Of a stretch of 64,000 bases of DNA, positions 1-64,000 are shown one piece after another; position 1 is the stretch's first letter, and every line of letters starts with the position of its first letter. The translations under genes were made by a program, and so were the position numbers. This DNA comes from an uncultured Prevotellaceae bacterium (GTDB lineage Bacteria; Bacteroidota; Bacteroidia; Bacteroidales; Muribaculaceae). A model generated the notes under the pieces. The model was not told where the DNA came from and did no database searches. It saw nothing but the letters and a program-made list of their open reading frames with translations. The stretch lies in the NCBI GenBank assembly GCA_900318205.1, contig ONJS01000002.1, positions 109,908 through 173,907 of the forward strand. The letters are read 5' to 3'.

Positions 1-1375
1 CTAAATCCCAGGCGGGCCCGAAGCGCAGCCCGTTCTCCTCATCCAGTACGTTCTCATAGTAGCAGTAGGTGCTCTTGGGATGGTACAGTTCCAGGTTGCA
101 GATGAAATAGTTCGTCAGCAGGTAGCGCGCTAGCTCCTCAACCTCGACATGGCGGGTGATATCCTCGCCACCGACCACTGCAGCGACAAAGGCGTTGAAC
201 CGCTGCTTGATGTCGGCGAGCGTGAGCTGGGTGGTTCCTTCGGCAAACTCCGGTTCCTTGACGTTGACGGGCAGGCTCAACGGCGAGGAACGGAACTTCT
301 GGCCTGCGGGCTCGTCATAATAAGTGTCCAGCTCGAGCAGCGCGGCAACGGTCTCATCGTCGAGATCCACACTGTTGTTGGCAAGTCCCACTTTCTCGGT
401 GAAGTTGTAACTGCCCTTGTAGGTGCCGTTGATATACAGGTCAACGGGGATGATGTGGTTGGGCGCAACGGTACCCATCAGGGCTGCCGCTTTCATGCCG
501 ATAGCGTTTGTCAACATCGAGCCCTTGAGCTTGTTGGCAAGCAATACCCAGTTCTTGCCCTTCTTCATGCCCAAGGGTTTCACCTTGTCGGCAAACTTCA
601 GGCGGTAGGGGTTCTTAGCGTTAGGGTCCGAAGACCAGGATGTGTTGCCACGTCCCCTGATCTGTACCGAGTCGGTCATCGAGGGGAAGACGCCCGCTCC
701 GTCAATGATGATCTGGGCATCGACGTAGTATTTCTTGCTAGTGATGTTCACGCCGCCCACGGTGTTGATATCGATGCGTGGCACGGCAGTTGCCTGGTCG
801 ACCAGGTGATGGACCGTGACAGTGTATTTGGTGCCAAAGGGAACGAGCTCATAGCCGCCCGACGGTTGAGGCTCCAGGATATAGCTGCCCAGATAGGCCA
901 CAGTATAGACCTGAGTGGAGTCAAACCTGAGGCGTGAGTGCCGGCTTACCTGCTCACGGTTGCCCACATAGGCCCTTGCCTCGTCGCTCGACAGGGTGAA
1001 CGCTGCCGTCAGCCACTTGCCGATGCATGCTGCATCAACAATTATCGTATAACCGTCAATCACGCCTGTCGCGTCACTGAACAGCTGGTCATTGTCCTTG
1101 CTCTTAAACGAGAAGGACTCGATCGTGGGCAGCGATTCCGACGGCTGCGCCCCAATGGATGCAACCTCGGCCAACGGATAGGTAAAGACCGTCCCGTCAT
1201 AGGCAGTAAATGACAACTGGCCATTGGCAGTGGATTGGCGCTCCACACACGAGTCGGGAAAAACAAGGAGACGTCCGTCGGTCAGCGACACATAACTCGT
1301 TGCCATTGCCATCGTGGAAGACAGCAACAGCATTAAAGCGATAACGCAGGACTTATTGAGAATGCTTGTTTTCAT
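1..1375 (-). CDS. CotH kinase-like secreted protein, C-terminus cut by window edge
   Basis: The reading frame starts at the ATG complementary to 1373-1375 and stays open to base 1, so about 458 residues are visible and the C-terminus lies outside. The N-terminus is a signal peptide (MKTSILNKSCVIALMLLLSS). A region with RGRGNTSW, then KNPYRLKF and YINGTYKGSYNFTEKVG, matches the CotH kinase family (PF08757), whose members include spore-coat protein kinases and many secreted Bacteroidetes proteins of unknown substrate. The final visible residues (RFGPAWD) approach the conserved DxD-containing motif of the family. It begins 38 bp after the NlpC/P60 gene on the same strand. Family assignment is from motifs; kinase activity is not shown. 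Confidence 0.85.
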   Translation of the reverse strand, partial: MKTSILNKSCVIALMLLLSSTMAMATSYVSLTDGRLLVFPDSCVERQSTANGQLSFTAYDGTVFTYPLAEVASIGAQPSESLPTIESFSFKSKDNDQLFSDATGVIDGYTIIVDAACIGKWLTAAFTLSSDEARAYVGNREQVSRHSRLRFDSTQVYTVAYLGSYILEPQPSGGYELVPFGTKYTVTVHHLVDQATAVPRIDINTVGGVNITSKKYYVDAQIIIDGAGVFPSMTDSVQIRGRGNTSWSSDPNAKNPYRLKFADKVKPLGMKKGKNWVLLANKLKGSMLTNAIGMKAAALMGTVAPNHIIPVDLYINGTYKGSYNFTEKVGLANNSVDLDDETVAALLELDTYYDEPAGQKFRSSPLSLPVNVKEPEFAEGTTQLTLADIKQRFNAFVAAVVGGEDITRHVEVEELARYLLTNYFICNLELYHPKSTYCYYENVLDEENGLRFGPAWDL

Positions 1376-1413
1376 AACTCTTTACGATAACGGTTGGACT
1401 GAAAGCACAATGG

Positions 1414-2049
1414 TCAGCGCTTGACACGGGCAGCGGTATGGAAGTGGGTAGCGTAGTAGTTCTGCCGTAGGTCATCAACCGCCACGCCGCGGGATGAGGA
1501 GGCATGGACGAACTTATGGTCCTTGAGATAGATGCCCACGTGAGAAACGTGGCCGTCACCGCTCGTGACGAAGAAAACCAGGTCGCCCTCGGTCAAGTCA
1601 TCAAGGTCGATGGGCACACAGTTCTGTTCCAGCATCTTGGCAGAGTTGCGGTGCACCTTGATGCCATAGACCGCGAGATAGACCTCCATGACCATGCCAG
1701 AGCAATCGGTGCCCTCGCCACAGGTGTGGTCGGCATAGACATAGGGAGTGCCCAGCCAACGCTTCAGTTCCTTGTACAGTTTCTTGTTGTCATGACGGCC
1801 CAGCTTGATGTCAAGGCGAGCCCACTCGTCGCTGACTAGGCCGTGCCCCTCCTGAGGAATGGGTTTCTTCTTCTCCTTGCCGGCAGTGGATGACTGGTCA
1901 TCGCTGGGCGCGTTGCCACGGTTGCGGCGCTCGTGGTAGGGGCGATAGGAATGGGTGTTGTGGCTTGTACTGCGGCACGATACCACTGGCAGCGACAAGA
2001 GGATCGCCGCTGCCAGATACAGTATTCTTGTGCAGATTCTAGCCATCAA
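1414..2049 (-). CDS. NlpC/P60 family cell-wall peptidase lipoprotein
   Basis: A 211-residue lipoprotein with a signal peptide and lipobox LPVVSC (Cys25). The C-terminal half is an NlpC/P60 cysteine peptidase: DCSG with catalytic Cys116, HVSHVGIYL carrying the catalytic His, and FVHASSS with the third polar residue. Family members cleave D-Glu-diaminopimelate bonds in peptidoglycan stems. The linker between is basic and low-complexity (about residues 28-70). It lies between the DUF5606 gene and the CotH-like gene, all on the minus strand. It resembles Spr/MepS-type hydrolases in size and should sit on the periplasmic face of a membrane. Confidence 0.92.
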   Translation of the reverse strand: MMARICTRILYLAAAILLSLPVVSCRSTSHNTHSYRPYHERRNRGNAPSDDQSSTAGKEKKKPIPQEGHGLVSDEWARLDIKLGRHDNKKLYKELKRWLGTPYVYADHTCGEGTDCSGMVMEVYLAVYGIKVHRNSAKMLEQNCVPIDLDDLTEGDLVFFVTSGDGHVSHVGIYLKDHKFVHASSSRGVAVDDLRQNYYATHFHTAARVKR

Positions 2050-2093
2050 CTCGGGTAAAGATACAAGGGGTCTTGTATCCCAATAATTAATGA

Positions 2094-2531
2094 TTAGTCT
2101 TTATTCTCTTCGCTGGGCTCTTCGCTCTGGGGTTCTTCCTCCTTGGTGGCGAAGTCGGTGATGCCGGCGTTCATGAGGATGTTGTACCAGTTGATGATCT
2201 TCTTGATATCGCTGTTGTGTACACGGTCCTGATCCCAGTTCTCCAGCACGCTGCCCATGAACTCATGGAGCTTGTCGGGGCTGCTGTATTCCTTGGCGTC
2301 AACCGCCTTGTTATCAAATTTCTTGGCTGCGTTTTCCAGTACCTGGGCAAGAGGGGTGTCCTCGGTAGAGGTGAAAATGGAAATATCACCCAGTGACATC
2401 ACGCGCTCACGTGAATGAACGGGGAAACGGTGAGCGTCGGTAAGGCCCTCGACCAGCAACATATTCTTGCCGTAGGAAACAAGTTTGTAAAGTCCGGGAC
2501 GACCCGAAATAGATAAAATTTTCTTCAGCAT
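2094..2531 (-). CDS. DUF5606 family cytoplasmic protein
   Basis: A 145-residue protein beginning MLKKILSISGRPGLYKLVSYG, recognised as the Bacteroidetes-specific DUF5606 family. The N-terminal 70 residues look like a small beta-rich domain (LLVEGLTDAHRFPVHSRERV), followed by a helical region and an acidic tail (EEEPQSEEPSEENKD). There is no signal peptide. It lies 36 bp downstream of coaE in the nusB-yajC-ybbR-coaE group, a frequent arrangement in Bacteroidetes. Function is unknown. Confidence 0.88.
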   Translation of the reverse strand: MLKKILSISGRPGLYKLVSYGKNMLLVEGLTDAHRFPVHSRERVMSLGDISIFTSTEDTPLAQVLENAAKKFDNKAVDAKEYSSPDKLHEFMGSVLENWDQDRVHNSDIKKIINWYNILMNAGITDFATKEEEPQSEEPSEENKD

Positions 2532-2567
2532 AATGTGAATTTGGTAATGTTGATAATAAGTTATTGT

Positions 2568-3149
2568 TTATAAATGATTAATCAATTGTGAGATTTGAGG
2601 CAGCAGCGCGTTGAGATTGTCATTGACAATGACATGCTCGCCTGGAGCCACCTCGTCCTCAGCCACCTGGGCTGCCATACGGTCCTTGACCTGCTGGGCC
2701 GTGAAGTTGTTGCGCGCTATCACGCGGTTGATGCGCACCTCATCGGGAGCCGTCACATGCCACACGTTGTCCACCAGACGGTCCAATGCCGCTGTGCGCA
2801 ACAACGCTGTCTCGACAAAGGCGGCCTTAGCACCATGGTCGGCTTGTTCCCGTGCCCAGCGAAGCATATCCTGGGCGGTTGCAGGATGGACAATGGCATT
2901 GAGCCTTGCCAGGGCCTGCTTGTCGGCAAATGCCACCGCACTCAAGTGCTGCCGATTCAATGAACCGTCATCAAGATAGGTCTCGTTGCCGAAAGCCTCT
3001 ATCAGTTGTTTGCGCACCTGGTCACTCTTGGTCATCAGTTCCCGGGCGCGCGAGTCACAATCATAGACCTCAAAGCCCATGACCTTGACGATACCCGCGA
3101 CAACACTCTTGCCGCTACCAATGCCACCAGTGATAGCGATTAACTCCAT
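2568..3149 (-). CDS. coaE: Dephospho-CoA kinase
   Basis: A 193-residue P-loop kinase that phosphorylates the 3'-hydroxyl of dephospho-CoA, the last step of coenzyme A synthesis. The Walker A motif GGIGSGKS is at residues 8-15, followed by VYDCDSRARELM (substrate-binding DxD region) and RINRVIARN (lid arginines). Length is normal for CoaE. The stop codon of the upstream YbbR gene is only 2 bp from its start, so the two are probably co-transcribed and coupled. The coaBC gene, earlier in the same pathway, lies at 8899-10107. Confidence 0.96.
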   Translation of the reverse strand: MELIAITGGIGSGKSVVAGIVKVMGFEVYDCDSRARELMTKSDQVRKQLIEAFGNETYLDDGSLNRQHLSAVAFADKQALARLNAIVHPATAQDMLRWAREQADHGAKAAFVETALLRTAALDRLVDNVWHVTAPDEVRINRVIARNNFTAQQVKDRMAAQVAEDEVAPGEHVIVNDNLNALLPQISQLINHL

Positions 3150-3151
3150 GC

Positions 3152-4114
3152 TTAATGTTTCTCGATAATGTACTCTACGCTATCGTTGGAGAACCTCACA
3201 TCCTGGTAAGCGGCAGGCACTTCACCGATCATCACTTTGACCTTGTTGCTTGGCGAATTGAAGTCCACCGAGTTGTAGTCCACGACGGCAGTGATGTCGG
3301 CATCCTCGGAAATGCGGCTCACTGGCGTGAGATACTTCACTTCCACGTCACTGGGGAAAAGCAGCATCTTCACTCCGGCAGGCGCATTGCGTACCGCAAT
3401 CTTGACCGACTTGGTCTGCTGTTTCAGCTTCTCGATGGGAACAATGATGTCGATGGAACGCGGCTCGACGACGGCACCGTTGATGGGTGCAATCGTCACC
3501 CTGCGGCGCAAGGTATCGGTCAGGTTGAGTTCCTCGACATGATAGGTATAGACCTCATTGATTTCGCTCAATGTCTTGGCGTCACTGAAGACCAGCACCG
3601 AGTCCTGGCTCTGGATCAAAGCGCCATACTGCGTGTAGTCCTCACGAGGCTCAACCACAATATCGGTCTTGACAGGCACTTTCTTGCCGGGCAAGTCTGT
3701 AAACTTGATATTGATGGATTCGGGCAACACGCTCACGATAGTGGCCTGCTTGTTCAGCACCGACGCGAGCGCCTTTTTCAGGTGGCTCTGGTCGATCTTG
3801 AACGAACTGTTGCCGTCGCTGTAGTCCGACAAGCGAAGGGTGATCTTCGGGGACTTGTGGAACAGGTAGGAAAAGAAGCGGTAGCCGCGGTCCTTGACGG
3901 TGACCGTCAGTGTGTCGGGCACCTTGTTCAGCAGATGCACATTGTTGGGCTTGCTGATTTCTATAGGCACCTCGAGCTCGAGCTGGACGTCACTGTTAAA
4001 CGTCAGGAAACTCCAGAAGATCGCCGAGATGACCACAAAAAACAGGTACAGGAGAATCGACCTTGTCCGTGGTGATTCCCTTAACCGTTCCCTTATGGTA
4101 TCCAGCAACTTCAT
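3152..4114 (-). CDS. YbbR-like domain protein
   Basis: A 320-residue membrane-anchored protein. One N-terminal transmembrane segment (residues about 19-38, RSILLYLFFVVISAIFWSFL) is followed by tandem extracytoplasmic YbbR-like repeats, visible as LEVPIEISKPNNVHLLNKVPDTLTV, a second unit with LPGKKVPVKTDIV, and a third with KSVKIAVRN. In Firmicutes the YbbR protein CdaR regulates the diadenylate cyclase CdaA; whether that holds in Bacteroidetes is not shown here. It sits between yajC and coaE, the usual order in this phylum. Confidence 0.88.
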   Translation of the reverse strand: MKLLDTIRERLRESPRTRSILLYLFFVVISAIFWSFLTFNSDVQLELEVPIEISKPNNVHLLNKVPDTLTVTVKDRGYRFFSYLFHKSPKITLRLSDYSDGNSSFKIDQSHLKKALASVLNKQATIVSVLPESINIKFTDLPGKKVPVKTDIVVEPREDYTQYGALIQSQDSVLVFSDAKTLSEINEVYTYHVEELNLTDTLRRRVTIAPINGAVVEPRSIDIIVPIEKLKQQTKSVKIAVRNAPAGVKMLLFPSDVEVKYLTPVSRISEDADITAVVDYNSVDFNSPSNKVKVMIGEVPAAYQDVRFSNDSVEYIIEKH

Positions 4115-4153
4115 GTTCTCCAGCCGATGACAGACTCTAAATGGGGAGGATGA

Positions 4154-4492
4154 TTACTTCTTGACGTCGGCACCAGCCTCGGCTACGTCCTGCATGGATT
4201 GGTAGATCGAATTCTTGTCAATCTTGATGCGGACGCCGTCGGCAATCTCGAGGATGACGGTATTATCTTTGACTTCGCGAATGCGGCCGTAGATGCCACC
4301 AGCGGTCATCACCTTGTCACCGTTCCTGAGCGAGTCACGGAAGGCATTGATCTTCTTCTGCTTCTTCTGCTGCGGTGCAATCATGAAAAAGTAGAAAATG
4401 GCAATAATCATCACGATCATGATGAGGCTCGAGAAGCCAAAGCCACCTTGGGGCGCACCACCTGCAGCCTGTAATAAAATCAAGTTAAGCAT
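4154..4492 (-). CDS. yajC: Preprotein translocase subunit YajC
   Basis: A 112-residue small membrane protein of the SecDF-YajC accessory complex of the Sec translocon. A single transmembrane helix (FSSLIMIVMIIAIFYFFMIA, about residues 20-40) is followed by APQQKKQKKINAFRDSLRNGDKVMTAGGIYG and a VRIKIDKNSI segment, the diagnostic YajC pattern. It lies between nusB and the YbbR gene on the same strand, with 39 bp to the YbbR start. Confidence 0.95.
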   Translation of the reverse strand: MLNLILLQAAGGAPQGGFGFSSLIMIVMIIAIFYFFMIAPQQKKQKKINAFRDSLRNGDKVMTAGGIYGRIREVKDNTVILEIADGVRIKIDKNSIYQSMQDVAEAGADVKK

Positions 4493-4538
4493 AATGTTCA
4501 GTTTATAATAATATTAATAATGTGATTTCAACGATGGG

Positions 4539-5471
4539 TTAACGCTTGAAGATGGTACCGTCCTTAAGCAACCGGTTGACGGCATTGTTGAGGATGCCGT
4601 TGACAAACTTGCCGCTGGCGGGGGTGCTGAAATTCTTCGCCAACTCAATGTACTCGTTGAGCGTCACGGCAGTCGGGATCTTGTCAAAGGTGCGCACCTC
4701 GGCAAGGGCAGCACACATGATGATGCGGTCCATCAGCACGATGCGGTTCTTGTCCCAGCGGCTGCTCAGCACCAGCTCATCGATCAGGGCATTGTTCTCG
4801 GGCATCAGCGATACCGTTGCCGTGAACAGCTCCCGACCAAACTGGCTGTCCTCCTCGTCTTTGTACATGGGCAGGACGGCATCCTCGGCACCGTCGGCAA
4901 GCCTGCGCAGGGTCTTGTTGACAAACTGCACCGTCATGTCCACATCGTCCTCGGTCCAGTACAGGGAGCGCTGCTCGATGGCGTCAGCCATATTCTCGTC
5001 AGGAACGATCACCTGCTTCATGAGTTGTTGCCACAGCAGGCAGTCGCCGGTCATGCTGTCGTCCTCGTCGGCCATATACTCCTGATACAGCTCGCTCTTG
5101 AGAATTTTGTCAAGCAGCAGGCGCTCGAGAATGGGATCATCATTCCAAGTCACGGTGTGCTCATCGGCAAACTGGCGCAACTGCTCGTTGCCGGCAAGCA
5201 CTGCAACCAGGCGATTGCCCGCAAACTTCATGTTCGGGTTCAAGTCTTCCTCGGTGGGCATATACTTGTTGCGCGCCTCATCAAGACGCATTTCCTGTAT
5301 ATGGGTCAGCTCAACGGGCAAACGCAACAGATAATGGTACAGCTCATAGGTCTTGGCAAGACTTGATTCCAGGTCCTTCAACGCAGTGGAAAGGCTGCGA
5401 TCAGGCTTGGTCAGCATATAGGAGTACAGGTTCTGCACTACCTTCGTTCGGATTAATACGCGATTGATCAT
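4539..5471 (-). CDS. nusB: Transcription antitermination factor NusB
   Basis: NusB takes part in the rRNA antitermination complex with NusE on boxA RNA. The start MINRVLIRTKVVQNLYSYM (ATG complementary to 5469-5471) is preferred over an ATG eight codons upstream, because a TAATTTTG promoter core at 5493-5500 lies just upstream and would overlap the longer version. The C-terminal NusB fold is visible in WDKNRIVLMDRIIMCAALAEVR, PTAVTLNEYIELAKNFSTPASGKFVNGIL. At about 310 residues it is twice the size of E. coli NusB; an N-terminal helical extension is normal in Bacteroidetes. Confidence 0.93.
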   Translation of the reverse strand: MINRVLIRTKVVQNLYSYMLTKPDRSLSTALKDLESSLAKTYELYHYLLRLPVELTHIQEMRLDEARNKYMPTEEDLNPNMKFAGNRLVAVLAGNEQLRQFADEHTVTWNDDPILERLLLDKILKSELYQEYMADEDDSMTGDCLLWQQLMKQVIVPDENMADAIEQRSLYWTEDDVDMTVQFVNKTLRRLADGAEDAVLPMYKDEEDSQFGRELFTATVSLMPENNALIDELVLSSRWDKNRIVLMDRIIMCAALAEVRTFDKIPTAVTLNEYIELAKNFSTPASGKFVNGILNNAVNRLLKDGTIFKR

Positions 5472-5492
5472 AATGGATTTCGTTTGAACTTG

Positions 5493-5500
5493 CAAAATTA
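5493..5500 (-). promoter_or_regulatory. Predicted promoter -7 element for nusB
   Basis: The minus strand reads TAATTTTGC, matching the Bacteroidetes -7 consensus TAnnTTTG, 22 bp upstream of the chosen nusB ATG. It probably drives nusB-yajC-ybbR-coaE. Confidence 0.6.
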
Positions 5501-5532
5501 GCGAAATTTGTCGAAATGAACAAGAAATAGCT

Positions 5533-6291
5533 CTAATTCACTTCTTGGTTATCGTTTAGTCTCTGTCTTACCACTTCATAAATCATGATGCCAGCTGCTA
5601 CCGAGACATTGAGAGAATTGATGTGTCCAAATTCGGGAATCATCACCTGGGTATCGCAGAGTTTCATGATTTCGGGCGAAATCCCTTTGTCCTCTGCCCC
5701 GAGGACGATGGCAACGGGTCCGGTATAGTCGCCCCGAGTGTAAGGCATCCGGCTCTTGTCGCTGGTCCCGACGACCTTAAAGCCGCTGTCGCGCAGCAGC
5801 CTGACGGCGCCGACGAGGTTGTGCTCGCGGCACACGGGCAGGTAGTTGAGTGCTCCAGCCGAAGTCTTGACGGCATCGGCGTTGGCACTGACGCTCTCGC
5901 GGTCGGGGATAACGATGGCACTCACGCCAGCGCACTCGCAGGTGCGTGCCACGGCGCCGAAGTTGCGGACATCGGTCACGCCGTCGAGCACGACGATGAA
6001 GGGGTTCTCCCCGTTGTCGAACAGTTGGGGCACGACATCCTCCAGGCGATAATAGGTGACTGCCGCCATCATCGCCAGCACGCCCTGATGGTTGCGTCGC
6101 GTGATGCGGTCAATCTTCTGCACGGGGACACGCTGCACGGGGACGTGCAGGGCACGCGCCCTGTCGATGATTTCCTGAGCCGTCGCGGCATTGAGTGTTT
6201 TGCTCAGCAGGATTTTGTCGATGTCCTTGCCGGCATCGATCGCCTCGAGCACGGCATGGATGCCGTAGATGAATTGGTTCTTGTCTATCAT
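5533..6291 (-). CDS. rlmB: 23S rRNA (guanosine-2'-O)-methyltransferase, TrmH/RlmB family
   Basis: A 252-residue SPOUT methyltransferase. An N-terminal substrate-binding domain (IYGIHAVLEAIDAGKDIDKILLS) precedes the knotted catalytic domain: VVLDGVTDVRNFGAVARTCE (motif 1, with N and R of the NxGAxxR signature), IVLGAEDKGIS (motif 2) and IPEFGHINSLNVSVAAGIMIYEV (motif 3). This matches RlmB, which methylates G2251 of 23S rRNA, though other TrmH paralogues are possible. It lies 8 bp downstream of recN. Confidence 0.9.
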   Translation of the reverse strand: MIDKNQFIYGIHAVLEAIDAGKDIDKILLSKTLNAATAQEIIDRARALHVPVQRVPVQKIDRITRRNHQGVLAMMAAVTYYRLEDVVPQLFDNGENPFIVVLDGVTDVRNFGAVARTCECAGVSAIVIPDRESVSANADAVKTSAGALNYLPVCREHNLVGAVRLLRDSGFKVVGTSDKSRMPYTRGDYTGPVAIVLGAEDKGISPEIMKLCDTQVMIPEFGHINSLNVSVAAGIMIYEVVRQRLNDNQEVN

Positions 6292-6299
6292 GATCTCGT

Positions 6300-7964
6300 T
6301 TATTGATGATTGTGACGTATCAGTGATTTGGCATTTTCTATAGCTGCTTGATTGAGATCCTTGCCGCTCAACATACGGGCAATTTCCATCACGTGTTCCT
6401 GATTGTCGAGGGTTTCTACCCGGGTGAGGGACTCAACGTCGGTGTCGGTCTTGAAGACGCGCAGATGATGGTCCCCGCTGGCTGCCACCTGGGGCAGGTG
6501 GGTAATGGCGATGACCTGAATGGTCCTTGCGATATCAGCCATCATCTCGCCAATCATGTTGGCAACATCGCCGCTGACGCCTGTATCCACCTCGTCAAAA
6601 ATGATGCTGGGCAGACGCATGTGGCGTGCGATGATGGTCTTGATGCACAGCATCACGCGGGAAATCTCGCCACCCGATGCGGTGTCCTTGACTGGCATGG
6701 GGCGCTGATTCTTGTTGAAGGACATCATCAGTTGCACGCTGTCGGTGCCGCTCGGGGTGAGATCGGTCGTGCTGAAGTCCACGTCAAAGGCAATATTCTT
6801 CATGCCCAGCGGTGTCGCCAACGACAACAGTTCCTTGCCAAAGCGCATGGCGGCGTCGTGACGCTGGCTTGACAGGCGGGAAGCGATGTCCATTGCTGCT
6901 GCACGAGTGGTGGAAACAAGTGCCTTGAGCTCTTGAATGATATCGTCGTTATGCTCAATCTCGCTCAACTGGCGCTCATAGCTTTGCTGTATCTCGATGA
7001 GCTGGTTGACGTCCTGGGCATTGTGCTTGCGCTCCAGGCTGTAGATGTTGTTCAACCGCTCATCAATACGAGCCAGTTCAGCAGGGTCGTCATTCAACGT
7101 GTCAACGATGGCTGCAGTGCTCTGGGCGATGTCCTTGAGGTCAATGATTGCCGTGCGTACACGCCCTGACATTCCCTCGACATCAGTCAGGTTCTTCTCG
7201 GCATCCTCGAGGCGTTGGGCGACTTGTGCCAACCGTTCAAGGACGCTGTTCTCCTCACTGTTCAGCTCGCTCTCTACGGTCCACAGGTCCTCTTTGAGCT
7301 CAGTGATGTTGCTCAGGCGGCTCTGCTGGGCCTCCAGCAGCACGTCCTCATCAGGCTGGAGTTGCATCGCCTGCAACTGGTCCAGCTGGAAGCGGATATA
7401 ATCCTCGTTGCGCTGCAGCTGTTCCATTTCCCGCTGTGTTTCGTCGAGGCGTTTGACAGCCTCCTTGTATTGCAGGAAAGCGTGACGGTATTGTTCTAGC
7501 AAAGCGGCATTACCGGCAATGCTGTCAAGGATGGAAAGCTGGAATGCGGGCTGCGAAAGCAGCATATTGCTGTGCTGGGAATGGATATCAATCAGATGGG
7601 TCGCCAGGTCACGAAGCACCGAGAGCGCCACGGGGGTGTCGTTGATGAAGGAGCGCGAACGGCCAGTAGGGGAGAGTTCACGCCTGACGAGACACTCACG
7701 GTCATCCCAGTCAATGTCATGCTCATTGAAAAAATGCTCCAGACGGTAACCCGTGATGTCAAATGTCGCCTCAACAACTGTTTTGGAAGAAGTATCCCGT
7801 ATCGACTTACTGTCGGCACGTTCACCCAGGATGAGTGATAACGCACCCAGGATGATCGATTTACCGGCACCGGTTTCACCAGTGATAATGGTCAGACCGT
7901 CATTAAAACCGATATCAAGCTTGTCGATTAGCGCATAATTAGAGATGTGCAGCTGTTTGATCAT
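6300..7964 (-). CDS. recN: DNA repair protein RecN
   Basis: A 554-residue SMC-like ATPase used in double-strand break repair. Walker A GETGAGKS is at residues 29-36, a long central coiled coil runs from about residue 150 to 370, and the signature DTASGGEISRVMLCIKTI and Walker B SIIFDEVDTGVSG lie near the C-terminus. Length is normal. It follows the DUF4835 gene by 17 bp and precedes rlmB by 8 bp, probably one operon from dnaN or coaBC. Confidence 0.97.
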   Translation of the reverse strand: MIKQLHISNYALIDKLDIGFNDGLTIITGETGAGKSIILGALSLILGERADSKSIRDTSSKTVVEATFDITGYRLEHFFNEHDIDWDDRECLVRRELSPTGRSRSFINDTPVALSVLRDLATHLIDIHSQHSNMLLSQPAFQLSILDSIAGNAALLEQYRHAFLQYKEAVKRLDETQREMEQLQRNEDYIRFQLDQLQAMQLQPDEDVLLEAQQSRLSNITELKEDLWTVESELNSEENSVLERLAQVAQRLEDAEKNLTDVEGMSGRVRTAIIDLKDIAQSTAAIVDTLNDDPAELARIDERLNNIYSLERKHNAQDVNQLIEIQQSYERQLSEIEHNDDIIQELKALVSTTRAAAMDIASRLSSQRHDAAMRFGKELLSLATPLGMKNIAFDVDFSTTDLTPSGTDSVQLMMSFNKNQRPMPVKDTASGGEISRVMLCIKTIIARHMRLPSIIFDEVDTGVSGDVANMIGEMMADIARTIQVIAITHLPQVAASGDHHLRVFKTDTDVESLTRVETLDNQEHVMEIARMLSGKDLNQAAIENAKSLIRHNHQ

Positions 7965-7981
7965 GGTGTTTCCCGCGGCGG

Positions 7982-8902
7982 TTAATTCTCAGCTTTCTTG
8001 ATTTGGTCAAGGCGAGTCGTCTCGCTGGGGTAAACCTGATACAGCATCTCATACACTGCCTCCTTCTCGGTCATGTTTGCCTTGCTGTAGATGTTGATGA
8101 GCTCGTCAAGTTTGGCATTCTTGAACATCGTCAGGCAAACGGACATGGGAGCCACCTCATAAATCTTGCCCAGGTTTTCCAGTGTATGGGTAATTGCCGA
8201 ACGGCCCTTATCAACCGTCACGACCATCTGGTCCAGGCCCATGCGGTGGTAATCATAGAGAATCTGGCGAATAGGGGAGGTCTGCGTGTCGGTGAATGAA
8301 CTGAGGACGGCACTGCGGTTGGTATTGTCTTCAAACGCCTTCCAACCGGTTTCGCCGGCACTTTGTGCGAGTCTCACGACCTGTGCGGCACGTTCATAGT
8401 AGGGATCACCGCCGTTCAGCTCAAACGAGTCAAAATCTACCGCAATAATCATATATGCCCAGAAGTTGAGAATAGCAGTCAGGTTGTCCTCCATCTGCAT
8501 CTCGTTGAACACCAGCTGATGACCTGTGTCAAAAACAAAATCCACCTTGTTGTCTTTGTAATTGATCAGCGAGGTCGTATAGCTGCTGTTGTACACGGGG
8601 CGTTGGGACTGAATCTGCAAGTCACCCTTCATCACTCCAGTGGCGTCGTCCCATGAACTGACGGTAAGCATCAGCTTACAATAGATCTTTTCATTGGTGC
8701 CGAAGGTGGCATTCGTCCACTTCGTCGTGTTCATATAGTCAGTGATGGACTGCTTCAGCTCATTGAAAATGTCCTTGCTGCCATTGGTGATTTTTTCACT
8801 ATTGACCTCAACTTCGCAGTTCAGCTCGGTTGCTTCGTCATCGGCAAAGGCAGGCATAAAGCCCACCAATGCCATCAACAGCATGAAAAATATTTTCTTC
8901 AT
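7982..8902 (-). CDS. DUF4835 family exported protein
   Basis: A 306-residue protein with a signal peptide (MKKIFFMLLMALVGFMPAFA) and a mature region beginning with ELNCEVEVNSEKI, typical of the Bacteroidetes DUF4835 family. Some annotation pipelines label this family PorD and link it to type IX secretion; I am not certain of that. Its start overlaps the coaBC stop by 4 bp (8899-8902), suggesting translational coupling. Its position between coaBC and recN is conserved in the phylum. A link with the T9SS-like C-terminal domain on the protein at 25612-29355 is only suggestive. Confidence 0.85.
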   Translation of the reverse strand: MKKIFFMLLMALVGFMPAFADDEATELNCEVEVNSEKITNGSKDIFNELKQSITDYMNTTKWTNATFGTNEKIYCKLMLTVSSWDDATGVMKGDLQIQSQRPVYNSSYTTSLINYKDNKVDFVFDTGHQLVFNEMQMEDNLTAILNFWAYMIIAVDFDSFELNGGDPYYERAAQVVRLAQSAGETGWKAFEDNTNRSAVLSSFTDTQTSPIRQILYDYHRMGLDQMVVTVDKGRSAITHTLENLGKIYEVAPMSVCLTMFKNAKLDELINIYSKANMTEKEAVYEMLYQVYPSETTRLDQIKKAEN

Positions 8903-10107
8903 TGTTTTGACAGGTACTTGTGTAAAACATCAACTATGTCATGTGCCACGGCACGCTTTGACTTACATTCACCCTCGATGGTTTGGCCATCGTCGGTGAA
9001 AATGGTTACCTTGTTGGTATCGACCTGAAAACCGGCATTCTTGTCACGCAATGAGTTCATAACGATGAAATTCAAGTTTTTACGGTCCAATTTTCCTTGA
9101 GCGTTGACATTTTCATTGTCGGTTTCCAGTGCAAATCCCACACTCACCTGGTCCTTACGTTTCTTTTCGCCGACGGCGCGTGCGATGTCAGGATTTGGAG
9201 TGAGGTGCAATACCGGGGCTGCGTCTTTCTCACGCTTGATTTTCTTTTCTGCGACATTCTCGATCCTGTAATCGGCAACTGCGGCACACAGGATAATGGC
9301 ATCGTTTTGGGGCAAAGCCTGCATCACGGCATCGTACATCTCGACTGCCGAAACAACATCAATGCGATGAATGTTGCTGTTTTCCGTCTTTAGGGAGACA
9401 GGTCCGGCAACCAGGGTCACTTCTGCACCACGGGCAGCACATTCCTCGGCAAGGGCAAAGCCCATTTTCCCGGAAGAGAAATTACTGATGTAGCGCACCG
9501 GGTCAATCTTCTCGACTGTGGGGCCAGCAGTAATCATTACCCGTTTTCCCTGCAGGTCTTCACCAGTCGAGAAATACTCGTCAAGCGCCTTGACGATGTT
9601 CTCAGGTTCTTCCATGCGCCCTTTGCCAATCAGGTGGCTGGCAAGTTCACCCTCGGCAGGTTCAATGATATGGTTGCCGTAGCTGCGCAACAATTCAAGA
9701 TTGCGCACCGTGCTGGGATGACGCATCATGTCCAAATCCATTGCCGGAGCGACAAACACGGGAGCCTTGGCCGACAGGTAAGTCGTTACCAGCATATTGT
9801 CGGCAACGCCATGGGCCATCTTACCGATGGTTGATGCCGTAGCAGGAGCAATAATCAGCGCATCGGCCCACAGCCCCAAATCGACATGACTATTCCACTG
9901 ACCCGTGTTGGCTGTGAAAAACTCGCTGATGACAGGTTTGCCGCTAAGTGTTGACAACGTCAATGGTTGGATGAATTGCTTGGCATTGGGAGTCATGATG
10001 ACTTGCACCTCGGCGCCCGCCTTGACGAGCAGGCGAGTGAGTGTGGCACACTTGTAGGCCGCGATGCCACCGGTGATGCCCAGAATGATATGCTTGCCTT
10101 TCAACAT
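8899..10107 (-). CDS. coaBC: Bifunctional phosphopantothenoylcysteine decarboxylase / synthetase
   Basis: A 402-residue fusion catalysing two steps of coenzyme A synthesis. The N-terminal flavoprotein (CoaC) half starts with KHIILGITGGIAAYKCATL and contains APAMDLDMM; the C-terminal synthetase (CoaB) half contains ITAGPTVEKIDPVRYISNFSSGKMG and VAAVADYR. Length is normal. Upstream lies one copy of the heptad-repeat element (10108-10221); downstream it overlaps the DUF4835 gene by 4 bp. Confidence 0.96.
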   Translation of the reverse strand: MLKGKHIILGITGGIAAYKCATLTRLLVKAGAEVQVIMTPNAKQFIQPLTLSTLSGKPVISEFFTANTGQWNSHVDLGLWADALIIAPATASTIGKMAHGVADNMLVTTYLSAKAPVFVAPAMDLDMMRHPSTVRNLELLRSYGNHIIEPAEGELASHLIGKGRMEEPENIVKALDEYFSTGEDLQGKRVMITAGPTVEKIDPVRYISNFSSGKMGFALAEECAARGAEVTLVAGPVSLKTENSNIHRIDVVSAVEMYDAVMQALPQNDAIILCAAVADYRIENVAEKKIKREKDAAPVLHLTPNPDIARAVGEKKRKDQVSVGFALETDNENVNAQGKLDRKNLNFIVMNSLRDKNAGFQVDTNKVTIFTDDGQTIEGECKSKRAVAHDIVDVLHKYLSKQ

Positions 10108-10221
10108 GTCAGTTTGAAGTTTTCAGTTTTCAGTTGTCAGTTTTTAGTTGTCAGTTGTCAGAAAGCAGATGCTTCTTTAAACATTAAACTTTAAACATTA
10201 ACCTGCGAGCGCCAGCTCGCA
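10108..10221 (-). repeat. Composite heptad-repeat intergenic element, copy 1
   Basis: Read on the minus strand from the exonuclease stop codon: the stop TAA is followed directly by TGCGAGC...GCTCGC, then GTTTAAA/GTTTAAT heptamers, an AAGCATCTGC core, and CTGACAA/CTGAAAA heptamers that end at the coaBC start. The same order recurs at 11005-11129, 32760-32960, 39384-39480 and 40940-41121. No known element family is recognised. Confidence 0.85.
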
Positions 10222-11004
10222 TTATCGTTTCTTGTACTGGATGTAGAGTTTGGTGATGACCTGCTTGGTGTTCTCGGCAAAGTCACTCTTCATCATCCAG
10301 TCATAGTAACCCAAATCGAGTTTGGTAAACACGTCTTCTACGGTTTTGCCCTTGTGCTTGCCGAAGTTGAAGACGGGAACCTTCTGCTCGTTATAGATGA
10401 TACGGCCTGCCAAATCCACGTTACGGTTGTGGGAAGAGTATTGTGACAGGTAGTCAACATCGTTCTTCAGCGGTTCAGCGTCATTGGCATAGTGATCCAA
10501 CTGAGCCTTCAGGACCTCGAGTGTCGTCTTGGCATCATCGGCTGCTGAGTGGTGATTGTCCATGGGATGTCCGCAGTAGAAGATACAGGCTGCCTCCAGG
10601 TCGCGTTTCTCACGCTTGTGGTAGATGGTCTGCACATCGATGAACTTGTGCTGCGACGGATCAAAACTGATGCCTGCCTTGCTCAGTTCCTGAGCCAGCA
10701 AGGGTATGTCAAAATGATTGCTGTTAAAGCCAGCAATGTCACAGCCTTCAAACACACGGGCAATATCGTGGGCACGTTCTTTGAAGGTGGGTTCGTTCAC
10801 CAGGTCTTCATTGGTGATGTGATGGACATCAATGGCCTGCTGGGGAATCACCTTCTCGGGATTGAAACGATAAGTCTTGCTCTCTTCACGACCATCGGGA
10901 TAGACCTTGACATAGGACAACTCGATGATGCGGTCCTCGGTGATATTGAGGCCGGTGGATTCCAGGTCAAAGACCACCAGAGGACGATTCAAGTTCAGTT
11001 TCAT
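10222..11004 (-). CDS. DnaQ-family 3'-5' exonuclease with ExoX-like C-terminal domain
   Basis: A 260-residue DEDDh exonuclease. The N-terminal domain has VVFDLESTGLN (Exo I, D and E), HHITNEDL, FNSNHFDIPLL (Exo II) and HHSAADDAKTTLEVL (Exo III with His and Asp). The C-terminal ~60 residues (VPVFNFGKHKGKTVEDV, DLGYYDWMMKSDF) match the small domain found in ExoX-like and DUF3820 proteins, not the polymerase-binding region of E. coli epsilon. It is often annotated as DNA polymerase III subunit epsilon; a general 3'-5' exonuclease role is equally possible. It follows dnaN on the same strand. Confidence 0.9.
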   Translation of the reverse strand: MKLNLNRPLVVFDLESTGLNITEDRIIELSYVKVYPDGREESKTYRFNPEKVIPQQAIDVHHITNEDLVNEPTFKERAHDIARVFEGCDIAGFNSNHFDIPLLAQELSKAGISFDPSQHKFIDVQTIYHKREKRDLEAACIFYCGHPMDNHHSAADDAKTTLEVLKAQLDHYANDAEPLKNDVDYLSQYSSHNRNVDLAGRIIYNEQKVPVFNFGKHKGKTVEDVFTKLDLGYYDWMMKSDFAENTKQVITKLYIQYKKR

Positions 11005-11129
11005 TTTTTCAGTTTTCAGTTGACAGTTTTCAGTTGTCAGAAAGCGGATGCTTCTTTAAACATTAAACTTTAAACTCTAAACTGCTCGCACAGCGAGCAT
11101 ATAACCACTAATCTGCGAGCTTGCTCGCA
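11005..11129 (-). repeat. Composite heptad-repeat intergenic element, copy 2
   Basis: On the minus strand, directly after the dnaN stop: TGCGAGCAAGCTCGCA, a GATTAGT heptamer, a second GCTCGC/GCGAGC palindrome, GTTTAGA/GTTTAAA/GTTTAAT heptamers, GAAGCATCCGC, then CTGACAA-type heptamers up to the exonuclease start. Same polarity and order as the other copies. Confidence 0.85.
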
Positions 11130-12248
11130 TTAAATCATCATTGGCATCTGCAGCACGATGAGGTCCTCACCAGCCTTCTGTTCGCTGGGAACAAACACGC
11201 CGGCACGGGCAGGATCGAGCAACTTGAGGTAAACACCGTCACAATCGATGTTGTTGACCACGTCAATGACATCAGCGCTCTTGAAGCCGATGTTCATGGG
11301 CTCGCCATTGTACTCACAGGCGATGGTCTCCTCGGCAGCAGTAGAGTGGTCAACGTCCTGAGAGGTAACGACTACCTCGGTGGGACGCAGGTCCAGACGA
11401 ACGAGGCCACCCACGTTGGCAAACACAGCCACACGGCGCACGGCATTGAGCAGCGTCTGGCGTTCTACAGCCATGGTGTAGGGATTGTCCTCGGGAATTA
11501 CCGAGTTATAATTGGGGTAACGGCCGTTGATGAAGCGGCAAGACAGCTGAAAATCGGCGTTCTCAAAGGTTGCACTGCTCTCGTCAACGGTGATATTGAC
11601 GTTCTCCTCGCTGTTAGCGTCGATAATTGATGCGAGAATCGAAGCGGGCTTGGCGGGCAAAATGAAGGAACGCTCAAAGTCGGGCTTCACATCGGTCTGA
11701 CGGAAACGCACCAGCTTGTGGGAGTCACTGGCAACATACACGATCATGTCGGGCTTGATGTCCCAGAAGATACCGGTGAACTGCGGGTGCATGTCATCGT
11801 TACCCACGGCGAAGAGCGTGTGGCCGATGCCCGATGCAATGCTCTTGGCGGGCAGGGAGAACTGCTGCACCTCATTGGCGGTGGCAGCCTTCTCGGGATA
11901 CTCGTCGCCATTGAGGGCTACAGCATCATAATAACCGTTTACATAGCTTACCTTAACGGCGAGCGTCTCATCATTGATCTCAAAGGTGAGTCCCGTGTCG
12001 GGCAATTCCTTCAAGGAGTTGATGGTGCGCTTCACGTCGAGGGCGAATTTTCCACTACCTTCCACATTCTGCACCTCAATGTTGGTGGTCAGGCGCGTTT
12101 CCATGTCACTGCCTGTTACCACAATGCGGTCGCTCTGCAGTTCAAACAGGAAGTTGTCGAGAATGGCATAGGCATTCTTGCTGCTAACCACTTTGCTCAC
12201 AGCATTCAAGCGGGTGAGCAACAATTTACTTTGGACGTTGAATTTCAT
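11130..12248 (-). CDS. dnaN: DNA polymerase III beta sliding clamp
   Basis: A 372-residue clamp with the three repeated clamp folds (MKFNVQSKLLLTRLNAVSKVV at the start; NAVRRVAVFAN in the third). The C-terminus ends VLQMPMMI, resembling the MPMRL-type end of clamps. It holds polymerase on DNA and recruits repair factors. A TATCTTTG promoter core lies 53 bp upstream. The next gene downstream is the DnaQ-like exonuclease, a common pairing in Bacteroidetes. Confidence 0.97.
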   Translation of the reverse strand: MKFNVQSKLLLTRLNAVSKVVSSKNAYAILDNFLFELQSDRIVVTGSDMETRLTTNIEVQNVEGSGKFALDVKRTINSLKELPDTGLTFEINDETLAVKVSYVNGYYDAVALNGDEYPEKAATANEVQQFSLPAKSIASGIGHTLFAVGNDDMHPQFTGIFWDIKPDMIVYVASDSHKLVRFRQTDVKPDFERSFILPAKPASILASIIDANSEENVNITVDESSATFENADFQLSCRFINGRYPNYNSVIPEDNPYTMAVERQTLLNAVRRVAVFANVGGLVRLDLRPTEVVVTSQDVDHSTAAEETIACEYNGEPMNIGFKSADVIDVVNNIDCDGVYLKLLDPARAGVFVPSEQKAGEDLIVLQMPMMI

Positions 12249-12301
12249 ACAATTATGTACCTTAATATCGTTATTAATTTTTTGCTCTATTATTTAACCT
12301 A

Positions 12302-12309
12302 CAAAGATA
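12302..12309 (-). promoter_or_regulatory. Predicted promoter -7 element for dnaN
   Basis: The minus strand reads TATCTTTG, matching TAnnTTTG. No clear -33 TTG at the usual spacing was seen. Confidence 0.5.
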
Positions 12310-12361
12310 GTCATTTTTTCTCAAATAAAAACAGATATACCCGACGTTGTTAATAAAAAAA

Positions 12362-12396
12362 CGAAAAAAAACGCTATCAATTGCCTTGATAACGCT
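12362..12396 (-). terminator. Rho-independent terminator after the thioredoxin/dockerin gene
   Basis: On the minus strand AGCGTTATCA and TGATAGCGTT form a 10-bp stem (two wobble pairs) with a 7-base loop, followed by a run of seven T. It lies 31 bp beyond the stop of the gene at 12427. Confidence 0.75.
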
Positions 12397-12426
12397 TTTT
12401 AAGGATTTAATTGCTCAACTGTGTGG

Positions 12427-13488
12427 TCACTCAGTTTGGCTCAATAGCATGTTAATCAGTGCCACCACATCATCGATGTTCACTTTTCCATCGTTGTCAA
12501 CGTCGGCATTTTCCATGTTGACAAGAGTGGCATCACGGTACAGCAGATAATTGATAAGGGCAGTCGCATCATCGATACTTAACTTACCGTCATCATTCAC
12601 GTCACCGTACATAACAGTATGGTAGTCATTGATAAAGCATCTATTGGCGTTTACAGCTCGGTCATTAGCCTTATTGACAATCACAGCAATCACGTGCAGG
12701 TTGTCCTTGTTCTGGATGAGCGAGGGCTTAGGCAGGCTACTGAGCGTAAAACTATAGTGATAGCTGTAATCATTATAGGCAACAATCTCTGACGGCAGGC
12801 TGCCGGTTGCGACACCGCTTGTGCCGATGATCACATCGTTAAAGTGGTAGCCAGAGACAACTTCAGGTTTAGTTACCCACGGCCCAAGATACGGATCGCT
12901 GGAATAATAAGTAGTGCCACTATAATAATTCTTTTGATTCCATGAAGAGCCGCTACCGTACAGGTCATCGGCAACGAGCATGACTTCAATGGCATAATTG
13001 GCACTTTGCTCATCAATGGTGAAATAGCAGGTCACATCCACATCAATGGCCGTCTTCTCGTCACTGGTCCACTGGGCTGTCACGGCGGCATCGGCATTCA
13101 CAGCAATGGCGGCATATTGTTCCATATCGTTGACAATGCCAGCCGAATAGCCACTAAAGCCATAGAACGGATCAACTTCGCGAGACCTCTCGATAAATGC
13201 GGTTGGATATCCCCAGAAACTGCTGGGGAAATCATTAGTGTACATGATCTCCATGGGATCATCATTGTGGTACGCAACGCCGATGAATTCGTCGCCAAAT
13301 CGCTGCCTTAGCAGCTCCATGCCGACAAGGCCACGGACACACCATCCACACCACGTGCCAGTATATTCCTCTATTAGAGGCCGATGAACAGGAACCCTGT
13401 CAACATTGACATCCTGGGCTGATGTTCCAAAAGCCATCAGTACTGCAGCGATGGCCATCAAAGGTTTAGAATTTCTCATCATATTCAT
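12427..13488 (-). CDS. Secreted thioredoxin-fold (Omp28-like) protein with dockerin-type C-terminus
   Basis: A 353-residue exported protein. A signal peptide ends near FGTSAQ. LIEEYTGTWCGWCVRG carries a CxxC (CGWC) motif of the thioredoxin fold, as in Omp28-related Bacteroidetes proteins, followed by FPSSFWGYPTAFI with a cis-Pro-like position. A beta-rich middle follows. The last ~60 residues are a dockerin type I-like pair: GDVNDDGKLSIDDATALINYLL and ADVDNDGKVNIDDVVALINMLL, each with a calcium-loop DxNxDGxxxxxD pattern. A related C-terminus is on the amidase at 19691-23659. No cohesin was seen in the window, so the dockerin may serve another attachment or sorting role. Confidence 0.8.
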   Translation of the reverse strand: MNMMRNSKPLMAIAAVLMAFGTSAQDVNVDRVPVHRPLIEEYTGTWCGWCVRGLVGMELLRQRFGDEFIGVAYHNDDPMEIMYTNDFPSSFWGYPTAFIERSREVDPFYGFSGYSAGIVNDMEQYAAIAVNADAAVTAQWTSDEKTAIDVDVTCYFTIDEQSANYAIEVMLVADDLYGSGSSWNQKNYYSGTTYYSSDPYLGPWVTKPEVVSGYHFNDVIIGTSGVATGSLPSEIVAYNDYSYHYSFTLSSLPKPSLIQNKDNLHVIAVIVNKANDRAVNANRCFINDYHTVMYGDVNDDGKLSIDDATALINYLLYRDATLVNMENADVDNDGKVNIDDVVALINMLLSQTE

Positions 13489-13530
13489 CGCAGATTAGTG
13501 ATTAAAGAGTCAAGTGTTCTCGTCCTTTTC

Positions 13531-13582
13531 GTTAAAAAGCAGCAAGCGCCGGAAGGTGTTACAGGAACCACCCGGCGCTTGC
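13531..13582 (-). terminator. Rho-independent terminator after the DUF1015 gene
   Basis: GCAAGCGCCGG (13542-13552) and CCGGCGCTTGC (13572-13582) form a perfect 11-bp stem. On the minus strand it is followed by TGCTTTTTAAC, and it lies 44 bp past the DUF1015 stop codon. Confidence 0.85.
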
Positions 13583-13625
13583 GTGGGAGCGAGCTTAATA
13601 GAAGCTCAATACCTTGCCAGCCTGA

Positions 13626-14870
13626 TTAGTCCAGCTTGTGGATAATCAAGCCCGAGCGCAGCTTGGGCTCAAACCAAGTGGCCTTGGGAGGCATGATCTT
13701 GCCGCTGTCGGCGATGTCGATGATCTGCTTCATGGTGACGGGGTAGAGGGCGAGCGCCATCTTCATCTCACCACTGTCCACGCGCTGCTTCAATTCGCCC
13801 AGGCCGCGGATACCGCCCACGAAGTCGATGCGCTTGTCGGTACGCAGGTCGGTAATGCCCAGGATGTCGCGCAGGATGTAGTCGCTCGAGATGGTCACGT
13901 CGAGCACGCCGATGGGATCGTTGTCATCATAGGTGCCTTCCTTGGCAGTCAAGGAGTACCACTTGCCACCCAGGTAGAGGGAGAAGTTGTGGAGCTTGGC
14001 GGGATGGTAGATTTCGGTGCCCTTATCCTCGACGATGAACTTGTCGCCCAGCTTCTCGAGGAACTGCTCCTCTGTGTTGCCGTTCAGGTCCACTACCACG
14101 CGGTTGTAGTCCATCACCTTGAGGTGAGACTGGGGGAAGCAGACAGCCAACAGGTAGTTGTACTCCTCGGTGCCGTTGTGGTTGGGATCAGCCTTGGCTT
14201 TCTCCTCGCCTACGTGAGCGGCAGCGGCGGTGCGGTGGTGACCGTCGGCGATGTAGAGATAAGGAATCTCACTGAATGCACGGGTGATGGTCTCGATGGT
14301 CTCCTTATCCTTGATGACCCACAGGGTGTGGCCGATACCGTCCTCGCTCACGAAGTCATATTCGGGCTCGGTCTGGGCGGTACGGGTGAGGATGTCCTGC
14401 AGCACCTTGTTGTCGGGGAATGCCAGGAACACCGGCTCGATGTTGGCGTTATTGATTTCGATGTGGTGCATGCGGTCAGCTTCCTTCTCACGACGGGTAA
14501 GCTCATGCTTCTTGATGCGTCCAGTGAGGTAATCCTCAACGCTGGCGCCTACCACAAATCCGTATTGGGTGCGGCCATCCATGGTCTGAGCATAGATGTA
14601 GTAGCAGTCCTGCTGATCCTGTACGAGCCAGCCCTTGTCCTGGAACTTCTTGAAGTTCTCAACGGCCTTGTCATAGACCTTGGGCTCATGCTCACCGGTG
14701 CCGGGTTCGAAGTCGATTTCGGGCTTAATGATGTGATACAGAGACATCTCGTTGTCGCCAGCCTCGGCGCGGGCCTCTTCACTGGAGAGGACATCGTAGG
14801 GCTTGGAAGCTACTTTTTCTACATACTCTTTGGGCGGTCTCACGCCACGGAACGGTTTTACTTTAGCCAT
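13626..14870 (-). CDS. DUF1015 family protein
   Basis: A 414-residue cytoplasmic protein starting MAKVKPFRGVRPPKEYVEKVA, with YDVLSSEEARAEA, LYHIIKPEIDF, YIADGHHRTAAAAH and FVGGIRGLGEL. These match DUF1015 (PF06245), whose bacterial members often neighbour serine/phosphoglycerate metabolism genes. The HHR-containing motif may be catalytic or ligand-binding, but the function is unknown. A strong terminator follows; the Fur-family gene lies 74 bp upstream on the same strand. Confidence 0.9.
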   Translation of the reverse strand: MAKVKPFRGVRPPKEYVEKVASKPYDVLSSEEARAEAGDNEMSLYHIIKPEIDFEPGTGEHEPKVYDKAVENFKKFQDKGWLVQDQQDCYYIYAQTMDGRTQYGFVVGASVEDYLTGRIKKHELTRREKEADRMHHIEINNANIEPVFLAFPDNKVLQDILTRTAQTEPEYDFVSEDGIGHTLWVIKDKETIETITRAFSEIPYLYIADGHHRTAAAAHVGEEKAKADPNHNGTEEYNYLLAVCFPQSHLKVMDYNRVVVDLNGNTEEQFLEKLGDKFIVEDKGTEIYHPAKLHNFSLYLGGKWYSLTAKEGTYDDNDPIGVLDVTISSDYILRDILGITDLRTDKRIDFVGGIRGLGELKQRVDSGEMKMALALYPVTMKQIIDIADSGKIMPPKATWFEPKLRSGLIIHKLD

Positions 14871-14944
14871 GATAAATTAACGGTTTTAAATAAAGTGTTA
14901 ATAGATTTTGTTGAATGTTTATTATTGATGTATTATACTGATTG

Positions 14945-15427
14945 TCATGTGGATCGCGACCGCTTTTTCTTGCGCGCACAGGTGCTGCAAGTGCCATAAA
15001 CATACAGGCAATAGTGGTCGGCATTAAATGCGTTGAAACGGCGGGCGTTCATGAATGCGGCAAAATTGGTGTCCCTCACTTCCTTGACCTTTCCACAGGA
15101 GGTGCAGATCAAGTGGGTGTGGGGTAAAGTGATGCGCTCATACTGGGCCTGCATCCCTTCAAACACATGCCGACGCAATATCTTGGCATCCATCAGCAAC
15201 TCGATCGTGTTATAGACCGTTGAACGGCTCACCATAAAACCGTCGGCGTCAAGCACTTGTTGGAGTTCCTCGATGGTGAAATGACCTGAAATGTCCATGA
15301 TGCGCCTCATGATGGCAAAGCGCTCGGCAGTCTTGCGCATGCCATGGGCATCCAGGTAGTCGCTGAACTTGCGTACCACCGGGTTGTTCATGTCATTAAA
15401 TCCCTCGATATTTGGTTCGGTTTTCAT
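14945..15427 (-). CDS. Fur-family transcriptional repressor
   Basis: About 160 residues from the start MKTEPNIEGFNDMNNPVVRKF. This start is chosen because a TACTTTTG promoter core at 15436-15443 lies inside the longer frame that opens at 15466. A winged helix (FTIEELQQVLDADGFMVSRSTVYNTIELL) is followed by the dimerisation domain with HTHLICTSCGKVKEV (CxxC) and YGTCSTCARKKK (CxxC), a structural zinc site. Which metal or peroxide signal it senses cannot be told; Fur, PerR and Zur share this plan. It ends in an unusually basic tail (KKKRSRST). Confidence 0.9.
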   Translation of the reverse strand: MKTEPNIEGFNDMNNPVVRKFSDYLDAHGMRKTAERFAIMRRIMDISGHFTIEELQQVLDADGFMVSRSTVYNTIELLMDAKILRRHVFEGMQAQYERITLPHTHLICTSCGKVKEVRDTNFAAFMNARRFNAFNADHYCLYVYGTCSTCARKKKRSRST

Positions 15428-15435
15428 CGGTGTGA

Positions 15436-15443
15436 CAAAAGTA
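15436..15443 (-). promoter_or_regulatory. Predicted promoter for the Fur-family gene
   Basis: The minus strand reads TACTTTTG, with a TTTG about 20 bp upstream as the -33 element. It is 9 bp from the chosen start codon, giving a very short leader. Confidence 0.5.
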
Positions 15444-15535
15444 CAATGATTTTCGCAATCCCACAAAGATTTTAGCTTTTTTAGTTTTTAAGTCCTTAAA
15501 GCCCTCGAACCTGGCATGAATGAGTTGCCTTAAAA

Positions 15536-16186
15536 TCAGACTTGACTGCTGATACCTAACTGCTCCAGCGTCAGCTCGCTGACTGCATTGACGGTGAGGT
15601 CACTCAATGGTGTTACGGTTTCGGCGCTTAAGGTACTGGCAATGCCGATGACTGTGGCACCCGATGCCCGTGCTGCAATCAGTCCGTTGCGGGAGTCTTC
15701 AAACACGATACAGTCCTTGATATCTACTCCTATCTGCTTGGCTCCCATCAGGAAACAATCAGGGTCGGGCTTGGCTCGCGTGACCATGTCACCGGTGACA
15801 ATCTGGTCAAAGAGAGTGGGGAACTCGGGATACTGGCTGTAGAGTGCCTGCATTTTCTTGCGGTCGCTCGAGGTGACAATCGCCATGGGGACGCCGGCAT
15901 TGCGCAGCTGTTTCACAAAATCAAGCGCACCTGGGAAAAAGACGTAACGCATCGATCGCTCAAATTCCAACAGTCTCTCCATGATCTCAGTCCGAACAGC
16001 TTCGTCGGCAAAGTATCCAAGTATGCGAGTCAAGTGGAATCCCTTGATATAGGCGGCAAAATCGGGCACGCCAGTGGGATATTCCTTTTCCATTTCGCCC
16101 CAGAAGATGCTATACTGGCCCTCGCTGTCGAGAAGCACACCGTCGAGGTCAAATAAAACGCCGCGTTTTTTTGTATTTTCTGTCAT
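15536..16186 (-). CDS. HAD-superfamily phosphatase, beta-phosphoglucomutase-like
   Basis: About 216 residues from MTENTKKRGVLFDLDGVLLDSE. Motif I is FDLDGVLLDSE (nucleophile and acid Asp), motif II is VTSSDRKK, and motif III/IV is ARAKPDPDCFL-like (TRAKPDPDCF) with FEDSRNG. The helical cap after motif I puts it in the beta-phosphoglucomutase/phosphatase subfamily; the substrate is probably a small sugar phosphate but not determined. A TACTTTTG promoter core at 16216-16223 argues against the ATG at 16216. Confidence 0.88.
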   Translation of the reverse strand: MTENTKKRGVLFDLDGVLLDSEGQYSIFWGEMEKEYPTGVPDFAAYIKGFHLTRILGYFADEAVRTEIMERLLEFERSMRYVFFPGALDFVKQLRNAGVPMAIVTSSDRKKMQALYSQYPEFPTLFDQIVTGDMVTRAKPDPDCFLMGAKQIGVDIKDCIVFEDSRNGLIAARASGATVIGIASTLSAETVTPLSDLTVNAVSELTLEQLGISSQV

Positions 16187-16215
16187 GATAATCGTCTTGT
16201 CGATGAATTGAGCCA

Positions 16216-16223
16216 CAAAAGTA
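16216..16223 (-). promoter_or_regulatory. Predicted promoter for the HAD phosphatase
   Basis: The minus strand reads TACTTTTG, 30 bp upstream of the ATG at 16186. It is divergent from the plus-strand TAATTTTG at 16246. Confidence 0.5.
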
Positions 16224-16245
16224 CTGAAAAATGCCTAATAATTAG

Positions 16246-16253
16246 TAATTTTG
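16246..16253 (+). promoter_or_regulatory. Predicted promoter for the FAD-dependent oxidoreductase
   Basis: TAATTTTG matches TAnnTTTG, 21 bp upstream of the ATG at 16275. This supports the shorter start. Confidence 0.5.
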
Positions 16254-16274
16254 TGGCATAATTCGTTTACGACT

Positions 16275-17834
16275 ATGATTCAGGAACTGCAATTGCGGGT
16301 CAGCCCCCGTACGGCGGCGAGCATGAGTGAAATCGTCCGCTACCTTGATAAAAACAATGACATCCCTGCCCAGAGCATTCAAGGAGTCAGAATTCTGAAA
16401 CGCTCTATCGACGCTCGACAGCGCAATGTGGTGGTCAACCTCAAGGTGCGCGTCTATATTGATGAGCCGATGACCGATGACTATCTGGTACCGCCCATTG
16501 AGTATAAGCCTGTTGACGGCAAACGGCAGGCGATAGTGGTTGGTATGGGTCCTGGCGGCTTGTTTGCGGCGTTGCGGCTTATCGAATTGGGCATCAAACC
16601 CGTCGTGCTTGAACGTGGCAAGGATGTGATGAACCGTCGCATCGATGCATCCCGCATCCAGCGTGAAGGTGTTGTGGATCCTGACAGCAATTATTGCTTC
16701 GGTGAGGGTGGTGCCGGTGCTTATAGCGACGGTAAACTCTACACCCGCAGCAAGAAACGCGGGTCGGTGGAGCGCATCCTCGGCATTTTTGTCCAGCATG
16801 GTGCGCGTGAAGACATTCTTATTGACGCTCATCCCCATATCGGTAGCGACAAATTGCCTGCCGTCATCAAAGCCATGCGTGAAACCATCCTTCGTTGTGG
16901 CGGTGAGGTGCATTTCCAGACCCGCGTGACACGTCTCGTTGTTGAGGACGGCAAGGTTACAGGGGTGGAAACAGCTACAAACGAGCAATTCATGGGCCCC
17001 GTCATCCTCGCGACCGGACATTCGGCTCGTGACGTTTATCAGATGCTGTACGATAGTGATATAGCTATTGAGGCCAAGGGTATTGCCGTCGGTGTGCGCC
17101 TGGAGCACCCCCAGCGCATCATTGACCAGATTCAATATCACAGTGTGCTGGGACGCGGCGAGTATCTGCCTGCCGCTGAATATAATTTTGTGACCCAGGT
17201 CGATCATCGTGGCGTCTATTCCTTCTGTATGTGCCCTGGCGGCTTTGTCGTCCCTGCCGTGAGCGAGCCTGGCGGACTGGTAGTCAATGGCATGTCGCCC
17301 AGCAACCGTGGCTCACATTGGGCAAACTCAGGCATGGTTGTCGAGATTCACCCCGAAGACCTGCCTGATCATTTCAAGAAACATGGAGAGTTGTCCATGA
17401 TGCGTTTCCAGGAAGATATGGAGCAACGTGCCTTTGCCGAGGCTGGCAACACGCTGATAGCAGGCGCACAGCGCATGAAGGACTTTGTGGACGGCAAACA
17501 TTCACGCAATATCCCGCCCTCATCCTACCTGCCTGGCGTGCAGAATTCCAGGCTTGACCTCTGGATGCCGCGGTTTGTCGCTAATCGCCTGCGCAAAGGT
17601 TTCGCCGTATTTGGCAAGAATGCCCAAGGATTTCTCACCAATGATGCTATCGTCATCGGTGTTGAGACCCGTACATCGTCACCCCTGCGCATTCCGCGGG
17701 ACAGTGCACAACTTCACCACATTATTATTCAAGGCTTGTATCCTTGTGGTGAAGGAGCTGGTTATGCAGGCGGAATCGTCTCCAGCGCTATCGATGGAGA
17801 GCGCTGTGCTGAGGCTCTTGCAGGTACTTTTTAA
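16275..17834 (+). CDS. NAD(P)/FAD-dependent oxidoreductase
   Basis: A 519-residue flavoprotein from MIQELQLRVSPRTAASMSEIV. A ~90-residue N-terminal domain precedes the dinucleotide-binding motif VVGMGPGGLFAALRLIELG and VLERGKD. FGEGGAGAYSDGKLYTRSK and a C-terminal GEGAGYAGGIVSSAIDGERCAEAL complete the FAD domain. This architecture is that of the widespread FAD-dependent protein family called DUF/COG2509, substrate unknown. The longer frame (from 16251) would start inside the promoter core. It stands alone, divergent from the HAD gene. Confidence 0.9.
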   Translation: MIQELQLRVSPRTAASMSEIVRYLDKNNDIPAQSIQGVRILKRSIDARQRNVVVNLKVRVYIDEPMTDDYLVPPIEYKPVDGKRQAIVVGMGPGGLFAALRLIELGIKPVVLERGKDVMNRRIDASRIQREGVVDPDSNYCFGEGGAGAYSDGKLYTRSKKRGSVERILGIFVQHGAREDILIDAHPHIGSDKLPAVIKAMRETILRCGGEVHFQTRVTRLVVEDGKVTGVETATNEQFMGPVILATGHSARDVYQMLYDSDIAIEAKGIAVGVRLEHPQRIIDQIQYHSVLGRGEYLPAAEYNFVTQVDHRGVYSFCMCPGGFVVPAVSEPGGLVVNGMSPSNRGSHWANSGMVVEIHPEDLPDHFKKHGELSMMRFQEDMEQRAFAEAGNTLIAGAQRMKDFVDGKHSRNIPPSSYLPGVQNSRLDLWMPRFVANRLRKGFAVFGKNAQGFLTNDAIVIGVETRTSSPLRIPRDSAQLHHIIIQGLYPCGEGAGYAGGIVSSAIDGERCAEALAGTF

Positions 17835-17951
17835 CAGTCTTTATGACATAAATAATAACTGAAGCATCATTTTTTTGCGCGTTTCACACAATATGGCGCA
17901 CTTTTTGCAGTTATTGATGCAATTAGTTTTCATTTATTCATGTTTACTATT

Positions 17952-18656
17952 ATGAAAGAGAAAATGGTTATTTCGGCAGCCCTCATCGCTTTGAGCGTAT
18001 TTTGCTTGGGCTGGTTTATCAAGGCTGGCATTGATGACTTTGCCAGCAAGGATCGTAAGGTCAATGTTAAAGGTCTTGCCGAGCAGGAGGTGCAGGCCGA
18101 CAAAGTGACGTGGCCTATCGTCTCTAAGGAAGTGGGCAATGATTTGCCCGGGCTCTATGACCGCATTGGTTCCACTCAGGCCAAAATCAAGGCATTCTTG
18201 ATAAAAGGTGGTGTGAAGGAAGATGAAATCAGCCTGAATGCGCCTCAGGTAGCCGACTTGACCGCCCGCGAGTATGATACGGGCAACAGGGCTTATCGTT
18301 ACATTGTGACGTCGGTGGTCACGGTGACTAGCAAGAATGTGGACTTGGTGCGCAAACTCATCGCTAAACAGGGCGACCTGCTGCGCGAGGGTGTAGCCAT
18401 CGCTGGTGACAGCTACGACAACCAGGTGCAGTATGAGTTTGTCGCATTCAAGGAGATGAAACCTAAGATGATGCAGGAAGCCATCGAGAATGCCCAGACG
18501 ACTGCCGAACAGTTTGCCAAGAATTCCCACAGCAAACTCAACAAGATCGTGAGTGCCGACCAGGGCCAGTTCTCCATCGAAAATCGCGATGAGTACACTC
18601 CTTGGATCAAGAAAGTGCGTGTTGTCACCACGGTTACTTACTCTCTTAAGAATTAA
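17952..18656 (+). CDS. SIMPL domain-containing protein
   Basis: A 234-residue protein with an N-terminal membrane anchor or signal (MVISAALIALSVFCLGWFI) and a SIMPL (DUF541) domain: VNVKGLAEQEVQADKVTWPIV, then alternating beta strands and helices, ending VRVVTTVTYSLKN. Family members are periplasmic or membrane-bound with poorly known roles, including oxidative-stress links in some bacteria. The in-frame ATG at 17940 is possible but the lysine-rich MKEKM start fits a signal better. A terminator hairpin follows at 18677-18710. Confidence 0.88.
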   Translation: MKEKMVISAALIALSVFCLGWFIKAGIDDFASKDRKVNVKGLAEQEVQADKVTWPIVSKEVGNDLPGLYDRIGSTQAKIKAFLIKGGVKEDEISLNAPQVADLTAREYDTGNRAYRYIVTSVVTVTSKNVDLVRKLIAKQGDLLREGVAIAGDSYDNQVQYEFVAFKEMKPKMMQEAIENAQTTAEQFAKNSHSKLNKIVSADQGQFSIENRDEYTPWIKKVRVVTTVTYSLKN

Positions 18657-18676
18657 AATCAATCAGACAACAAATT

Positions 18677-18710
18677 AAGGTCACCCTGGCAAAGACGCCA
18701 CGGTGACCTT
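18677..18710 (+). terminator. Terminator between convergent genes
   Basis: AAGGTCACC (18677-18685) and GGTGACCTT (18702-18710) form a 9-bp perfect stem followed by TCTTGTT on the plus strand. It lies between the SIMPL gene and the convergent propeller gene and may serve both. Confidence 0.65.
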
Positions 18711-18744
18711 TCTTGTTGAATCATGCCTCTACTAGGCTCGACGG

Positions 18745-19656
18745 CTATTTCACATGAATGAGATAGATGTTGCCGTCGGGGGTTGAGAAGGCAATCTTGC
18801 CCGATTCACGACAGGGCAGGGGATAAGTGGCAATGACATCATCACCTGTCAATACCTGCTGCTGACCGTCAAGCGTGCAAGCCACTATAGAAGAGGCGAT
18901 GACATGATACTCATCGTCCACCTCGTTCATGCCCACGATGGTATTGTTGTCCCACCACTTGGGAGCAGTGAGATTGCCCATGCTGATGACATGACTACCG
19001 TCAATATCACATACGAAGGCTCCATGGCCACTCACATAATACAGGACGCGGCTGCCATCAGGCGAAAGCGACGCCCAGATGTAACGCTCATCAGCACCAT
19101 TGGGAGCAAACATTTTTGTCACGCCATTTTGGGTGAGGTAAAGCTTAAGGTGATGATGCGAGAGTACGGGACGCGTCATGGCCTTTGATGCACCTTTCTT
19201 TACGGCATGAAGTTTGACATTGCCGTCAGTTACCGTAGCGGCAGTGCCGTTTTCTACCGTAAAGCCCTGCAGATTTCTCGTCTGCTTGACCAGTGTCTGT
19301 TTTTTGTTAGTGTTCAGATCAATGGCTTTGACCGATTCATGACGGCGCTTGTTCTTATAGGTAATCTCGCCATAAACAACCTGGTTACCGTCCTCGCTGA
19401 TGCAGACTTCACTGCCAGCACCGGCATCGCTTGTCAATGTGGACATTCCTCCTGTGGCTAGGTCCCATTTGACAAGTCCCTGTTTGGTGTCGGAAGATAA
19501 CAGCAGGTAACTCCCTTGGGGGCTGATGCCTACCGCCTGCATGACGGTCCCTTCATCGCTCGGTACAGCCAATCGTTCAACCGATGACACATTCAGTATC
19601 TGTGCCTGTGCCACTACTGCCCACAGGATTGATATTGCTAAAATTGCTTTATTCAT
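18745..19656 (-). CDS. TolB-like beta-propeller exported protein (paralogue of 29358-30254)
   Basis: A 303-residue protein with a signal peptide (MNKAILAISILWAVVAQAQ) and repeated PD40/WD40-like blades: GISPQGSYLLLSSDTKQGLVKWDL, CISEDGNQVVYGEI, ASLSPDGSRVLYYVSGHGAFVCDIDG. It lies 34 bp downstream of the large amidase-like gene (19691-23659). A close paralogue at 29358-30254 adjoins the second large amidase-like gene, so the propeller and amidase form a repeated two-gene unit. Probably a periplasmic or secreted partner; the ligand is unknown. Confidence 0.8.
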   Translation of the reverse strand: MNKAILAISILWAVVAQAQILNVSSVERLAVPSDEGTVMQAVGISPQGSYLLLSSDTKQGLVKWDLATGGMSTLTSDAGAGSEVCISEDGNQVVYGEITYKNKRRHESVKAIDLNTNKKQTLVKQTRNLQGFTVENGTAATVTDGNVKLHAVKKGASKAMTRPVLSHHHLKLYLTQNGVTKMFAPNGADERYIWASLSPDGSRVLYYVSGHGAFVCDIDGSHVISMGNLTAPKWWDNNTIVGMNEVDDEYHVIASSIVACTLDGQQQVLTGDDVIATYPLPCRESGKIAFSTPDGNIYLIHVK

Positions 19657-19690
19657 AATTATCGATAGTATTTATCTTAATATATATTCC

Positions 19691-22600
19691 TCAATTCGCA
19701 TTCAACAGAAGATCAATGAGACTGGTCACATCCGAGATGCTGACTTTATCGTCACCATTGACATTAGCTGCATTAAGGTCGATCGGTTGCGGGTTGCCAC
19801 CCAAGAGATGACTGATCAATGTGGTTACGTCACTAATGGTCATATGTCCATCGCAGTTCACGTCACCTATTACGAAGGCTTGTCCCTTGGTAACGGTAAG
19901 CGCTGCCCGGGCTGGTGTTGTGCTCTGGTTGTCATCGGTAGGCATGGAGTAGATACCGATATTACCACCGGCACACACGAGGTTGCCACCCCAGTCAAAC
20001 GCCATCTGGTAGATAGCATTCACACTTGAACGGGCATCAGCCTCAAACGAGATACCATTGGAAGTCAAGGTAGGTGTTGATCCGTTCCAAGTGATGTCGT
20101 AGAACTGTAATACACCGTCGCCATCGTTGATGACCATCATGTCGTTGCTGTTATTAATGGCAAAGCCCGACATCAGCGAGCCGTTGAGTGAAGAGAGGTC
20201 ACTACCGGAATTGTAAACCACTTCGCCAGCATTATCCACAAAGACAAGCGATGGAACAGAGGCAAGGTTTTGGCCCTTGCTGCGGTATTGCATGACCCAA
20301 GTGCCACGTCCACCGGCATCAGCAATGATATTACCATTACCATTGATCATGAGTGCTCCCACATCAAGCAGCTTGTTGGGAGCCTCATCCCAGGTTGAGA
20401 GCAGGCTGCCGTCTTCTTGGCCGATATTGTAAATACCCACGTTATTACCCTTTCCTGACGGTGCAATCACGTCCTCAAGGAAGGCATAGAGTTTGGTATC
20501 GGCACCAGTGCCCTGAATCCATACGCCGGGAACTGAACCGCCCACGCTTTGGCCGTTATTGGTGATGAGACCATCGGAATTGCGCGAACCAACAAAGAAT
20601 TGGGTATAAGTGCCATCCAGATGGTCTGGATCAGCCACATAAATGCCCGAAGTGGCATCGCCCCATTCGGGAATATAAATCTTGCCCTCACCATCAACGG
20701 CAAGTCGCATATTGTTAGCCCATGTGATGCCGCCATTATATACAGAAGCATTGCGGGGCTGACCGTTGATGTCGCAAGCATAAATACCGTTACCGGCATT
20801 ATTCTTGGCGATGCGCTCGCCTACATAGATGGTGCCGAAGTGGGCACTCTCGGGGCTGCGGTCAATAGCTACAGCGGCACGGGTATAGTTAGCGTAATGG
20901 TCATTCAGTCGGACGATTCGGGTAATGGCATCGCCCTTGACGTTGACTGCCCAGTTCATGACTTGTCCGCTCTCGCCAGGCAACTGGTCCTTGGTCAAAG
21001 TTACCGTGTTTTCACCTTCAACGACATTCTCCAGTGCAACACGTCCTACTTCCTCACCTGTGTTCTTGTCCGTAAAGACAAGATAAGCCTCACGGGCATC
21101 GGAGTTGGCTTTAAAGGTAAAGGTGTATGCGCCGTCATTTGCCTCAGTGCTGGTCAATTCATAGGCATAGATACCCTTGACAAACGAGGTATCAACAGGG
21201 ATTTCCTTCTTAACTACGCTCAGTGCAGTCCTTGCAGGAGTCAGACTCTCGTTGACAGAGGTGGGCATGGAATAGATGCCGATATTTTTGCCGGCACAAA
21301 TGAGGTTGCCGCCCCAGTCAAACGCCATCTGATGAATTGCATTGGCACTCGTACGGGCATCAGCGACATAGGTCGTTCCTGTGGACGTCAGGGTTGGCGT
21401 ATTTCCGTTCCAAGCGATATCGTAGAACTGCAGCACACCGTCGCCATCATTGATCACCAGCAGGTTGCCCTCTTTGTTAATGGCAAAGCCAGCGATAGCC
21501 GAGCCGTTAAGGCTGGTCAGGTCGGTTCCTGAATTGAACAGGACATTACTGTTATAGTCGGTGAATACCAATGAGGGCACTTGGGCGGTATTCTGTCCCT
21601 TGCTGCGGTTTTGTGCTACCCAAACGCCACGGCCACTGGGATCGGTGATGATATTACCATTGGTGCTGGCTTCAAGTGCACCGATGTCAAGGTAATTGCT
21701 GGGAGCCTGATTCCAAGTGTTGACAATGCTGCCGTCGCTCTGACCGATATTGTAAACACCGATACCGTTCTTATTACCTGACGGGCCTGCAAGGTCCTCA
21801 AGACAGGCAAACAGCTTGGTGTCGGCACCAATGCCATCCACCCAAAGGCCAGAAACCGAACTGCCGATTCCCACGCCATTGTTGCTGATTAGACCGTTGC
21901 TGGCACGAGTACCATCAAAGAAAGGAGTGAAATCACCACCCAGGTTATCGGGATCAGCAATATAGATTCCTGACGAAGCATCTGCCCAGTCGGGGATATA
22001 AACCTTGCCTTCACCGTCCACACTGATGCGGAAGCAGTTGCTCAAAGCTTGTCCTCCGCGATAGGGCGAGGTATTGAAGGGCTTACCATCCACATCACAG
22101 ACATACAAGCCATTACCTGCATTGTCCTTGCCAACGCGTTCACCCACGTAGATGGTGCCGAAGTGGGCACTCTCGGGATTACGGTCAATGGCGACAGTAG
22201 CACGGGTATAGGTGGCATTGACGCTGTTCACACGTTCAATGCTCGTAATGGCCTCTCCAGTTACATGTATTGACCATGAAAGTACCTGACCGCCTTCGCC
22301 AGGAAGTTCTTCGGGTGCCAACGTGATGGTATTATTACCCTCGACAATGTCATTCAGGTTGATGCGACCGACTTCCTCACCGCTCACGCTGTCAGTAAAG
22401 ATGAGGCAGGCATCGGTGGCGTTGCTGTTGCACTTGAACGAGAATACATAATTGCCGTTGTTGTCAGCCGTACGGTTCAAGTCATAGGCGAAGATGCCCT
22501 TAACGGGTTCATGGCTAACAGGTTCGCCGCCTTCCATATAGAGCACCATGTGGGTCGTTTCGTTAGCAGTAACGGTGTAAGTATCACGGATGGCCAGGTC

Positions 22601-23659
22601 GTCATAACCTTCGGCGGTAACACTGATGGTGTAATCATTGCCTGGCGACAGATTCTTGAACACAAATATACCGTTGTAGTTGTCGTCGGTCGTATAGGTG
22701 TCTATCAAAGTGCCTCCCTTGTAGAGGTTAACGACGGCACCGTTGATGGGCGCATAGGCGTCAACTGTTCCGCTGGCATAGGTGTAGAGGCTGTTCTCCA
22801 GACTGTTGACGGCGTCTTTCACGCTACCCATAATATAGCCCGTGTTCTCGCCACTGATACCGAAGTAATCAGCGGCTCCTCGTGCCAAGCGTATACCTTC
22901 TTGACCGCAATAGTCACGGTTCAAGGCACGATGACGGGCAGGCTGGTAAGTGTGAAAATATCCCTCAACGAGGAAACCAGGCACGCCATGCTTGAGTGCT
23001 CCCAGATAGCCATAGTAGGTCTCTCCCGAGGCACTGTTGGTAGAATTGCTTCCACTGCCATAGAAAGTCACATCACCGCGGATGACCATGTTGGTTTGGC
23101 TCCAATTGCCGGAGGTGGGATCCAAGGCATTCATCCAATGGCGCGGCCAACTCACCTGACACATCGCCTTGCTGCCGCTGACTGCCTCGCTGTCATTGGT
23201 ACCGCGGTAGAGGTAGAGCGGATAGTTGGTCAGCTGAGCATCGCTGTTAGCTGCGTTAGAGTGAATAGAAACGAACATGTCATAGCCACCCTCCTCGGCT
23301 TCTGCCGAGATAACTGATAGGGGCTTGCTGTAAGCTCCATAGGTATTGCCGTCATAAGGGAAAGGACCGTTGGCAGTCCTTGACAATGTGATGTTCTCGG
23401 CCTTGACCCCCATTCGCTGTAAGGCTTCCTTCATCTCGAAAGCTTTCCAAAGGTTGGTGTTGCTCTCATAGAACCCGCAGGTGTCTGGCCTGCCGGTCGA
23501 TGACAACATCGGGTAAGAGATGGTTGCCATGGGGCGGTCGTTGGGTCCCCAGCCACCATGGCCCGGATTAATGTAGATGCGCACGTCATCGGCAGTCACA
23601 GCAAGTGACATGCCGACGGTGCACAACGCCATCATTAGCAGTAATAAGATTTTTTTCAT
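19691..23659 (-). CDS. Large secreted N-acetylmuramoyl-L-alanine amidase-like protein with duplicated propeller region and dockerin-like C-terminus
   Basis: 1322 residues. Signal peptide 1-20. Residues ~25-265 are Amidase_3-like: INPGHGG (first zinc His), YESNTN (Glu), SIHSNA (second His), FLVEGYFHTY (catalytic Glu), so all four family positions are present. Residues ~275-375 form a carboxypeptidase-regulatory-like beta sandwich. Then two tandem copies (~430 residues each, ~385-815 and ~825-1255) each begin VKGI(F/Y)AY and contain ESAHFGTIYVGER; the second part of each resembles a beta-propeller. The last ~60 residues are dockerin-like (GDVNCDGHMTISDVTTLIS, VNGDDKVSISDVTSLIDLLL). The substrate is inferred to be peptidoglycan or a muropeptide. 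Neighbours are a propeller protein and GH20. Confidence 0.8.
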   Translation of the reverse strand: MKKILLLLMMALCTVGMSLAVTADDVRIYINPGHGGWGPNDRPMATISYPMLSSTGRPDTCGFYESNTNLWKAFEMKEALQRMGVKAENITLSRTANGPFPYDGNTYGAYSKPLSVISAEAEEGGYDMFVSIHSNAANSDAQLTNYPLYLYRGTNDSEAVSGSKAMCQVSWPRHWMNALDPTSGNWSQTNMVIRGDVTFYGSGSNSTNSASGETYYGYLGALKHGVPGFLVEGYFHTYQPARHRALNRDYCGQEGIRLARGAADYFGISGENTGYIMGSVKDAVNSLENSLYTYASGTVDAYAPINGAVVNLYKGGTLIDTYTTDDNYNGIFVFKNLSPGNDYTISVTAEGYDDLAIRDTYTVTANETTHMVLYMEGGEPVSHEPVKGIFAYDLNRTADNNGNYVFSFKCNSNATDACLIFTDSVSGEEVGRINLNDIVEGNNTITLAPEELPGEGGQVLSWSIHVTGEAITSIERVNSVNATYTRATVAIDRNPESAHFGTIYVGERVGKDNAGNGLYVCDVDGKPFNTSPYRGGQALSNCFRISVDGEGKVYIPDWADASSGIYIADPDNLGGDFTPFFDGTRASNGLISNNGVGIGSSVSGLWVDGIGADTKLFACLEDLAGPSGNKNGIGVYNIGQSDGSIVNTWNQAPSNYLDIGALEASTNGNIITDPSGRGVWVAQNRSKGQNTAQVPSLVFTDYNSNVLFNSGTDLTSLNGSAIAGFAINKEGNLLVINDGDGVLQFYDIAWNGNTPTLTSTGTTYVADARTSANAIHQMAFDWGGNLICAGKNIGIYSMPTSVNESLTPARTALSVVKKEIPVDTSFVKGIYAYELTSTEANDGAYTFTFKANSDAREAYLVFTDKNTGEEVGRVALENVVEGENTVTLTKDQLPGESGQVMNWAVNVKGDAITRIVRLNDHYANYTRAAVAIDRSPESAHFGTIYVGERIAKNNAGNGIYACDINGQPRNASVYNGGITWANNMRLAVDGEGKIYIPEWGDATSGIYVADPDHLDGTYTQFFVGSRNSDGLITNNGQSVGGSVPGVWIQGTGADTKLYAFLEDVIAPSGKGNNVGIYNIGQEDGSLLSTWDEAPNKLLDVGALMINGNGNIIADAGGRGTWVMQYRSKGQNLASVPSLVFVDNAGEVVYNSGSDLSSLNGSLMSGFAINNSNDMMVINDGDGVLQFYDITWNGSTPTLTSNGISFEADARSSVNAIYQMAFDWGGNLVCAGGNIGIYSMPTDDNQSTTPARAALTVTKGQAFVIGDVNCDGHMTISDVTTLISHLLGGNPQPIDLNAANVNGDDKVSISDVTSLIDLLLNAN
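19880..22510 (-). repeat. Tandem intragenic duplication (~1.3 kb units)
   Basis: The two C-terminal units of the amidase-like protein are recognisable at the DNA level. For example the string TGGTGCCGAAGTGGGCACTC occurs near 20825 and again near 22150 in the same frame. Approximate units are 19880-21200 and 21220-22510. A third, more diverged unit is in the paralogue at 25612-29355. Confidence 0.75.
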
Positions 23660-23737
23660 TCTGCAAAGATTTTAAAGTTGAACATTTTGGTTATTAAGAG
23701 AGACTAAAGTCTTTTGTTTTTTTATTGATTTGATGAT

Positions 23738-23777
23738 CTAGATGTACTAGATACTCTAGATTTTCTAGAATACCTAG
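23738..23777. repeat. 9-bp tandem repeat with CTAG cores
   Basis: Five CTAG tetramers start at 23738, 23747, 23756, 23765 and 23774, exactly 9 bp apart. The units read CTAGATGTA, CTAGATACT, CTAGATTTT, CTAGAATAC, CTAGATGGT. The array lies between the GH20 stop and the start of the next gene downstream. A similar array is at 51323-51353. Confidence 0.85.
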
Positions 23778-23801
23778 ATGGTGATTACCCCTTAATCGTT
23801 A

Positions 23802-25454
23802 TCACTCCTCCTCGGCAGTGAGGCTCTTGGAGCGATAGGTCCAACCGTAGTGTTGGTAGATGCTTACCAGGTGGGGCAAGCGGGCCTTGAAGTCGGTGAA
23901 GTCCTTCTGGTCAGGTTGGAGCCACTGCAGCTCAGCGAGGGCTGCCATGCGGGGCAATATCTGATACTGGATCTGGGGCTCGCAAGTGATATATTCAGTC
24001 CAAACGTTTGCCTGGGCACCGATGATGTGGTTGCGGGCAGCAGCGGGCAGATCGGCAGCGACTGGCTCAAATTCATAGACCATCTTTACTGTAGCACAGC
24101 CACCGAAAGCCATCGGTTCATTCCAAGTGTTGCGCGTCTGGTAGTGGTCAAAGTACATGGGCGTGTTGGGTGTCATGATTACGTCATGTCCCAGTCTTGC
24201 ACCTTTTGCTCCAGGCTCTGCTCCAGTCCACGACATGATAGTTGCCGTGGTATCCACGTCGCATCCCAACAGCTCGTCCCAGCCGATGATGTGGCGGCCG
24301 TGGTCGGTAAGGTAGTGCTGTACCTGAGTCGTAAACCATCCTTGCAACAAGGCTTCGGCACTCTGTTTGTCCTTGGCTCGGATGCCCTCGTCCTTGATGC
24401 GTTGTTGACACAGGGGGCACTCTTTCCATCGTACACGCGGAGATTCATCACCACCGATGTGGATATATTCACTGGGGAACAGTTGGATCACCTCGTCGAG
24501 AACGTCCTTGACAAACTGCAGCGTTTGGTCTTTACCCACGCAGAGGATATCGTCGGTCACGCCCCACTGGCACCACACTTCGTAGGGGCCACCGGTGCAT
24601 CCCAACTCGGGATAGGCCGTCAGTGCGCCCAGCATGTGACCCGGCATATCAATCTCGGGGATGATCGTAATATAACGGTCGGCAGCATAGCGCACGATAT
24701 CCTTGATCTCATCTTGAGTGTAGTAGCCACCATAGGGCACGCCGTCGTTCACGGGCGAGTTGTGGCCCAGCACCGTTCCCTTGCGCCAAGCGCCCACTTC
24801 GGTCAGACGGGGATATTTTTTGATTTCCACTCGCCAGCCCTGGTCATCGGTCAGATGCCAGTGCAGACGATTCATACCATGCAGCGCCATGATGTCGATA
24901 AAACGTTTCACCGTCTCGACGGTAAAGAAGTGACGCACGCAGTCAAGGTGCATACCACGATAGGGGAAGCGAGGTGAGGCAGCTACTTGGGCGGCAGGCA
25001 TACCGATACGGGAAAACGTTCCGACGGGCAAAGATTTGCGCAGCGTCTGTATGCCCTGGAAAACGCCCGCAGCCGTCTTGCCAACGATTTCCACACCACG
25101 AGCTGTGACATTCAGGCGATAGGCTTCTTCTCCTGCCACATTAGGGTCGAGCAGTAGCGAGATATTTCCAGTGCGATCTTTGGCGATGAGGGTGGGGCGA
25201 ATGCTCAGGTGCATCCCGGTCATCTCTTCAATGTACTCACTCAGCATGGTGGCGTTACGCTCCATGTCACGGTTGCCTGTCGGGTAGTTGATCAGGCAAT
25301 CGCTGTTGAGCATAAAATCAGCACTTTTTACACCATCAATCCGGTCGGGCAGAGGCACTACACGGTAGTCAGCACGACCAGTCTGTCCCATGGCTGTGAC
25401 TGTGACCAGCATAGCCAGCAGCAAACTAAATAAACATGATTTCCTTGACTTCAT
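23802..25454 (-). CDS. Beta-N-acetylhexosaminidase, glycoside hydrolase family 20
   Basis: About 550 residues from MKSRKSCLFSLLLAML, an exported protein (signal ending near VTAMGQ). GH20 features are the N-terminal domain (VVPLPDRIDGV..., LNVTARGVEIVGKTAAGVFQGIQTLR), then the barrel: FPYRGMHLDCVRHF, LHWHLTDDQGWRVEI, PEIDMPGHM, and the catalytic Asp-Glu pair HIGGDE (Asp336/Glu337 from the chosen start). The enzyme removes terminal beta-GlcNAc or beta-GalNAc. The ATG at 25511 is rejected because the promoter core TATCTTTG (25509-25516) covers it. Position between two amidase-like genes suggests aminosugar-polymer or peptidoglycan use; host mucin glycans are also possible. Confidence 0.95.
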   Translation of the reverse strand: MKSRKSCLFSLLLAMLVTVTAMGQTGRADYRVVPLPDRIDGVKSADFMLNSDCLINYPTGNRDMERNATMLSEYIEEMTGMHLSIRPTLIAKDRTGNISLLLDPNVAGEEAYRLNVTARGVEIVGKTAAGVFQGIQTLRKSLPVGTFSRIGMPAAQVAASPRFPYRGMHLDCVRHFFTVETVKRFIDIMALHGMNRLHWHLTDDQGWRVEIKKYPRLTEVGAWRKGTVLGHNSPVNDGVPYGGYYTQDEIKDIVRYAADRYITIIPEIDMPGHMLGALTAYPELGCTGGPYEVWCQWGVTDDILCVGKDQTLQFVKDVLDEVIQLFPSEYIHIGGDESPRVRWKECPLCQQRIKDEGIRAKDKQSAEALLQGWFTTQVQHYLTDHGRHIIGWDELLGCDVDTTATIMSWTGAEPGAKGARLGHDVIMTPNTPMYFDHYQTRNTWNEPMAFGGCATVKMVYEFEPVAADLPAAARNHIIGAQANVWTEYITCEPQIQYQILPRMAALAELQWLQPDQKDFTDFKARLPHLVSIYQHYGWTYRSKSLTAEEE

Positions 25455-25508
25455 TTTTTCTTTTTTTCTTTTTTTTATTTGGTTTATATTGGTTGGTTTT
25501 GGTTGGTG

Positions 25509-25516
25509 CAAAGATA
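25509..25516 (-). promoter_or_regulatory. Predicted promoter for GH20 gene
   Basis: The minus strand reads TATCTTTGC, matching the Bacteroidetes -7 element, 54 bp upstream of the chosen ATG. Confidence 0.6.
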
Positions 25517-25526
25517 ATCAAGTTAT

Positions 25527-25574
25527 GATAAATAAACAAGGGCAGGTCACGAATTGCTGTACGGCCTGCCCTTG
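25527..25574 (-). terminator. Rho-independent terminator after the second amidase-like gene
   Basis: CAAGGGCAGG (25537-25546) and CCTGCCCTTG (25565-25574) make a perfect 10-bp stem. On the minus strand it is followed by TTTATTTATC, and it sits 37 bp after the stop at 25612. Confidence 0.75.
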
Positions 25575-25611
25575 GTTGAGGTTTCAGATAGCGGTAACTA
25601 CCTATTGATGG

Positions 25612-28600
25612 TTACTTCAAGACCTTAACGCTCTGGGTCGTGCCATCGCTGTAGGTGCGAACGATAATGTTCACGCCCTCAACAGGATGGCTGTACTCAA
25701 TACCGCGCAGGTCATAGTAACGCTCGCTGACAATAGTCTTGGCGACGCTAGTCTCATTAACTGCCAACGGAATTACGATGTACTTAAACTCACCGCAAGC
25801 CGGAGTCGTGTGGACATTCTCATCGGTAGGCAACGAGTACATGCCGATATTGCCGCCAGCGCAAACCAAGTTGCCGGCATAGTCAAATGCCATCTGATAG
25901 ATGGAGCCTTGACCAGTCTTGTAGGAGTACTTGGGAGCAATGATGGGCGTAGTGCCGTCCCATGTCAGGTCGAAGAACTGCAGCACGTAGCTGCCGTCGT
26001 TGATCACCAGCATGTCGGCTGCATCGTTTACAGCAAAGCCGGCACGGTCACTACCGTTAAGCATCTCGGCATAGGGAGCCTTACCGGAGTTGAAGGTCAC
26101 GTTGCCGTCCTTGTCAACAAACATCAGTGAGGGAACACCGCTGGCGTTGTTGCCTGCACTGCGATACTGAGATACCCAGACACCGCGGCCACCGGCATCG
26201 GCTACCACGTTACCGTTGGTGTTCAGCTGCCATGCACCGATATCGAAGTACTGGTTGGGTGCGGTTGACCAGGTATCCACGACGCTACCGTCGGGCTGGC
26301 CGATGTTGTAAACACCGACACCGTTGCCAAAGTCCTCAAGATATACATACAGCTTGGTATCAGCACCGCTACCACCGATGGCCACACCAGGTGTCGAGGA
26401 TCCGACGTTCTGGCCATCGTTGACAATCAGACCGCTGCTCTGACGAGTACCAACAAAGAATTCCGTCCAGTTTTCATCGATCTTGCCCGGCTCGGCGATG
26501 TAAACGCCCGAAGCGCCATCACCCCAGTCAGGAACGTAGAGTTTACCTTGTTCATCAACTGCCATGCGGTAGTTGCTGCCCCAGTTGTGACCACCACGAT
26601 AGAGGTCCTCGGTGACGCGCTGTCCCTTAGCGTCGCAAACGTAAACACCATTGGTGGCAGCTCCGCTACCCGTGCGGTTGCCAACGTAGATGGTACCCAT
26701 CATGGGGCTGTACGGTGACTTGTCGACAGCGACGAAGAGTTGGCCTCCGTAGTTTTCACCACTGGGATTGATGCGCTGGATGGTGTTGATGTTTTCACCC
26801 ACGAGTGTTACGCTCCAAGTGAGCACATCGCCATGCTGAACGGGCAGCGATGAGTAATCGATGCTGATGGAGTTCTCACCCTCGATGATCTCACTCAACT
26901 CAATAGTGGTAACCACATTGCCCTCGGTATCATAGATGGTGATATATCCCGACTGGACATCTGCATTGGAGTTGAAGGAGAAAGTGAAGACATCGTCATC
27001 GTTGAAGACTTTCAGGCCATAGGCATAGACGCCTGCTACACCTGGCTGCTCACTGGCAATTGCCTGCCACTTGGTGATCTTGTTGTCCTGCATCAGGTAG
27101 AGGTTAATGTCCTCACCCTTGACAGCGGCACCTGTTGACATGAACTTGCAAGCCAGCGGGTCAAGGTCTGTATTGGTGGTAGCCACCAGTGCAGCCTGAT
27201 CCATACCGGCAGTGATATCATAGAGCCTGATACCACCTACTGACACCTCGTTATCCCTCATGGGAGCGACATAAGGCGTCACCATGTACTGGTGCTGGGC
27301 ATACTTGAAGAAGGATACGCCGACAGCGGCATTGTCCGTCTCATCGCTCTCAAAGCGACCGACTACTTCACTGTCAGTGCCGTTGGATTTGGCTGTTGCA
27401 ACCTCGAAGGGCAAAATCTGGTCACCATCGAGCACGATGTAGTCATCGTTGCGCGGCGAGAGGGTCATCACAGGTTCGCCAACCTTGGGCAAGGTGAAGT
27501 TGCTGGAAGCGTTGATGGTCTTCTCGGTATAAACCGTGCTGGTAATCTGATTGTTGACAATCGCCAGTTTCAGGAACCTCATGCCACCGGCGGAGTTGGT
27601 GCCGTCGTTAGCGCCCACAATGGTCACGTTGCACTCGTCACTTGCTCCGTCAATAACGAGCTGGCGAGCACGGTAACGGTAGAAGTTGGCAGCGCTTTGG
27701 GTGGTCACCCATTCCACGGGATCACTGTCAAAGTCGGCCCACTTGAACAGGCGCAGAGTGCCACGCTCGAAGCCAGGATCCACCTGTTCAGCACCAAACT
27801 GGGTCTGAACGCTGTTCATGCCCACGAGCTGGTTATCGGCAGTGAAGCAGATATCGTTCAGGCGGCTGTAGAAGCCGGCGTTGTTGGGCTCGGCAGGAGC
27901 AATGCCATTGATGCTGAGTTCCTTGACAACCACCTTATCAATATTGTTGATCAGGTAGATGTGAGGCGTTCCGTCTTCGGCATTGGTCAGGACGACAGTG
28001 CTGTCACCGCGAACGAGCATTCGCTTGATGGTGCCATCCAGCTCATACTCAGTGCCATTGTCACAGGTCAACTCAAGTTTCTCGGGAGCTTGAACATAAC
28101 CGGGCAATTCAGGCTCGGGATAGTTCTGGAACATGTCATCGGGAACTACATAGTCAACAGCCTCGAGCATAGGAACCTCGTAGGTGGTCTTGTTGGCCTC
28201 AACGACAATGTCGCCAGCAGCCTTGCTGATCCATTCTTGCCACTGGCTATCGACGGTTACCTTGGTGTATTCACCTAAAGGCTTGTAACCCTCGGCCTCA
28301 ATGGCAAGTGTATAGGTGCCAGGCTCCAGGTCCTCAAACACGAACACACCATTGTAATTCTCGTCGGTAGTGTAGCGTGCCACCTCTTGGCCGTCCTTGT
28401 ACAGGATAACAACAGCCCCGTTGACGGGAGCCCATTGATCCATGGTTCCGGCATTGTAGTTGTAGAGATTGTGAACGAGATGGGTGTGAACATCCTTCAC
28501 CGTACCCATGATATAGCCCTTGCTCTCGGGATTGAGACCAAAGTATTCACAGATACCGCGAGCGATGCGGATACCCTCCTGGTGGCAGTAATCAATATTC

Positions 28601-29355
28601 AATGCACGGTGGCGTGCAGGCTGATAGGTGTGGAAATAGCCCTCTATCAGGAAGCCAGGAGCACCATGCTTCAATACACCCAGATAACCGGTGTAAGCGA
28701 TACCGGTATTGGGATCGACGCGTGTTGACGAACTGCCATAGAAGTCGATGTCACCACGCACATTGGGGCTCGTGGGACTGTAGTTGGTCATCGGGTCAAT
28801 CTCGTTGGTGTAGAAAATGGGCCAGCAGGTCAAACCCATGTCACGACTGCCAGGAGCCAAGTCACCGCCAGCACCGTCATTGCCACGATAGAGAGCCAGC
28901 GGATAGTTGGTCGCAGTGCCATCGGTCAGCGCATTGGAGTGGTGTGACAGGAACATGTCATAGTTGCCGACTTCAACCTCCTCGCAGATTTCGGACAAGG
29001 GACGGTTGTAGATTTCGGCGTCAGGAGCACCCTGTACATAGGGGTAAGGGCCATTGAACCACCTGGACATGGTGATATTCTCGGGCTTTACACCCATCTT
29101 GATGAGTGTTGCACGTGTCTGAATGGATTTCCACAGGTTGGTATTGCTCTCGTAGAAACCATTGGTGTCAGGACGTCCAGTCTCGGGAAGCATGGGGTAG
29201 GGGATGGTCGCCATCGGGCGGTCATTGGGTCCCCAGCTGCCGTGACCAGGATTCAGATAAACACGAAGTTCATCGGCTGTATTAGCCTGTAATGCACCGG
29301 CTGCCATGATGGCGGCTACGGCAAGTAAAAGTATCTTTTTCATAGCTGTCATCAT
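25612..29355 (-). CDS. Large secreted N-acetylmuramoyl-L-alanine amidase-like protein with T9SS-type C-terminus
   Basis: 1247 residues, paralogue of the protein at 19691-23659. Signal peptide (MKKILLLAVAAIMAAGALQA after MMTA), Amidase_3-like domain to ~270 with LNPGHGS, YESNTN, SHHSNA and FLIEGYFHTY, then a regulatory-like sandwich (~280-385). Residues ~420-800 are a different region with a DNGTEYELDG start; ~800-1195 is a single copy of the unit duplicated in the paralogue (VAGVYAYGLKV..., YVGNRTG). The C-terminus (RYYDLRGIEYSHPVEGVNII, then VRTYSDGTTQSVKVLK) resembles the type IX secretion type A sorting domain, instead of the dockerin in the paralogue. It starts 2 bp after the propeller gene stop, so the two are one transcription unit. 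Confidence 0.8.
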   Translation of the reverse strand: MMTAMKKILLLAVAAIMAAGALQANTADELRVYLNPGHGSWGPNDRPMATIPYPMLPETGRPDTNGFYESNTNLWKSIQTRATLIKMGVKPENITMSRWFNGPYPYVQGAPDAEIYNRPLSEICEEVEVGNYDMFLSHHSNALTDGTATNYPLALYRGNDGAGGDLAPGSRDMGLTCWPIFYTNEIDPMTNYSPTSPNVRGDIDFYGSSSTRVDPNTGIAYTGYLGVLKHGAPGFLIEGYFHTYQPARHRALNIDYCHQEGIRIARGICEYFGLNPESKGYIMGTVKDVHTHLVHNLYNYNAGTMDQWAPVNGAVVILYKDGQEVARYTTDENYNGVFVFEDLEPGTYTLAIEAEGYKPLGEYTKVTVDSQWQEWISKAAGDIVVEANKTTYEVPMLEAVDYVVPDDMFQNYPEPELPGYVQAPEKLELTCDNGTEYELDGTIKRMLVRGDSTVVLTNAEDGTPHIYLINNIDKVVVKELSINGIAPAEPNNAGFYSRLNDICFTADNQLVGMNSVQTQFGAEQVDPGFERGTLRLFKWADFDSDPVEWVTTQSAANFYRYRARQLVIDGASDECNVTIVGANDGTNSAGGMRFLKLAIVNNQITSTVYTEKTINASSNFTLPKVGEPVMTLSPRNDDYIVLDGDQILPFEVATAKSNGTDSEVVGRFESDETDNAAVGVSFFKYAQHQYMVTPYVAPMRDNEVSVGGIRLYDITAGMDQAALVATTNTDLDPLACKFMSTGAAVKGEDINLYLMQDNKITKWQAIASEQPGVAGVYAYGLKVFNDDDVFTFSFNSNADVQSGYITIYDTEGNVVTTIELSEIIEGENSISIDYSSLPVQHGDVLTWSVTLVGENINTIQRINPSGENYGGQLFVAVDKSPYSPMMGTIYVGNRTGSGAATNGVYVCDAKGQRVTEDLYRGGHNWGSNYRMAVDEQGKLYVPDWGDGASGVYIAEPGKIDENWTEFFVGTRQSSGLIVNDGQNVGSSTPGVAIGGSGADTKLYVYLEDFGNGVGVYNIGQPDGSVVDTWSTAPNQYFDIGAWQLNTNGNVVADAGGRGVWVSQYRSAGNNASGVPSLMFVDKDGNVTFNSGKAPYAEMLNGSDRAGFAVNDAADMLVINDGSYVLQFFDLTWDGTTPIIAPKYSYKTGQGSIYQMAFDYAGNLVCAGGNIGMYSLPTDENVHTTPACGEFKYIVIPLAVNETSVAKTIVSERYYDLRGIEYSHPVEGVNIIVRTYSDGTTQSVKVLK

Positions 29356-29357
29356 TA

Positions 29358-30254
29358 TTATTTGGTTACTTGAATAATATAAGCCTCACCAGCGGGGGTG
29401 CTGAAAGCAATCTTGCCGTTGGCAGCATGCGGATACATAGCGATGGTCTCATCGCCGGTCAGCGTCTGGGTCACGCCGTCGAGGGTGGCGGCAACGATGG
29501 TTGAGGCATAGATGAACTCACCGTCGTCCAAATCCATCATGCCCACGATGGTATTGTCGTCATACCATACCGGAGCACGCATCTTGCCCACCTTGCGCGC
29601 ATTGCTACCATCGAGGTCGCAAACGTAGGTGCCATGGGCAGCGAGGTAATAGAGAACCTTAGTGCCGTCAGGCGACAGAGAGGGCCACAAGTAGCTGAAA
29701 TCGTTTCCGTTAGGCGACAAGTTGCGGGTCTTGCCGTCGACGGTAACCATCAACTTGCCCTTGTCAATAGAAAGCACGGGCAGGTTTTGGGCCTTGGCAT
29801 TGCCGATGGCCTTTTTGCTGAATTTGCCCTTGTTAACAGCACCGACAGTGGTGGCACTGGCGGCATAGCCCTGCAGGTCACGAGTGGGTTTCACCAGTAC
29901 CTGGCTGGAACCAGTCACGAGGTTTACGCTCTTGAGCGATGAAAGACGCAGGTGCTTGTTGTTGAACGAGCCTTCGCGGTAAACGACCGTCTGGCCGTCG
30001 GGCGAAATCTTCACGTTGTGACCAGCACTGGGAGCGGTGCTCAGCACTTGACACTGGTTGGTGTTCAGGTCCATCTTGGTGAGGCCTTGGTTGGTAGCGC
30101 TTGTCAGCAGCAGATAATCGCCCTGTGGGCTGATAGCCGCCACTGCAGCCTTGTCAGGCAGATTGACCTTTTCAATCGAGGTCACATTCAATACCTGGCC
30201 CATTGCACTCATCGAGAAGCCTAACGCCAATGCGAAAAGAACTTTTCTCATCAT
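29358..30254 (-). CDS. TolB-like beta-propeller exported protein (paralogue of 18745-19656)
   Basis: 298 residues with a signal peptide (MMRKVLFALALGFSMSAMGQ) and PD40-type blades: AAISPQGDYLLLTSATNQGLTKMDL, KISPDGQTVVYREG, PSLSPDGTKVLYYLAAHGTYVCDLDG. Alignment by eye with the protein at 18745-19656 is good over the full length, including VLNVTSIEK/VLNVSSVER after the signal. Only 2 bp separate its stop from the start of the large amidase-like gene. Function unknown; the pairing implies a partner role. Confidence 0.8.
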   Translation of the reverse strand: MMRKVLFALALGFSMSAMGQVLNVTSIEKVNLPDKAAVAAISPQGDYLLLTSATNQGLTKMDLNTNQCQVLSTAPSAGHNVKISPDGQTVVYREGSFNNKHLRLSSLKSVNLVTGSSQVLVKPTRDLQGYAASATTVGAVNKGKFSKKAIGNAKAQNLPVLSIDKGKLMVTVDGKTRNLSPNGNDFSYLWPSLSPDGTKVLYYLAAHGTYVCDLDGSNARKVGKMRAPVWYDDNTIVGMMDLDDGEFIYASTIVAATLDGVTQTLTGDETIAMYPHAANGKIAFSTPAGEAYIIQVTK

Positions 30255-30574
30255 GATGGTTTAATGGTTTTAATTAACTTGGCAACATTTCAGCCATAGA
30301 TACGAGCATCTAGACATAAGGTTGGCACAAGTTGTTAGTTAAACAATATCGGTTAATAAAATAGTTTCAATTCTTTCATTTCCGGGTCTTGACTTTAACG
30401 GGCATCCATGCGAGGATTTACAGCCCAGCGCCAATGCTCTGGTGAACTGCAAAGTAAATCAAAAAAAATGTCTAAAACAAATAAAAATGGTTTAAATTTA
30501 TTAACAGGTGGGTATTTTTTGTTACAACTGCAAATAATCGTGAGTCATGTGGGCGAGAGAATTAAAAAATGCAG
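30255..30574. other. Intergenic region between divergent genes
   Basis: A 320-bp AT-rich spacer between the propeller gene (minus) and the glycosidase-like gene (plus). Apart from the plus-strand promoter core at its right end and a weak minus-strand TATCTATG near 30296-30303, I see no gene or structured element. Confidence 0.5.
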
Positions 30575-30582
30575 TATCTTTG
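30575..30582 (+). promoter_or_regulatory. Predicted promoter for the six-hairpin glycosidase-like gene
   Basis: TATCTTTG followed by CC, only 8 bp before the ATG at 30591. The transcript would be leaderless or nearly so if this is the true core. Confidence 0.5.
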
Positions 30583-30590
30583 CCATTGAA

Positions 30591-32759
30591 ATGCTAAGAA
30601 AAAGGATTCAGAACATTGGTATTGCACTCGCTGTACTGACGGTTGGAGTGTGTTTATTGTGGGCCTGTAGTGGTGGCAGCGAGATGAGTAGCCGTGTCAT
30701 CGTCCAGAACGATACGTTCACGATGACAGGCGACAGCATTATCGAGGATACCGTGATGGCATGTGCCCACTCGCCAGAGTTCATCGAGACCAACATAACC
30801 ATGTCACGCCTGGACAGCTTGTATCACCATGCCGACACGGCACGGGTGAGTTTTGTCCATGGCCGTCCGTGGAAGATAAAACAGCCACGTCCCGTGTTGA
30901 TGCCGGAATACAGCAGCAACCAGCCCCTGGTTGACGCGTTGTACAACATGTCGGTCGATCACATTACCGATGCCATGGATCCGTCAGGCCGCTTTATCGT
31001 GAGTCAGAGCAACTACAGCCGCTTGTATTGCGCTATCTTCCTCTCACTTGCCGCATTGAAGCCTCATCAGTCGATGGCAACGCTGCGGGCGCTGGTGGAC
31101 CGCGACAGCATCATCATGCAACGCGAGGGCCAGTGGCCTATCGTGAGTGACCACATCGGCTGGGCAACTGCCGCCTGGGAGGTCTATAAGACCACCGGCG
31201 ACAAGCAGTGGCTTGCCTTTAGCTACCATGCCATTGAGAAAACCCTTGCCATCAACCGAGCCGTGCTGCTGGACCATAACCTGGGGCTCATCCATGGCGC
31301 TGGCTACACTACTGCCAGACCGCTGGGTGTGAGACGCATGACCTGGATGGGATATAATGATATGTTTGCCTGTATGTCGCTGGGCAACAACATCCTTACC
31401 GAAAATGCCTATGCCATCCTTGCCGAGATGGGCGAGGAATTGGGCATTGAAAACGATTATCAGAAGGATGCCCAGCGCATCAAGGATGCCATCAACCAGC
31501 ACCTGTGGAACGAGGACAAGGGTTTCTACAGTTCCTTCCTCTATGGCATGGCCTACCAGCGACAGTCGCCGTTGACTGACAACACGTCCCAGGCGATGTG
31601 CGTGCTGTGGGGTATCGCTGTGGATGACAGGGCTGAATACCTGATTGCCAACACGCCCGTGTCGGATAAGGGTGTAAACGTCAGCTATCCCCCAGGAAAC
31701 GAGGTGGAGCCTTATTTTGCCAACGCGTCATGGGCAACGACCCAGGCGTTGTGGAACCTGGCAGCCGCCGAGGTGCGTAACGAGAATGCCCTGCGCCGAG
31801 GCATGGGAGCCCTCTATCGGGCCCAAGCCCTCTATCAGTCACGCGGCATTCACCTGCGGGACTTGGAGACCGACCGTCTGGGTACCAGTGCGAGCAATGC
31901 AGCGATGATCCTGCGAGTACTCATGGGCATGCGATTTACTGCCGAGGGCATCGAACTGGCACCGATTGTCCCGAAAGGCATGGACGGCAAGAAGACCTTC
32001 AAAGGGCTGAACTACCGTCGTGCGGTGCTGGATTTCACCATTAACGGGACCGGCAACGACATTGAATCAATCACCGATAACGGCAAGCCCATGGAGAGCG
32101 CGTTCCTGCCCAACGATATTGAGGGCCAACACAATATCGAAATCAAACTCAAGCAAGGCAAACGTCCGAGTCAGCATGCTACCATCCATCATGGGGAGAT
32201 TATGTTGCCGATGACGCCTACCGTCGAGTGGAGTGGCGACACGGGACGTATCATCGACTTTGTTCCCGGCACGCCCTATTGCCTGATTGCCAACGGCAAT
32301 ACCAGTGCCATCACCGACTCGGTATTTGTGTTACCCGAGCCCGATGATGGATTGACCGAATTCTCGGTTGAGATTGAGGGACGTCTCGTGAACAGCTTTA
32401 TGTCAAAACCCTTGCTGCGCTTCGGATTAACACCTCAGATGGCCTTCCTGCCAAAGACTGAGAGTGCCGACTCGGTGATCGTCACCGTGAGTGTAGCAGA
32501 GGGTGGGGATTACCTCATTGACATCGGTTATGACCCCACGGGAACTCTTGACGTGCGTCGCCTGACGGTCAACGGACATCCCATGGGTACGCTGGTCATG
32601 GCGAGCGGCGTCAATACGGGTAGTGACGATGTGGCCTACAGCAATATGGCGATGGTGAAACTGCTCAAGGGTGAAAACGTTATCCGCCTGGACCAAATCA
32701 GACTGCCCAAATCGTTCACACCCTGTCAGCCCGTGTATATGAGAGTCATTAAATATTAA
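30591..32759 (+). CDS. Six-hairpin glycosidase-like lipoprotein
   Basis: 722 residues from MLRKRIQNIGIALAVLTVGV; the frame opens at 30408, but that extension is low quality and covers the promoter. The lipobox LLWAC gives Cys26. Residues ~95-470 have the alternating helical pattern of (alpha/alpha)6 glycosidases: QGQ/GQWPIVSDHIGWATAAWEVY, WMGYNDMFACMSLGNN, HLWNEDKGFYSSFLYG, FANASWATTQALWNLAAAE. A beta-sandwich tail (LNYRRAVLDFTING, carbohydrate-binding-like C-terminal repeats) follows. I cannot assign a GH family number; trehalase, glycogen-debranching or phosphorylase-like relatives are possible. It is divergent from the amidase/propeller operon and co-directional with the tricorn-like gene. 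Confidence 0.7.
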   Translation: MLRKRIQNIGIALAVLTVGVCLLWACSGGSEMSSRVIVQNDTFTMTGDSIIEDTVMACAHSPEFIETNITMSRLDSLYHHADTARVSFVHGRPWKIKQPRPVLMPEYSSNQPLVDALYNMSVDHITDAMDPSGRFIVSQSNYSRLYCAIFLSLAALKPHQSMATLRALVDRDSIIMQREGQWPIVSDHIGWATAAWEVYKTTGDKQWLAFSYHAIEKTLAINRAVLLDHNLGLIHGAGYTTARPLGVRRMTWMGYNDMFACMSLGNNILTENAYAILAEMGEELGIENDYQKDAQRIKDAINQHLWNEDKGFYSSFLYGMAYQRQSPLTDNTSQAMCVLWGIAVDDRAEYLIANTPVSDKGVNVSYPPGNEVEPYFANASWATTQALWNLAAAEVRNENALRRGMGALYRAQALYQSRGIHLRDLETDRLGTSASNAAMILRVLMGMRFTAEGIELAPIVPKGMDGKKTFKGLNYRRAVLDFTINGTGNDIESITDNGKPMESAFLPNDIEGQHNIEIKLKQGKRPSQHATIHHGEIMLPMTPTVEWSGDTGRIIDFVPGTPYCLIANGNTSAITDSVFVLPEPDDGLTEFSVEIEGRLVNSFMSKPLLRFGLTPQMAFLPKTESADSVIVTVSVAEGGDYLIDIGYDPTGTLDVRRLTVNGHPMGTLVMASGVNTGSDDVAYSNMAMVKLLKGENVIRLDQIRLPKSFTPCQPVYMRVIKY

Positions 32760-32960
32760 TGCGAGCGTTGCTCGCATTAGTGATTAGAGATTAGTGATTA
32801 GTGAGGCATCCGCTTTTGTGCGAGCGTTGCTCGCAGTTTAAAGTTTAATGTTTAAAGTTTAATGAAGCATCCGCATTCTGACAACTGAGAACTGACAACT
32901 GACAACTGAAGACTGAAAACTGACAACTGAAAACCGACAACTTTAAAATATAATTAGCTT
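32760..32960 (+). repeat. Composite heptad-repeat intergenic element, copy 3
   Basis: The stop TAA (32757-32759) is followed at once by TGCGAGCGTTGCTCGCA, GATTAGT/GATTAGA heptamers, GAGGCATCCGC, a second GCGAGCGTTGCTCGC, GTTTAAA-GTTTAAT twice (32836-32863), GAAGCATCCGC, then CTG every 7 bp from 32878 to 32927 (CTGAGAA, CTGACAA, CTGAAGA, CTGAAAA). It ends ~20 bp before the tricorn-like start. This copy appears to contain a nested partial duplication. Confidence 0.9.
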
Positions 32961-35900
32961 ATGAGAATTAAAATCTTTTTGATGGCAGGACTTGCAGCTG
33001 CGGCGCTCACCTGCCAAGCCGATGAGGGACGCTTGCTGCGTTTCCCCGGCACCAACGGCCGCGAAGTGGCATTCAGCTATGCCGGTGACATCTACACCGT
33101 GCCCATCACGGGTGGTACGGCTCGCAAATTGACCTCCCACAAGGGCTATGAGGCCTTCGCCCGCTACAGCCCCGACGGACAGACCATCGCCTTTACTGGC
33201 CAGTATGACGGCAATACCGAGGTGTATGTCATGCCCTCACAGGGTGGTGAACCCAAGCGTATCACGTTCACTGCCACCAATCCTCGTGACGACTGGGGCG
33301 ACCGTATGGGTCCCAACAACATCACCATGGCGTGGACTCCTGACGGACGTGGCGTCATCTACCGCAACCGCATCAGTGACAGCTTTAACGGCAAACTGTG
33401 GTGTGCTCCCATTGACGGTAGCATGGCCCAGCCGCTGCCGCTGCCCGAGGGCGGTTTCTGCTGCTACAATGCCGATGGCAGCAAGTTGGCCTACAACCGT
33501 GTTTTCCGCGAATTCCGCACGTGGAAATACTACAAGGGCGGTATGGCCGACGACATCTGGATCTATGACACCCAGGCCAAGACGGTGACCAACATCACCA
33601 ACAATATTGCCCAGGACATCGACCCGATGTGGATTGGCGACGAAATCTACTATATGAGCGATCGCGACAACCGCATGAACATCTTTGTCTATAACACCCG
33701 CACGGGTGCTACCCAGAAGGTGACCGACTTCACTGAATATGATGTGAAGTTCGCCAACTGCGGCGGCGGCAAGATCGTGTTTGAGAACGGTGGCTATCTC
33801 TATGTCCTTGACCCTGCTACCAAACGCAGCGAGAAGATTACCGTTTATCTCAACAGCGAGAACAACTTTGCCCGCGAGGAGCAGCGCAAGGTGAAGGACA
33901 ACCTGACAGCCGGTAGCCTGGCTCCCGACGGCAGCCGACTGGCTATCAGTGCCCGCGGTGAGGTGTTTGACGTGCCCGCTAAGCATGGCGTGACCCGTAA
34001 CATCACCCACACGCCCGGTGTCCACGAGCGCAATGCCGCTTGGAGTCCCGATGGCAAGAACATCGCCTACATCAGCGACCAGACGGGCGAGACCGAGATT
34101 TGGGTACGACCCGTGGGCAGCGACCAGGCTCGTCAGCTGACCTTTGACAACGACACCTACATCAGGGACCTGGAGTGGAGTCCCGACGGCAGCCAGATTG
34201 TCTATACCGACCGTAAGAACCGCATGGTGATGGTCAATGTCAACAGCAAAGTCGCCAACAAGAAAATCCTGCTCACCGATGAGATGGGCGAGATTCCCAC
34301 GCCCAAGTTCTCACCCGACGGCAAGTGGCTGACCTATTACCGCCAAGGCCCCAACGAGTTTGGCGTGGTTTACCTCTATAATATCGCCGAGGGTAAGGAA
34401 TATCCCGTGACCGACCGCTGGTATGACAGCAACTCGCCTGTCTTCAGCAGCGATGGCAAGTACCTGATTTTTGCTTCGGCGCGCGACTTCAATCCCATCT
34501 ACAGCAGCGTCGAGTGGAACTTTGCCTACCGTGACATGGAGGGCATCTACCTCGTCCTGCTGTCCAAGGACACCCCGTCTCCCTTCCTCCCCAAGGATGA
34601 CCAGGTGATGGCAGGTGACGACAAGTCCAAAGAGGCTCCTAAGGATGCCCCCAAGGACAAGAAAGGCAAGGGTAAAGCCCAGGCCGACCCCAATGCCGTG
34701 CGCATCGACATCGATGGCATTGCCGATCGCATCGTCAAGGTGCCCATCGGTACCGGAGCCTACGGCAACTTCGTGTGCAACGGCACCCACCTGTGGTACA
34801 GCGGCCGTGGCAGCGTGCGCGTGTATGACTTTGCCGAGCAGAAGGACGAGATGGTTGCCGAACGTGCCTACATGGTGCCCTCGGCTGACCTGAAGACGGC
34901 TGCCTACCTCAAGGGCGACAACGTCTATATCGCCCCCTTAGCTCCCCGCAAGGCTGACTTGAGCGAGGCAGTGAACCTGGACGACATGATAGCTACGGTC
35001 AACTATGACCAGGAGTGGAACCAGATTTTCAACGAGGCATGGCGTGCCTATCGTGACGGCTTCTACGTGGAGACCATGCACGGTGTGGATTGGCAGGCAA
35101 TGCACGACAAATATGCCGCCTTGTTGCCCTACGTCAAGAACCGCCTGGACCTGACTTACGTCATCGGCGGCATGATCGGCGAGTTGGCAGTGGGCCACGC
35201 CTATGTTGACGGCGGTGACCACATCACCATCGACCAGCACAACATCGGTATGCTGGGTGCTGAGCTGGAGCAGGTGGCTAACGGCTTCAAAATCACCAAA
35301 ATCCTGCGTGGTGCTCCCGACCGTGAGTCGTTGCGCTCACCGCTGCTCGAGCCGGGCATGAATGTCAAGGAAGGCGACATCATCACTGCCGTTGATGGCG
35401 TATCGGCCGCTGGCGTGAACAACATCTACACATTGCTGCGCGACAAGGCTGATGTGATGACCGAGCTGACCCTGGGCGACGGCCGCAAGGTGGTTGTCAA
35501 GCCCATCCAGAACGAGTATCCGCTCTACCACTACGAGTGGGTTCAGCACAACATCGACTATGTGAACGAGAAGACGGGTGGCCGTGTGGGCTACGTCTAT
35601 ATCCCCGACATGGGTCCCGAGGGCCTGCGTGAGTTCTCGCGCTATTTCTTCGCCCAGACCGACAAGGAGGCTCTTATCGTTGATGACCGCGCCAACGGTG
35701 GTGGCAACATCTCACCGATGGTGATTGAACGTCTGCTGCGTCAGCCTTACCGCTTGACGATGTTCCGCGGCAGCAACTACAACGGCACCATTCCCGAGCG
35801 CACGCTCTACGGTCCCAAGGTGCTGCTGGTGAACAAGTATAGCGCCAGCGATGGCGACCTGTTCCCCTGGTCGTTCAAGGAGAACAAGTTGGGTACTGTC

Positions 35901-36197
35901 ATCGGCACCCGTTCATGGGGCGGCATCGTGGGCATCAGCGGCTCACTGCCCTATATGGACGGTACCGACATCCGCGTGCCCTTCTTCACCAACTATGACA
36001 CTCGCGGCAACTGGATTGTTGAGAACCACGGCGTGGATCCCGACATCCTCATCGACAACGACCCCGTCTTGGAGAACCAGGGTATTGACCAGCAGCTGGA
36101 CAAGGCCATCGAGGTTATCCTTGAACAACTCAAGGACCGCAAGCCCATGCCCAAGACGCCTGCTCCCCGCACGATGCATGACCTGGGCGTGGATTGA
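32961..36197 (+). CDS. Tricorn-type protease, S41 family
   Basis: 1078 residues with a signal peptide (MRIKIFLMAGLAAAALTCQA), so exported, unlike archaeal tricorn. Residues ~25-330 and ~335-530 form PD40-type propellers (YSPDGQTIAFTGQYDGNTEVYV, WSPDGKNIAYISDQTGETEIW, FSPDGKWLTYYRQGP). A Lys/Pro-rich linker (KSKEAPKDAPKDKKGKGKA) follows, then a PDZ domain near 760-840 (MNVKEGDIITAVDGVSAAGV) and the S41 peptidase domain with GGGNISPM and NKYSASDGDLF carrying the nucleophilic Ser (961 or 963). It probably degrades peptides in the periplasm. It follows the glycosidase-like gene, separated by a heptad-repeat element. Confidence 0.93.
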   Translation: MRIKIFLMAGLAAAALTCQADEGRLLRFPGTNGREVAFSYAGDIYTVPITGGTARKLTSHKGYEAFARYSPDGQTIAFTGQYDGNTEVYVMPSQGGEPKRITFTATNPRDDWGDRMGPNNITMAWTPDGRGVIYRNRISDSFNGKLWCAPIDGSMAQPLPLPEGGFCCYNADGSKLAYNRVFREFRTWKYYKGGMADDIWIYDTQAKTVTNITNNIAQDIDPMWIGDEIYYMSDRDNRMNIFVYNTRTGATQKVTDFTEYDVKFANCGGGKIVFENGGYLYVLDPATKRSEKITVYLNSENNFAREEQRKVKDNLTAGSLAPDGSRLAISARGEVFDVPAKHGVTRNITHTPGVHERNAAWSPDGKNIAYISDQTGETEIWVRPVGSDQARQLTFDNDTYIRDLEWSPDGSQIVYTDRKNRMVMVNVNSKVANKKILLTDEMGEIPTPKFSPDGKWLTYYRQGPNEFGVVYLYNIAEGKEYPVTDRWYDSNSPVFSSDGKYLIFASARDFNPIYSSVEWNFAYRDMEGIYLVLLSKDTPSPFLPKDDQVMAGDDKSKEAPKDAPKDKKGKGKAQADPNAVRIDIDGIADRIVKVPIGTGAYGNFVCNGTHLWYSGRGSVRVYDFAEQKDEMVAERAYMVPSADLKTAAYLKGDNVYIAPLAPRKADLSEAVNLDDMIATVNYDQEWNQIFNEAWRAYRDGFYVETMHGVDWQAMHDKYAALLPYVKNRLDLTYVIGGMIGELAVGHAYVDGGDHITIDQHNIGMLGAELEQVANGFKITKILRGAPDRESLRSPLLEPGMNVKEGDIITAVDGVSAAGVNNIYTLLRDKADVMTELTLGDGRKVVVKPIQNEYPLYHYEWVQHNIDYVNEKTGGRVGYVYIPDMGPEGLREFSRYFFAQTDKEALIVDDRANGGGNISPMVIERLLRQPYRLTMFRGSNYNGTIPERTLYGPKVLLVNKYSASDGDLFPWSFKENKLGTVIGTRSWGGIVGISGSLPYMDGTDIRVPFFTNYDTRGNWIVENHGVDPDILIDNDPVLENQGIDQQLDKAIEVILEQLKDRKPMPKTPAPRTMHDLGVD

Positions 36198-36245
36198 TGC
36201 TCGCTGCGCTCGCTGATTAGTGATTAGTGAAGCATCCGCATTCTT
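36198..36245 (+). repeat. Composite heptad-repeat element, partial copy 4
   Basis: Directly after the tricorn stop TGA: TGCTCGCTGCGCTCGCT, GATTAGT twice, GAAGCATCCGCATTCT. The CTGACAA tract is missing; a different repeat (CGCTAAGA/CGCTAAGT, 8-bp units, ~36253-36278) follows instead. Confidence 0.75.
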
Positions 36246-36360
36246 TTAGTCTCACGCTAAGACGCTAAGTCGCGAAGACATTTATTATTGCTCGCAAGAG
36301 GCTCGCAATAGTTATTTATTGCATACCCTTGCGAGCAAATTTTATACGGAAAAGCCTGTA

Positions 36361-36382
36361 GAGACGCAAAATCTTGCGTCTC
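36361..36382. repeat. GAGACGCAAAA palindromic repeat, copy a
   Basis: A 22-bp near-palindrome with arms GAGACGCAA and TTGCGTCTC. Further copies are at 36412-36433 (perfect palindrome) and 37980-38001. Confidence 0.8.
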
Positions 36383-36408
36383 CCGATAGGCGACACAATA
36401 TGCTGACC

Positions 36409-36577
36409 CTGGAGACGCAAAATTTTGCGTCTCTACATAGTTCGTACATCATTTTTCATCATTTTTCACCATTTTCCACATTTTCCACACTGTTCACATG
36501 GGTGTGTGATTTCACTCTGGGGTGGGAAATTTGTGGAAAGGCACGTATATAGTGGAAAGGGTGGAAAAAGTGAAAAA
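36409..36577 (+). repeat. Left 169-bp direct repeat flanking the ATPase gene
   Basis: Starts with the GAGACGCAAAA palindrome, continues through CATAGTTCGTACATCATTTT, and holds an internal inverted repeat: arm 36460-36488 (CATTTTTCACCATTTTCCAC...) and arm 36552-36579 (...GTGGAAAAAGTGAAAAATG). It is nearly identical, by eye, to 37977-38145. Confidence 0.9.
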
Positions 36578-36651
36578 TGGTGGAAAGACCAACTATTATT
36601 GATGAATAAACGTGGAAAAATTGGTATTTCGCAAACTTTCATGGGAGAAAA

Positions 36652-36684
36652 TTTGGATTTCGGGGTGTTGATGTCGTAACTTTG
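36652..36684 (+). promoter_or_regulatory. Predicted promoter for the ATPase gene
   Basis: A TTTG -33 element (36652-36655) and TAACTTTG -7 element (36677-36684) at 21-bp spacing match the Bacteroidetes consensus. The leader is about 85 bp. Confidence 0.6.
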
Positions 36685-36774
36685 CAGCGGCAAGTCTACG
36701 GTCGATAGCCGATGCTAATGACTAACGACTCGCCAATTTATTTCACTTATATTATTTTTTTATAATTTTTTACC

Positions 36775-37842
36775 ATGGAAAACATAAATTTAATTCTAGA
36801 CGCGATTGATCGCGAAGCAGTACTCTCCCCCGAGGAGAGATTAAATGAGGATTACAACAACTTCATGAAGCCTTATTTCATCGATCGCAATGTTGAATAT
36901 CCCGATCCCGAGTACCTGATAGAGATTGGCGGTGTTCCCACGATGCCCAAGGGTAACCTGGTGGCTGTGAGCGCCAAGTGGAAGAACGGCAAGACCTTCT
37001 TTTGCGACATCTTGACTGCCATCTTCATGGGAAGCGACCGTTTTGTCAATTGCCGCAGCCTGTGGGAATCTGGACGGGCTTTGTTCTTTGACACTGAGCA
37101 GTCTGAGAGTGACACCAAGCGTGTCCAAGGGACCATAGATGCGATGACGCCCCTGAGCCGCCACGACGACTATAGGGTGGCATGCTTGCAGTCAGCACCC
37201 ATAACTGGCGACACGTACAACAGCTCGGAGCCTTCCCGCTATGAGGTCATCAACCGTGCTATCGCACACGAGCATCCTGACCTGGTCATCGTTGATGGCA
37301 TTGCCGACCTGATTTACAACTACAACGACGTGATTGAAAGCCAGATCATCGTCAACAAACTGGCGACGATGGCCAACAAGTACAATTGCTGTATCGTCGT
37401 GGTCATGCACCAGAACAAGAGCAGCTTGGACAAGAACATGAAGGGTCACCTGGGTACCATGCTTTATCAGAAATGCAGCGACGTGTTCAACGTCGAGAAG
37501 CACGACAGCGTGTTTGAGGTGAAACACGGTAACAGCCGCCACCGCACCTGCGACGGCATCTGCTTCAAACTCGATGCCAATGCCGTGCCCATAGATGCCG
37601 CAGCCGACCGCCGACTGCAACAGGAACAGAAAAAACAGGAAGACAAGGCCAAGCTGCATTCCAAGCTGGCTCACTGCTTTGAGGGTTTCAGCAAGCCCTT
37701 AAACAGCGCCGATGTACTTAATCTGATACAGGGAAGGCTAGGTGTGGGAAAGACACGAGCCTATCAACTGTTCAACAGCGGGAAGGAACAAGGACTGCTG
37801 ACGAGTAGCGACGGCAATTTATTTTCCCTCCAAGCTTTATAA
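36775..37842 (+). CDS. RecA-fold (RepA-like) ATPase with C-terminal winged helix
   Basis: 355 residues, no signal peptide. A variant Walker A SAKWKNGKT is at residues 66-74; LFFDTEQSESDTKRVQ follows; Walker B is DLVIVDGIADL (Asp174); VVVMHQNKSS is the sensor-like motif. This is the AAA_25/RepA hexameric-helicase pattern seen in plasmid and mobile-element replication proteins. A charged helix (QQEQKKQEDKAKLHSKLAH) leads to a C-terminal helix-turn-helix-like tail (residues ~300-355, LGVGKTRAYQLFNSGKEQGLL). No primase, recombinase or mobilisation gene accompanies it. It is flanked by direct repeats 36409-36577 and 37977-38145. The role may be replication of a degenerate element or a domesticated function; neither is shown. 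Confidence 0.8.
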   Translation: MENINLILDAIDREAVLSPEERLNEDYNNFMKPYFIDRNVEYPDPEYLIEIGGVPTMPKGNLVAVSAKWKNGKTFFCDILTAIFMGSDRFVNCRSLWESGRALFFDTEQSESDTKRVQGTIDAMTPLSRHDDYRVACLQSAPITGDTYNSSEPSRYEVINRAIAHEHPDLVIVDGIADLIYNYNDVIESQIIVNKLATMANKYNCCIVVVMHQNKSSLDKNMKGHLGTMLYQKCSDVFNVEKHDSVFEVKHGNSRHRTCDGICFKLDANAVPIDAAADRRLQQEQKKQEDKAKLHSKLAHCFEGFSKPLNSADVLNLIQGRLGVGKTRAYQLFNSGKEQGLLTSSDGNLFSLQAL

Positions 37843-37857
37843 AACACTTCTATCAGC

Positions 37858-37926
37858 CATATTTCACTTTTCCACTATTTTCACTTCATATATATTAGAG
37901 TGAAAAAGGTGGAAAAGTGAAATATG
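37858..37926. repeat. Long inverted repeat after the ATPase gene
   Basis: Arm 37858-37885 (CATATTTCACTTTTCCAC...) and arm 37899-37926 pair at 26 of 28 positions, separated by 13 bp. Arms are built from GTGGAAA and GTGAAA words, as in the flanking direct repeats. It begins 16 bp after the stop codon and may act as a terminator or protein-binding site. Confidence 0.85.
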
Positions 37927-37976
37927 GCATGTTATCCCAAGATTTACATGACAATAGACGTTGGGGGTTGCCTGCA

Positions 37977-38145
37977 CTGGAGACGCAAGATTTTGCGTCT
38001 CTACATAGTTCGTACATCATTTTTCATCATTTTCCACCACTTTCCACATTTTCCACCCTGTTCACATGGGCGTGTGATTTCACTCCAGGGTGGGAAATTT
38101 GTGGAAAGGCACGTATATAGTGGAAAGGGTGGAAAGAGTGAAAAA
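37977..38145 (+). repeat. Right 169-bp direct repeat flanking the ATPase gene
   Basis: Same length, order and internal inverted arms as 36409-36577. Differences are scattered substitutions such as GACGCAAGATT for GACGCAAAATT and CACCCTGTTC for CACACTGTTC. Confidence 0.9.
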
Positions 38146-38189
38146 ACGAAAACAAAGGGCGCTAACTCTAAAAATATGTTTTCGGTCGC

Positions 38190-38219
38190 TTGCCATGAAG
38201 GAAAAATGCAGTATCTTCG
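38190..38219 (+). promoter_or_regulatory. Predicted promoter for dxr
   Basis: TTGCC (-33, 38190-38194) and TATCTTCG (-7, 38212-38219), one mismatch to TAnnTTTG, 20 bp before the ATG at 38240. Confidence 0.5.
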
Positions 38220-38239
38220 CAGTTTGTAACAAAATCAGT

Positions 38240-39406
38240 ATGAGAGAGACAAGACGAAATATTGCGGTGCTGGGTAGTACCGGGTCCATCGGACGTCAGA
38301 CGCTCGACATCATTGCCGAATATCCCGACATGTTCAATGCCTGGCTGCTGGTAGCACGCAGCAGTGCCGACCTGCTCATCCAGCAGGCAAGACAGTTTCG
38401 CCCCCACATGGTCATCATTGCCGATGAGCAGTACTATGAGTATGTGCGTGATGCCCTCGAGGACACCGACATCGAGGTGGCAACGGGCAGCAGTACCATC
38501 GCCCAAGCCGTCACCGCGCCCGAGGTAGATACCGTGGTCACTGCCATGGTGGGCTACAGCGGCCTGGAATCGACGATTGCCGCCATCGGTGCTGGCAAGC
38601 GCATTGCCCTAGCCAATAAAGAGACCCTCGTGGTGGCTGGCGAACTCATTGACCGCCTGCTCAAGGATTCCAAGAGCGTGCTCTATCCCGTGGATAGCGA
38701 GCACGGCGCCTTCTACCAGTGCCTGGTGGGCGAGCGCATGCAGGACGTGGAGAAGCTGTGGCTGACAGCCTCGGGCGGTCCGTTCCGCACCTTTCCCAAG
38801 GAGAAACTCGCCACCGTTACCGCTGCCGATGCCTTGAAACACCCCAACTGGTCGATGGGAGCGAAAATCACCATCGACTCGGCGACGATGATGAACAAGG
38901 GCTTTGAGATGATCGAGGCTCGCTGGCTGTTTGGCATCTTGCCGCGCGACATCGAGATTGTGGTGCATCCCCAGAGTATCATCCACTCGATGGTGGCTTT
39001 CAAGGACGGCTCGGTGAAGGCCCAGTTGGGTTTGCCCGACATGCACCTGCCCATCCGTTACGCCCTGGGACTGCCTGACTGCCGCCTGGCGAGCGATTGC
39101 CGCAAGATGACCATCGAGGACATGGCGACGCTGACGATGGAACGCCCCGACCGCGAGAAATTCCCGCTGCTGGATACCGCCTACCGTGCGGCTCACCTGG
39201 GCGGCACAGCCCCCTGTGTGATGAATGCAGCCAACGAGATTGCCGTCGCCGCCTTCCTGCAGGATAAAATCCGCTTCACCGACATCTACCGCATCATCGA
39301 GAAAACAATGGAACAGATGCCTCACGTGGAGAGTCCCACCTACGACGACTACGTGACAAGCAATGATGAAGCTCGTGCGCGAGCGCTCTCGCTGATTAGA
39401 GATTAG
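38240..39406 (+). CDS. dxr: 1-deoxy-D-xylulose 5-phosphate reductoisomerase
   Basis: 388 residues from MRETRRNIAVLGSTGSIGRQ; the frame opens at 38090 but that extension is repeat sequence and covers the promoter. It catalyses the NADPH-dependent step to MEP in non-mevalonate isoprenoid synthesis. Motifs are GSTGSIG (NADPH), ALANKETLVVAGE, PVDSEHGAFYQCL (metal Asp/Glu), ASGGPF and HPNWSMGAKITIDSATMMNKG. The last codons (ARARALSLIRD) read through GCGCGAGCGC...GATTAG, which resembles the start of the heptad element, so the natural C-terminus may have been altered. Confidence 0.96.
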   Translation: MRETRRNIAVLGSTGSIGRQTLDIIAEYPDMFNAWLLVARSSADLLIQQARQFRPHMVIIADEQYYEYVRDALEDTDIEVATGSSTIAQAVTAPEVDTVVTAMVGYSGLESTIAAIGAGKRIALANKETLVVAGELIDRLLKDSKSVLYPVDSEHGAFYQCLVGERMQDVEKLWLTASGGPFRTFPKEKLATVTAADALKHPNWSMGAKITIDSATMMNKGFEMIEARWLFGILPRDIEIVVHPQSIIHSMVAFKDGSVKAQLGLPDMHLPIRYALGLPDCRLASDCRKMTIEDMATLTMERPDREKFPLLDTAYRAAHLGGTAPCVMNAANEIAVAAFLQDKIRFTDIYRIIEKTMEQMPHVESPTYDDYVTSNDEARARALSLIRD

Positions 39407-39480
39407 TGATTAGAGATTAGTGAAGCATCCGCTTTCTGACGACTGAAAACTGACGACTGAAAACTGACAACTAAAAAAGA
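39384..39480 (+). repeat. Composite heptad-repeat element, copy 5
   Basis: GCGCGAGCGCTCTCGCT, GATTAGA/GATTAGT heptamers (the first overlaps the dxr stop TAG), GAAGCATCCGCTTT, then CTGACGA/CTGAAAA/CTGACAA heptamers. It is followed by a doubled AAAAGACGAATAAA just before the rseP start. Confidence 0.8.
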
Positions 39481-39505
39481 CGAATAAAAAAAAGACGAAT
39501 AAAAA

Positions 39506-40939
39506 ATGATATTACTTGCATCAACGTTTTGGATCAAGACCTTTGAACTGCTGTTAGCATTAAGTATACTTGTTGTATTTCATGAGTTTGGACACTATTT
39601 CTTTGCCCGCGTTTTTGGCGTTTGGGTAGAGAAATTCTATATGTTCTTTAACTACAAGCTCACGCTCCTGAAATGGAAACCCGGCAAATATCTCAAGTGG
39701 TTCTCCACGGGAGACGAGATGGGAGCCATGGAAGAGGGCGAGGAGGTCAAGGAAGAAAACAAGACCTCGTGGCGTGCCACCGAGTATGGCATCGGCTGGA
39801 TTCCCCTGGGCGGCTATTGCGCCATCTCGGGAATGATTGACGAGTCGATGAACACCGAGGCCATGAAGAAGCCCGCCAAGCCTTGGGAATTCCGCAGCAA
39901 GCCTGCCTGGCAGCGCCTGCTGATCATGCTGGGCGGCGTGTTGTTCAACCTGCTGCTGGCGATGATCATCTATGCCGGCATCGTCTATGCCGTGGGCGAG
40001 CAGTTCGTCAAGTTTGCTGACGCTACCGAGGGTATGGAATACTGCGACAGTGCACACAAGGTAGGCTTTGTCGATGGTGATATCCCCTTGGCTGCCGACG
40101 GGACGCCGCTGGGTTACCTGAACGCTGACGAGTTGCAGACCATGCTCACCGCCCATCAGGTGACCGTGCTGCGCAACCACAAGGACACCGTGACCATCAA
40201 CCTGCCCGAGAATTTCATCTTCCAGGCCAATGAGGATGCCAAGAACGGAGAAATCTTTATGGCTTACCGCTTGCCGGTTGTCGTCTCTCAGACACAGCCC
40301 GGCATGGGTGGTGAAAAGGTGGGCTTGCAGGATGGTGACCGCATGATGGCCATCAACGGCGTGCCCACGCCCAGTTTCAGCGAGTTCACTGCCGAGCTGG
40401 AGAAGAACAAGGGCAAGAACATCACCCTTGACTTCGAGCGTGGCGGCAAGACCTTAACAGTCACCGATGTCCCCATTGACGGCAACGGCAAGTTGGGTAT
40501 CCTGCTCACCGACCCGACCAAGATCTACAAGACGACGGTCATCCATTACAACATCCTGCAGTCGATACCTCGCGGCATCGAGATGGGATGGACCAAGATG
40601 GTGAACTATGTAAAGCAACTTAAACTCATCTTCACTCCCGAGGGAGCACAGAGCCTGGGTGGTTTCGGCACCATCGGCAGCATCTTCCCCGCTACATGGA
40701 ACTGGGTGGACTTCTGGAATATCACCGCCTTTATCTCGGTGATCCTTGCCGTGATGAACATCCTGCCCATTCCCGCACTTGACGGTGGCCACGTGATGTT
40801 CCTGCTCTATGAGATCATCACCCGTCGCCAGCCCAGCATCAAGTTCCTGGAGAGGGCACAGTATGTAGGTATGATGCTGTTGCTTGCCCTGCTGCTGTAT
40901 GCCAACGCTAACGACATTTATCGATTCTTGTTCAAATGA
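39506..40939 (+). CDS. rseP: RseP-type site-2 intramembrane metalloprotease (M50)
   Basis: 477 residues. HEFGH (His26, Glu27, His30) lies in the first transmembrane helix. Additional membrane segments (LLIMLGGVLFNLLLAMIIYAG; the C-terminal helix) surround two PDZ-like domains: residues ~180-240 and ~265-330 (GMGGEKVGLQDGDRMMAING). The second zinc motif is PALDGGHV. In other bacteria RseP cleaves anti-sigma factors and signal peptides within the membrane; here several anti-sigma-like proteins exist (60227-60889), but a link is not shown. The dxr-rseP pair is conserved in the phylum. Confidence 0.95.
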   Translation: MILLASTFWIKTFELLLALSILVVFHEFGHYFFARVFGVWVEKFYMFFNYKLTLLKWKPGKYLKWFSTGDEMGAMEEGEEVKEENKTSWRATEYGIGWIPLGGYCAISGMIDESMNTEAMKKPAKPWEFRSKPAWQRLLIMLGGVLFNLLLAMIIYAGIVYAVGEQFVKFADATEGMEYCDSAHKVGFVDGDIPLAADGTPLGYLNADELQTMLTAHQVTVLRNHKDTVTINLPENFIFQANEDAKNGEIFMAYRLPVVVSQTQPGMGGEKVGLQDGDRMMAINGVPTPSFSEFTAELEKNKGKNITLDFERGGKTLTVTDVPIDGNGKLGILLTDPTKIYKTTVIHYNILQSIPRGIEMGWTKMVNYVKQLKLIFTPEGAQSLGGFGTIGSIFPATWNWVDFWNITAFISVILAVMNILPIPALDGGHVMFLLYEIITRRQPSIKFLERAQYVGMMLLLALLLYANANDIYRFLFK

Positions 40940-41121
40940 TGCGAGCGTTGCTCGCAGTTTAGAGTTTAGAGTTTAATGTTTAATGAAGCATCCGCTTTCT
41001 GCCAACTGACAACTGAGAACTGACAACTGACAACTGACAACTGAGAACTGACAACTGACAACTGACAACTGAAAACTGAGAACTGTCAACTGAAAACTGA
41101 AGACTGACAACTGAAATAAAA
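40940..41121 (+). repeat. Composite heptad-repeat element, copy 6 (longest array)
   Basis: The rseP stop TGA is followed at once by TGCGAGCGTTGCTCGCA, GTTTAGA twice, GTTTAAT twice, GAAGCATCCGC, then 17 consecutive heptamers with CTG at 40999, 41006 and every 7 bp to 41111 (CTGACAA, CTGAGAA, CTGAAAA, CTGTCAA, CTGAAGA). It ends 11 bp before the next ATG. Confidence 0.92.
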
Positions 41122-42309
41122 ATGACCTATAAAACTGTTACACTGAAACGAGGCAAGGAGGAATCGCTCGAGCGTTTCCACCCGTGGGTTTTCTCGGGTG
41201 CCATCGCTGCTGCCGACGAGACCATCGAGGAAGGCGAACTTGTTACCGTCTATACCCACGATGGCAAGCTCGTAGGCAATGGCCATAGCCAGATAGGTAG
41301 CATTGCCGTGAGGATGTTGACCTTTGACGACACTGCCATCGACGAGGCATTTTATGAGAAGCGCCTGTGTGACGCTTACCGTATGCGCCAGAACTTGGGC
41401 CTGCAACGCGAGGACAACAACGCCTTCCGCCTGGTGCATGGCGAGGGTGATTTCCTGCCCGGACTGGTGGTGGACATCTATGGTCCCACTGCCGTGATGC
41501 AAGCCCACTCGCCTGGTATGCACTTTGCCCGCAATATCATTGCCAAGGCCTTGACCCGACTGCCTGGCGGTATCGTCCGCAACGTGTATTACAAGAGCGA
41601 GACCACGTTGCCCTACAAAGCCCAGCTCGACCCGATGAACGACTACATCATCGGCAGCATGGAGAACGACGAGGCCCTGGAAAACGGCCTGCGATTCCAT
41701 GTGGACTGGCTCAAGGGGCAGAAGACGGGCTTCTTTGTCGATCAGCGTGAGAACCGCAGCCTGCTGGAGCATTACAGCAAGGGACGACGGGTGCTCAATA
41801 TGTTCTGCTATACGGGAGGCTTCTCGGTCTATGCCCTGAGGGGTGGGGCAGAGCTGGTACACTCGGTGGACAGTTCGGCCAAGGCTGTGCGCCTCACCGA
41901 TGACAATGTGGCTCTCAACTTCGCTCCCGAGGACGGACGCCACAAGTCGTTTGCCGAGGATGCGTTCAAGTTCCTCGACAACATGGAGGCTGGAGCATAT
42001 GACCTGATCATCCTTGACCCGCCTGCATTTGCCAAGCACAAGAGCGCCCTGCGTAACGCCCTGGTGGGTTACCGCCGACTGAATGCCAAGGCACTGGAGA
42101 AAATCGCTCCAGGCAGCATCCTGTTCACCTTCTCCTGCTCCCAGGCGGTGAACAAGGAGCAATTCAGGCTGGCTGTATTCAGTGCCGCTGCCCAGACGCG
42201 CCGCAAGGTGCGCATCCTGCACCAGTTGACCCAGCCCGCCGATCATCCCATCAATATCTATCATCCCGAGGGCGAATACCTGAAGGGACTGGTCCTCTAT
42301 GTTGAATGA
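41122..42309 (+). CDS. Class I SAM-dependent rRNA methyltransferase, RlmI-like
   Basis: 395 residues. An N-terminal PUA-like domain (YKTVTLKRGKEESLERFHPWVFSGA) is followed by the EEHD-like linker and a Rossmann methyltransferase: VLNMFCYTGGFSVYALRGGA (motif I), DLIILDPPAFAKHKS (motif IV, DPPAF), ILFTFSCSQAVN. This is the RlmI/RlmK (23S m5C) architecture; the exact target base is not determined. The next lipoprotein's start lies 83 bp downstream. Confidence 0.92.
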   Translation: MTYKTVTLKRGKEESLERFHPWVFSGAIAAADETIEEGELVTVYTHDGKLVGNGHSQIGSIAVRMLTFDDTAIDEAFYEKRLCDAYRMRQNLGLQREDNNAFRLVHGEGDFLPGLVVDIYGPTAVMQAHSPGMHFARNIIAKALTRLPGGIVRNVYYKSETTLPYKAQLDPMNDYIIGSMENDEALENGLRFHVDWLKGQKTGFFVDQRENRSLLEHYSKGRRVLNMFCYTGGFSVYALRGGAELVHSVDSSAKAVRLTDDNVALNFAPEDGRHKSFAEDAFKFLDNMEAGAYDLIILDPPAFAKHKSALRNALVGYRRLNAKALEKIAPGSILFTFSCSQAVNKEQFRLAVFSAAAQTRRKVRILHQLTQPADHPINIYHPEGEYLKGLVLYVE

Positions 42310-42391
42310 TGAATCCACACGCACGCGTGGAAAAAAAAGAAAAAAGAGAAAAATCAAATTTTTAAAAATCATAATCATCAATCAAAAAACA

Positions 42392-42847
42392 ATGAAGAAA
42401 TTCTTTATCCTTTTTGCTGCCGTGGCTATGCTTGCCATGACCGCATGTAACGAGAAACCTGCCAAGAGTGGCGAGAACGCAGAGAACGGTACCGAACAGG
42501 TGGACAGCGCACAACTGAAAAAGAGCACTGCCAAGGTGGATGTCGAGAAGGCTAAGCCCACCGAGGACGGTAAGGACCATGTCGTTGCCCAGTTCAACAC
42601 GCCCGACTATCAGGTACAGCTCGAGAATCTGGCTGACGGCACCTATCGCATCAGCATGTGGAAGGTTGGTCAGGACAAGGCCGGCAAGCCCGAGCAGGTC
42701 GCCGAGACCAAGCAATGCGTGATGAAGGACGGCAATTACCTGATGAAGACTGACGACGGCACCATCTATGTCATCAATTCCAACGCTGGCGCCGAGAGCC
42801 TGACCATCATGAAGGGTAACGAGATGATTTATCCTAAAATGAAATGA
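42392..42847 (+). CDS. Hypothetical lipoprotein
   Basis: About 151 residues from MKKFFILFAAVAMLAMTACN, a lipoprotein signal with Cys19 in the TAC lipobox. The frame extends upstream to 42299 but that part is AT-rich spacer. The mature part is acidic near the start (KSGENAENGTEQVDSAQ), then a beta-rich domain (YQVQLENLADGTYRISMWKVG, YVINSNAGAESLTIMKGNE). I do not recognise a family. Its stop overlaps the next gene's start by 4 bp (ATGA at 42844). Confidence 0.85.
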   Translation: MKKFFILFAAVAMLAMTACNEKPAKSGENAENGTEQVDSAQLKKSTAKVDVEKAKPTEDGKDHVVAQFNTPDYQVQLENLADGTYRISMWKVGQDKAGKPEQVAETKQCVMKDGNYLMKTDDGTIYVINSNAGAESLTIMKGNEMIYPKMK

Positions 42848-43593
42848 GAAAAACGGCATTTTTCCTGACCTTGCTTCTCCTCGTGACGGCATCTTGTTCC
42901 AAGAATGAGAGAAACGAAAAGAAGTTCCTCAAGGGAATTCTCAGCGAGAGCTTTGAGGAGTCGGCTGCTGCCAATCAGGAATTCAACCTGTGGCTCTCGA
43001 GCGACGAGGGGACGATGACCTATGACTTCCCGCTGATGCGTGAACAGATCGGGCTCAAGGTGGCAACAAGCCCCGATAGCGTGGTGAGGTGCTACAGTTG
43101 GTGTCTCGACCGCAACAGCGAGAATCCCAAGTATGACAACGTCATCCAGTGGATTGCCCAAGGTAGAATGGTGGCATTCAGCGGAACCCTTGATTACCTG
43201 CTTGCAGGACGCAAGAATGACCTCAAGAAGATGTCCTCGTTCGGTCATAGCATCGACACCATCTTTGAGATTACCAGCGGCAACCGTCCGGTTTACATGA
43301 TCGGCCAGTCCTTTATCTATGATGGGAAAAAGCGCAAGGCCTACGTGTCGGCTGCCTATATAAATGGTGTCCGGCTCATGCTCTTGCCCAACTTCTTTGA
43401 CGGCATCGAGTTTGCCGGCAACAATGTGTTTATCGACGATGGCAGCACGCCCATCAGTGACCTGTTCAAGTGGGACGAGAAGAGCAAACGCTTCTATGCC
43501 TATCAGACCGATGACAGTTCCAGGCTCATCCCTGGTAAATACACCATCTTTGAGCTGGGCAGCGAGCGTTTTAAACGCCTGCCTGACGAGTGA
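42844..43593 (+). CDS. Hypothetical lipoprotein, coupled to the preceding gene
   Basis: 249 residues with lipoprotein signal MRKTAFFLTLLLLVTASCSK (Cys18). Mature part begins NERNEKKFLKGILSESFEES, then a mixed alpha/beta domain with RPVYMIGQSFIYDGKKRKAYV. No family recognised. It overlaps the previous gene by 4 bp, so both are probably made together. Confidence 0.85.
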   Translation: MRKTAFFLTLLLLVTASCSKNERNEKKFLKGILSESFEESAAANQEFNLWLSSDEGTMTYDFPLMREQIGLKVATSPDSVVRCYSWCLDRNSENPKYDNVIQWIAQGRMVAFSGTLDYLLAGRKNDLKKMSSFGHSIDTIFEITSGNRPVYMIGQSFIYDGKKRKAYVSAAYINGVRLMLLPNFFDGIEFAGNNVFIDDGSTPISDLFKWDEKSKRFYAYQTDDSSRLIPGKYTIFELGSERFKRLPDE

Positions 43594-43643
43594 CCCATTA
43601 ACCTGAACATCAACAGCAATTAATAAACGATAAGATTATTTTT

Positions 43644-45644
43644 ATGAAGAAAATGTTTTTTGCCGCAATCATGACAGCGGCTTTATCTACTACCGCAATG
43701 GCACAGAACAGCAACTTCAACTACTCGGTGGACCGCTTTGCCGACATCGAGGTGCTCCGTTACCAGGTGCCTGGCTTTGAGGAGTTGTCCCTCCAGCAGA
43801 AGGAGCTGGTTTACTACCTCACCGAGGCTGCCCTCAACGGCCGTGACATCCTCTTTGACCAGAACTGCAAGTACAACCTGATGGTTCGCCAGACACTGGA
43901 AGACATCTACCGCAACTACAAGGGCGACAAGAACAGCAAGGACTATCAGGCCTTTGTGAAATATCTGAAGCAGGTGTGGTTCGGCAACGGCATCCATCAC
44001 CACTACTCAATGGACAAATTCACGCCTGAATTCTCCAAGGCTTTCTTTGACAAGCAGTTTGCAGCATTGCCCAATGCCAAGAAGCGTGCCGACGAGAAGA
44101 AGGTGCTCGACCGCGTTATCTTTGACCCCACATTCATGGCCAAGCGCGTCAACCAGGCCGATGGTGAAGACCTGATCCTCACGTCTGCCTGCAACATGTA
44201 TGAGGGTGTAACCCAGCAGGAAGTCGAGAATTTCTACAACAATCTCAAGGACACCACCGACCTCACTCCGATTTCATGGGGTCTGAACTGCAAGGTGGTG
44301 AAGAAGAACGGCAAGATCGTCGAGGAGCCCTACAAGGTGGGCGGACTCTACAGCAAGGCCATCGAGAAGATTGTCTATTGGCTCCAGAAGGCTGCTACCG
44401 TGGCCGAGAACGAGGGTCAGCGTGCCTACATCAACGAGCTGATCAAGTTCTATCAGACCGGTTCGTTGAAGACCTTTGACGACTACAGCATCATGTGGGC
44501 CGAAGAGACCGCGAGCGACGTGGACTTTATCAACGGCTTCATCGAGAGCTACGGTGACCCCCTGGGCATGACCGGTTCATGGGAAGGCATGGTCAACTTC
44601 AAGGACAAAGCCGCTTCACGCCGTTCTAAGCTCATCAGCGGCAATGCTCAGTACTTTGAGAGCAACTCGCCCGTTGATGACCGCTTCAAGAAGAAAAACG
44701 TGAAGGGCGTAAGCGCCAAGGTTATCACCGCTGCCATCCTGGCTGGTGACAGCTATCCTTCAACGCCCATCGGCATCAACCTGCCCAACAGCAACTGGAT
44801 TCGTGCCGCCCATGGTTCCAAGTCGGTCAGCATCGACAATATCACCGACGCCTATAACAAGGTGGCTGCCGGCACTGGCTTCAACGAGGAGTTTGCCTAC
44901 AGCAACGTTGAGGTGGAACTGATGAAGAAGTATCTCGACATCGCCGATGCTCTGCATACCGACCTGCACGAGTGCCTCGGCCATGCATCGGGCCAACTGC
45001 TGCCCGGTGTTGACCCTGATGCCCTCAAGGCCTACGGCTCATCGCTGGAGGAAGGCCGCGCCGACCTGTTCGCCCTCTATTACCTTGCTGATCACAAGCT
45101 CGTGGAGCTGGGTATCTTCCCCAACATGGACACCTACAAGGCCGAATACTACAAGTACATCATGAACGGTCTGATGACCCAGTTGACCCGCATCGAGCCG
45201 GGTAAGGACATCGAGGAGGCCCACATGCGCAACCGCAAGTTCATCAGCGAGTGGTGCTACCAGCATGGCAAGAAGGACAACGTCATCGAGTATGTGAAGC
45301 GCAACGGTAAGACCTATATCCGCGTCAACGACTACGAGAAACTGCGTGGCCTGTTCGCCCAGCTGCTTGCCGAGGTACAGCGCATCAAGAGCGAGGGTGA
45401 CTACGAGGCTGGACGCCAGCTGGTGGAGACCTACGGTGTCAAGGTTGACCCCGAAATCCACAAGGAGGTGCTAGCCCGCTACGAGGGTCTGAACATCGCT
45501 CCCTATAAGGGCTTTGTTAACCCCATCTATACTCCGGTCTATGACAAGAACGGCAAGCTGATTGACGTCAAGGTTTCTTACACCGAGGGCTACATTGACC
45601 AGATGCTGCGCTACAGTCAGGACTATTCACCGCTGACGCATTGA
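43644..45644 (+). CDS. Dipeptidyl-peptidase 3-like metallopeptidase (M49)
   Basis: 666 residues with a signal peptide (MKKMFFAAIMTAALSTTAMA), so exported. The zinc motif HECLGH starts at His442, matching HELLGH of DPP III, and EEGRAD (469-474) supplies the third ligand Glu and the conserved Asp. M49 enzymes release dipeptides from the N-terminus of oligopeptides. Length is near the family norm. A terminator follows. Confidence 0.92.
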   Translation: MKKMFFAAIMTAALSTTAMAQNSNFNYSVDRFADIEVLRYQVPGFEELSLQQKELVYYLTEAALNGRDILFDQNCKYNLMVRQTLEDIYRNYKGDKNSKDYQAFVKYLKQVWFGNGIHHHYSMDKFTPEFSKAFFDKQFAALPNAKKRADEKKVLDRVIFDPTFMAKRVNQADGEDLILTSACNMYEGVTQQEVENFYNNLKDTTDLTPISWGLNCKVVKKNGKIVEEPYKVGGLYSKAIEKIVYWLQKAATVAENEGQRAYINELIKFYQTGSLKTFDDYSIMWAEETASDVDFINGFIESYGDPLGMTGSWEGMVNFKDKAASRRSKLISGNAQYFESNSPVDDRFKKKNVKGVSAKVITAAILAGDSYPSTPIGINLPNSNWIRAAHGSKSVSIDNITDAYNKVAAGTGFNEEFAYSNVEVELMKKYLDIADALHTDLHECLGHASGQLLPGVDPDALKAYGSSLEEGRADLFALYYLADHKLVELGIFPNMDTYKAEYYKYIMNGLMTQLTRIEPGKDIEEAHMRNRKFISEWCYQHGKKDNVIEYVKRNGKTYIRVNDYEKLRGLFAQLLAEVQRIKSEGDYEAGRQLVETYGVKVDPEIHKEVLARYEGLNIAPYKGFVNPIYTPVYDKNGKLIDVKVSYTEGYIDQMLRYSQDYSPLTH

Positions 45645-45694
45645 TTCTTGTAAAAGTGTTAGAGTAGTTTTTGCTCAACACCAGTGACAAACAA

Positions 45695-45725
45695 ACGGGA
45701 GCCATTCATTTGGCTTCCGTTTTTC
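45695..45725 (+). terminator. Rho-independent terminator after the M49 peptidase
   Basis: ACGGGAGCCA (45695-45704) and TGGCTTCCGT (45711-45720) form a 10-bp stem with one wobble, followed by TTTTT. Confidence 0.9.
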
Positions 45726-45802
45726 CATTCCATGAAGCCACAAGTTATGGGACATCGGTAAAAACTATAAACGCAAACCCCTAAACTCTAAACTTTTTTA
45801 TG

Positions 45803-45810
45803 TAATTTTG
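45803..45810 (+). promoter_or_regulatory. Predicted promoter for lon
   Basis: TAATTTTGC matches TAnnTTTG, 45 bp before the chosen ATG at 45856. It indicates that the in-frame ATG at 45808 is within the promoter. Confidence 0.6.
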
Positions 45811-45855
45811 CAGGCTGAATTGCGCCGTAACTCTTGGGCGCTGAATAATGAATGT

Positions 45856-48300
45856 ATGATAGATTTTTTTGACAACATAGATAACGATTTGAACGAGGGC
45901 GGAACCCGCGTGGTTCCCATCATCACCGAGATTCGCGAGGTGGTTGACGAAACCGATATCAAGGACAGTAAGGCCGATGATATCCCCATCCTGCCGCTGC
46001 GCAACATGGTGCTCTTCCCCTCGATGACGATGCCTGTATCGGTGGGCAGGGACAAGTCGATGCGCCTGATCAGGGAGGCGATGGAAAGCCACAGCAGTAT
46101 TGCCGTGATCTGCCAGTACGACAGCCATGTTGACGACCCCATGGAGCGGGACCTGTATCGGTTTGGCACTATCGCCACCATTATCAAGATACTGGAGCTG
46201 CCCGACGGAAACACCAACGTCATCCTGCAAGGCCGCTCGGCTTGCCAGTTGGAAAAGGTGACCCACATCCTCCCTTACCTGCGCGGATCGGTTACTCTGG
46301 TCGAAGACAAGCTGCCGCTGGCTGGCGACAAGGAGTTTGAAATGCTCATGCAGTCCATTGCCGAAGTCACCCTGCGCATGTTGCGCAACATGGGAGCCAA
46401 CGGCCGTGAACTGGCATTTGCCATGAAGAATATCGACAACCCGATGTACCTGATGAACTTCCTGGCAACCAACATCGCCTTTGACCCGGACCAGAAACAG
46501 CACATGCTGGAGGAGCGTGACGTGAAGAAACGCGGCTATCTGCTCTATCAGCTCCTTGCCCGCGAGGAACAACTGGTTGAAATCAAGGCCAATATCCAGG
46601 AGCGCACCCGCGAAGACCTGTCACAGCAGCAGCGGGAACACTTCCTGCAGCAGCAGATACGCACCATCCAGGAGGAACTGGGAACGGACATCGACGATAT
46701 CGAGGAACTCCACGAGAGAAGCCTGAAGATGAAATGGAGCGAGGATGTACAGAAACAGTTTGACAAGGAACTGCGCAAACTGGAACGTCTCAACCCCCAG
46801 TCACCGGATTACTCGGTCCAGTATGCCTATCTCGACAATATGCTCAACTTGCCGTGGGACACCTATACCGAGGACAACTTTGACCTCAAGAAGGTGGAAG
46901 AGAAACTCAATGCCGACCACTACGGGCTGGAGAAGGTCAAGGACCGTATCCTGGAGCATTTGTCGGTACTGAAGTTGCGCGGTGACTTGAAGGCGCCCAT
47001 CCTCTGCCTTTACGGCCCTCCGGGCGTGGGCAAGACCTCGCTGGGCAAATCCATTGCCGACGCGCTCCATCGCGAGTATGCCCGCATCTCACTGGGTGGC
47101 CTGCATGACGAAGCCGAAATCCGCGGTCACCGCCGCACCTACATCGGTGCCATGCCCGGACGCATCATCGCAGCCCTTGCCAAGTGTGGCAGCAACAATC
47201 CCGTGATTGTGCTTGACGAGATTGACAAGGTGGGGCAGGACTTCAAGGGTGATCCGTCATCGGCATTGCTCGAGGTGCTGGATCCCGAACAGAACGGCCA
47301 TTTCCACGACAATTACCTGGATGTGGACTATGACCTCTCCAAAATCCTGTTCATCGCCACCGCCAACAGCCTGGCAACGGTGAGCCGCCCGCTGCTTGAC
47401 CGTATGGAAGTCATCGAGATCAATGGCTATATCCCCGAGGAGAAACTGGAAATCGCCAAGCGCCATCTCGTCCCCAAGGAACTGGATAACAACGGTTTCA
47501 AGAAGAATGAGATCAAGTTCGGGAAGCAGACCATCCTCAGGATTATCGAGGACTACACCCGCGAATCAGGCGTGCGCCAACTGGAGAAAAAAATCGCAAC
47601 GGTCCTGCGCCGTGTGGCACGACACAAGGCCAGCGGTGACGCATTCCCCACCAGCATCAAGCCCGATGACCTGAAAGAGTATCTGGGAGCACCCGATTAC
47701 AGCCGCGACAAGTATGAAGGCAACGAGTTTGCCGGTGTGGTGACGGGACTGGCATGGACAGCCGTGGGTGGCGAGATCCTGTTTGTGGAATCCTCGTTGG
47801 CTCGTGGCAAGGGTGAGAAACTCACATTGACGGGCAATCTGGGCGACGTGATGAAGGAGTCGGCGGTCATTGCTTTGCAATACCTGCGTTCACACTGTTC
47901 GTTGCTGAACATTGACCCGGAACTGTTTGACAAATACAACATCCACATCCATGTGCCCGAGGGCGCTATCCCCAAGGACGGCCCGTCGGCAGGCGTGACG
48001 ATGGTGACCTCGCTTGCCTCATCGTTTACCCAGCGCCGCGTGAAGGACCACCTGGCCATGACAGGCGAAATCACCCTGCGTGGCAAAGTCTTGCCCGTGG
48101 GCGGCATCAAGGAGAAAATCCTCGCAGCCAAGCGCGCCGGTATCCGCGAGATCATCCTGTGTAAGGACAACCGCAAGGACATTGAGGAAATCAACGAATT
48201 GTACCTCAAGGGTTTGACCTTCCACTACGTGAACACCATCAAGGACGTGCTCAATATCGCCTTATTGCCCGATAAGGTGAAAGACGCCATCGAGTTGTAA
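45856..48300 (+). CDS. lon: ATP-dependent Lon protease
   Basis: About 814 residues from [16 protein letters not shown]. An N-terminal LON substrate domain ([21 protein letters not shown]) and a coiled coil precede the AAA+ module: Walker A GPPGVGKT at 387-394, Walker [12 protein letters not shown]. The C-terminal protease has the Ser-Lys dyad: PKDGPSAG (Ser711) and GGIKEK (Lys754). It degrades misfolded and regulatory proteins. Length is normal. The bidirectional hairpin at 48320-48354 ends it. Confidence 0.97.
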
Positions 48301-48319
48301 AACCACACCATATAAACGA

Positions 48320-48354
48320 TATCGCCACGGAACCTTGAAGTTACCGTGGCGATA
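48320..48354. terminator. Hairpin between convergent lon and prs
   Basis: TATCGCCACGG (48320-48330) and CCGTGGCGATA (48344-48354) form a perfect 11-bp stem. There is no adjacent T-run on the plus strand; a T-rich stretch precedes it on the minus strand. Probably stops both transcripts. Confidence 0.65.
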
Positions 48355-48414
48355 CTGTTATGTAATATCCTGTATGTACAAAAAAAGAGAAAAAAAAGAA
48401 AAACAGGACGGGAT

Positions 48415-49350
48415 TTACTTGAACAAGAAGACCTCGCTAATGGATTTCTTGCTGTTGACATGGCTGATCGTGTGAGCAAACAGCTTATCGACACTGATGA
48501 CGCGCACCTTGGGGCAACGATCGGTGTCGTAGGGGATACTGTCGCTGATGACCAGCTCGTCCAGGCCACTCTCCATCACGCGCTGTGAGGCGGGATCGCT
48601 CATTACGGCATGAGAGATATAGGCACGCACGCTGCGGGCTCCATGCTCCTTCATCAACGAGGCAGCCTTGCAGATGGTGCCAGCGGTGTCCACCATATCG
48701 TCAATGAGAATCACATCCTTGTTCTGCACGTCGCCGATGATGGTCATGCTCTCGACCACATTGGCCTGCTGACGATGTTTGTGACACAGCACGAGAGGTT
48801 TGTTGAAGTATTTAGCGTAGGAGTTTGCCCTCTTGGCACCGCCCACGTCAGGCGAGGCGATCACCATGTCTTTGAGGTTAAGCGACTCAATGTCGGGAAC
48901 AAACATTGTCGAGGCATACAGGTGGTCAACAGGAATGTCAAAGAAACCTTGAATCTGGTCGGCATGCAAGTCCATCGTGATCAAGCGGTCGATACCAGCT
49001 GCAATCAGCAGGTTAGCGACCAGTTTGGCAGCAATCGACACGCGAGGCTTGTCCTTGCGATCCTGACGCGCCCAACCGAAGTAGGGGATAACGGCAATCA
49101 CCGAGTGAGCCGAGGCGCGCTTGGCAGCATCGATCATCAGCAAGAGCTCCATCAGATTCTCGCTAGCGTTAAACGTTGATTGAACAAGATAGACTTCTGC
49201 ACCACGCACAGGTTCCTCATAGCATACTTCAAACTCACCGTCAGCAAAATGCATGATGTTGAGTTTGCCCAATTCCACACCAAGTTGTTTTGCAATCTTC
49301 AAGGCTACATAACGCGAGTTAGTGCCCGAGAATAACTTCATTTCAGCCAT
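48415..49350 (-). CDS. prs: Ribose-phosphate pyrophosphokinase
   Basis: 311 residues from MAEMKLFSGTNSRYVALKIA; the frame opens at 49443, but the promoter (49382-49389) lies inside that extension. It makes PRPP from ribose 5-phosphate and ATP. Motifs are FADGEFEVCYEE, YFGWARQDRK (RQDRK), VASPDVGGAKRA-like (VIASPDVGGAKRANSYAK), and VILIDDMVDTAGTI (PRPP loop). Length is normal. Confidence 0.97.
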   Translation of the reverse strand: MAEMKLFSGTNSRYVALKIAKQLGVELGKLNIMHFADGEFEVCYEEPVRGAEVYLVQSTFNASENLMELLLMIDAAKRASAHSVIAVIPYFGWARQDRKDKPRVSIAAKLVANLLIAAGIDRLITMDLHADQIQGFFDIPVDHLYASTMFVPDIESLNLKDMVIASPDVGGAKRANSYAKYFNKPLVLCHKHRQQANVVESMTIIGDVQNKDVILIDDMVDTAGTICKAASLMKEHGARSVRAYISHAVMSDPASQRVMESGLDELVISDSIPYDTDRCPKVRVISVDKLFAHTISHVNSKKSISEVFLFK

Positions 49351-49381
49351 AACAAAAAAACCATAAATTTGTTTACCTCCG

Positions 49382-49389
49382 CAAAGATA
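49382..49389 (-). promoter_or_regulatory. Predicted promoter for prs
   Basis: The minus strand reads TATCTTTGC, 31 bp upstream of the ATG at 49350, matching TAnnTTTG. Confidence 0.65.
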
Positions 49390-49555
49390 GTGTTTTTTTG
49401 TTAATGGTTGTATAGTTAATTGATAATAGTTGTGCTCAAACAATACTTTTTTTCATTTTTCATGTGATGTTGCCGCTTTACTCTAATAAGGATGTTGGCA
49501 GTTTCTATGACAAGACTAGCACGCTTTCAGCCATTTATTAAAGATTTATGAGAGT

Positions 49556-49571
49556 TGGCACGTTTATTGTT
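49556..49571 (+). promoter_or_regulatory. Possible sigma-54-type promoter
   Basis: TGGCACGTTTATTGTT fits the consensus TGGCACG-N4-TTGCW with one mismatch (T for C in the -12 GC). GG-to-GC spacing is correct. It lies 36 bp before the small ORF. Confidence 0.4.
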
Positions 49572-49607
49572 CTGTCATAATCGAAGTGTTTTATTATTAA
49601 TTGAATT

Positions 49608-49733
49608 ATGACAATGAAAAAGTCGCAAGACAGTTACCCATCTACGACACCCCGTCAGTTACCGCCTCACGCCTATCACCCAAATCCGTCCCTAAACATC
49701 AACCGTAGGCCCTTTATCGCTATGCCCGACTAA
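49608..49733 (+). CDS. Possible 41-residue small protein
   Basis: ATG-to-TAA frame of 41 codons. The protein begins MTMKKSQDSYPSTTPRQLPP and ends NINRRPFIAMPD; it is proline-rich and basic, with no signal or membrane segment. An AT-rich stretch precedes the ATG, as at many genes here, and a sigma-54-like site is 36 bp upstream. It lies on the plus strand between minus-strand prs and nfnB, and stops just before the nfnB terminator. A chance ORF is quite possible; no family is recognised. Confidence 0.35.
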   Translation: MTMKKSQDSYPSTTPRQLPPHAYHPNPSLNINRRPFIAMPD

Positions 49734-49734
49734 T

Positions 49735-49773
49735 AAAAAATGTGGGCAACAGCCTGACAGACTGTCACCCACA
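49735..49773 (-). terminator. Rho-independent terminator after nfnB
   Basis: On the minus strand TGTGGGTGACAG and CTGTTGCCCACA form a 12-bp stem (two wobbles), followed by TTTTTTA. It is 58 bp after the nfnB stop. Confidence 0.85.
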
Positions 49774-49830
49774 AGAATAATCCTATATTGACGATCAGTA
49801 GAAAACTCTAATCATCAAGTTTCAAGGTAA

Positions 49831-51288
49831 TTAACCGAGCAGGGCCTCGGCCATGTTGAGGGCGGCACGACGGCCGTCGCCCATGGCGAGGATAACGGTA
49901 GCACCGCCACGCACGATGTCACCACCGGCATAGAGGTCGCCAACCGACGACTGCATGGTCTCCTCGTTGACCACGATGGTGTTGCGCTTGCTGATGTCCA
50001 GTCCGGGAATCGAGCGGGGCACGAGCTGGTTGGGCGAAACGCCTACAGCCACAATCACCAGGTCAACGGGAATTTCCTCGATGGCACCCTCGACGGGCAC
50101 AGGGCTGCGACGACCCGAAGCATCGGGCTCGCCGAGTTCCATCTTCTGCACGCGCATGGCAACTACGCGGCCCTTGTCGTCACCGATATACTCGATGGGG
50201 TTGTGCAGGGTCATGAACTCAACGCCTTCTTCCTTGGCGTGGCCGATTTCCTCACGACGGGCGGGCATCTCCTCCTCGCTGCGGCGATAGATGAGGATGA
50301 CGCGCTCGGTACCCATGCGCAAAGCGGTACGGGTCGAGTCCATAGCAGTGTTACCACCACCGATAACAGCGATGGTCTTGCCGCGCAGCACGGGGGTATC
50401 ACCACCGCGACCGGCTTCCATCAGGTTGATACGGGTGAGGTACTCGTTGCTTGACATGATACCATTGAGGTTCTCACCGGGGATATTCATGAAGCGGGGG
50501 AAACCGGCACCACTGCCGACAAACACGCCCTTGAAGCCCATCTCATGCAGGTCCTCATAGCTGATGGTCTTGCCCACCAGGCAGTCCTTAACAAACTCAA
50601 CGCCCATCTTCTTGAGACCCTCGATCTCATAGTCCACGATGTGGTTGGGCAGACGGAATTCGGGGATACCATACTTCAATACGCCACCAATCTCGTGCAA
50701 TGCCTCAAAGACGGTCACGCTGAAGCCCTTCTTGGCCATGTCACCGGCAAACGACAGTCCTGAAGGACCGCTGCCGATAACAGCAACCTTGATACCATTG
50801 GCGGGAGCCATAGCGGGCACTTCCTGGGGCAGGTTGTCACGCTGCCAGTCAGCAGCGAAGCGCTCCAGATAACCAATGGCCACGGCGGGGTGGTTCATCT
50901 TGGTGTGGATGCAACGAGACTCGCACTGCTTCTCTTGGGGGCAAACACGGCCACACACGGCGGGCAGTGAGCTGGTCTCCTTGAGGGTAGCGGCGGCCTC
51001 GCCGAACTCGCCACGCTCGATGTTCTTGATGAACTTGGGAATATTGATGTTTACGGGGCAACCGGTTACACACTGGGGATTAGCACAGTCCAGGCAGCGG
51101 CTGGCCTCAACAACGGCCTGCTCGGCGTTGATGCCCTGGTTCACCTCCTCGTTGCAGGTGATGCGGTATTTGGGGTCGAGCTGCGGCATCTCCACGCGGG
51201 GGATTGCGGTGCGCTCCTTGGGAGTCTTGGAGTTACGCAAGTCAATGCGCCACTGTTCGTTACGGGAATCCATATTGTTCTGTTCCAT
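49831..51288 (-). CDS. nfnB: NfnB/GltD-type NADPH-binding flavoprotein
   Basis: 485 residues. The N-terminal [4Fe-4S] region is CLDCANPQCVTGCPVNINI and CGRVCPQEKQCESRC; then FAD motif VIGSGPSGLSFAGDMAKKG, NADPH motif VIGGGNTAMDSTRTALRMG and C-terminal LYAGGDIVRGGATVILAMGDG. This is the GltD fold. It is named NfnB and not glutamate synthase because the adjacent upstream gene is NfnA-like and there is no large glutamate synthase subunit nearby. The NfnAB pair bifurcates electrons between NADH, ferredoxin and NADP. Confidence 0.88.
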   Translation of the reverse strand: MEQNNMDSRNEQWRIDLRNSKTPKERTAIPRVEMPQLDPKYRITCNEEVNQGINAEQAVVEASRCLDCANPQCVTGCPVNINIPKFIKNIERGEFGEAAATLKETSSLPAVCGRVCPQEKQCESRCIHTKMNHPAVAIGYLERFAADWQRDNLPQEVPAMAPANGIKVAVIGSGPSGLSFAGDMAKKGFSVTVFEALHEIGGVLKYGIPEFRLPNHIVDYEIEGLKKMGVEFVKDCLVGKTISYEDLHEMGFKGVFVGSGAGFPRFMNIPGENLNGIMSSNEYLTRINLMEAGRGGDTPVLRGKTIAVIGGGNTAMDSTRTALRMGTERVILIYRRSEEEMPARREEIGHAKEEGVEFMTLHNPIEYIGDDKGRVVAMRVQKMELGEPDASGRRSPVPVEGAIEEIPVDLVIVAVGVSPNQLVPRSIPGLDISKRNTIVVNEETMQSSVGDLYAGGDIVRGGATVILAMGDGRRAALNMAEALLG

Positions 51289-51322
51289 TTTAATTCTGTT
51301 TTTTCACCTTAGTCCTTAGCTT

Positions 51323-51386
51323 CTAGAATGTCTAGAGTATCTAGAATATCTAGTAATTCCTAATTCCTAACTTCTAATTCCTAATT
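51323..51386. repeat. 9-bp CTAG array followed by TAATTCC heptamers
   Basis: CTAG occurs at 51323, 51332, 51341 and 51350, exactly 9 bp apart. From 51353 the unit changes to about five 7-bp TAATTCC-like repeats (TAATTCC, TAATTCC, TAACTTC, TAATTCC, TAATTAT). The array fills the spacer between nfnA and nfnB. Confidence 0.85.
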
Positions 51387-52167
51387 ATTGTGCTCCTTTC
51401 AAGCGCATCATCAACTCGTCAAAATCAATCTCATGGGCATTGAACTCGGGACCCTCAACGCACACAAAGTGCGTCTTGCCGCCCACGGTCACGCGGCAAG
51501 CGCCGCACATGCCGGTACCATCGACCATGATAGCGTTGAGCGAAGCCTCGGTGGGCACCTCATACTTCTTGGTCAACAGGGCACAGAACTTCATCATGAT
51601 GGCGGGACCGATGGTCACGCAGTAATCGACCTTCTCACGCTTGAGAACCTCTTCCATACCGACGGTGACAACACCCTTGTTGCCGTAGCTGCCGTCATCG
51701 GTCATGATGATCACCTCATCACTGGCTGCACGCACCTCGTCCTCCAGGATGATGAGGTCCTTGGTACGACCTGCGAGCACGCTGATCACGCGGTTGCCAG
51801 CCTCCTTCATCGCACGGATGATGGGGAGTAGGGGAGCGGTACCTACACCACCGCCTGCACACAGGACGGTGCCATACTTCTGGATGTGTGTTGCCTGGCC
51901 CAGGGGACCTACTACGTCATGCAGGAATTCACCCGGTTCCAGAGCACAAATCTTGCGCGTACTGTCACCAACGCTCTGGATGACCAGGGTAATGGTGCCA
52001 TCCTTGGGGTCGCTGTCGGCGATGGTCAAGGGAATGCGTTCGCCTTTTTCGCCAGCGCGGACGATCACAAAGTGACCTGCGCGGCGTGCCTTGGCGATGA
52101 GGGGAGCCTCAACGACAAGCTTCGTCACGTTAGCAGAAAACTGCTCTTTACTAACGACTTTGTTCAT
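51385..52167 (-). CDS. nfnA: NfnA-type FAD/NAD-binding iron-sulfur subunit
   Basis: 260 residues of the ferredoxin-NADP reductase-like fold: ARRAGHFVIVRAGEKGERIPLTI (FAD), LCAGGGVGTAPLLPIIRAMKEAG (NAD). The C-terminal [2Fe-2S] motif is DGTGMCGACRVTVGGK...FVCVEGPEF. It is the small subunit of NADH-dependent reduced ferredoxin:NADP oxidoreductase. nfnA-nfnB order is as in other anaerobes. A dihydroorotate dehydrogenase electron-transfer subunit has the same fold, but no pyrD is adjacent. Confidence 0.88.
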   Translation of the reverse strand: MNKVVSKEQFSANVTKLVVEAPLIAKARRAGHFVIVRAGEKGERIPLTIADSDPKDGTITLVIQSVGDSTRKICALEPGEFLHDVVGPLGQATHIQKYGTVLCAGGGVGTAPLLPIIRAMKEAGNRVISVLAGRTKDLIILEDEVRAASDEVIIMTDDGSYGNKGVVTVGMEEVLKREKVDYCVTIGPAIMMKFCALLTKKYEVPTEASLNAIMVDGTGMCGACRVTVGGKTHFVCVEGPEFNAHEIDFDELMMRLKGAQ

Positions 52168-52222
52168 TTGTTTTTAGTTAATTAGTTGATATTGTTTAAG
52201 TTCAGATTCTTATCATAAGTTT

Positions 52223-52255
52223 TTATAGTAACTATAGGAACTATAGGAACTATAG
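52223..52255. repeat. 9-bp tandem repeat with CTATAG cores
   Basis: CTATAG at 52232, 52241 and 52250, with a TTATAG at 52223, all 9 bp apart. The last unit supplies the FprA stop codon TAG on the minus strand (52250-52252). Confidence 0.85.
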
Positions 52256-53437
52256 TGCAGCAGCAAACTCTTTGCCGAACTGGCGGCTCTGCTCCAGAGC
52301 ATCCTGATCGGGAACCCACTGGGCACGGATGCCGTCATTCACGGGTTCGATGCCTGCAGCCTTGAGGTGCTCGGTGATGAGTTTGGGGGCTTCGCCACTC
52401 CAGCCGAAGCTACCGAAGGCGGCACCTTTTTTCTTCTTCAGCTTCATGCCCTTCAACATCTCGAGGATGCCTGCGATGGCATAGCTGTAGCCGTTGTTGA
52501 TGGTGGGAGAGCCCACGAGGACGGCACGGGAATGGAACACCTCGGTGAGGATGTCATTCTTGTCGTTCAGCGCGGCATTGTAGATCTTAACCGTGGTCGT
52601 GGGTGACTGCTCGCGGATACCCTCGGCGATAGCCTGAGCCATCAGGCGGGTGCTCTGCCACATGGTGTCATAGACGATGGTCACCTGATCCTCCTGGTAA
52701 TTGTCGCTCCATTGCAGGTATTTCTCAATGATCAAGCCAGGATTGTTGCGCCAGATGATACCGTGGCTCGGGCAGATCATCTTCAAGGGCAGGTTCATGC
52801 CTACAACTTCCTTCACCTTGCGATTGCAAAGCGGGCTGAAGGGAGCAATGATGTTGGCATAATATTTCTCAGCCTCCTGCAACACCTCGGCCATGCACAC
52901 CTGGTCGTCATAGAGCGACTCGGTAGCATAATGCTGACCGAAACCGTCGTTGCTGAACAGGATTTCCTCACCGCTCAGGTAGCAGAACATGGTGTCGGGC
53001 CAGTGAAGCATGGTAGCCTCGATAAAGGTCAGTGTGGTATCGCCCAATTCCAGCTTGTCGCCGGTCTTGACGTTGACAAAGTTCCAATCCATGTGATAGT
53101 GACCACGGATGATGGCCTCGCCCTTAGCAGTGCAATAGATCGGTGTGTCAGGGATTTCGCGCATGAGGTCAACAAGAGCGCCGCTGTGGTCTATCTCGTT
53201 GTGGCACATCACGATATAGTCAATCTCGTTAAGGTTGATCTCCTTCTTGAGGTTGGCAACGAACTCTCGGCTGTAGGGCAACCACGAGGTGTCAATCAGC
53301 ACATTCTTCTTGTCACGGATCAGGTAGGAGTTGTAACTCGAGCCGCGGTGGGTGGACAATTCGTCGCCATGGAAGGTCTTCAATTCCCAGTCCACTTTAC
53401 CTACCCAAGTCACTCTCTCGGTCAGTTTTTTTGCCAT
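52250..53437 (-). CDS. FprA-type A-type flavoprotein (O2/NO reductase)
   Basis: 395 residues. A metallo-beta-lactamase-like diiron domain has HNEIDH (HxExDH) and IICPSHGIIW-like MICPSHGIIWRNNPG; a C-terminal flavodoxin domain has IVYDTMWQSTRLMAQAIAEG and SPTINNGYSYAIAGILEMLKG. These proteins reduce O2 or NO to protect anaerobes. The stop codon falls inside a 9-bp CTATAG repeat. A strong promoter is at 53484-53508. It follows nfnA on the same strand, hence plausible redox partnership. Confidence 0.94.
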   Translation of the reverse strand: MAKKLTERVTWVGKVDWELKTFHGDELSTHRGSSYNSYLIRDKKNVLIDTSWLPYSREFVANLKKEINLNEIDYIVMCHNEIDHSGALVDLMREIPDTPIYCTAKGEAIIRGHYHMDWNFVNVKTGDKLELGDTTLTFIEATMLHWPDTMFCYLSGEEILFSNDGFGQHYATESLYDDQVCMAEVLQEAEKYYANIIAPFSPLCNRKVKEVVGMNLPLKMICPSHGIIWRNNPGLIIEKYLQWSDNYQEDQVTIVYDTMWQSTRLMAQAIAEGIREQSPTTTVKIYNAALNDKNDILTEVFHSRAVLVGSPTINNGYSYAIAGILEMLKGMKLKKKKGAAFGSFGWSGEAPKLITEHLKAAGIEPVNDGIRAQWVPDQDALEQSRQFGKEFAAAL

Positions 53438-53483
53438 TTGTCTATAGTATAGTCAGTTAATAAGTTGATTTCCAAATATCCTG

Positions 53484-53508
53484 CAAAGGTACTGCTTTTT
53501 ATTCACAA
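53484..53508 (-). promoter_or_regulatory. Predicted promoter for fprA-type gene
   Basis: On the minus strand TTGTG (53508-53504) and TACCTTTG (53491-53484) fit the Bacteroidetes -33/-7 pattern well. It lies 47 bp upstream of the start. Confidence 0.75.
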
Positions 53509-53635
53509 TGGCCTAAAAAATCCAATATTTTTCATTTTTTATGTATGATAGTAACTGAGCTGCCAAAAAGCAATTCATGGATCATGAGGAGAGAACATCT
53601 AATTTGCTGGTTCTCAGTAAAACCGTTTGAGAATT

Positions 53636-53670
53636 CAAAAAACAAAGTGGAAGGACTAATTCCTTCCACT
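53636..53670 (-). terminator. Rho-independent terminator after the serpin gene
   Basis: AGTGGAAGGA (53646-53655) and TCCTTCCACT (53661-53670) form a perfect 10-bp stem. On the minus strand it is followed by TTGTTTTTTG. Confidence 0.9.
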
Positions 53671-53719
53671 CATGTGGCTAATGCAAGCCAAGTAAACTGT
53701 AATTAAAAATGGTTTAGAA

Positions 53720-54967
53720 TCAGTTGCCACAGTAGGTGCCGATGAAGAAGATGCTGCGGGTGCTCTCCTCGAGTATAAAATACAGGAAGGGGCGGTTGGC
53801 ATGGAACTCGGCTTTTTCATAGTGCTGTGGTCCAGGGGATGTTTCTCCCATCACCGAAACGGTCACTGCCGAGGCTTTGGCTCCGTCCTCGTCGACTTCG
53901 ATCTTGGCCTTCTGCTTCATCATTGATACAAACAGGCTGGCGTTGGACATGTTTGAGAAGTCGGCACTGGCCGTGAACGCCGATTTGATGCCCATGGGCT
54001 CGAGGACATCTATCAGATCGATGTCGCTCACGATTTCAAACCGCGGCATGAGAATATCCACCTCGTGGGGCGTCATGTCGATGGCGTCCAGATGGTCGGT
54101 CAATTCCTGCTGGCTCATCTCGCGGATGAGGTCGCCCGTGGTCTTCCCCTCGGCAGGTAGCATGACATACATGCTGTAGCCGCCGCTGCCAAAGGGTATG
54201 CGCAGCATGGAGCACAACTCGCTCTCGCAGCCCTGTGCGATGGCCTTGCGGTGCATGAGTTCACGCGTCACGATAGATCCGTCAGGCAAGGTGAAACTCG
54301 AGTTACGGGTGTCGTTTTTGTCAAATTTCTCTTTCCAGTCAGCATTGAAATAGATGGCGTTCAACAGACACATGGCGGCATTGGGATTCAACTCGTCAAG
54401 GATACAGGGAATCATCCCGGCTGTATTCTTTGAGCACCACTTATTGATTTTCTCCAAGGTACTGCTCTTGGTGAAGTCCAGAGCATCGACTTGAGCGCTA
54501 TAATAGTTCTGCATGTCGTTGACATACTGTTTGAGCAGGCTTAATCCTTTGGCTGAATTGACGTTGATGCAGTTGGCGATTTTCACGGTCGCAGCCGGAT
54601 CGACGTTAGGCGCTCCTTCAATCATTTTCTTGCAGAATTCGTTCACCGCCGTCGGGTCTGAGCCGAATCCCAGCGTTGCGGTGATTTCGTCACGCGTGGT
54701 TCCTGCTGCACCGGCGTTAAGCATTCCCAGCATATAGGTCACACTGATGGGTGACACCACAGTGCTGACCTCGCCTTGCTGCTCCTGCATGGTCTGGAAC
54801 AGCCGCCATGCAAACTCATTGTTGTTGTCACGCATTTGCTTTTGTTCAGCGCTCAACTGGATGGGCTTTTTATCGGGAAGCATATAAACTACTTCACCGT
54901 CATCTTTACAGGCCGTCAATGCCAGCATCACCAGCAACAGGGTCATTAATTTCTTTGTCATGTTCAT
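53720..54967 (-). CDS. Serpin lipoprotein (serine protease inhibitor)
   Basis: 415 residues, lipoprotein signal (MTKKLMTLLLVMLALTACKD, in-frame second Met also plausible as start). Serpin signatures are VVSPISVTYMLGMLNAGAAG, NAIYFNADWKEKFD, and the C-terminal FHANRPFLYFILEESTRSIFFIG. The hinge DEDGAKASAVT has small residues as in inhibitory serpins; counting 14 residues from the hinge Gly puts P1 near Thr in GETS, which would suit an elastase-like target, but this is inference. As a surface lipoprotein it could protect the cell from host or bacterial serine proteases. Confidence 0.93.
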   Translation of the reverse strand: MNMTKKLMTLLLVMLALTACKDDGEVVYMLPDKKPIQLSAEQKQMRDNNNEFAWRLFQTMQEQQGEVSTVVSPISVTYMLGMLNAGAAGTTRDEITATLGFGSDPTAVNEFCKKMIEGAPNVDPAATVKIANCINVNSAKGLSLLKQYVNDMQNYYSAQVDALDFTKSSTLEKINKWCSKNTAGMIPCILDELNPNAAMCLLNAIYFNADWKEKFDKNDTRNSSFTLPDGSIVTRELMHRKAIAQGCESELCSMLRIPFGSGGYSMYVMLPAEGKTTGDLIREMSQQELTDHLDAIDMTPHEVDILMPRFEIVSDIDLIDVLEPMGIKSAFTASADFSNMSNASLFVSMMKQKAKIEVDEDGAKASAVTVSVMGETSPGPQHYEKAEFHANRPFLYFILEESTRSIFFIGTYCGN

Positions 54968-55052
54968 GATTTTATGCTTTATTTCAAGTGCAAAAATACT
55001 ATTGTTAAGTCACAATGCAAATACCCAAAAGGGTGTTTTTCTCATCTCACAA

Positions 55053-55664
55053 TTAAAAGCGGTAGCCGAAGGAGAGTTGGGCGTTGCCGTTCCTGGCGCT
55101 ATCGTCTTTATATAGCGGCACCAAGCCCAGGGTGTAGCGGAGCTGAACAAAGACTCGTTCATTGAAATTGTAGGTCGCGCCAAGTCCGATGCCGAAATCA
55201 AAGTTTCTATGATACATGTTGTGCGTTGCTTTCATCTTTTTGCCATCCTCTTCCCACTTATCAGTGTACTTGTCATAGACTTTAAAACCAAATTGCGGGC
55301 CGAGGTCAATGCTCAACGATGATGCCACATAATACTTAAGCATGACTGGAATGTTGATGTAATTAGTCTGATAAGTCGTGATGACATCAACGGCAGGGTC
55401 TTTGTCGATCCAATCTTTCCACTCGCTCTTGGGGCGTTTATGAGTAGCGAAAACCACCTCGGGGGCGATAGCAAACTTACTGCTGGCGCGGTATTCCATA
55501 AACACACCTGCCTGATAGTTCAACGCACTTTCATCGTTGATGTCTTTACCCCACCAGTGGGTATAGTCCACGCCGATCTTAGGGCCAAAAGTGAAATTCT
55601 TCTGCGCCTTGGCTGTCCCCGCGGCCATCAGCATGCACACAAGTGCAATCATTATCTTCTTCAT
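55053..55664 (-). CDS. Outer-membrane beta-barrel protein, porin family
   Basis: About 203 residues from MKKIMIALVCMLMAAGTAKA (signal peptide). The mature part has alternating amphipathic strands (FTFGPKIGVDYTHWWG, NYQAGVFMEYRASSKFAIAPE, FDFGIGLGATYNFN) ending in LSFGYRF, a C-terminal aromatic typical of barrels. It resembles the PF13568 outer membrane beta-barrel family; the cargo is unknown. It is co-directional with the serpin gene but 86 bp apart. Confidence 0.85.
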   Translation of the reverse strand: MKKIMIALVCMLMAAGTAKAQKNFTFGPKIGVDYTHWWGKDINDESALNYQAGVFMEYRASSKFAIAPEVVFATHKRPKSEWKDWIDKDPAVDVITTYQTNYINIPVMLKYYVASSLSIDLGPQFGFKVYDKYTDKWEEDGKKMKATHNMYHRNFDFGIGLGATYNFNERVFVQLRYTLGLVPLYKDDSARNGNAQLSFGYRF

Positions 55665-55686
55665 GATCAATCAATTATTAGGTTGG

Positions 55687-56490
55687 TTAATTAAAGAGGT
55701 TGCCACTGAACTCGTGAAGACTCACATTGGTGCTAAATGAGCCTGAAAAATGGGTGCAGCCCCTATCGATAGTCACGTCCACGTCAGTGAGGTCGAAAGA
55801 ACCGCCTTGAGTGGCCTTGGCCAAGTCAGCCTTGATGAGGTAGCCATCATCAGTAATTGTCACGTTCAAACCCTTGTATTCGACAACTGCTGCTTGCACA
55901 GCACCATTGACGCCTGGAACAAAATTGCTGATCTGCATGACACAAGTCTTGGCATTGCTGTCCAGCATGAACAAATAGGATGACATATTTGTATTAGAGG
56001 TTGCGCCAGCCTCGTCGCTGATGTTTGTGATGACATTGTTGAACAGCAGATTGGTGGTGCAGACCATGGTGTAATCATCTTGCTGAAAAGAGTATCGCAT
56101 CATGCCAGTTTGAATGTCGATGGTACCTTCTAGGTTTCTTACTCCGCCACCCAAATCATTGGTTGTCGAGAAAGAATAGATACCAATTGGAGAGCCATAT
56201 GGTGAGGGCATTTCCAACTCGGGCGTGGTAAGCGTGTGTGATTGCCCATCAATATCCTTGTAGGTGCTTGTGATTTTGATGGTGTGCATTGCCAAGCTAC
56301 CATTAAAGTTGATTTCTACCTCAGCTGTGCCTTGTGAGAACACAACCACACCATTCCTGCATGCTCGGTTATTGATGGCTGTAGTGAATTTCTGCTTGTT
56401 TTCATACTCATCATCGTTGTTGCAAGCAGTGAGTAAAGACATCGCCAACACAGCCAGCATCAGGTTCATCAGTTTTTTTGTTGTTTTCAT
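55687..56490 (-). CDS. Hypothetical lipoprotein
   Basis: 267 residues with lipoprotein signal MKTTKKLMNLMLAVLAMSLL and Cys23 (LTAC). The mature part is beta-rich and polar (TIDIQTGMMRYSFQQDDYTM, FDLTDVDVTIDRGCTHFSGS) and resembles calycin-like Bacteroidetes lipoproteins only loosely. No family assigned. It lies 17 bp upstream of the OM barrel stop-to-start junction on the same strand. Confidence 0.8.
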   Translation of the reverse strand: MKTTKKLMNLMLAVLAMSLLTACNNDDEYENKQKFTTAINNRACRNGVVVFSQGTAEVEINFNGSLAMHTIKITSTYKDIDGQSHTLTTPELEMPSPYGSPIGIYSFSTTNDLGGGVRNLEGTIDIQTGMMRYSFQQDDYTMVCTTNLLFNNVITNISDEAGATSNTNMSSYLFMLDSNAKTCVMQISNFVPGVNGAVQAAVVEYKGLNVTITDDGYLIKADLAKATQGGSFDLTDVDVTIDRGCTHFSGSFSTNVSLHEFSGNLFN

Positions 56491-56528
56491 GATTTAATGA
56501 TTATTTAATTGTTTTGAATTTATTATTT

Positions 56529-57359
56529 TTATTCCCCGGCGAGGCGGTTCAGGCTCTCCTTGATGATGGTATAGGAACGGCCCAAGTCCACCTCACTGGT
56601 ATAATATGTCATGCTCAGGTTTCTTATGAAACTGGCGAGCAGGATGCGTTGCTCTTCGGGCAGTGTTTCATCATAATGATAGGCCATAAATGCGCCCAAC
56701 AGGCAATAAGACTTGTGTGATAGATAGAGGTTTGCGGAAGATGTAACATTAGCAATAAAATCTTTATAAAGCACCTCTTTGGCGAGTCTTGACACCTGCT
56801 CCTGATTAAATGCCCGATAATCGCAGGCTGTGCACAGCACCAGTGTCCATGCTATCATTGATGGTTCGTTCACACTGATCTTTCCTTCTTCATTGTAGCC
56901 CAACTGAACAAAGAGGTCTATCACGGCTTCGGCTCCGCTTTTACGTTTCATGAGTTCCCCATAGCCATTAAATCTTGTCATCACCGATAGAATGCCTTCA
57001 TAGTAATTGTTGAATGCTGCCCAATCGATGTTATAGGGGTGATTGAAGCAGGTCCAGGCAAGGTTGGGTGTTGACATGTTTTTGAGCAAATCTGTGGGAA
57101 CGTTGCACATAGCAATGAGTTCATCACCTGTTTGCGCTTCGTGTTTGTGCTCTCTCCAATAGTCATAGGTGTAACCCTCGCCCTGCAGATCGCTGTCGTC
57201 AATCGTGGGCGTGGGCCACATTTGGAAACCTCCCACAGGCAATACTGGGATTGAAGGGTCCTCTTGAATGATGGGAGGTTCCATGTCCGGCTCATCTTTA
57301 CTACATGCCGTCAAACACAATATGACCATCATTGCCATAAATAACATTTTCGTTCTCAT
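56529..57359 (-). CDS. Hypothetical lipoprotein
   Basis: About 276 residues from MRTKMLFMAMMVILCLTACS (Cys19). A Pro-rich spacer (EPDMEPPIIQEDPSIPVLPV) leads to an all-helical region (DLLKNMSTPNLAWTCFNHPYN, EQVSRLAKEVLYKDF). I do not recognise the family. The longer frame from 57392 adds a non-signal-like leader, so the shorter start is preferred. Confidence 0.8.
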   Translation of the reverse strand: MRTKMLFMAMMVILCLTACSKDEPDMEPPIIQEDPSIPVLPVGGFQMWPTPTIDDSDLQGEGYTYDYWREHKHEAQTGDELIAMCNVPTDLLKNMSTPNLAWTCFNHPYNIDWAAFNNYYEGILSVMTRFNGYGELMKRKSGAEAVIDLFVQLGYNEEGKISVNEPSMIAWTLVLCTACDYRAFNQEQVSRLAKEVLYKDFIANVTSSANLYLSHKSYCLLGAFMAYHYDETLPEEQRILLASFIRNLSMTYYTSEVDLGRSYTIIKESLNRLAGE

Positions 57360-57415
57360 ATCTCTATTGTTGTTTAATTGGTTAATTGACATATTTGAGT
57401 TGTCTATTCTTAATT

Positions 57416-57527
57416 CCTCCCCTAAGATAGGGGAGGTGGCGCGAAGCGACGGAGGAGTATGATGCCTCCTGATTGTAAGCCTTATGTAGTATCAACGCCC
57501 CCTTACCCCCTCTAATCTTAGAGGGGG
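57416..57527. repeat. Hairpin-bearing intergenic repeat
   Basis: CCTCCCCTA (57416-57424)/TAGGGGAGG (57428-57436) and CCCCCTCTAA (57506-57515)/TTAGAGGGGG (57518-57527) are two perfect hairpins of related sequence facing across ~70 bp that includes GGCGCGAAGCGACGGAGGAG. I recall similar sequences as dispersed elements in Bacteroidales genomes; only one copy is in this window. Confidence 0.7.
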
Positions 57528-57569
57528 AGTTGCTGATTACCTCATTATTTTGCAAGTGAATTATCATGT

Positions 57570-60230
57570 TTAGTTGACTGTTTCTTGGGTGCGTTGCAGG
57601 GTGGCATCATTGCCGCTGCGGCGCTTGAACGGGTTGTTGATGGTGTTGAACGTCCACCTGACCATGAGCGAGACGCTGCGTGAGTCGTTATGGATATCGG
57701 TGCGGTTGAACACGTTACCGTATTGGGTCTCGTTGCGGGTGCTCATGCTGCGGTTAAACACGTCATTGAAGTTGGCGCCCAGGGTGAGTCTGTCGCCAAG
57801 CAGGCGGGCCATCACGCTCAGGTTCAACCCCAGCCTTGAATTGCAACGGGTGCTACTACCCGAGGTCCAGGGCGTAGAATACAGCAGGTCGCACCCCAGC
57901 ATCACATGCTGCGAGAGGTTGTACTGAAAGTTGCCGTGCAGCACGGCAAACGGCCTGCTCTCGATCTTGTCCCGCCCCAATGATGGCACGGGAATGCGGG
58001 GCCATGTGCCCGACGCCAGCAAGAAGACGTTGAAATATCTGTTGCTGTAGGAATAATCCAGATCGAGGCTCAGGGCATGAATGCGCCCGATGTTGATGGG
58101 GCTCTGGAGCAAGGCTCCTGAACTCAACAACTGATGTACGGTCTGGATGGCGTTGTCCACACGGCTGTAGGACAGCTGGGCCGCAAAATGGCGATACTGT
58201 GCCGTCAGGGCAAAGCGGTCGGTCGCCGTGGGGCGCAACTCGGGATTGCCCGTGGCAAGGTCATCGGCGCCCAGGTAGATGATATTGGGCGACAGGCCGT
58301 TGCTCGGTGAATTCTCTTGCGATGAATGGCCCGTCATGAAATCAGAGTTTGACAAGAAGGAATAACCCAGGCTATTGTACGGCAACACGTTAAAGTAGAA
58401 TGTGGAGCGCAACTGGTTGTAGGACGGACGTACGAGCGTGCGGCGATAGCTGGCCGTGAGGTCAAGGTCGTCATTCACCCGATAACCCACCTTAAGGCTT
58501 GGCAACAGGTCATGATAGGTTTTCTCATAACGGATAACGACATCCTGAAGCGTTTTGGTGTAGTCATACTCATAACGCAATCCTAGGTTCAAGCGCCAGT
58601 GCTTCCACTGCTTGCTCAACGCATAATAGGCCGAGGTCCAGTAGTTGTTGCGGTTGCTTCGCTGCCTATCGCCCGCTTTCTCTACTTCGCTGGTATTATT
58701 TGCATGGCCCCATTCCAGTCCCGACTTGTGCTCCCAACCACGGGTGACAAAGTCATATTTTGCCGTGGCCGTGCTGATCTCATAGTCGTTGAAATAGTCA
58801 ATCATTTGAGGTTCCTGGCCAGGGCTCAGGATGTCCTGCCGATTGGTCTGCCAAGAGTAGGCACGGTCGTAGATGAGCAGCAGTCGGGAATCGTCGGTGC
58901 GTTGCCACGAATAGCTGGCCGAAATGCTCTGGTGGTCTGACTTTAATGCCATATCACAGTGTTTGTCGGTTTGCTCAGTGACAAAACCATGGTTGTACTC
59001 ACGTGACGTCTGCAAGTCAATGCCCGTCTTGTTGAAATCGCCACTGTATTGAACACCCACGACGCTCTTGGGAGTGAAGGCATAGTTGATGCCGGCGAAC
59101 ACATGGTAATTGTCTCCGCTGCCCGCATAACTCGTTGTGTCGTTTTTCGAGCCACTGCCGTAAGCATCAGTAAATTGCGTGTTGTGGCTGCGAGAATAGT
59201 TGCGACTATAACCCAACGAGACGTTGCCCGACAGCTTGTTATACTTGCCGTCAATCGTTAGGGTCGTGGCATTGGACACCTTGTGCTTGAAGTCAACGAT
59301 GTCGGTAAGGCTGGCGCCCAGATGGTTCTTGATGGAACTGTGCGTATATAACTTGATGACCGCATCGGCAGTGGAGGCATATTGAGCATCAGGGTCACGG
59401 ATGATTTCCACACGCTTGATGTCTTGTGAACTCAAAGCCCTGAGCTCCGCGTTGTTGGTGACGCGTCGGTTGTTGACATACACCTCGGTTGAACTGCGCC
59501 CGATGACCGAGATAATGTCACCCACATCGACCATGATGCCCGGCGCCCAGCGCAACAGATCAAGCGCGTTGCCTGCGTTACCCATGATGGTGCCGCCAAG
59601 GCTGTAGATGGTATAATTGGTCCCGTCGCGCTCAACTTGCATGATGGGCGCAGTGACAAAGGTTTCCTGGAGCCTGGTAATCTCGGGTTCCATCTTGATG
59701 GTACCGATTCTCACCGTCTTACAAGGCTTATACACTGTCTTGTAACCCACATGACTGATACGGGCAATGACCTTTTCACGCTCAACGGGAATGACAAAGA
59801 TGCCGCTGGCATTGCTCACGCCGTGGGTGAGCAGGGTGGAATCCCGAGGATCCATCACGATGATATTGGCATATTCCAGCGGCTGTCCTTTCTCATCAAC
59901 GAGGCGACCGATAAGACGGCGGTCGGTCTTGTGGGTACATTCCACATAGATCTCACGCTTGTTGTTGACGGTCATGGCGATAGGGTAGAAGCCGATGAGT
60001 TGACGGATAGCGTCGGGCACGCTCTTGCTTCTCACGTCGGCAGTGACACTGAAGTCCTCGAGTTCGTTGAAGATGAACACGATGCGGTAACGGTCGGTTT
60101 GGCCTTGCAGATACTTCAGCGCCTCGCTCATCGAGACCCGATTGAAACGATGCGTGATCTGTTGTGCATCCACGCCTAAGGCCACAGCACAACCGATGAG
60201 GAATAATATCAATACCCGTAGTCTCATCAT
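57570..60230 (-). CDS. TonB-dependent-type outer-membrane receptor with STN domain
   Basis: 886 residues, signal peptide to about Ala23. An STN/secretin-like domain (ITHRFNRVSMSEALKYLQGQ), a CarboxypepD regulatory-like domain (~108-180, RLIGRLVDEKGQPLEYANII), a plug-like segment (GTIMGNAGNALDLLRWAPGI, VYVNNRRVTNNAELRAL) and a barrel of the OMP_b-brl_3 type follow. It overlaps the anti-sigma gene by 4 bp. The STN domain implies that this receptor signals to the anti-sigma factor. Ligand unknown; a close paralogue is at 61621. Confidence 0.9.
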   Translation of the reverse strand: MMRLRVLILFLIGCAVALGVDAQQITHRFNRVSMSEALKYLQGQTDRYRIVFIFNELEDFSVTADVRSKSVPDAIRQLIGFYPIAMTVNNKREIYVECTHKTDRRLIGRLVDEKGQPLEYANIIVMDPRDSTLLTHGVSNASGIFVIPVEREKVIARISHVGYKTVYKPCKTVRIGTIKMEPEITRLQETFVTAPIMQVERDGTNYTIYSLGGTIMGNAGNALDLLRWAPGIMVDVGDIISVIGRSSTEVYVNNRRVTNNAELRALSSQDIKRVEIIRDPDAQYASTADAVIKLYTHSSIKNHLGASLTDIVDFKHKVSNATTLTIDGKYNKLSGNVSLGYSRNYSRSHNTQFTDAYGSGSKNDTTSYAGSGDNYHVFAGINYAFTPKSVVGVQYSGDFNKTGIDLQTSREYNHGFVTEQTDKHCDMALKSDHQSISASYSWQRTDDSRLLLIYDRAYSWQTNRQDILSPGQEPQMIDYFNDYEISTATAKYDFVTRGWEHKSGLEWGHANNTSEVEKAGDRQRSNRNNYWTSAYYALSKQWKHWRLNLGLRYEYDYTKTLQDVVIRYEKTYHDLLPSLKVGYRVNDDLDLTASYRRTLVRPSYNQLRSTFYFNVLPYNSLGYSFLSNSDFMTGHSSQENSPSNGLSPNIIYLGADDLATGNPELRPTATDRFALTAQYRHFAAQLSYSRVDNAIQTVHQLLSSGALLQSPINIGRIHALSLDLDYSYSNRYFNVFLLASGTWPRIPVPSLGRDKIESRPFAVLHGNFQYNLSQHVMLGCDLLYSTPWTSGSSTRCNSRLGLNLSVMARLLGDRLTLGANFNDVFNRSMSTRNETQYGNVFNRTDIHNDSRSVSLMVRWTFNTINNPFKRRSGNDATLQRTQETVN

Positions 60231-60889
60231 CGATCGGTCATCATATCGTTCCCTGTAATCACCAGTTGATCACCATCTAGCTTAACGCTGAATGCCTCGA
60301 AATTGTTGAGCATCTCAACGACCTCGTCAAGGGTGAAATCGGGTTCCCATTTATAGTATAACCGCAGTGAGCGCACCTCGTCGCCATGCCACCGGGGCTG
60401 GACGTTGTAATGTGCTGCCAGGTCATTGATGATCTGCTCCAGCGGCACGTCATCATACAGGTGCGCCTGAGGGTTGTCCGCCACGGCATCAATGGCGCCC
60501 TCTGTCCTGTCGGTCACTTGCGGATTTACGATGGGAGTGGATTTTTCAATGGTTTCGGTTTGGGGAGTATGGGCGAAATGGGAATAAATGGCTGCGGCTG
60601 CAATTCCGAAGACTGCAAGGACGACAATAGCGGCAGCGATTTTTCTCCAATCAAAGGGCTTGGCAGTGCGAGCATGATGGGCAGCGGCAAAGCGTTCCCA
60701 CTCCTGGTCAACCGTTTCGGCTGTAAATTCCTGATCGACCTGCTCTGCGTCAAGGGCACTTCGCGTCTTGCACATCATCTCATAGAGCGATGCACATTCA
60801 CTGTCGGCGAGGATCTCCCGCCATTGCTCATCGGTATATTGTTCCGGATCGTCCATCATGCGGAACAGTAAATCGGTCTTTTCCATCAT
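60227..60889 (-). CDS. Membrane anti-sigma factor-like protein with DUF4974 domain
   Basis: 220 residues. An N-terminal cytoplasmic region (residues 1-80) precedes one transmembrane helix (~83-105, AAAIVVLAVFGIAAAAIY) and a periplasmic C-terminal DUF4974-type domain (LYDDVPLEQIINDLAAHYNV). A full FecR domain is absent, so the protein is shorter than usual FecR anti-sigmas. Start overlaps the sigma factor stop and its stop overlaps the receptor start by 4 bp each. Confidence 0.85.
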   Translation of the reverse strand: MMEKTDLLFRMMDDPEQYTDEQWREILADSECASLYEMMCKTRSALDAEQVDQEFTAETVDQEWERFAAAHHARTAKPFDWRKIAAAIVVLAVFGIAAAAIYSHFAHTPQTETIEKSTPIVNPQVTDRTEGAIDAVADNPQAHLYDDVPLEQIINDLAAHYNVQPRWHGDEVRSLRLYYKWEPDFTLDEVVEMLNNFEAFSVKLDGDQLVITGNDMMTDR

Positions 60890-61380
60890 CCCATGTCTTT
60901 AATTGTTAAACGTAATTGATTGAGCGCGTTGCGCAGATGTTTGTAGATTGTCGTCTCGCTCACTTGCAGCCGTGTGGCGATTTCCCTGAACGTCAATCCA
61001 TCGTTGTAGTGGAGCAAGATGATTTCACGACAAATGGGCGGAGTGAGATGGCTGATGCCATCCTGCAACGCTTTGATCTCGCTTTCAAACGCCTCGCTGT
61101 CACCAGGGTCCTCGTCATTGATCGGAAAGTCACGCATGGCACGCTCACGGGTGCCCTGTGAACGCATTACATTCAGGCAACCGTTACGCACACATGATAA
61201 CAAGAATGCACCAGCCTTGTCGCTGTCAAAACGGATGTCGCCGTCCAGCAACCGGGCAAAGACATCGTGCACGATATCCCTGCTCTCCTCCTTGTCATGC
61301 AACATTATGAATGCCAGGCGATACATCGCTTGGTAATGCTGTTTGAACAACGATTCGATATGTCGTGTCTTGTCCTCCAT
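60886..61380 (-). CDS. ECF sigma factor
   Basis: 164 residues, sigma-70 regions 2 (YRLAFIMLHDKEESRDIVHDVF) and 4 (REIILLHYNDGLTFREIATRLQVSETTIYKHLRNALNQ). It is first gene of a coupled sigma/anti-sigma/receptor operon typical of Bacteroidetes nutrient sensing. A TAATTTTG core lies 67 bp upstream. Confidence 0.94.
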   Translation of the reverse strand: MEDKTRHIESLFKQHYQAMYRLAFIMLHDKEESRDIVHDVFARLLDGDIRFDSDKAGAFLLSCVRNGCLNVMRSQGTRERAMRDFPINDEDPGDSEAFESEIKALQDGISHLTPPICREIILLHYNDGLTFREIATRLQVSETTIYKHLRNALNQLRLTIKDMG

Positions 61381-61446
61381 TCACTATATAGAAACGCGAA
61401 GGCCGATTTACTAAACCCTTTTCCGCAACTTTTTTTAATCACACGA

Positions 61447-61454
61447 CAAAATTA
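61447..61454 (-). promoter_or_regulatory. Predicted promoter for the ECF sigma operon
   Basis: The minus strand reads TAATTTTG with TTG about 20 bp upstream, matching the housekeeping-type pattern. Confidence 0.5.
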
Positions 61455-61620
61455 CCCATCAAAACCGACACCCACAACCCCCAAATGGGAGAATAGTCAG
61501 CCGAAGGCAAAATAACGTACCCTCGGCTGAACTCGGTATTGAAGTTATTTCTGTGCGTTAGTCTTTACAGGCGGTTGCGCTCGTCTTGAGCGGCATGGCT
61601 GCCTGTGTATTATCAGGTGG

Positions 61621-64000
61621 TTAATGAATGTCTTTAATCTCTTCGTAGCCTTGTGAGCTGTCATTAACGACATTATACTTTTGGCTCTTTCCGCCTGAGA
61701 ATTTCCAATGCAGCGAGATGCCGATGCTCTGGAATGGCGTGGTATAGTCGTACGTGATCTTGCGGCCATTGGCTTGCCTGTCATACTTGCGGCGGTCGCC
61801 GAGCGCACAGAAAGAAATTCTCAACTGCAACTTGTCCTTGCACATGGACTTATAAATCTGTCCGCTGACATCCCAGACGGTGTAATAAGTGCGGTCGTAA
61901 TCTTTGAATGTCGGCTCATAATTGATGTTCAACATGCCGCCCCAACCGTGTTGAAAACTAAATGTGTTGTACATGGCGTAATACTGACGGAACCTTGTCT
62001 TGCCATAGTAAACACCACCTAATGTCAAATCTTCAGGGCAAATCTGATAACGTCCCGACAGTTTCATCGTCCACGGTTTTACCGGGCTCCAATTGACCTC
62101 AATTCCTGCACCATACCAATTATGAGCTGGCAGATTGATAGGGGTCGTATAAAACACGTCGTGGGCAGTAGGGCATTGCCTGGTCTCCCAATGGATAGAA
62201 TTTCGTGTCCTTGCATAGATGGCATTCAGGTTCAACAGGTTGCGGAACATGGACATGCCAGCCATAACCATATCTACTGTTTGAACCTTCAAGTCGGGAT
62301 TACCGACAGTGTAGTTGTATGGATCAGTCCAACGAACGGTAGAAGATATAACGGAATAGGGTATCTTGCCAAGTATTCGCTTGTAGTTAATCATTAGGGT
62401 GTGCTTCCCATTACCCCCTAATGGCGTCATCATCTGCACTGTTGGATTGATTCCCCATTGGGTGTTGGAAGATGTCTTACCATCATCCAAGGTCTCATAC
62501 CAAATCCTGTTCAACTGAAAATTGACGCCTGCACTGTACTGGATTTTCCAAATCTGTCCCATAGCAGACGCATATAGCAGTGGAGTCAGGCCGCTAGTGC
62601 GTGTTGCCACTTGGCTGGTATGGAATCGGTTGGAACCGTCAACCGCACCAACAGATGGGGTATATTTTGATGAAATGTATTGTAACGATGCGCCATATTT
62701 CCAAACAAGCTTTTGGCTGCGGGGATCAGTCAAATCCACCGAAAACTTGTACAGGTTCAACGTGGATTTATCCTCCGACATGCTGGATGGATTCTGGGCA
62801 TAGGTATAGTCTGATTTGCTGTCAGATTGGCGGTTATAATAGTCACCGATTATTTCCAATGTTGTTCCACGTTTGCTAAGGGACGACGTATTATACTTCA
62901 GTGTCGCTTCTTGAATAAGATAACTGTTTCTGGTATCCACACTGGACAGACCAGTCGCGCCCTTGTCCAAAGTAGTGGTCTTGGTCTTGTTGGTCGCGAT
63001 ATAGTAACTTCCTCCCAAATAACTCTTATCGCTGATGTTGTGGGTTAGACTCAAACGATTCCTGAAAGTATGCCACCTATACTTTATTTTTTCATCAATT
63101 TCAGTAAGCATATTGTTGGTCGGATCCCAGATTGACTGCTTTGCCGTCTCTTCTGGCTGGAAGAAATCCAATGAGAGGTTATCGTAGATGCTCAGGTTCT
63201 TGTATCGGTAGTAGATTAGACCACCGAGGTTTTCGTTGCTGAAACCGAATGAAGGTTCATATTCAGCACCACCCCACAAAGAGCCGTAATAGCTGCCCTG
63301 TGAAGGTTTGCGTAATGTGATCTCAATAGTTCCTCCGGCACTTGCGGCATCGTGATTGACTCCCGCAAAATATTTAACCTTCACTTTATCTATGATGTCC
63401 GCAGGTATGTTCTTGAGTTCATCTGATGATGTGAGTTTGACACCATCCACATAGATTTCACTTACCTTTAAACCATTGATTTTATAGCCGCCATCGTCTT
63501 TGCTGACGCCAGGAAGAAAAGCCAGCATATCAGATGCCTGCTTGCCTTTGGCAATATCTGATGAACGCAGGTTTATGGTATAGCCAGTGGCGTTGTGCTG
63601 GATTCTCGAACCCTCGATGGTCACCGTACCGAGTGAATACTTGTCGGGCTGCATCTTGATGGTGCCGACGTTGTCACGGACGCACAGGCGATAGGCGGGT
63701 TTGTAGCCGACGTAGGTGGTGCGGGCGATGACCTTGCCGTGGTCGTTGGGGATGACGAAACGGCCGCTCTCGTTGGTCACACCGCCGCCCACCATCGTCG
63801 AGTCGGCAGGGTTGAGCAGTGTGACGTTGGCGTAGGGCAACGGCAAGTTGTTCTCGTCAACCACCAGCCCCTTGAGGTGGTGCTCGGTCTTGTGAATGCA
63901 TTCCACATAGATATCGTTGTTATCACCCAGGATCATCTGGATGGGATAGAAACCGATGATCTGGCGAATGGCATCAGGAACAGGTTTGTTCTTGACATGG
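61621..64000 (-). CDS. TonB-dependent-type outer-membrane receptor, N-terminus cut by window edge
   Basis: 793 residues visible; the frame stays open to base 64000, so the Met at 63936 is internal. The first visible residues (HVKNKPVPDAIRQIIGFYPI) are the end of an STN-like domain, then a regulatory-like domain (HHLKGLVVDENNLPLPYANV), plug-like segment (GTVTIEGSRIQ, LAFLPGVSKDDGGYKINGLK, EIYVDGVKLTSSDELKNIPA) and barrel. It parallels the receptor at 57570 but is a separate gene. The ECF sigma operon follows 241 bp downstream; an upstream sigma/anti-sigma pair would lie outside the window. Confidence 0.9.
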   Translation of the reverse strand, partial: HVKNKPVPDAIRQIIGFYPIQMILGDNNDIYVECIHKTEHHLKGLVVDENNLPLPYANVTLLNPADSTMVGGGVTNESGRFVIPNDHGKVIARTTYVGYKPAYRLCVRDNVGTIKMQPDKYSLGTVTIEGSRIQHNATGYTINLRSSDIAKGKQASDMLAFLPGVSKDDGGYKINGLKVSEIYVDGVKLTSSDELKNIPADIIDKVKVKYFAGVNHDAASAGGTIEITLRKPSQGSYYGSLWGGAEYEPSFGFSNENLGGLIYYRYKNLSIYDNLSLDFFQPEETAKQSIWDPTNNMLTEIDEKIKYRWHTFRNRLSLTHNISDKSYLGGSYYIATNKTKTTTLDKGATGLSSVDTRNSYLIQEATLKYNTSSLSKRGTTLEIIGDYYNRQSDSKSDYTYAQNPSSMSEDKSTLNLYKFSVDLTDPRSQKLVWKYGASLQYISSKYTPSVGAVDGSNRFHTSQVATRTSGLTPLLYASAMGQIWKIQYSAGVNFQLNRIWYETLDDGKTSSNTQWGINPTVQMMTPLGGNGKHTLMINYKRILGKIPYSVISSTVRWTDPYNYTVGNPDLKVQTVDMVMAGMSMFRNLLNLNAIYARTRNSIHWETRQCPTAHDVFYTTPINLPAHNWYGAGIEVNWSPVKPWTMKLSGRYQICPEDLTLGGVYYGKTRFRQYYAMYNTFSFQHGWGGMLNINYEPTFKDYDRTYYTVWDVSGQIYKSMCKDKLQLRISFCALGDRRKYDRQANGRKITYDYTTPFQSIGISLHWKFSGGKSQKYNVVNDSSQGYEEIKDIH

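Follow-up and report, generated by a model that had tools for sequence, protein, structure and literature searches.

Heptad repeats form intergenic filler both in the bacterium under study and in related ones, many of the latter from ruminant guts, and they are built as two opposed arms that meet at a short fixed joint. In the window, the 64,000-nucleotide stretch of contig ONJS01000002.1 that was analysed, the composite plan joins two heptad arrays, one rich in G and T (the R arm) and one rich in A and C (the Y arm), by a hinge of the type GCATCCGC; a palindrome of GCGAGC type may precede the R arm, and the Y arm is present in five of six copies. Such copies are numerous and dispersed, tend to carry the R arm on the left and the Y arm on the right, and at orthologous junctions are present, absent or made of differing arm families; no conserved RNA structure exists in the copies folded. 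We give about an even chance to the view that they constitute a genus-wide, fast-turning mosaic of non-coding, quasi-palindromic spacer repeats, selfish or near neutral, which are copied among junctions and filtered in leaders. Judged from sequence comparison, the family is probably selfish or near neutral and does not look like a switch.

Direct reading of the sequence confirmed all six copies located by the initial annotation and, together with TRF, the strict 7-bp period ascribed to them. Composite 1 (10108-10221, minus strand), which lies between a gene for a DnaQ-like exonuclease (10222-11004) and coaBC (8899-10107), runs from a palindrome (10221-10204) through a GTTTAAW R arm (10201-10177) and the hinge GAAGCATCTGC (10175-10165) to a CTGANAA Y arm (10161-10111). 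Composite 2 (11005-11129, minus strand), between dnaN (11130-12248) and the DnaQ-like gene, has a palindrome, one GATTAGT unit and a second palindrome ahead of its GTTTARW R arm (11083-11056), hinge GAAGCATCCGC (11054-11044) and Y arm (11040-11006). The plus-strand copy at 32760-32960, previously taken for one composite, is composite 3, a double element with two R-hinge modules in tandem and a single Y arm: a palindrome (32760-32776), GATTAGW R arm (32776-32804) and hinge GAGGCATCCGC (32803-32813) are followed by a palindrome (32819-32835), GTTTAAW R arm (32835-32862), hinge GAAGCATCCGC (32864-32874) and Y arm (32878-32941). Direct reading also bore out the order of parts described for the copies. 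The partial composite 4 (36198-36245, plus strand) has a broken palindrome, GCTCGC...GCTCGC, which is a direct rather than an inverted repeat and is followed by two GATTAGT units and a hinge (36229-36239) without a Y arm. Other repeat modules continue after this copy up to 36577.

Composite 5 (39379-39480, plus strand), between dxr and rseP, had been placed from 39384, but its short palindrome (39379-39392) begins earlier; a GATTAGW R arm (39393-39420), a hinge (39422-39432) and a Y arm (39436-39477) follow. Composite 6 (40940-41121, plus strand), between rseP and a gene for an RlmI-like methyltransferase, comprises a palindrome (40940-40956), R arm (40956-40985), hinge (40985-40995) and Y arm (40999-41117), and this longest tract counts, as claimed, exactly 17 CTG-phased units, beginning at 40999 and ending with the unit at 41111-41117. 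Four copies had been said to start directly at a stop codon; in fact five of the six start at the first base after one, while the sixth, composite 5, overlaps the 3' end of dxr, whose stop codon (TAG, 39404-39406) is part of the second R-arm unit. Allowing at most one mismatch, the core GAAGCATCCGC has nine matches in the window, seven of them inside the six copies, against a mean of 1.48 and a maximum of five in shuffled sequence.

The repeats are abundant beyond the window. In 81 segments amounting to 539,406 bp of the 3.62 Mb genome, a draft that is 94.77% complete with 2.33% contamination, we found 156 heptad (lag-7) arrays of 26 unit types, and none in one shuffle of each segment; array loci were drawn from the best 100 of 420 pattern matches, so that loci with weaker matches may be missing. 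The arrays are dispersed and intergenic, occupying 111 spacers of the segments sampled. In 400 kb made up of the window and regions from ten relatives, 61 tandem arrays have a period between 4 and 13, and in 42 of these the period is 7; an AACTNNN pattern was matched in 52 of 61 genomes of the genus. R arrays are followed by the hinge in 67 places, and in hinge-bearing composites the order of parts is often fixed. A phage origin was rejected, as the hinge element was not found in viral contigs; AACTGAN arrays are present in 104 viral stretches. The sole non-Bacteroidales title among the 80 listed, of at least 107 with hinge matches, a Chloroflexi MAG (L275), has a single match without arrays and was taken as chance.

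Of 147 arrays in the sampled genome, 126 conform to a rule of position, R arms being closer to the left edge of the spacer and Y arms closer to the right edge; at relatives' loci 122 of 157 do so. The same arrangement is obeyed in 64 of 77 single-array spacers, and multi-array spacers are ordered RY in 30 of 34; outside the genus the R-left/Y-right geometry (19/29) was not significant. This rule tracks the nearest spacer edge, not gene direction. Because R arms sit left and Y arms right, we regard the elements as quasi-palindromes, and a quasi-palindrome has an R arm on its left and a Y arm on its right in either orientation.

The initial annotation had stated that polarity follows transcription and had offered, as one option, a mobile repeat confined to co-directional spacers. 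All six copies in the window are indeed co-oriented with transcription, but the family as a whole is not. When orientation was tabulated in the genome and its relatives, copies were found in both of the other spacer classes: 14 convergent and seven divergent spacers are among the 111 that bear arrays, compared with 41 and 37 in the complete set of 312 spacers (30 bp or longer, with or without arrays) of those segments, counts that are not a random sample because the segments were picked for pattern matches. Any deficit of arrays in such spacers is therefore at most mild. Relatives' loci contain 65 R-preceded hinges in convergent (53) or divergent (12) spacers. Strict polarity was thus rejected in general, since 21 of 111 spacers are convergent or divergent and 13 of 47 R-preceded co-directional hinges are opposite, and is retained for copies with a CTGA arm: a hinge followed by a CTGANAA arm runs with transcription in 19 of 20 cases, and in 9 of 9 in relatives. 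Polarity is weak or absent in other hinges (15 to 12; without a Y arm, 46 to 28; with another Y arm, 2 to 2). Our best reading is that the apparent polarity is a product of the quasi-palindromic build together with a filter against start codons in leaders.

At orthologous junctions, unit families and array lengths change between relatives. At the junction of rseP and the methyltransferase gene, compared in ten relatives, the genes overlap as ATGA in G018, G025 and G033; the composite measures 182 bp here and 139 bp in G032; other repeat families occupy the junction in G076, G073, G084, G024 and G009 (G084 and G024 by detector, the other three by eye), and no repeats were found there in G002. 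Arrays recur at particular junctions: in relatives except G032 they occur in 8 of 25 cases where the window has an array and in 1 of 32 where it has none, and in G032 in 5/5 and 0/23, respectively. The earlier suggestion of a mobile repeat stands in a weak sense: the elements are scattered, and orthologous junctions may have or lack them.

Exact cores also cluster along the genome, with 33 pairs within 50 kb as compared with 5.2 under uniform placement. Of 157 pairs of neighbouring hinges, 47 agree in subtype, where permuting the labels over all contigs gives 20.3. With permutation within contigs the sharing is not significant (p 0.15-0.18), so that neither local copying nor local spread of subfamilies is established; mixing in the draft genome may be the source of the shared subtypes. 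Sharing of R families among neighbours was not significant (p 0.21).

These data suggest how the mosaic might turn over. Any of R arm, GCATCCGC hinge and Y arm may be missing or swapped in a copy. The copies would be gains relative to compact junctions. Slippage by 7 nt would lengthen and shorten the arms, whole composites would be copied to other junctions, perhaps by recombinational copying between spacer repeats rather than by a transposase, and copies would survive where harm is small. Copies with the Y arm toward a start codon would be kept, as the reverse orientation would put ATG (in GCGGATGC), GTG and TTG into the leader; a Y arm in this position would be tolerated because the Y strand offers few start codons and is closed by stops in every frame. 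The arms examined total 6049 nt and contain 20 potential start codons in the Y sense and 272 in the R sense; stops in all three frames are present in 149 of the 156 arrays when these are read as Y and in 103 when they are read as R. Incidental effects on the leader of the downstream gene are possible. A leader filter predicts that opposite hinges lie farther from start codons, a difference that was not significant in our data (p 0.53; with a 100-nt cut on the distance from hinge to start codon, 17/34 versus 3/13, p 0.11), and such a filter alone leaves the preference of R arms for stop codons unexplained.

Alternatively, the Y arms might function as 5' leaders that bind proteins or ribosomes and so tune translation, with R arms as by-products. 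We consider this unlikely, although the paucity of start codons in the Y sense would suit it, as would the presence of dnaN, coaBC, dxr and rseP among the genes flanking the window composites. Arrays nearest a start codon are in the Y sense in 58 of 63 cases, and the last ACT begins 5-13 nt upstream of the start codon in 29 of 51 Y arrays (genes were called by a simple codon-score script, and some start codons are wrong). Yet Y arrays show no 7-nt phase with start codons, the orthologues of the same genes are array-free or overlapping in relatives, and among single arrays R sense near stops (33) is as common as Y sense near starts (31). A further reading, in line with the first option of the initial annotation, is a transcribed structure for termination or processing that is conserved for its function. 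Palindromes do adjoin 18 of 32 GATTAGW arrays and 12 of 36 GTTTARW-type arrays on their 5' side; overall 30 of 156 arrays have one there and 12 on the other side, as compared with 16 of 269 controls. However, none of 49 AACTGAN-type arrays has such a palindrome, and the six window copies fold unremarkably (z -0.4 to -2.3). A terminator-like match, meaning a G+C-rich hairpin with a T run after it, occurs in the direction of transcription in only one of the six, with no excess over shuffles in the scanned regions, and the window contains no match to Rfam models at gathering score. Given also that sequences, unit families and lengths differ at orthologous junctions, we hold this to be the least probable of the explanations considered. 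Composites may still affect transcription, to judge from 11 sigma-70-like matches in 32400-41300, a slight excess over the 6.4 (sd 2.2) in shuffles; two of them lie in the Y arm of composite 3.

An element moved in trans by a transposase, in the manner of a MITE or REP, would account for composites that recur with a fixed order of parts and for the strong folding of four palindromic copies (z -6.3 to -8.5). It is quite improbable in our estimation: target-site duplications of at least 5 nt were seen in 4 of 30 cases, no excess over a permuted mean of 2.0 and maximum of 5, and the ends of the elements differ in family and length. There is a weak correlation between the numbers of Y1 transposases and of arrays (rho 0.26, p 0.04), and a Y1 match is present in 34 of 35 array-rich genomes, but Y1 genes also occur in five of nine genomes without the array pattern, and the 220 nt on either side of 16 Y1 genes from nine genomes hold other palindromes and no heptad element; a RAYT/Y1 transposase is thus unsupported. 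One Y1 gene has GCGGATGC 90 bp downstream, without arrays. The lack of excess target-site duplication is predicted if DNA ends grow directionally, G/T-rich heptads being added outward from the edge or edges of a break or nick in the junction by a slipping or template-switching polymerase before the ends are joined. Such growth further predicts R left and Y right, unrelated arm families and a fixed 7-nt step; the strand rule goes with whichever edge of the spacer is nearest, the arms of a single junction often belong to different families (by eye, among the copies listed), and the available text of PMC4692102 reports a comparable edge rule for the GGGAATC-type heptads of Xanthomonas and Anabaena. 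We nonetheless think this improbable: growth that took place separately at every site would not produce a hinge after R arrays in so many places, often in fixed order, and the edge rule is not significant outside the genus. Nor was an enzyme for it found; reverse transcriptase was rejected as the maker, since 22 of 35 array-rich genomes lack it and it shows no correlation with the number of arrays (rho -0.04). It is very doubtful that the edge rule, with G/T-rich heptads pointing inward from both spacer edges to a central joint, marks a DNA-end-directed process with a seven-nucleotide step, common to Bacteroidota, Cyanobacteria and Gammaproteobacteria, that fills or repairs junction breaks (compare telomere addition), the GCATCCGC hinge being the joint of two extended ends. 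Formation of arms by fold-back was also rejected, as the arms of the four palindromic copies are not complementary unit by unit (by eye, among the copies listed). As regards the fixed terminal inverted repeats of a MITE, arms are mutually inverted repeats, of varying length, in the palindromic subclass only.

The STRR heptamers of cyanobacteria are short tandem heptamers dispersed between genes, and they are not known to have a composite architecture. REP and REPIN elements, which are dispersed intergenic palindromes associated with RAYT transposases, differ in that the present repeats have tandem heptad arms and no linked RAYT among the 16 Y1 genes. In the available text of MacGregor (2015; PMC4679880), TAACTGA direct repeats are described from Beggiatoaceae, Cyanobacteria and some Bacteroidetes and proposed as translation-tuning leader sites in Beggiatoaceae. 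As here, they are 7-bp direct repeats, mainly intergenic, with a unit of the AACTGAN type seen in our Y arms; in a Beggiatoaceae genome they are mostly 'forward' and near start codons, as AACTGAN is before starts here; and other heptamers share spacers in some Bacteroidetes, while close relatives have shorter spacers without obvious repeats. That text describes no hinge, opposed R arm or adjoining palindrome; the present family has 26 unit types and a two-armed composite. The GGGAATC and GGGGA(T/C)T heptamers of Xanthomonas and Nostoc/Anabaena, as far as the available text goes, share the 7-bp period, differ in length and sequence between relatives and lie almost exclusively closer to the ORF located 5' of them, in whichever direction it runs, like our R arms, but have a G-quadruplex-forming unit and occur mainly as single arrays, with one inverted pair shown and no hinge described (PMC4692102). 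BrickBuilt of Porphyromonas gingivalis likewise places an intergenic tandem repeat within a larger element of a Bacteroidales genome, with a 23-nt unit, a leader and tail, and small inverted-repeat ends by the account available (PMC4596501). No description of a two-armed hinge composite was found in the open literature searched, as far as its text was available; on the best reading the family is kin to TAACTGA-type repeats.

Heptad repeats have so far been reported piecemeal in unrelated bacteria, without a settled cause in the available texts (PMC4679880, PMC4692102). A strand rule resembling that of unrelated bacteria may point to a common way of making them, and a single genus with many heptads, a defined anatomy, a strand rule and junctions in which the repeat is absent, present or of another family makes their origin testable by strain comparison. 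If neutral, they caution against taking tidy spacer signals for regulation; translational coupling may be affected where composites part genes that overlap as ATGA in relatives. The window holds a seventh R/Y composite (51289-51384, minus strand), not named in the initial annotation and differing from the six in its unit families, with an R arm of TTAGGAA type, a 9-bp TCTAGANAT array and a short CTAAGGA Y arm, and lacking the GCATCCGC hinge.

Base-by-base inspection, with which TRF was concordant, confirmed the six copies described in the initial annotation (10108–10221, 11005–11129, 32760–32960, 36198–36245, 39384–39480 and 40940–41121, the fourth being partial); the palindrome of the fifth begins at 39379, ahead of the start given there. 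Read in the sense of transcription, each consists of an optional GCGAGC-type palindrome, an array of GATTAGW or GTTTARW heptads (the G/T-rich R arm), a short hinge and, where present, an A/C-rich heptad array (the Y arm). The hinge is GAAGCATCCGC in five of the six copies and GAAGCATCTGC in the first, while the third copy contains an additional hinge, GAGGCATCCGC; with one mismatch allowed, the hinge pattern matched nine times in the window as compared with 1.48 times in shuffles. Y arms of CTGANAA heptads are found in five copies and are absent from the partial copy at 36198; the longest arm does have the 17 units counted earlier. A seventh composite, made of other unit families, lies at 51289–51384. 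Among the flanking genes, dnaN, coaBC, dxr and rseP gave match scores above curated cut-offs, and weaker matches indicate a DnaQ-like exonuclease, a TolB-propeller/S41-peptidase-like protein and an RlmI-like methyltransferase; the genes look to be of housekeeping type. The dxr stop codon sits within an R unit (39379–39406 region) and, as read by eye, the palindrome and R arm there encode the last Dxr residues. By eye, Y-type heptads also encode Dxr C-terminal residues in two relatives (loci L193 and L187; genomes G018 and G073). Because repeat sequence codes for the end of Dxr, the elements encroach on gene ends.

In the 3.62 Mb draft source genome, GAAGCATCCGC occurs exactly 20 times and its reversed control not at all, while CTGANAACTGANAACTGA, with up to two mismatches, occurs 420 times (control, 3) and three consecutive GTTTAAW units 80 times (control, 3). 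Triple GATTAGN was found 83 times; this pattern is symmetric, making its control uninformative. Exact cores are clustered, with 33 pairs no more than 50 kb apart against 5.2 expected. A survey of 81 segments (539,406 bp) of this genome around the pattern matches listed revealed 156 period-7 arrays, as compared with none in one shuffle per segment. They fall into 26 unit types; inspection shows CTAA, CTGA or TTAA on one strand in 24 of these. Of 61 arrays with periods from 4 to 13 in 400 kb drawn from the window and ten relatives' regions, 42 have period 7 and 12 have period 9, the second commonest.

Units were called R if G+T exceeded A+C on the plus strand. With 9 of the 156 arrays left out because they lay at segment ends, 147 were classified, and 126 of them showed one arrangement: R arrays were closer to the left edge of the spacer, Y arrays to its right edge. 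This edge rule was obeyed in co-directional spacers on the plus (61/68) and minus (42/52) strands and in convergent (16/17) and divergent (7/10) spacers, indicating that the elements are quasi-palindromes. Spacers with one array obeyed it in 64 of 77 cases, and the order in 34 multi-array spacers was RY in 30, RRY in two, RR in one and YR in one. In other genomes, 122 of 157 arrays conformed (107 loci fetched by the hinge pattern; 17 edge arrays set aside); outside the genus, conformity of 19 of 29 arrays in loci of ten genomes, one array set aside, was not significant. The rule resembles one described for GGGAATC-type heptads of Xanthomonas and Anabaena (PMC4692102).

The initial annotation described the copies as following transcription on both strands and offered confinement to co-directional spacers as one option. 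This is refuted in part, since 14 convergent and 7 divergent spacers are among the 111 that bear arrays; of the 312 spacers that are 30 bp or longer, 41 are convergent and 37 divergent. R-preceded hinges in co-directional spacers number 34 with transcription and 13 against, with a further 8 in divergent and 6 in convergent spacers. Polarity stands for hinges with a CTGA arm (19 versus 1) and is weak or absent for those without (15 versus 12). In relatives' loci, from which 19 edge hinges were set aside, the counts were 9 versus 0 with a CTGA arm, 46 versus 28 without a Y arm and 2 versus 2 with another Y arm. A count of all extragenic GCATCYGC sites in such co-directional spacers, with or without an R array, gave 41 versus 21. 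Even the CTGA-restricted rule has exceptions, both on contig C19 of the source genome: the copy at C19:65639 opposes transcription, and that at C19:58148 lies in a convergent spacer, its CTGA arm pointing to the stop codon of a gene judged AraC-like by eye.

Of the 156 arrays, 30 have a palindrome adjoining the R strand on its 5′ side and 12 on the other side; among 269 control positions, 16 have one. Such palindromes accompany 18 of 32 GATTAGW and 12 of 36 GTTTARW-type arrays, and none of the 49 arrays built from the two commonest AGTTNTC/AACTGAN units. Several exceed the GCGAGC palindrome in length and vary among loci, so the GCGAGC type is one among several; some appear terminator-like by eye. 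RNA folding of the six window copies is weak (z −0.4 to −2.3), while four palindromic copies elsewhere fold strongly (z −6.3 to −8.5).

In G032, a relative whose DNA is 87% identical around rseP, each of the five array-bearing window junctions that were compared also has arrays, which differ in length and, in part, in their arms; at dxr/rseP the R arm is AGTTAGG in place of GATTAGW. The rseP/methyltransferase junction is a 4-base overlap in G018, G025 and G033, a short spacer without heptads in G002, and a site of other repeat families in G084 and G024 (array detector) and in G076, G073 and G009 (by eye). Arrays reappear at corresponding junctions: leaving G032 aside, relatives have them in 8 of 25 cases at array-bearing window junctions and in 1 of 32 cases at array-free ones. 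We infer from these junction comparisons that the composites are probably gains. At one junction, whose flanking proteins are identical in contig C30 of the source genome and in locus L301, the spacers are equal in length and base changes are the sole difference.

These elements would represent a fast-evolving spacer repeat family, in which arms probably lengthened through 7-nt slippage, copies may have spread by some copying route, and harm to gene starts would filter which copies persist. The filter is supported by the scarcity of potential start codons in the Y sense (20 in 6049 nt of arms, compared with 272 in the R sense), together with the Y sense of 58 of 63 near-start arrays; its distance prediction failed. 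Read in the Y sense, 149 of the 156 arrays have stops in each of the three frames. A search among reverse transcriptases and Y1 transposases for an enzyme making the arrays found none: the occurrence of reverse transcriptases does not track that of arrays, and Y1 transposases, present in 55 of 61 genus genomes, are not supported as movers, the 16 genes examined bearing palindromes of their own. No excess of target-site duplications was found. With labels permuted over all contigs, neighbours agree in hinge subtype; with permutation inside each contig the agreement is not significant. Sharing of R family by neighbours was not found. Promoter-like matches slightly exceeded shuffles in one region (11 versus 6.4), two lying within a Y arm; judged from sequence, heptad arrays may affect transcription.

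Four successive AACTNNN units were matched in 52 of 61 genus genomes (0–325 matches each) and in 123 of 296 phylum genomes, mostly at low counts. Some genomes, among them G016, G161 and G332, have many heptads of the reversed control (TCAANNN) and few of AACTNNN; on this sequence evidence, other heptad families may dominate there. The R-hinge pattern occurs in at least 107 stretches; with a single exception, the 80 titles listed are those of Bacteroidales, Prevotellaceae or Muribaculaceae MAGs, and several refer to ruminant gut samples. AACTGAN arrays were also seen in 104 stretches of viral contigs (L318–L397 and further loci), which might offer a way for them to pass from host to host. The Y unit belongs to the TAACTGA type, which MacGregor (2015; PMC4679880) describes in forward orientation ahead of start codons, with further heptamers sharing the spacers in some Bacteroidetes. 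No description of the two-armed composite turned up in searches confined to openly accessible papers.

Other repeats were also noted. The spacers at 36246–36774 and 37843–38145 are dense with further modules, namely CGCTAAG repeats, GCTCGCAAGAG, GAGACGCAAAATTTTGCGTCTC palindromes and TTTTCCATCATTTTTC tracts, and 36409–36577 is repeated at 37977–38145 with 95% identity. Nine-base tandem arrays, of the TCTAGANAT type and TATAGGAAC, are found at 23737–23780, 51321–51353 and 52224–52255. In the 81 segments GCATCCGC terminates other modules too, such as GCATCCGCGTTCC...GGAACGCGGATGC palindromes and nine-base arrays, which suggests a general mosaic joint. A 300-nt repeat (19893–20192 and 21216–21515, 73% identity) within a 1322-aa reading frame probably reflects repeated protein domains.
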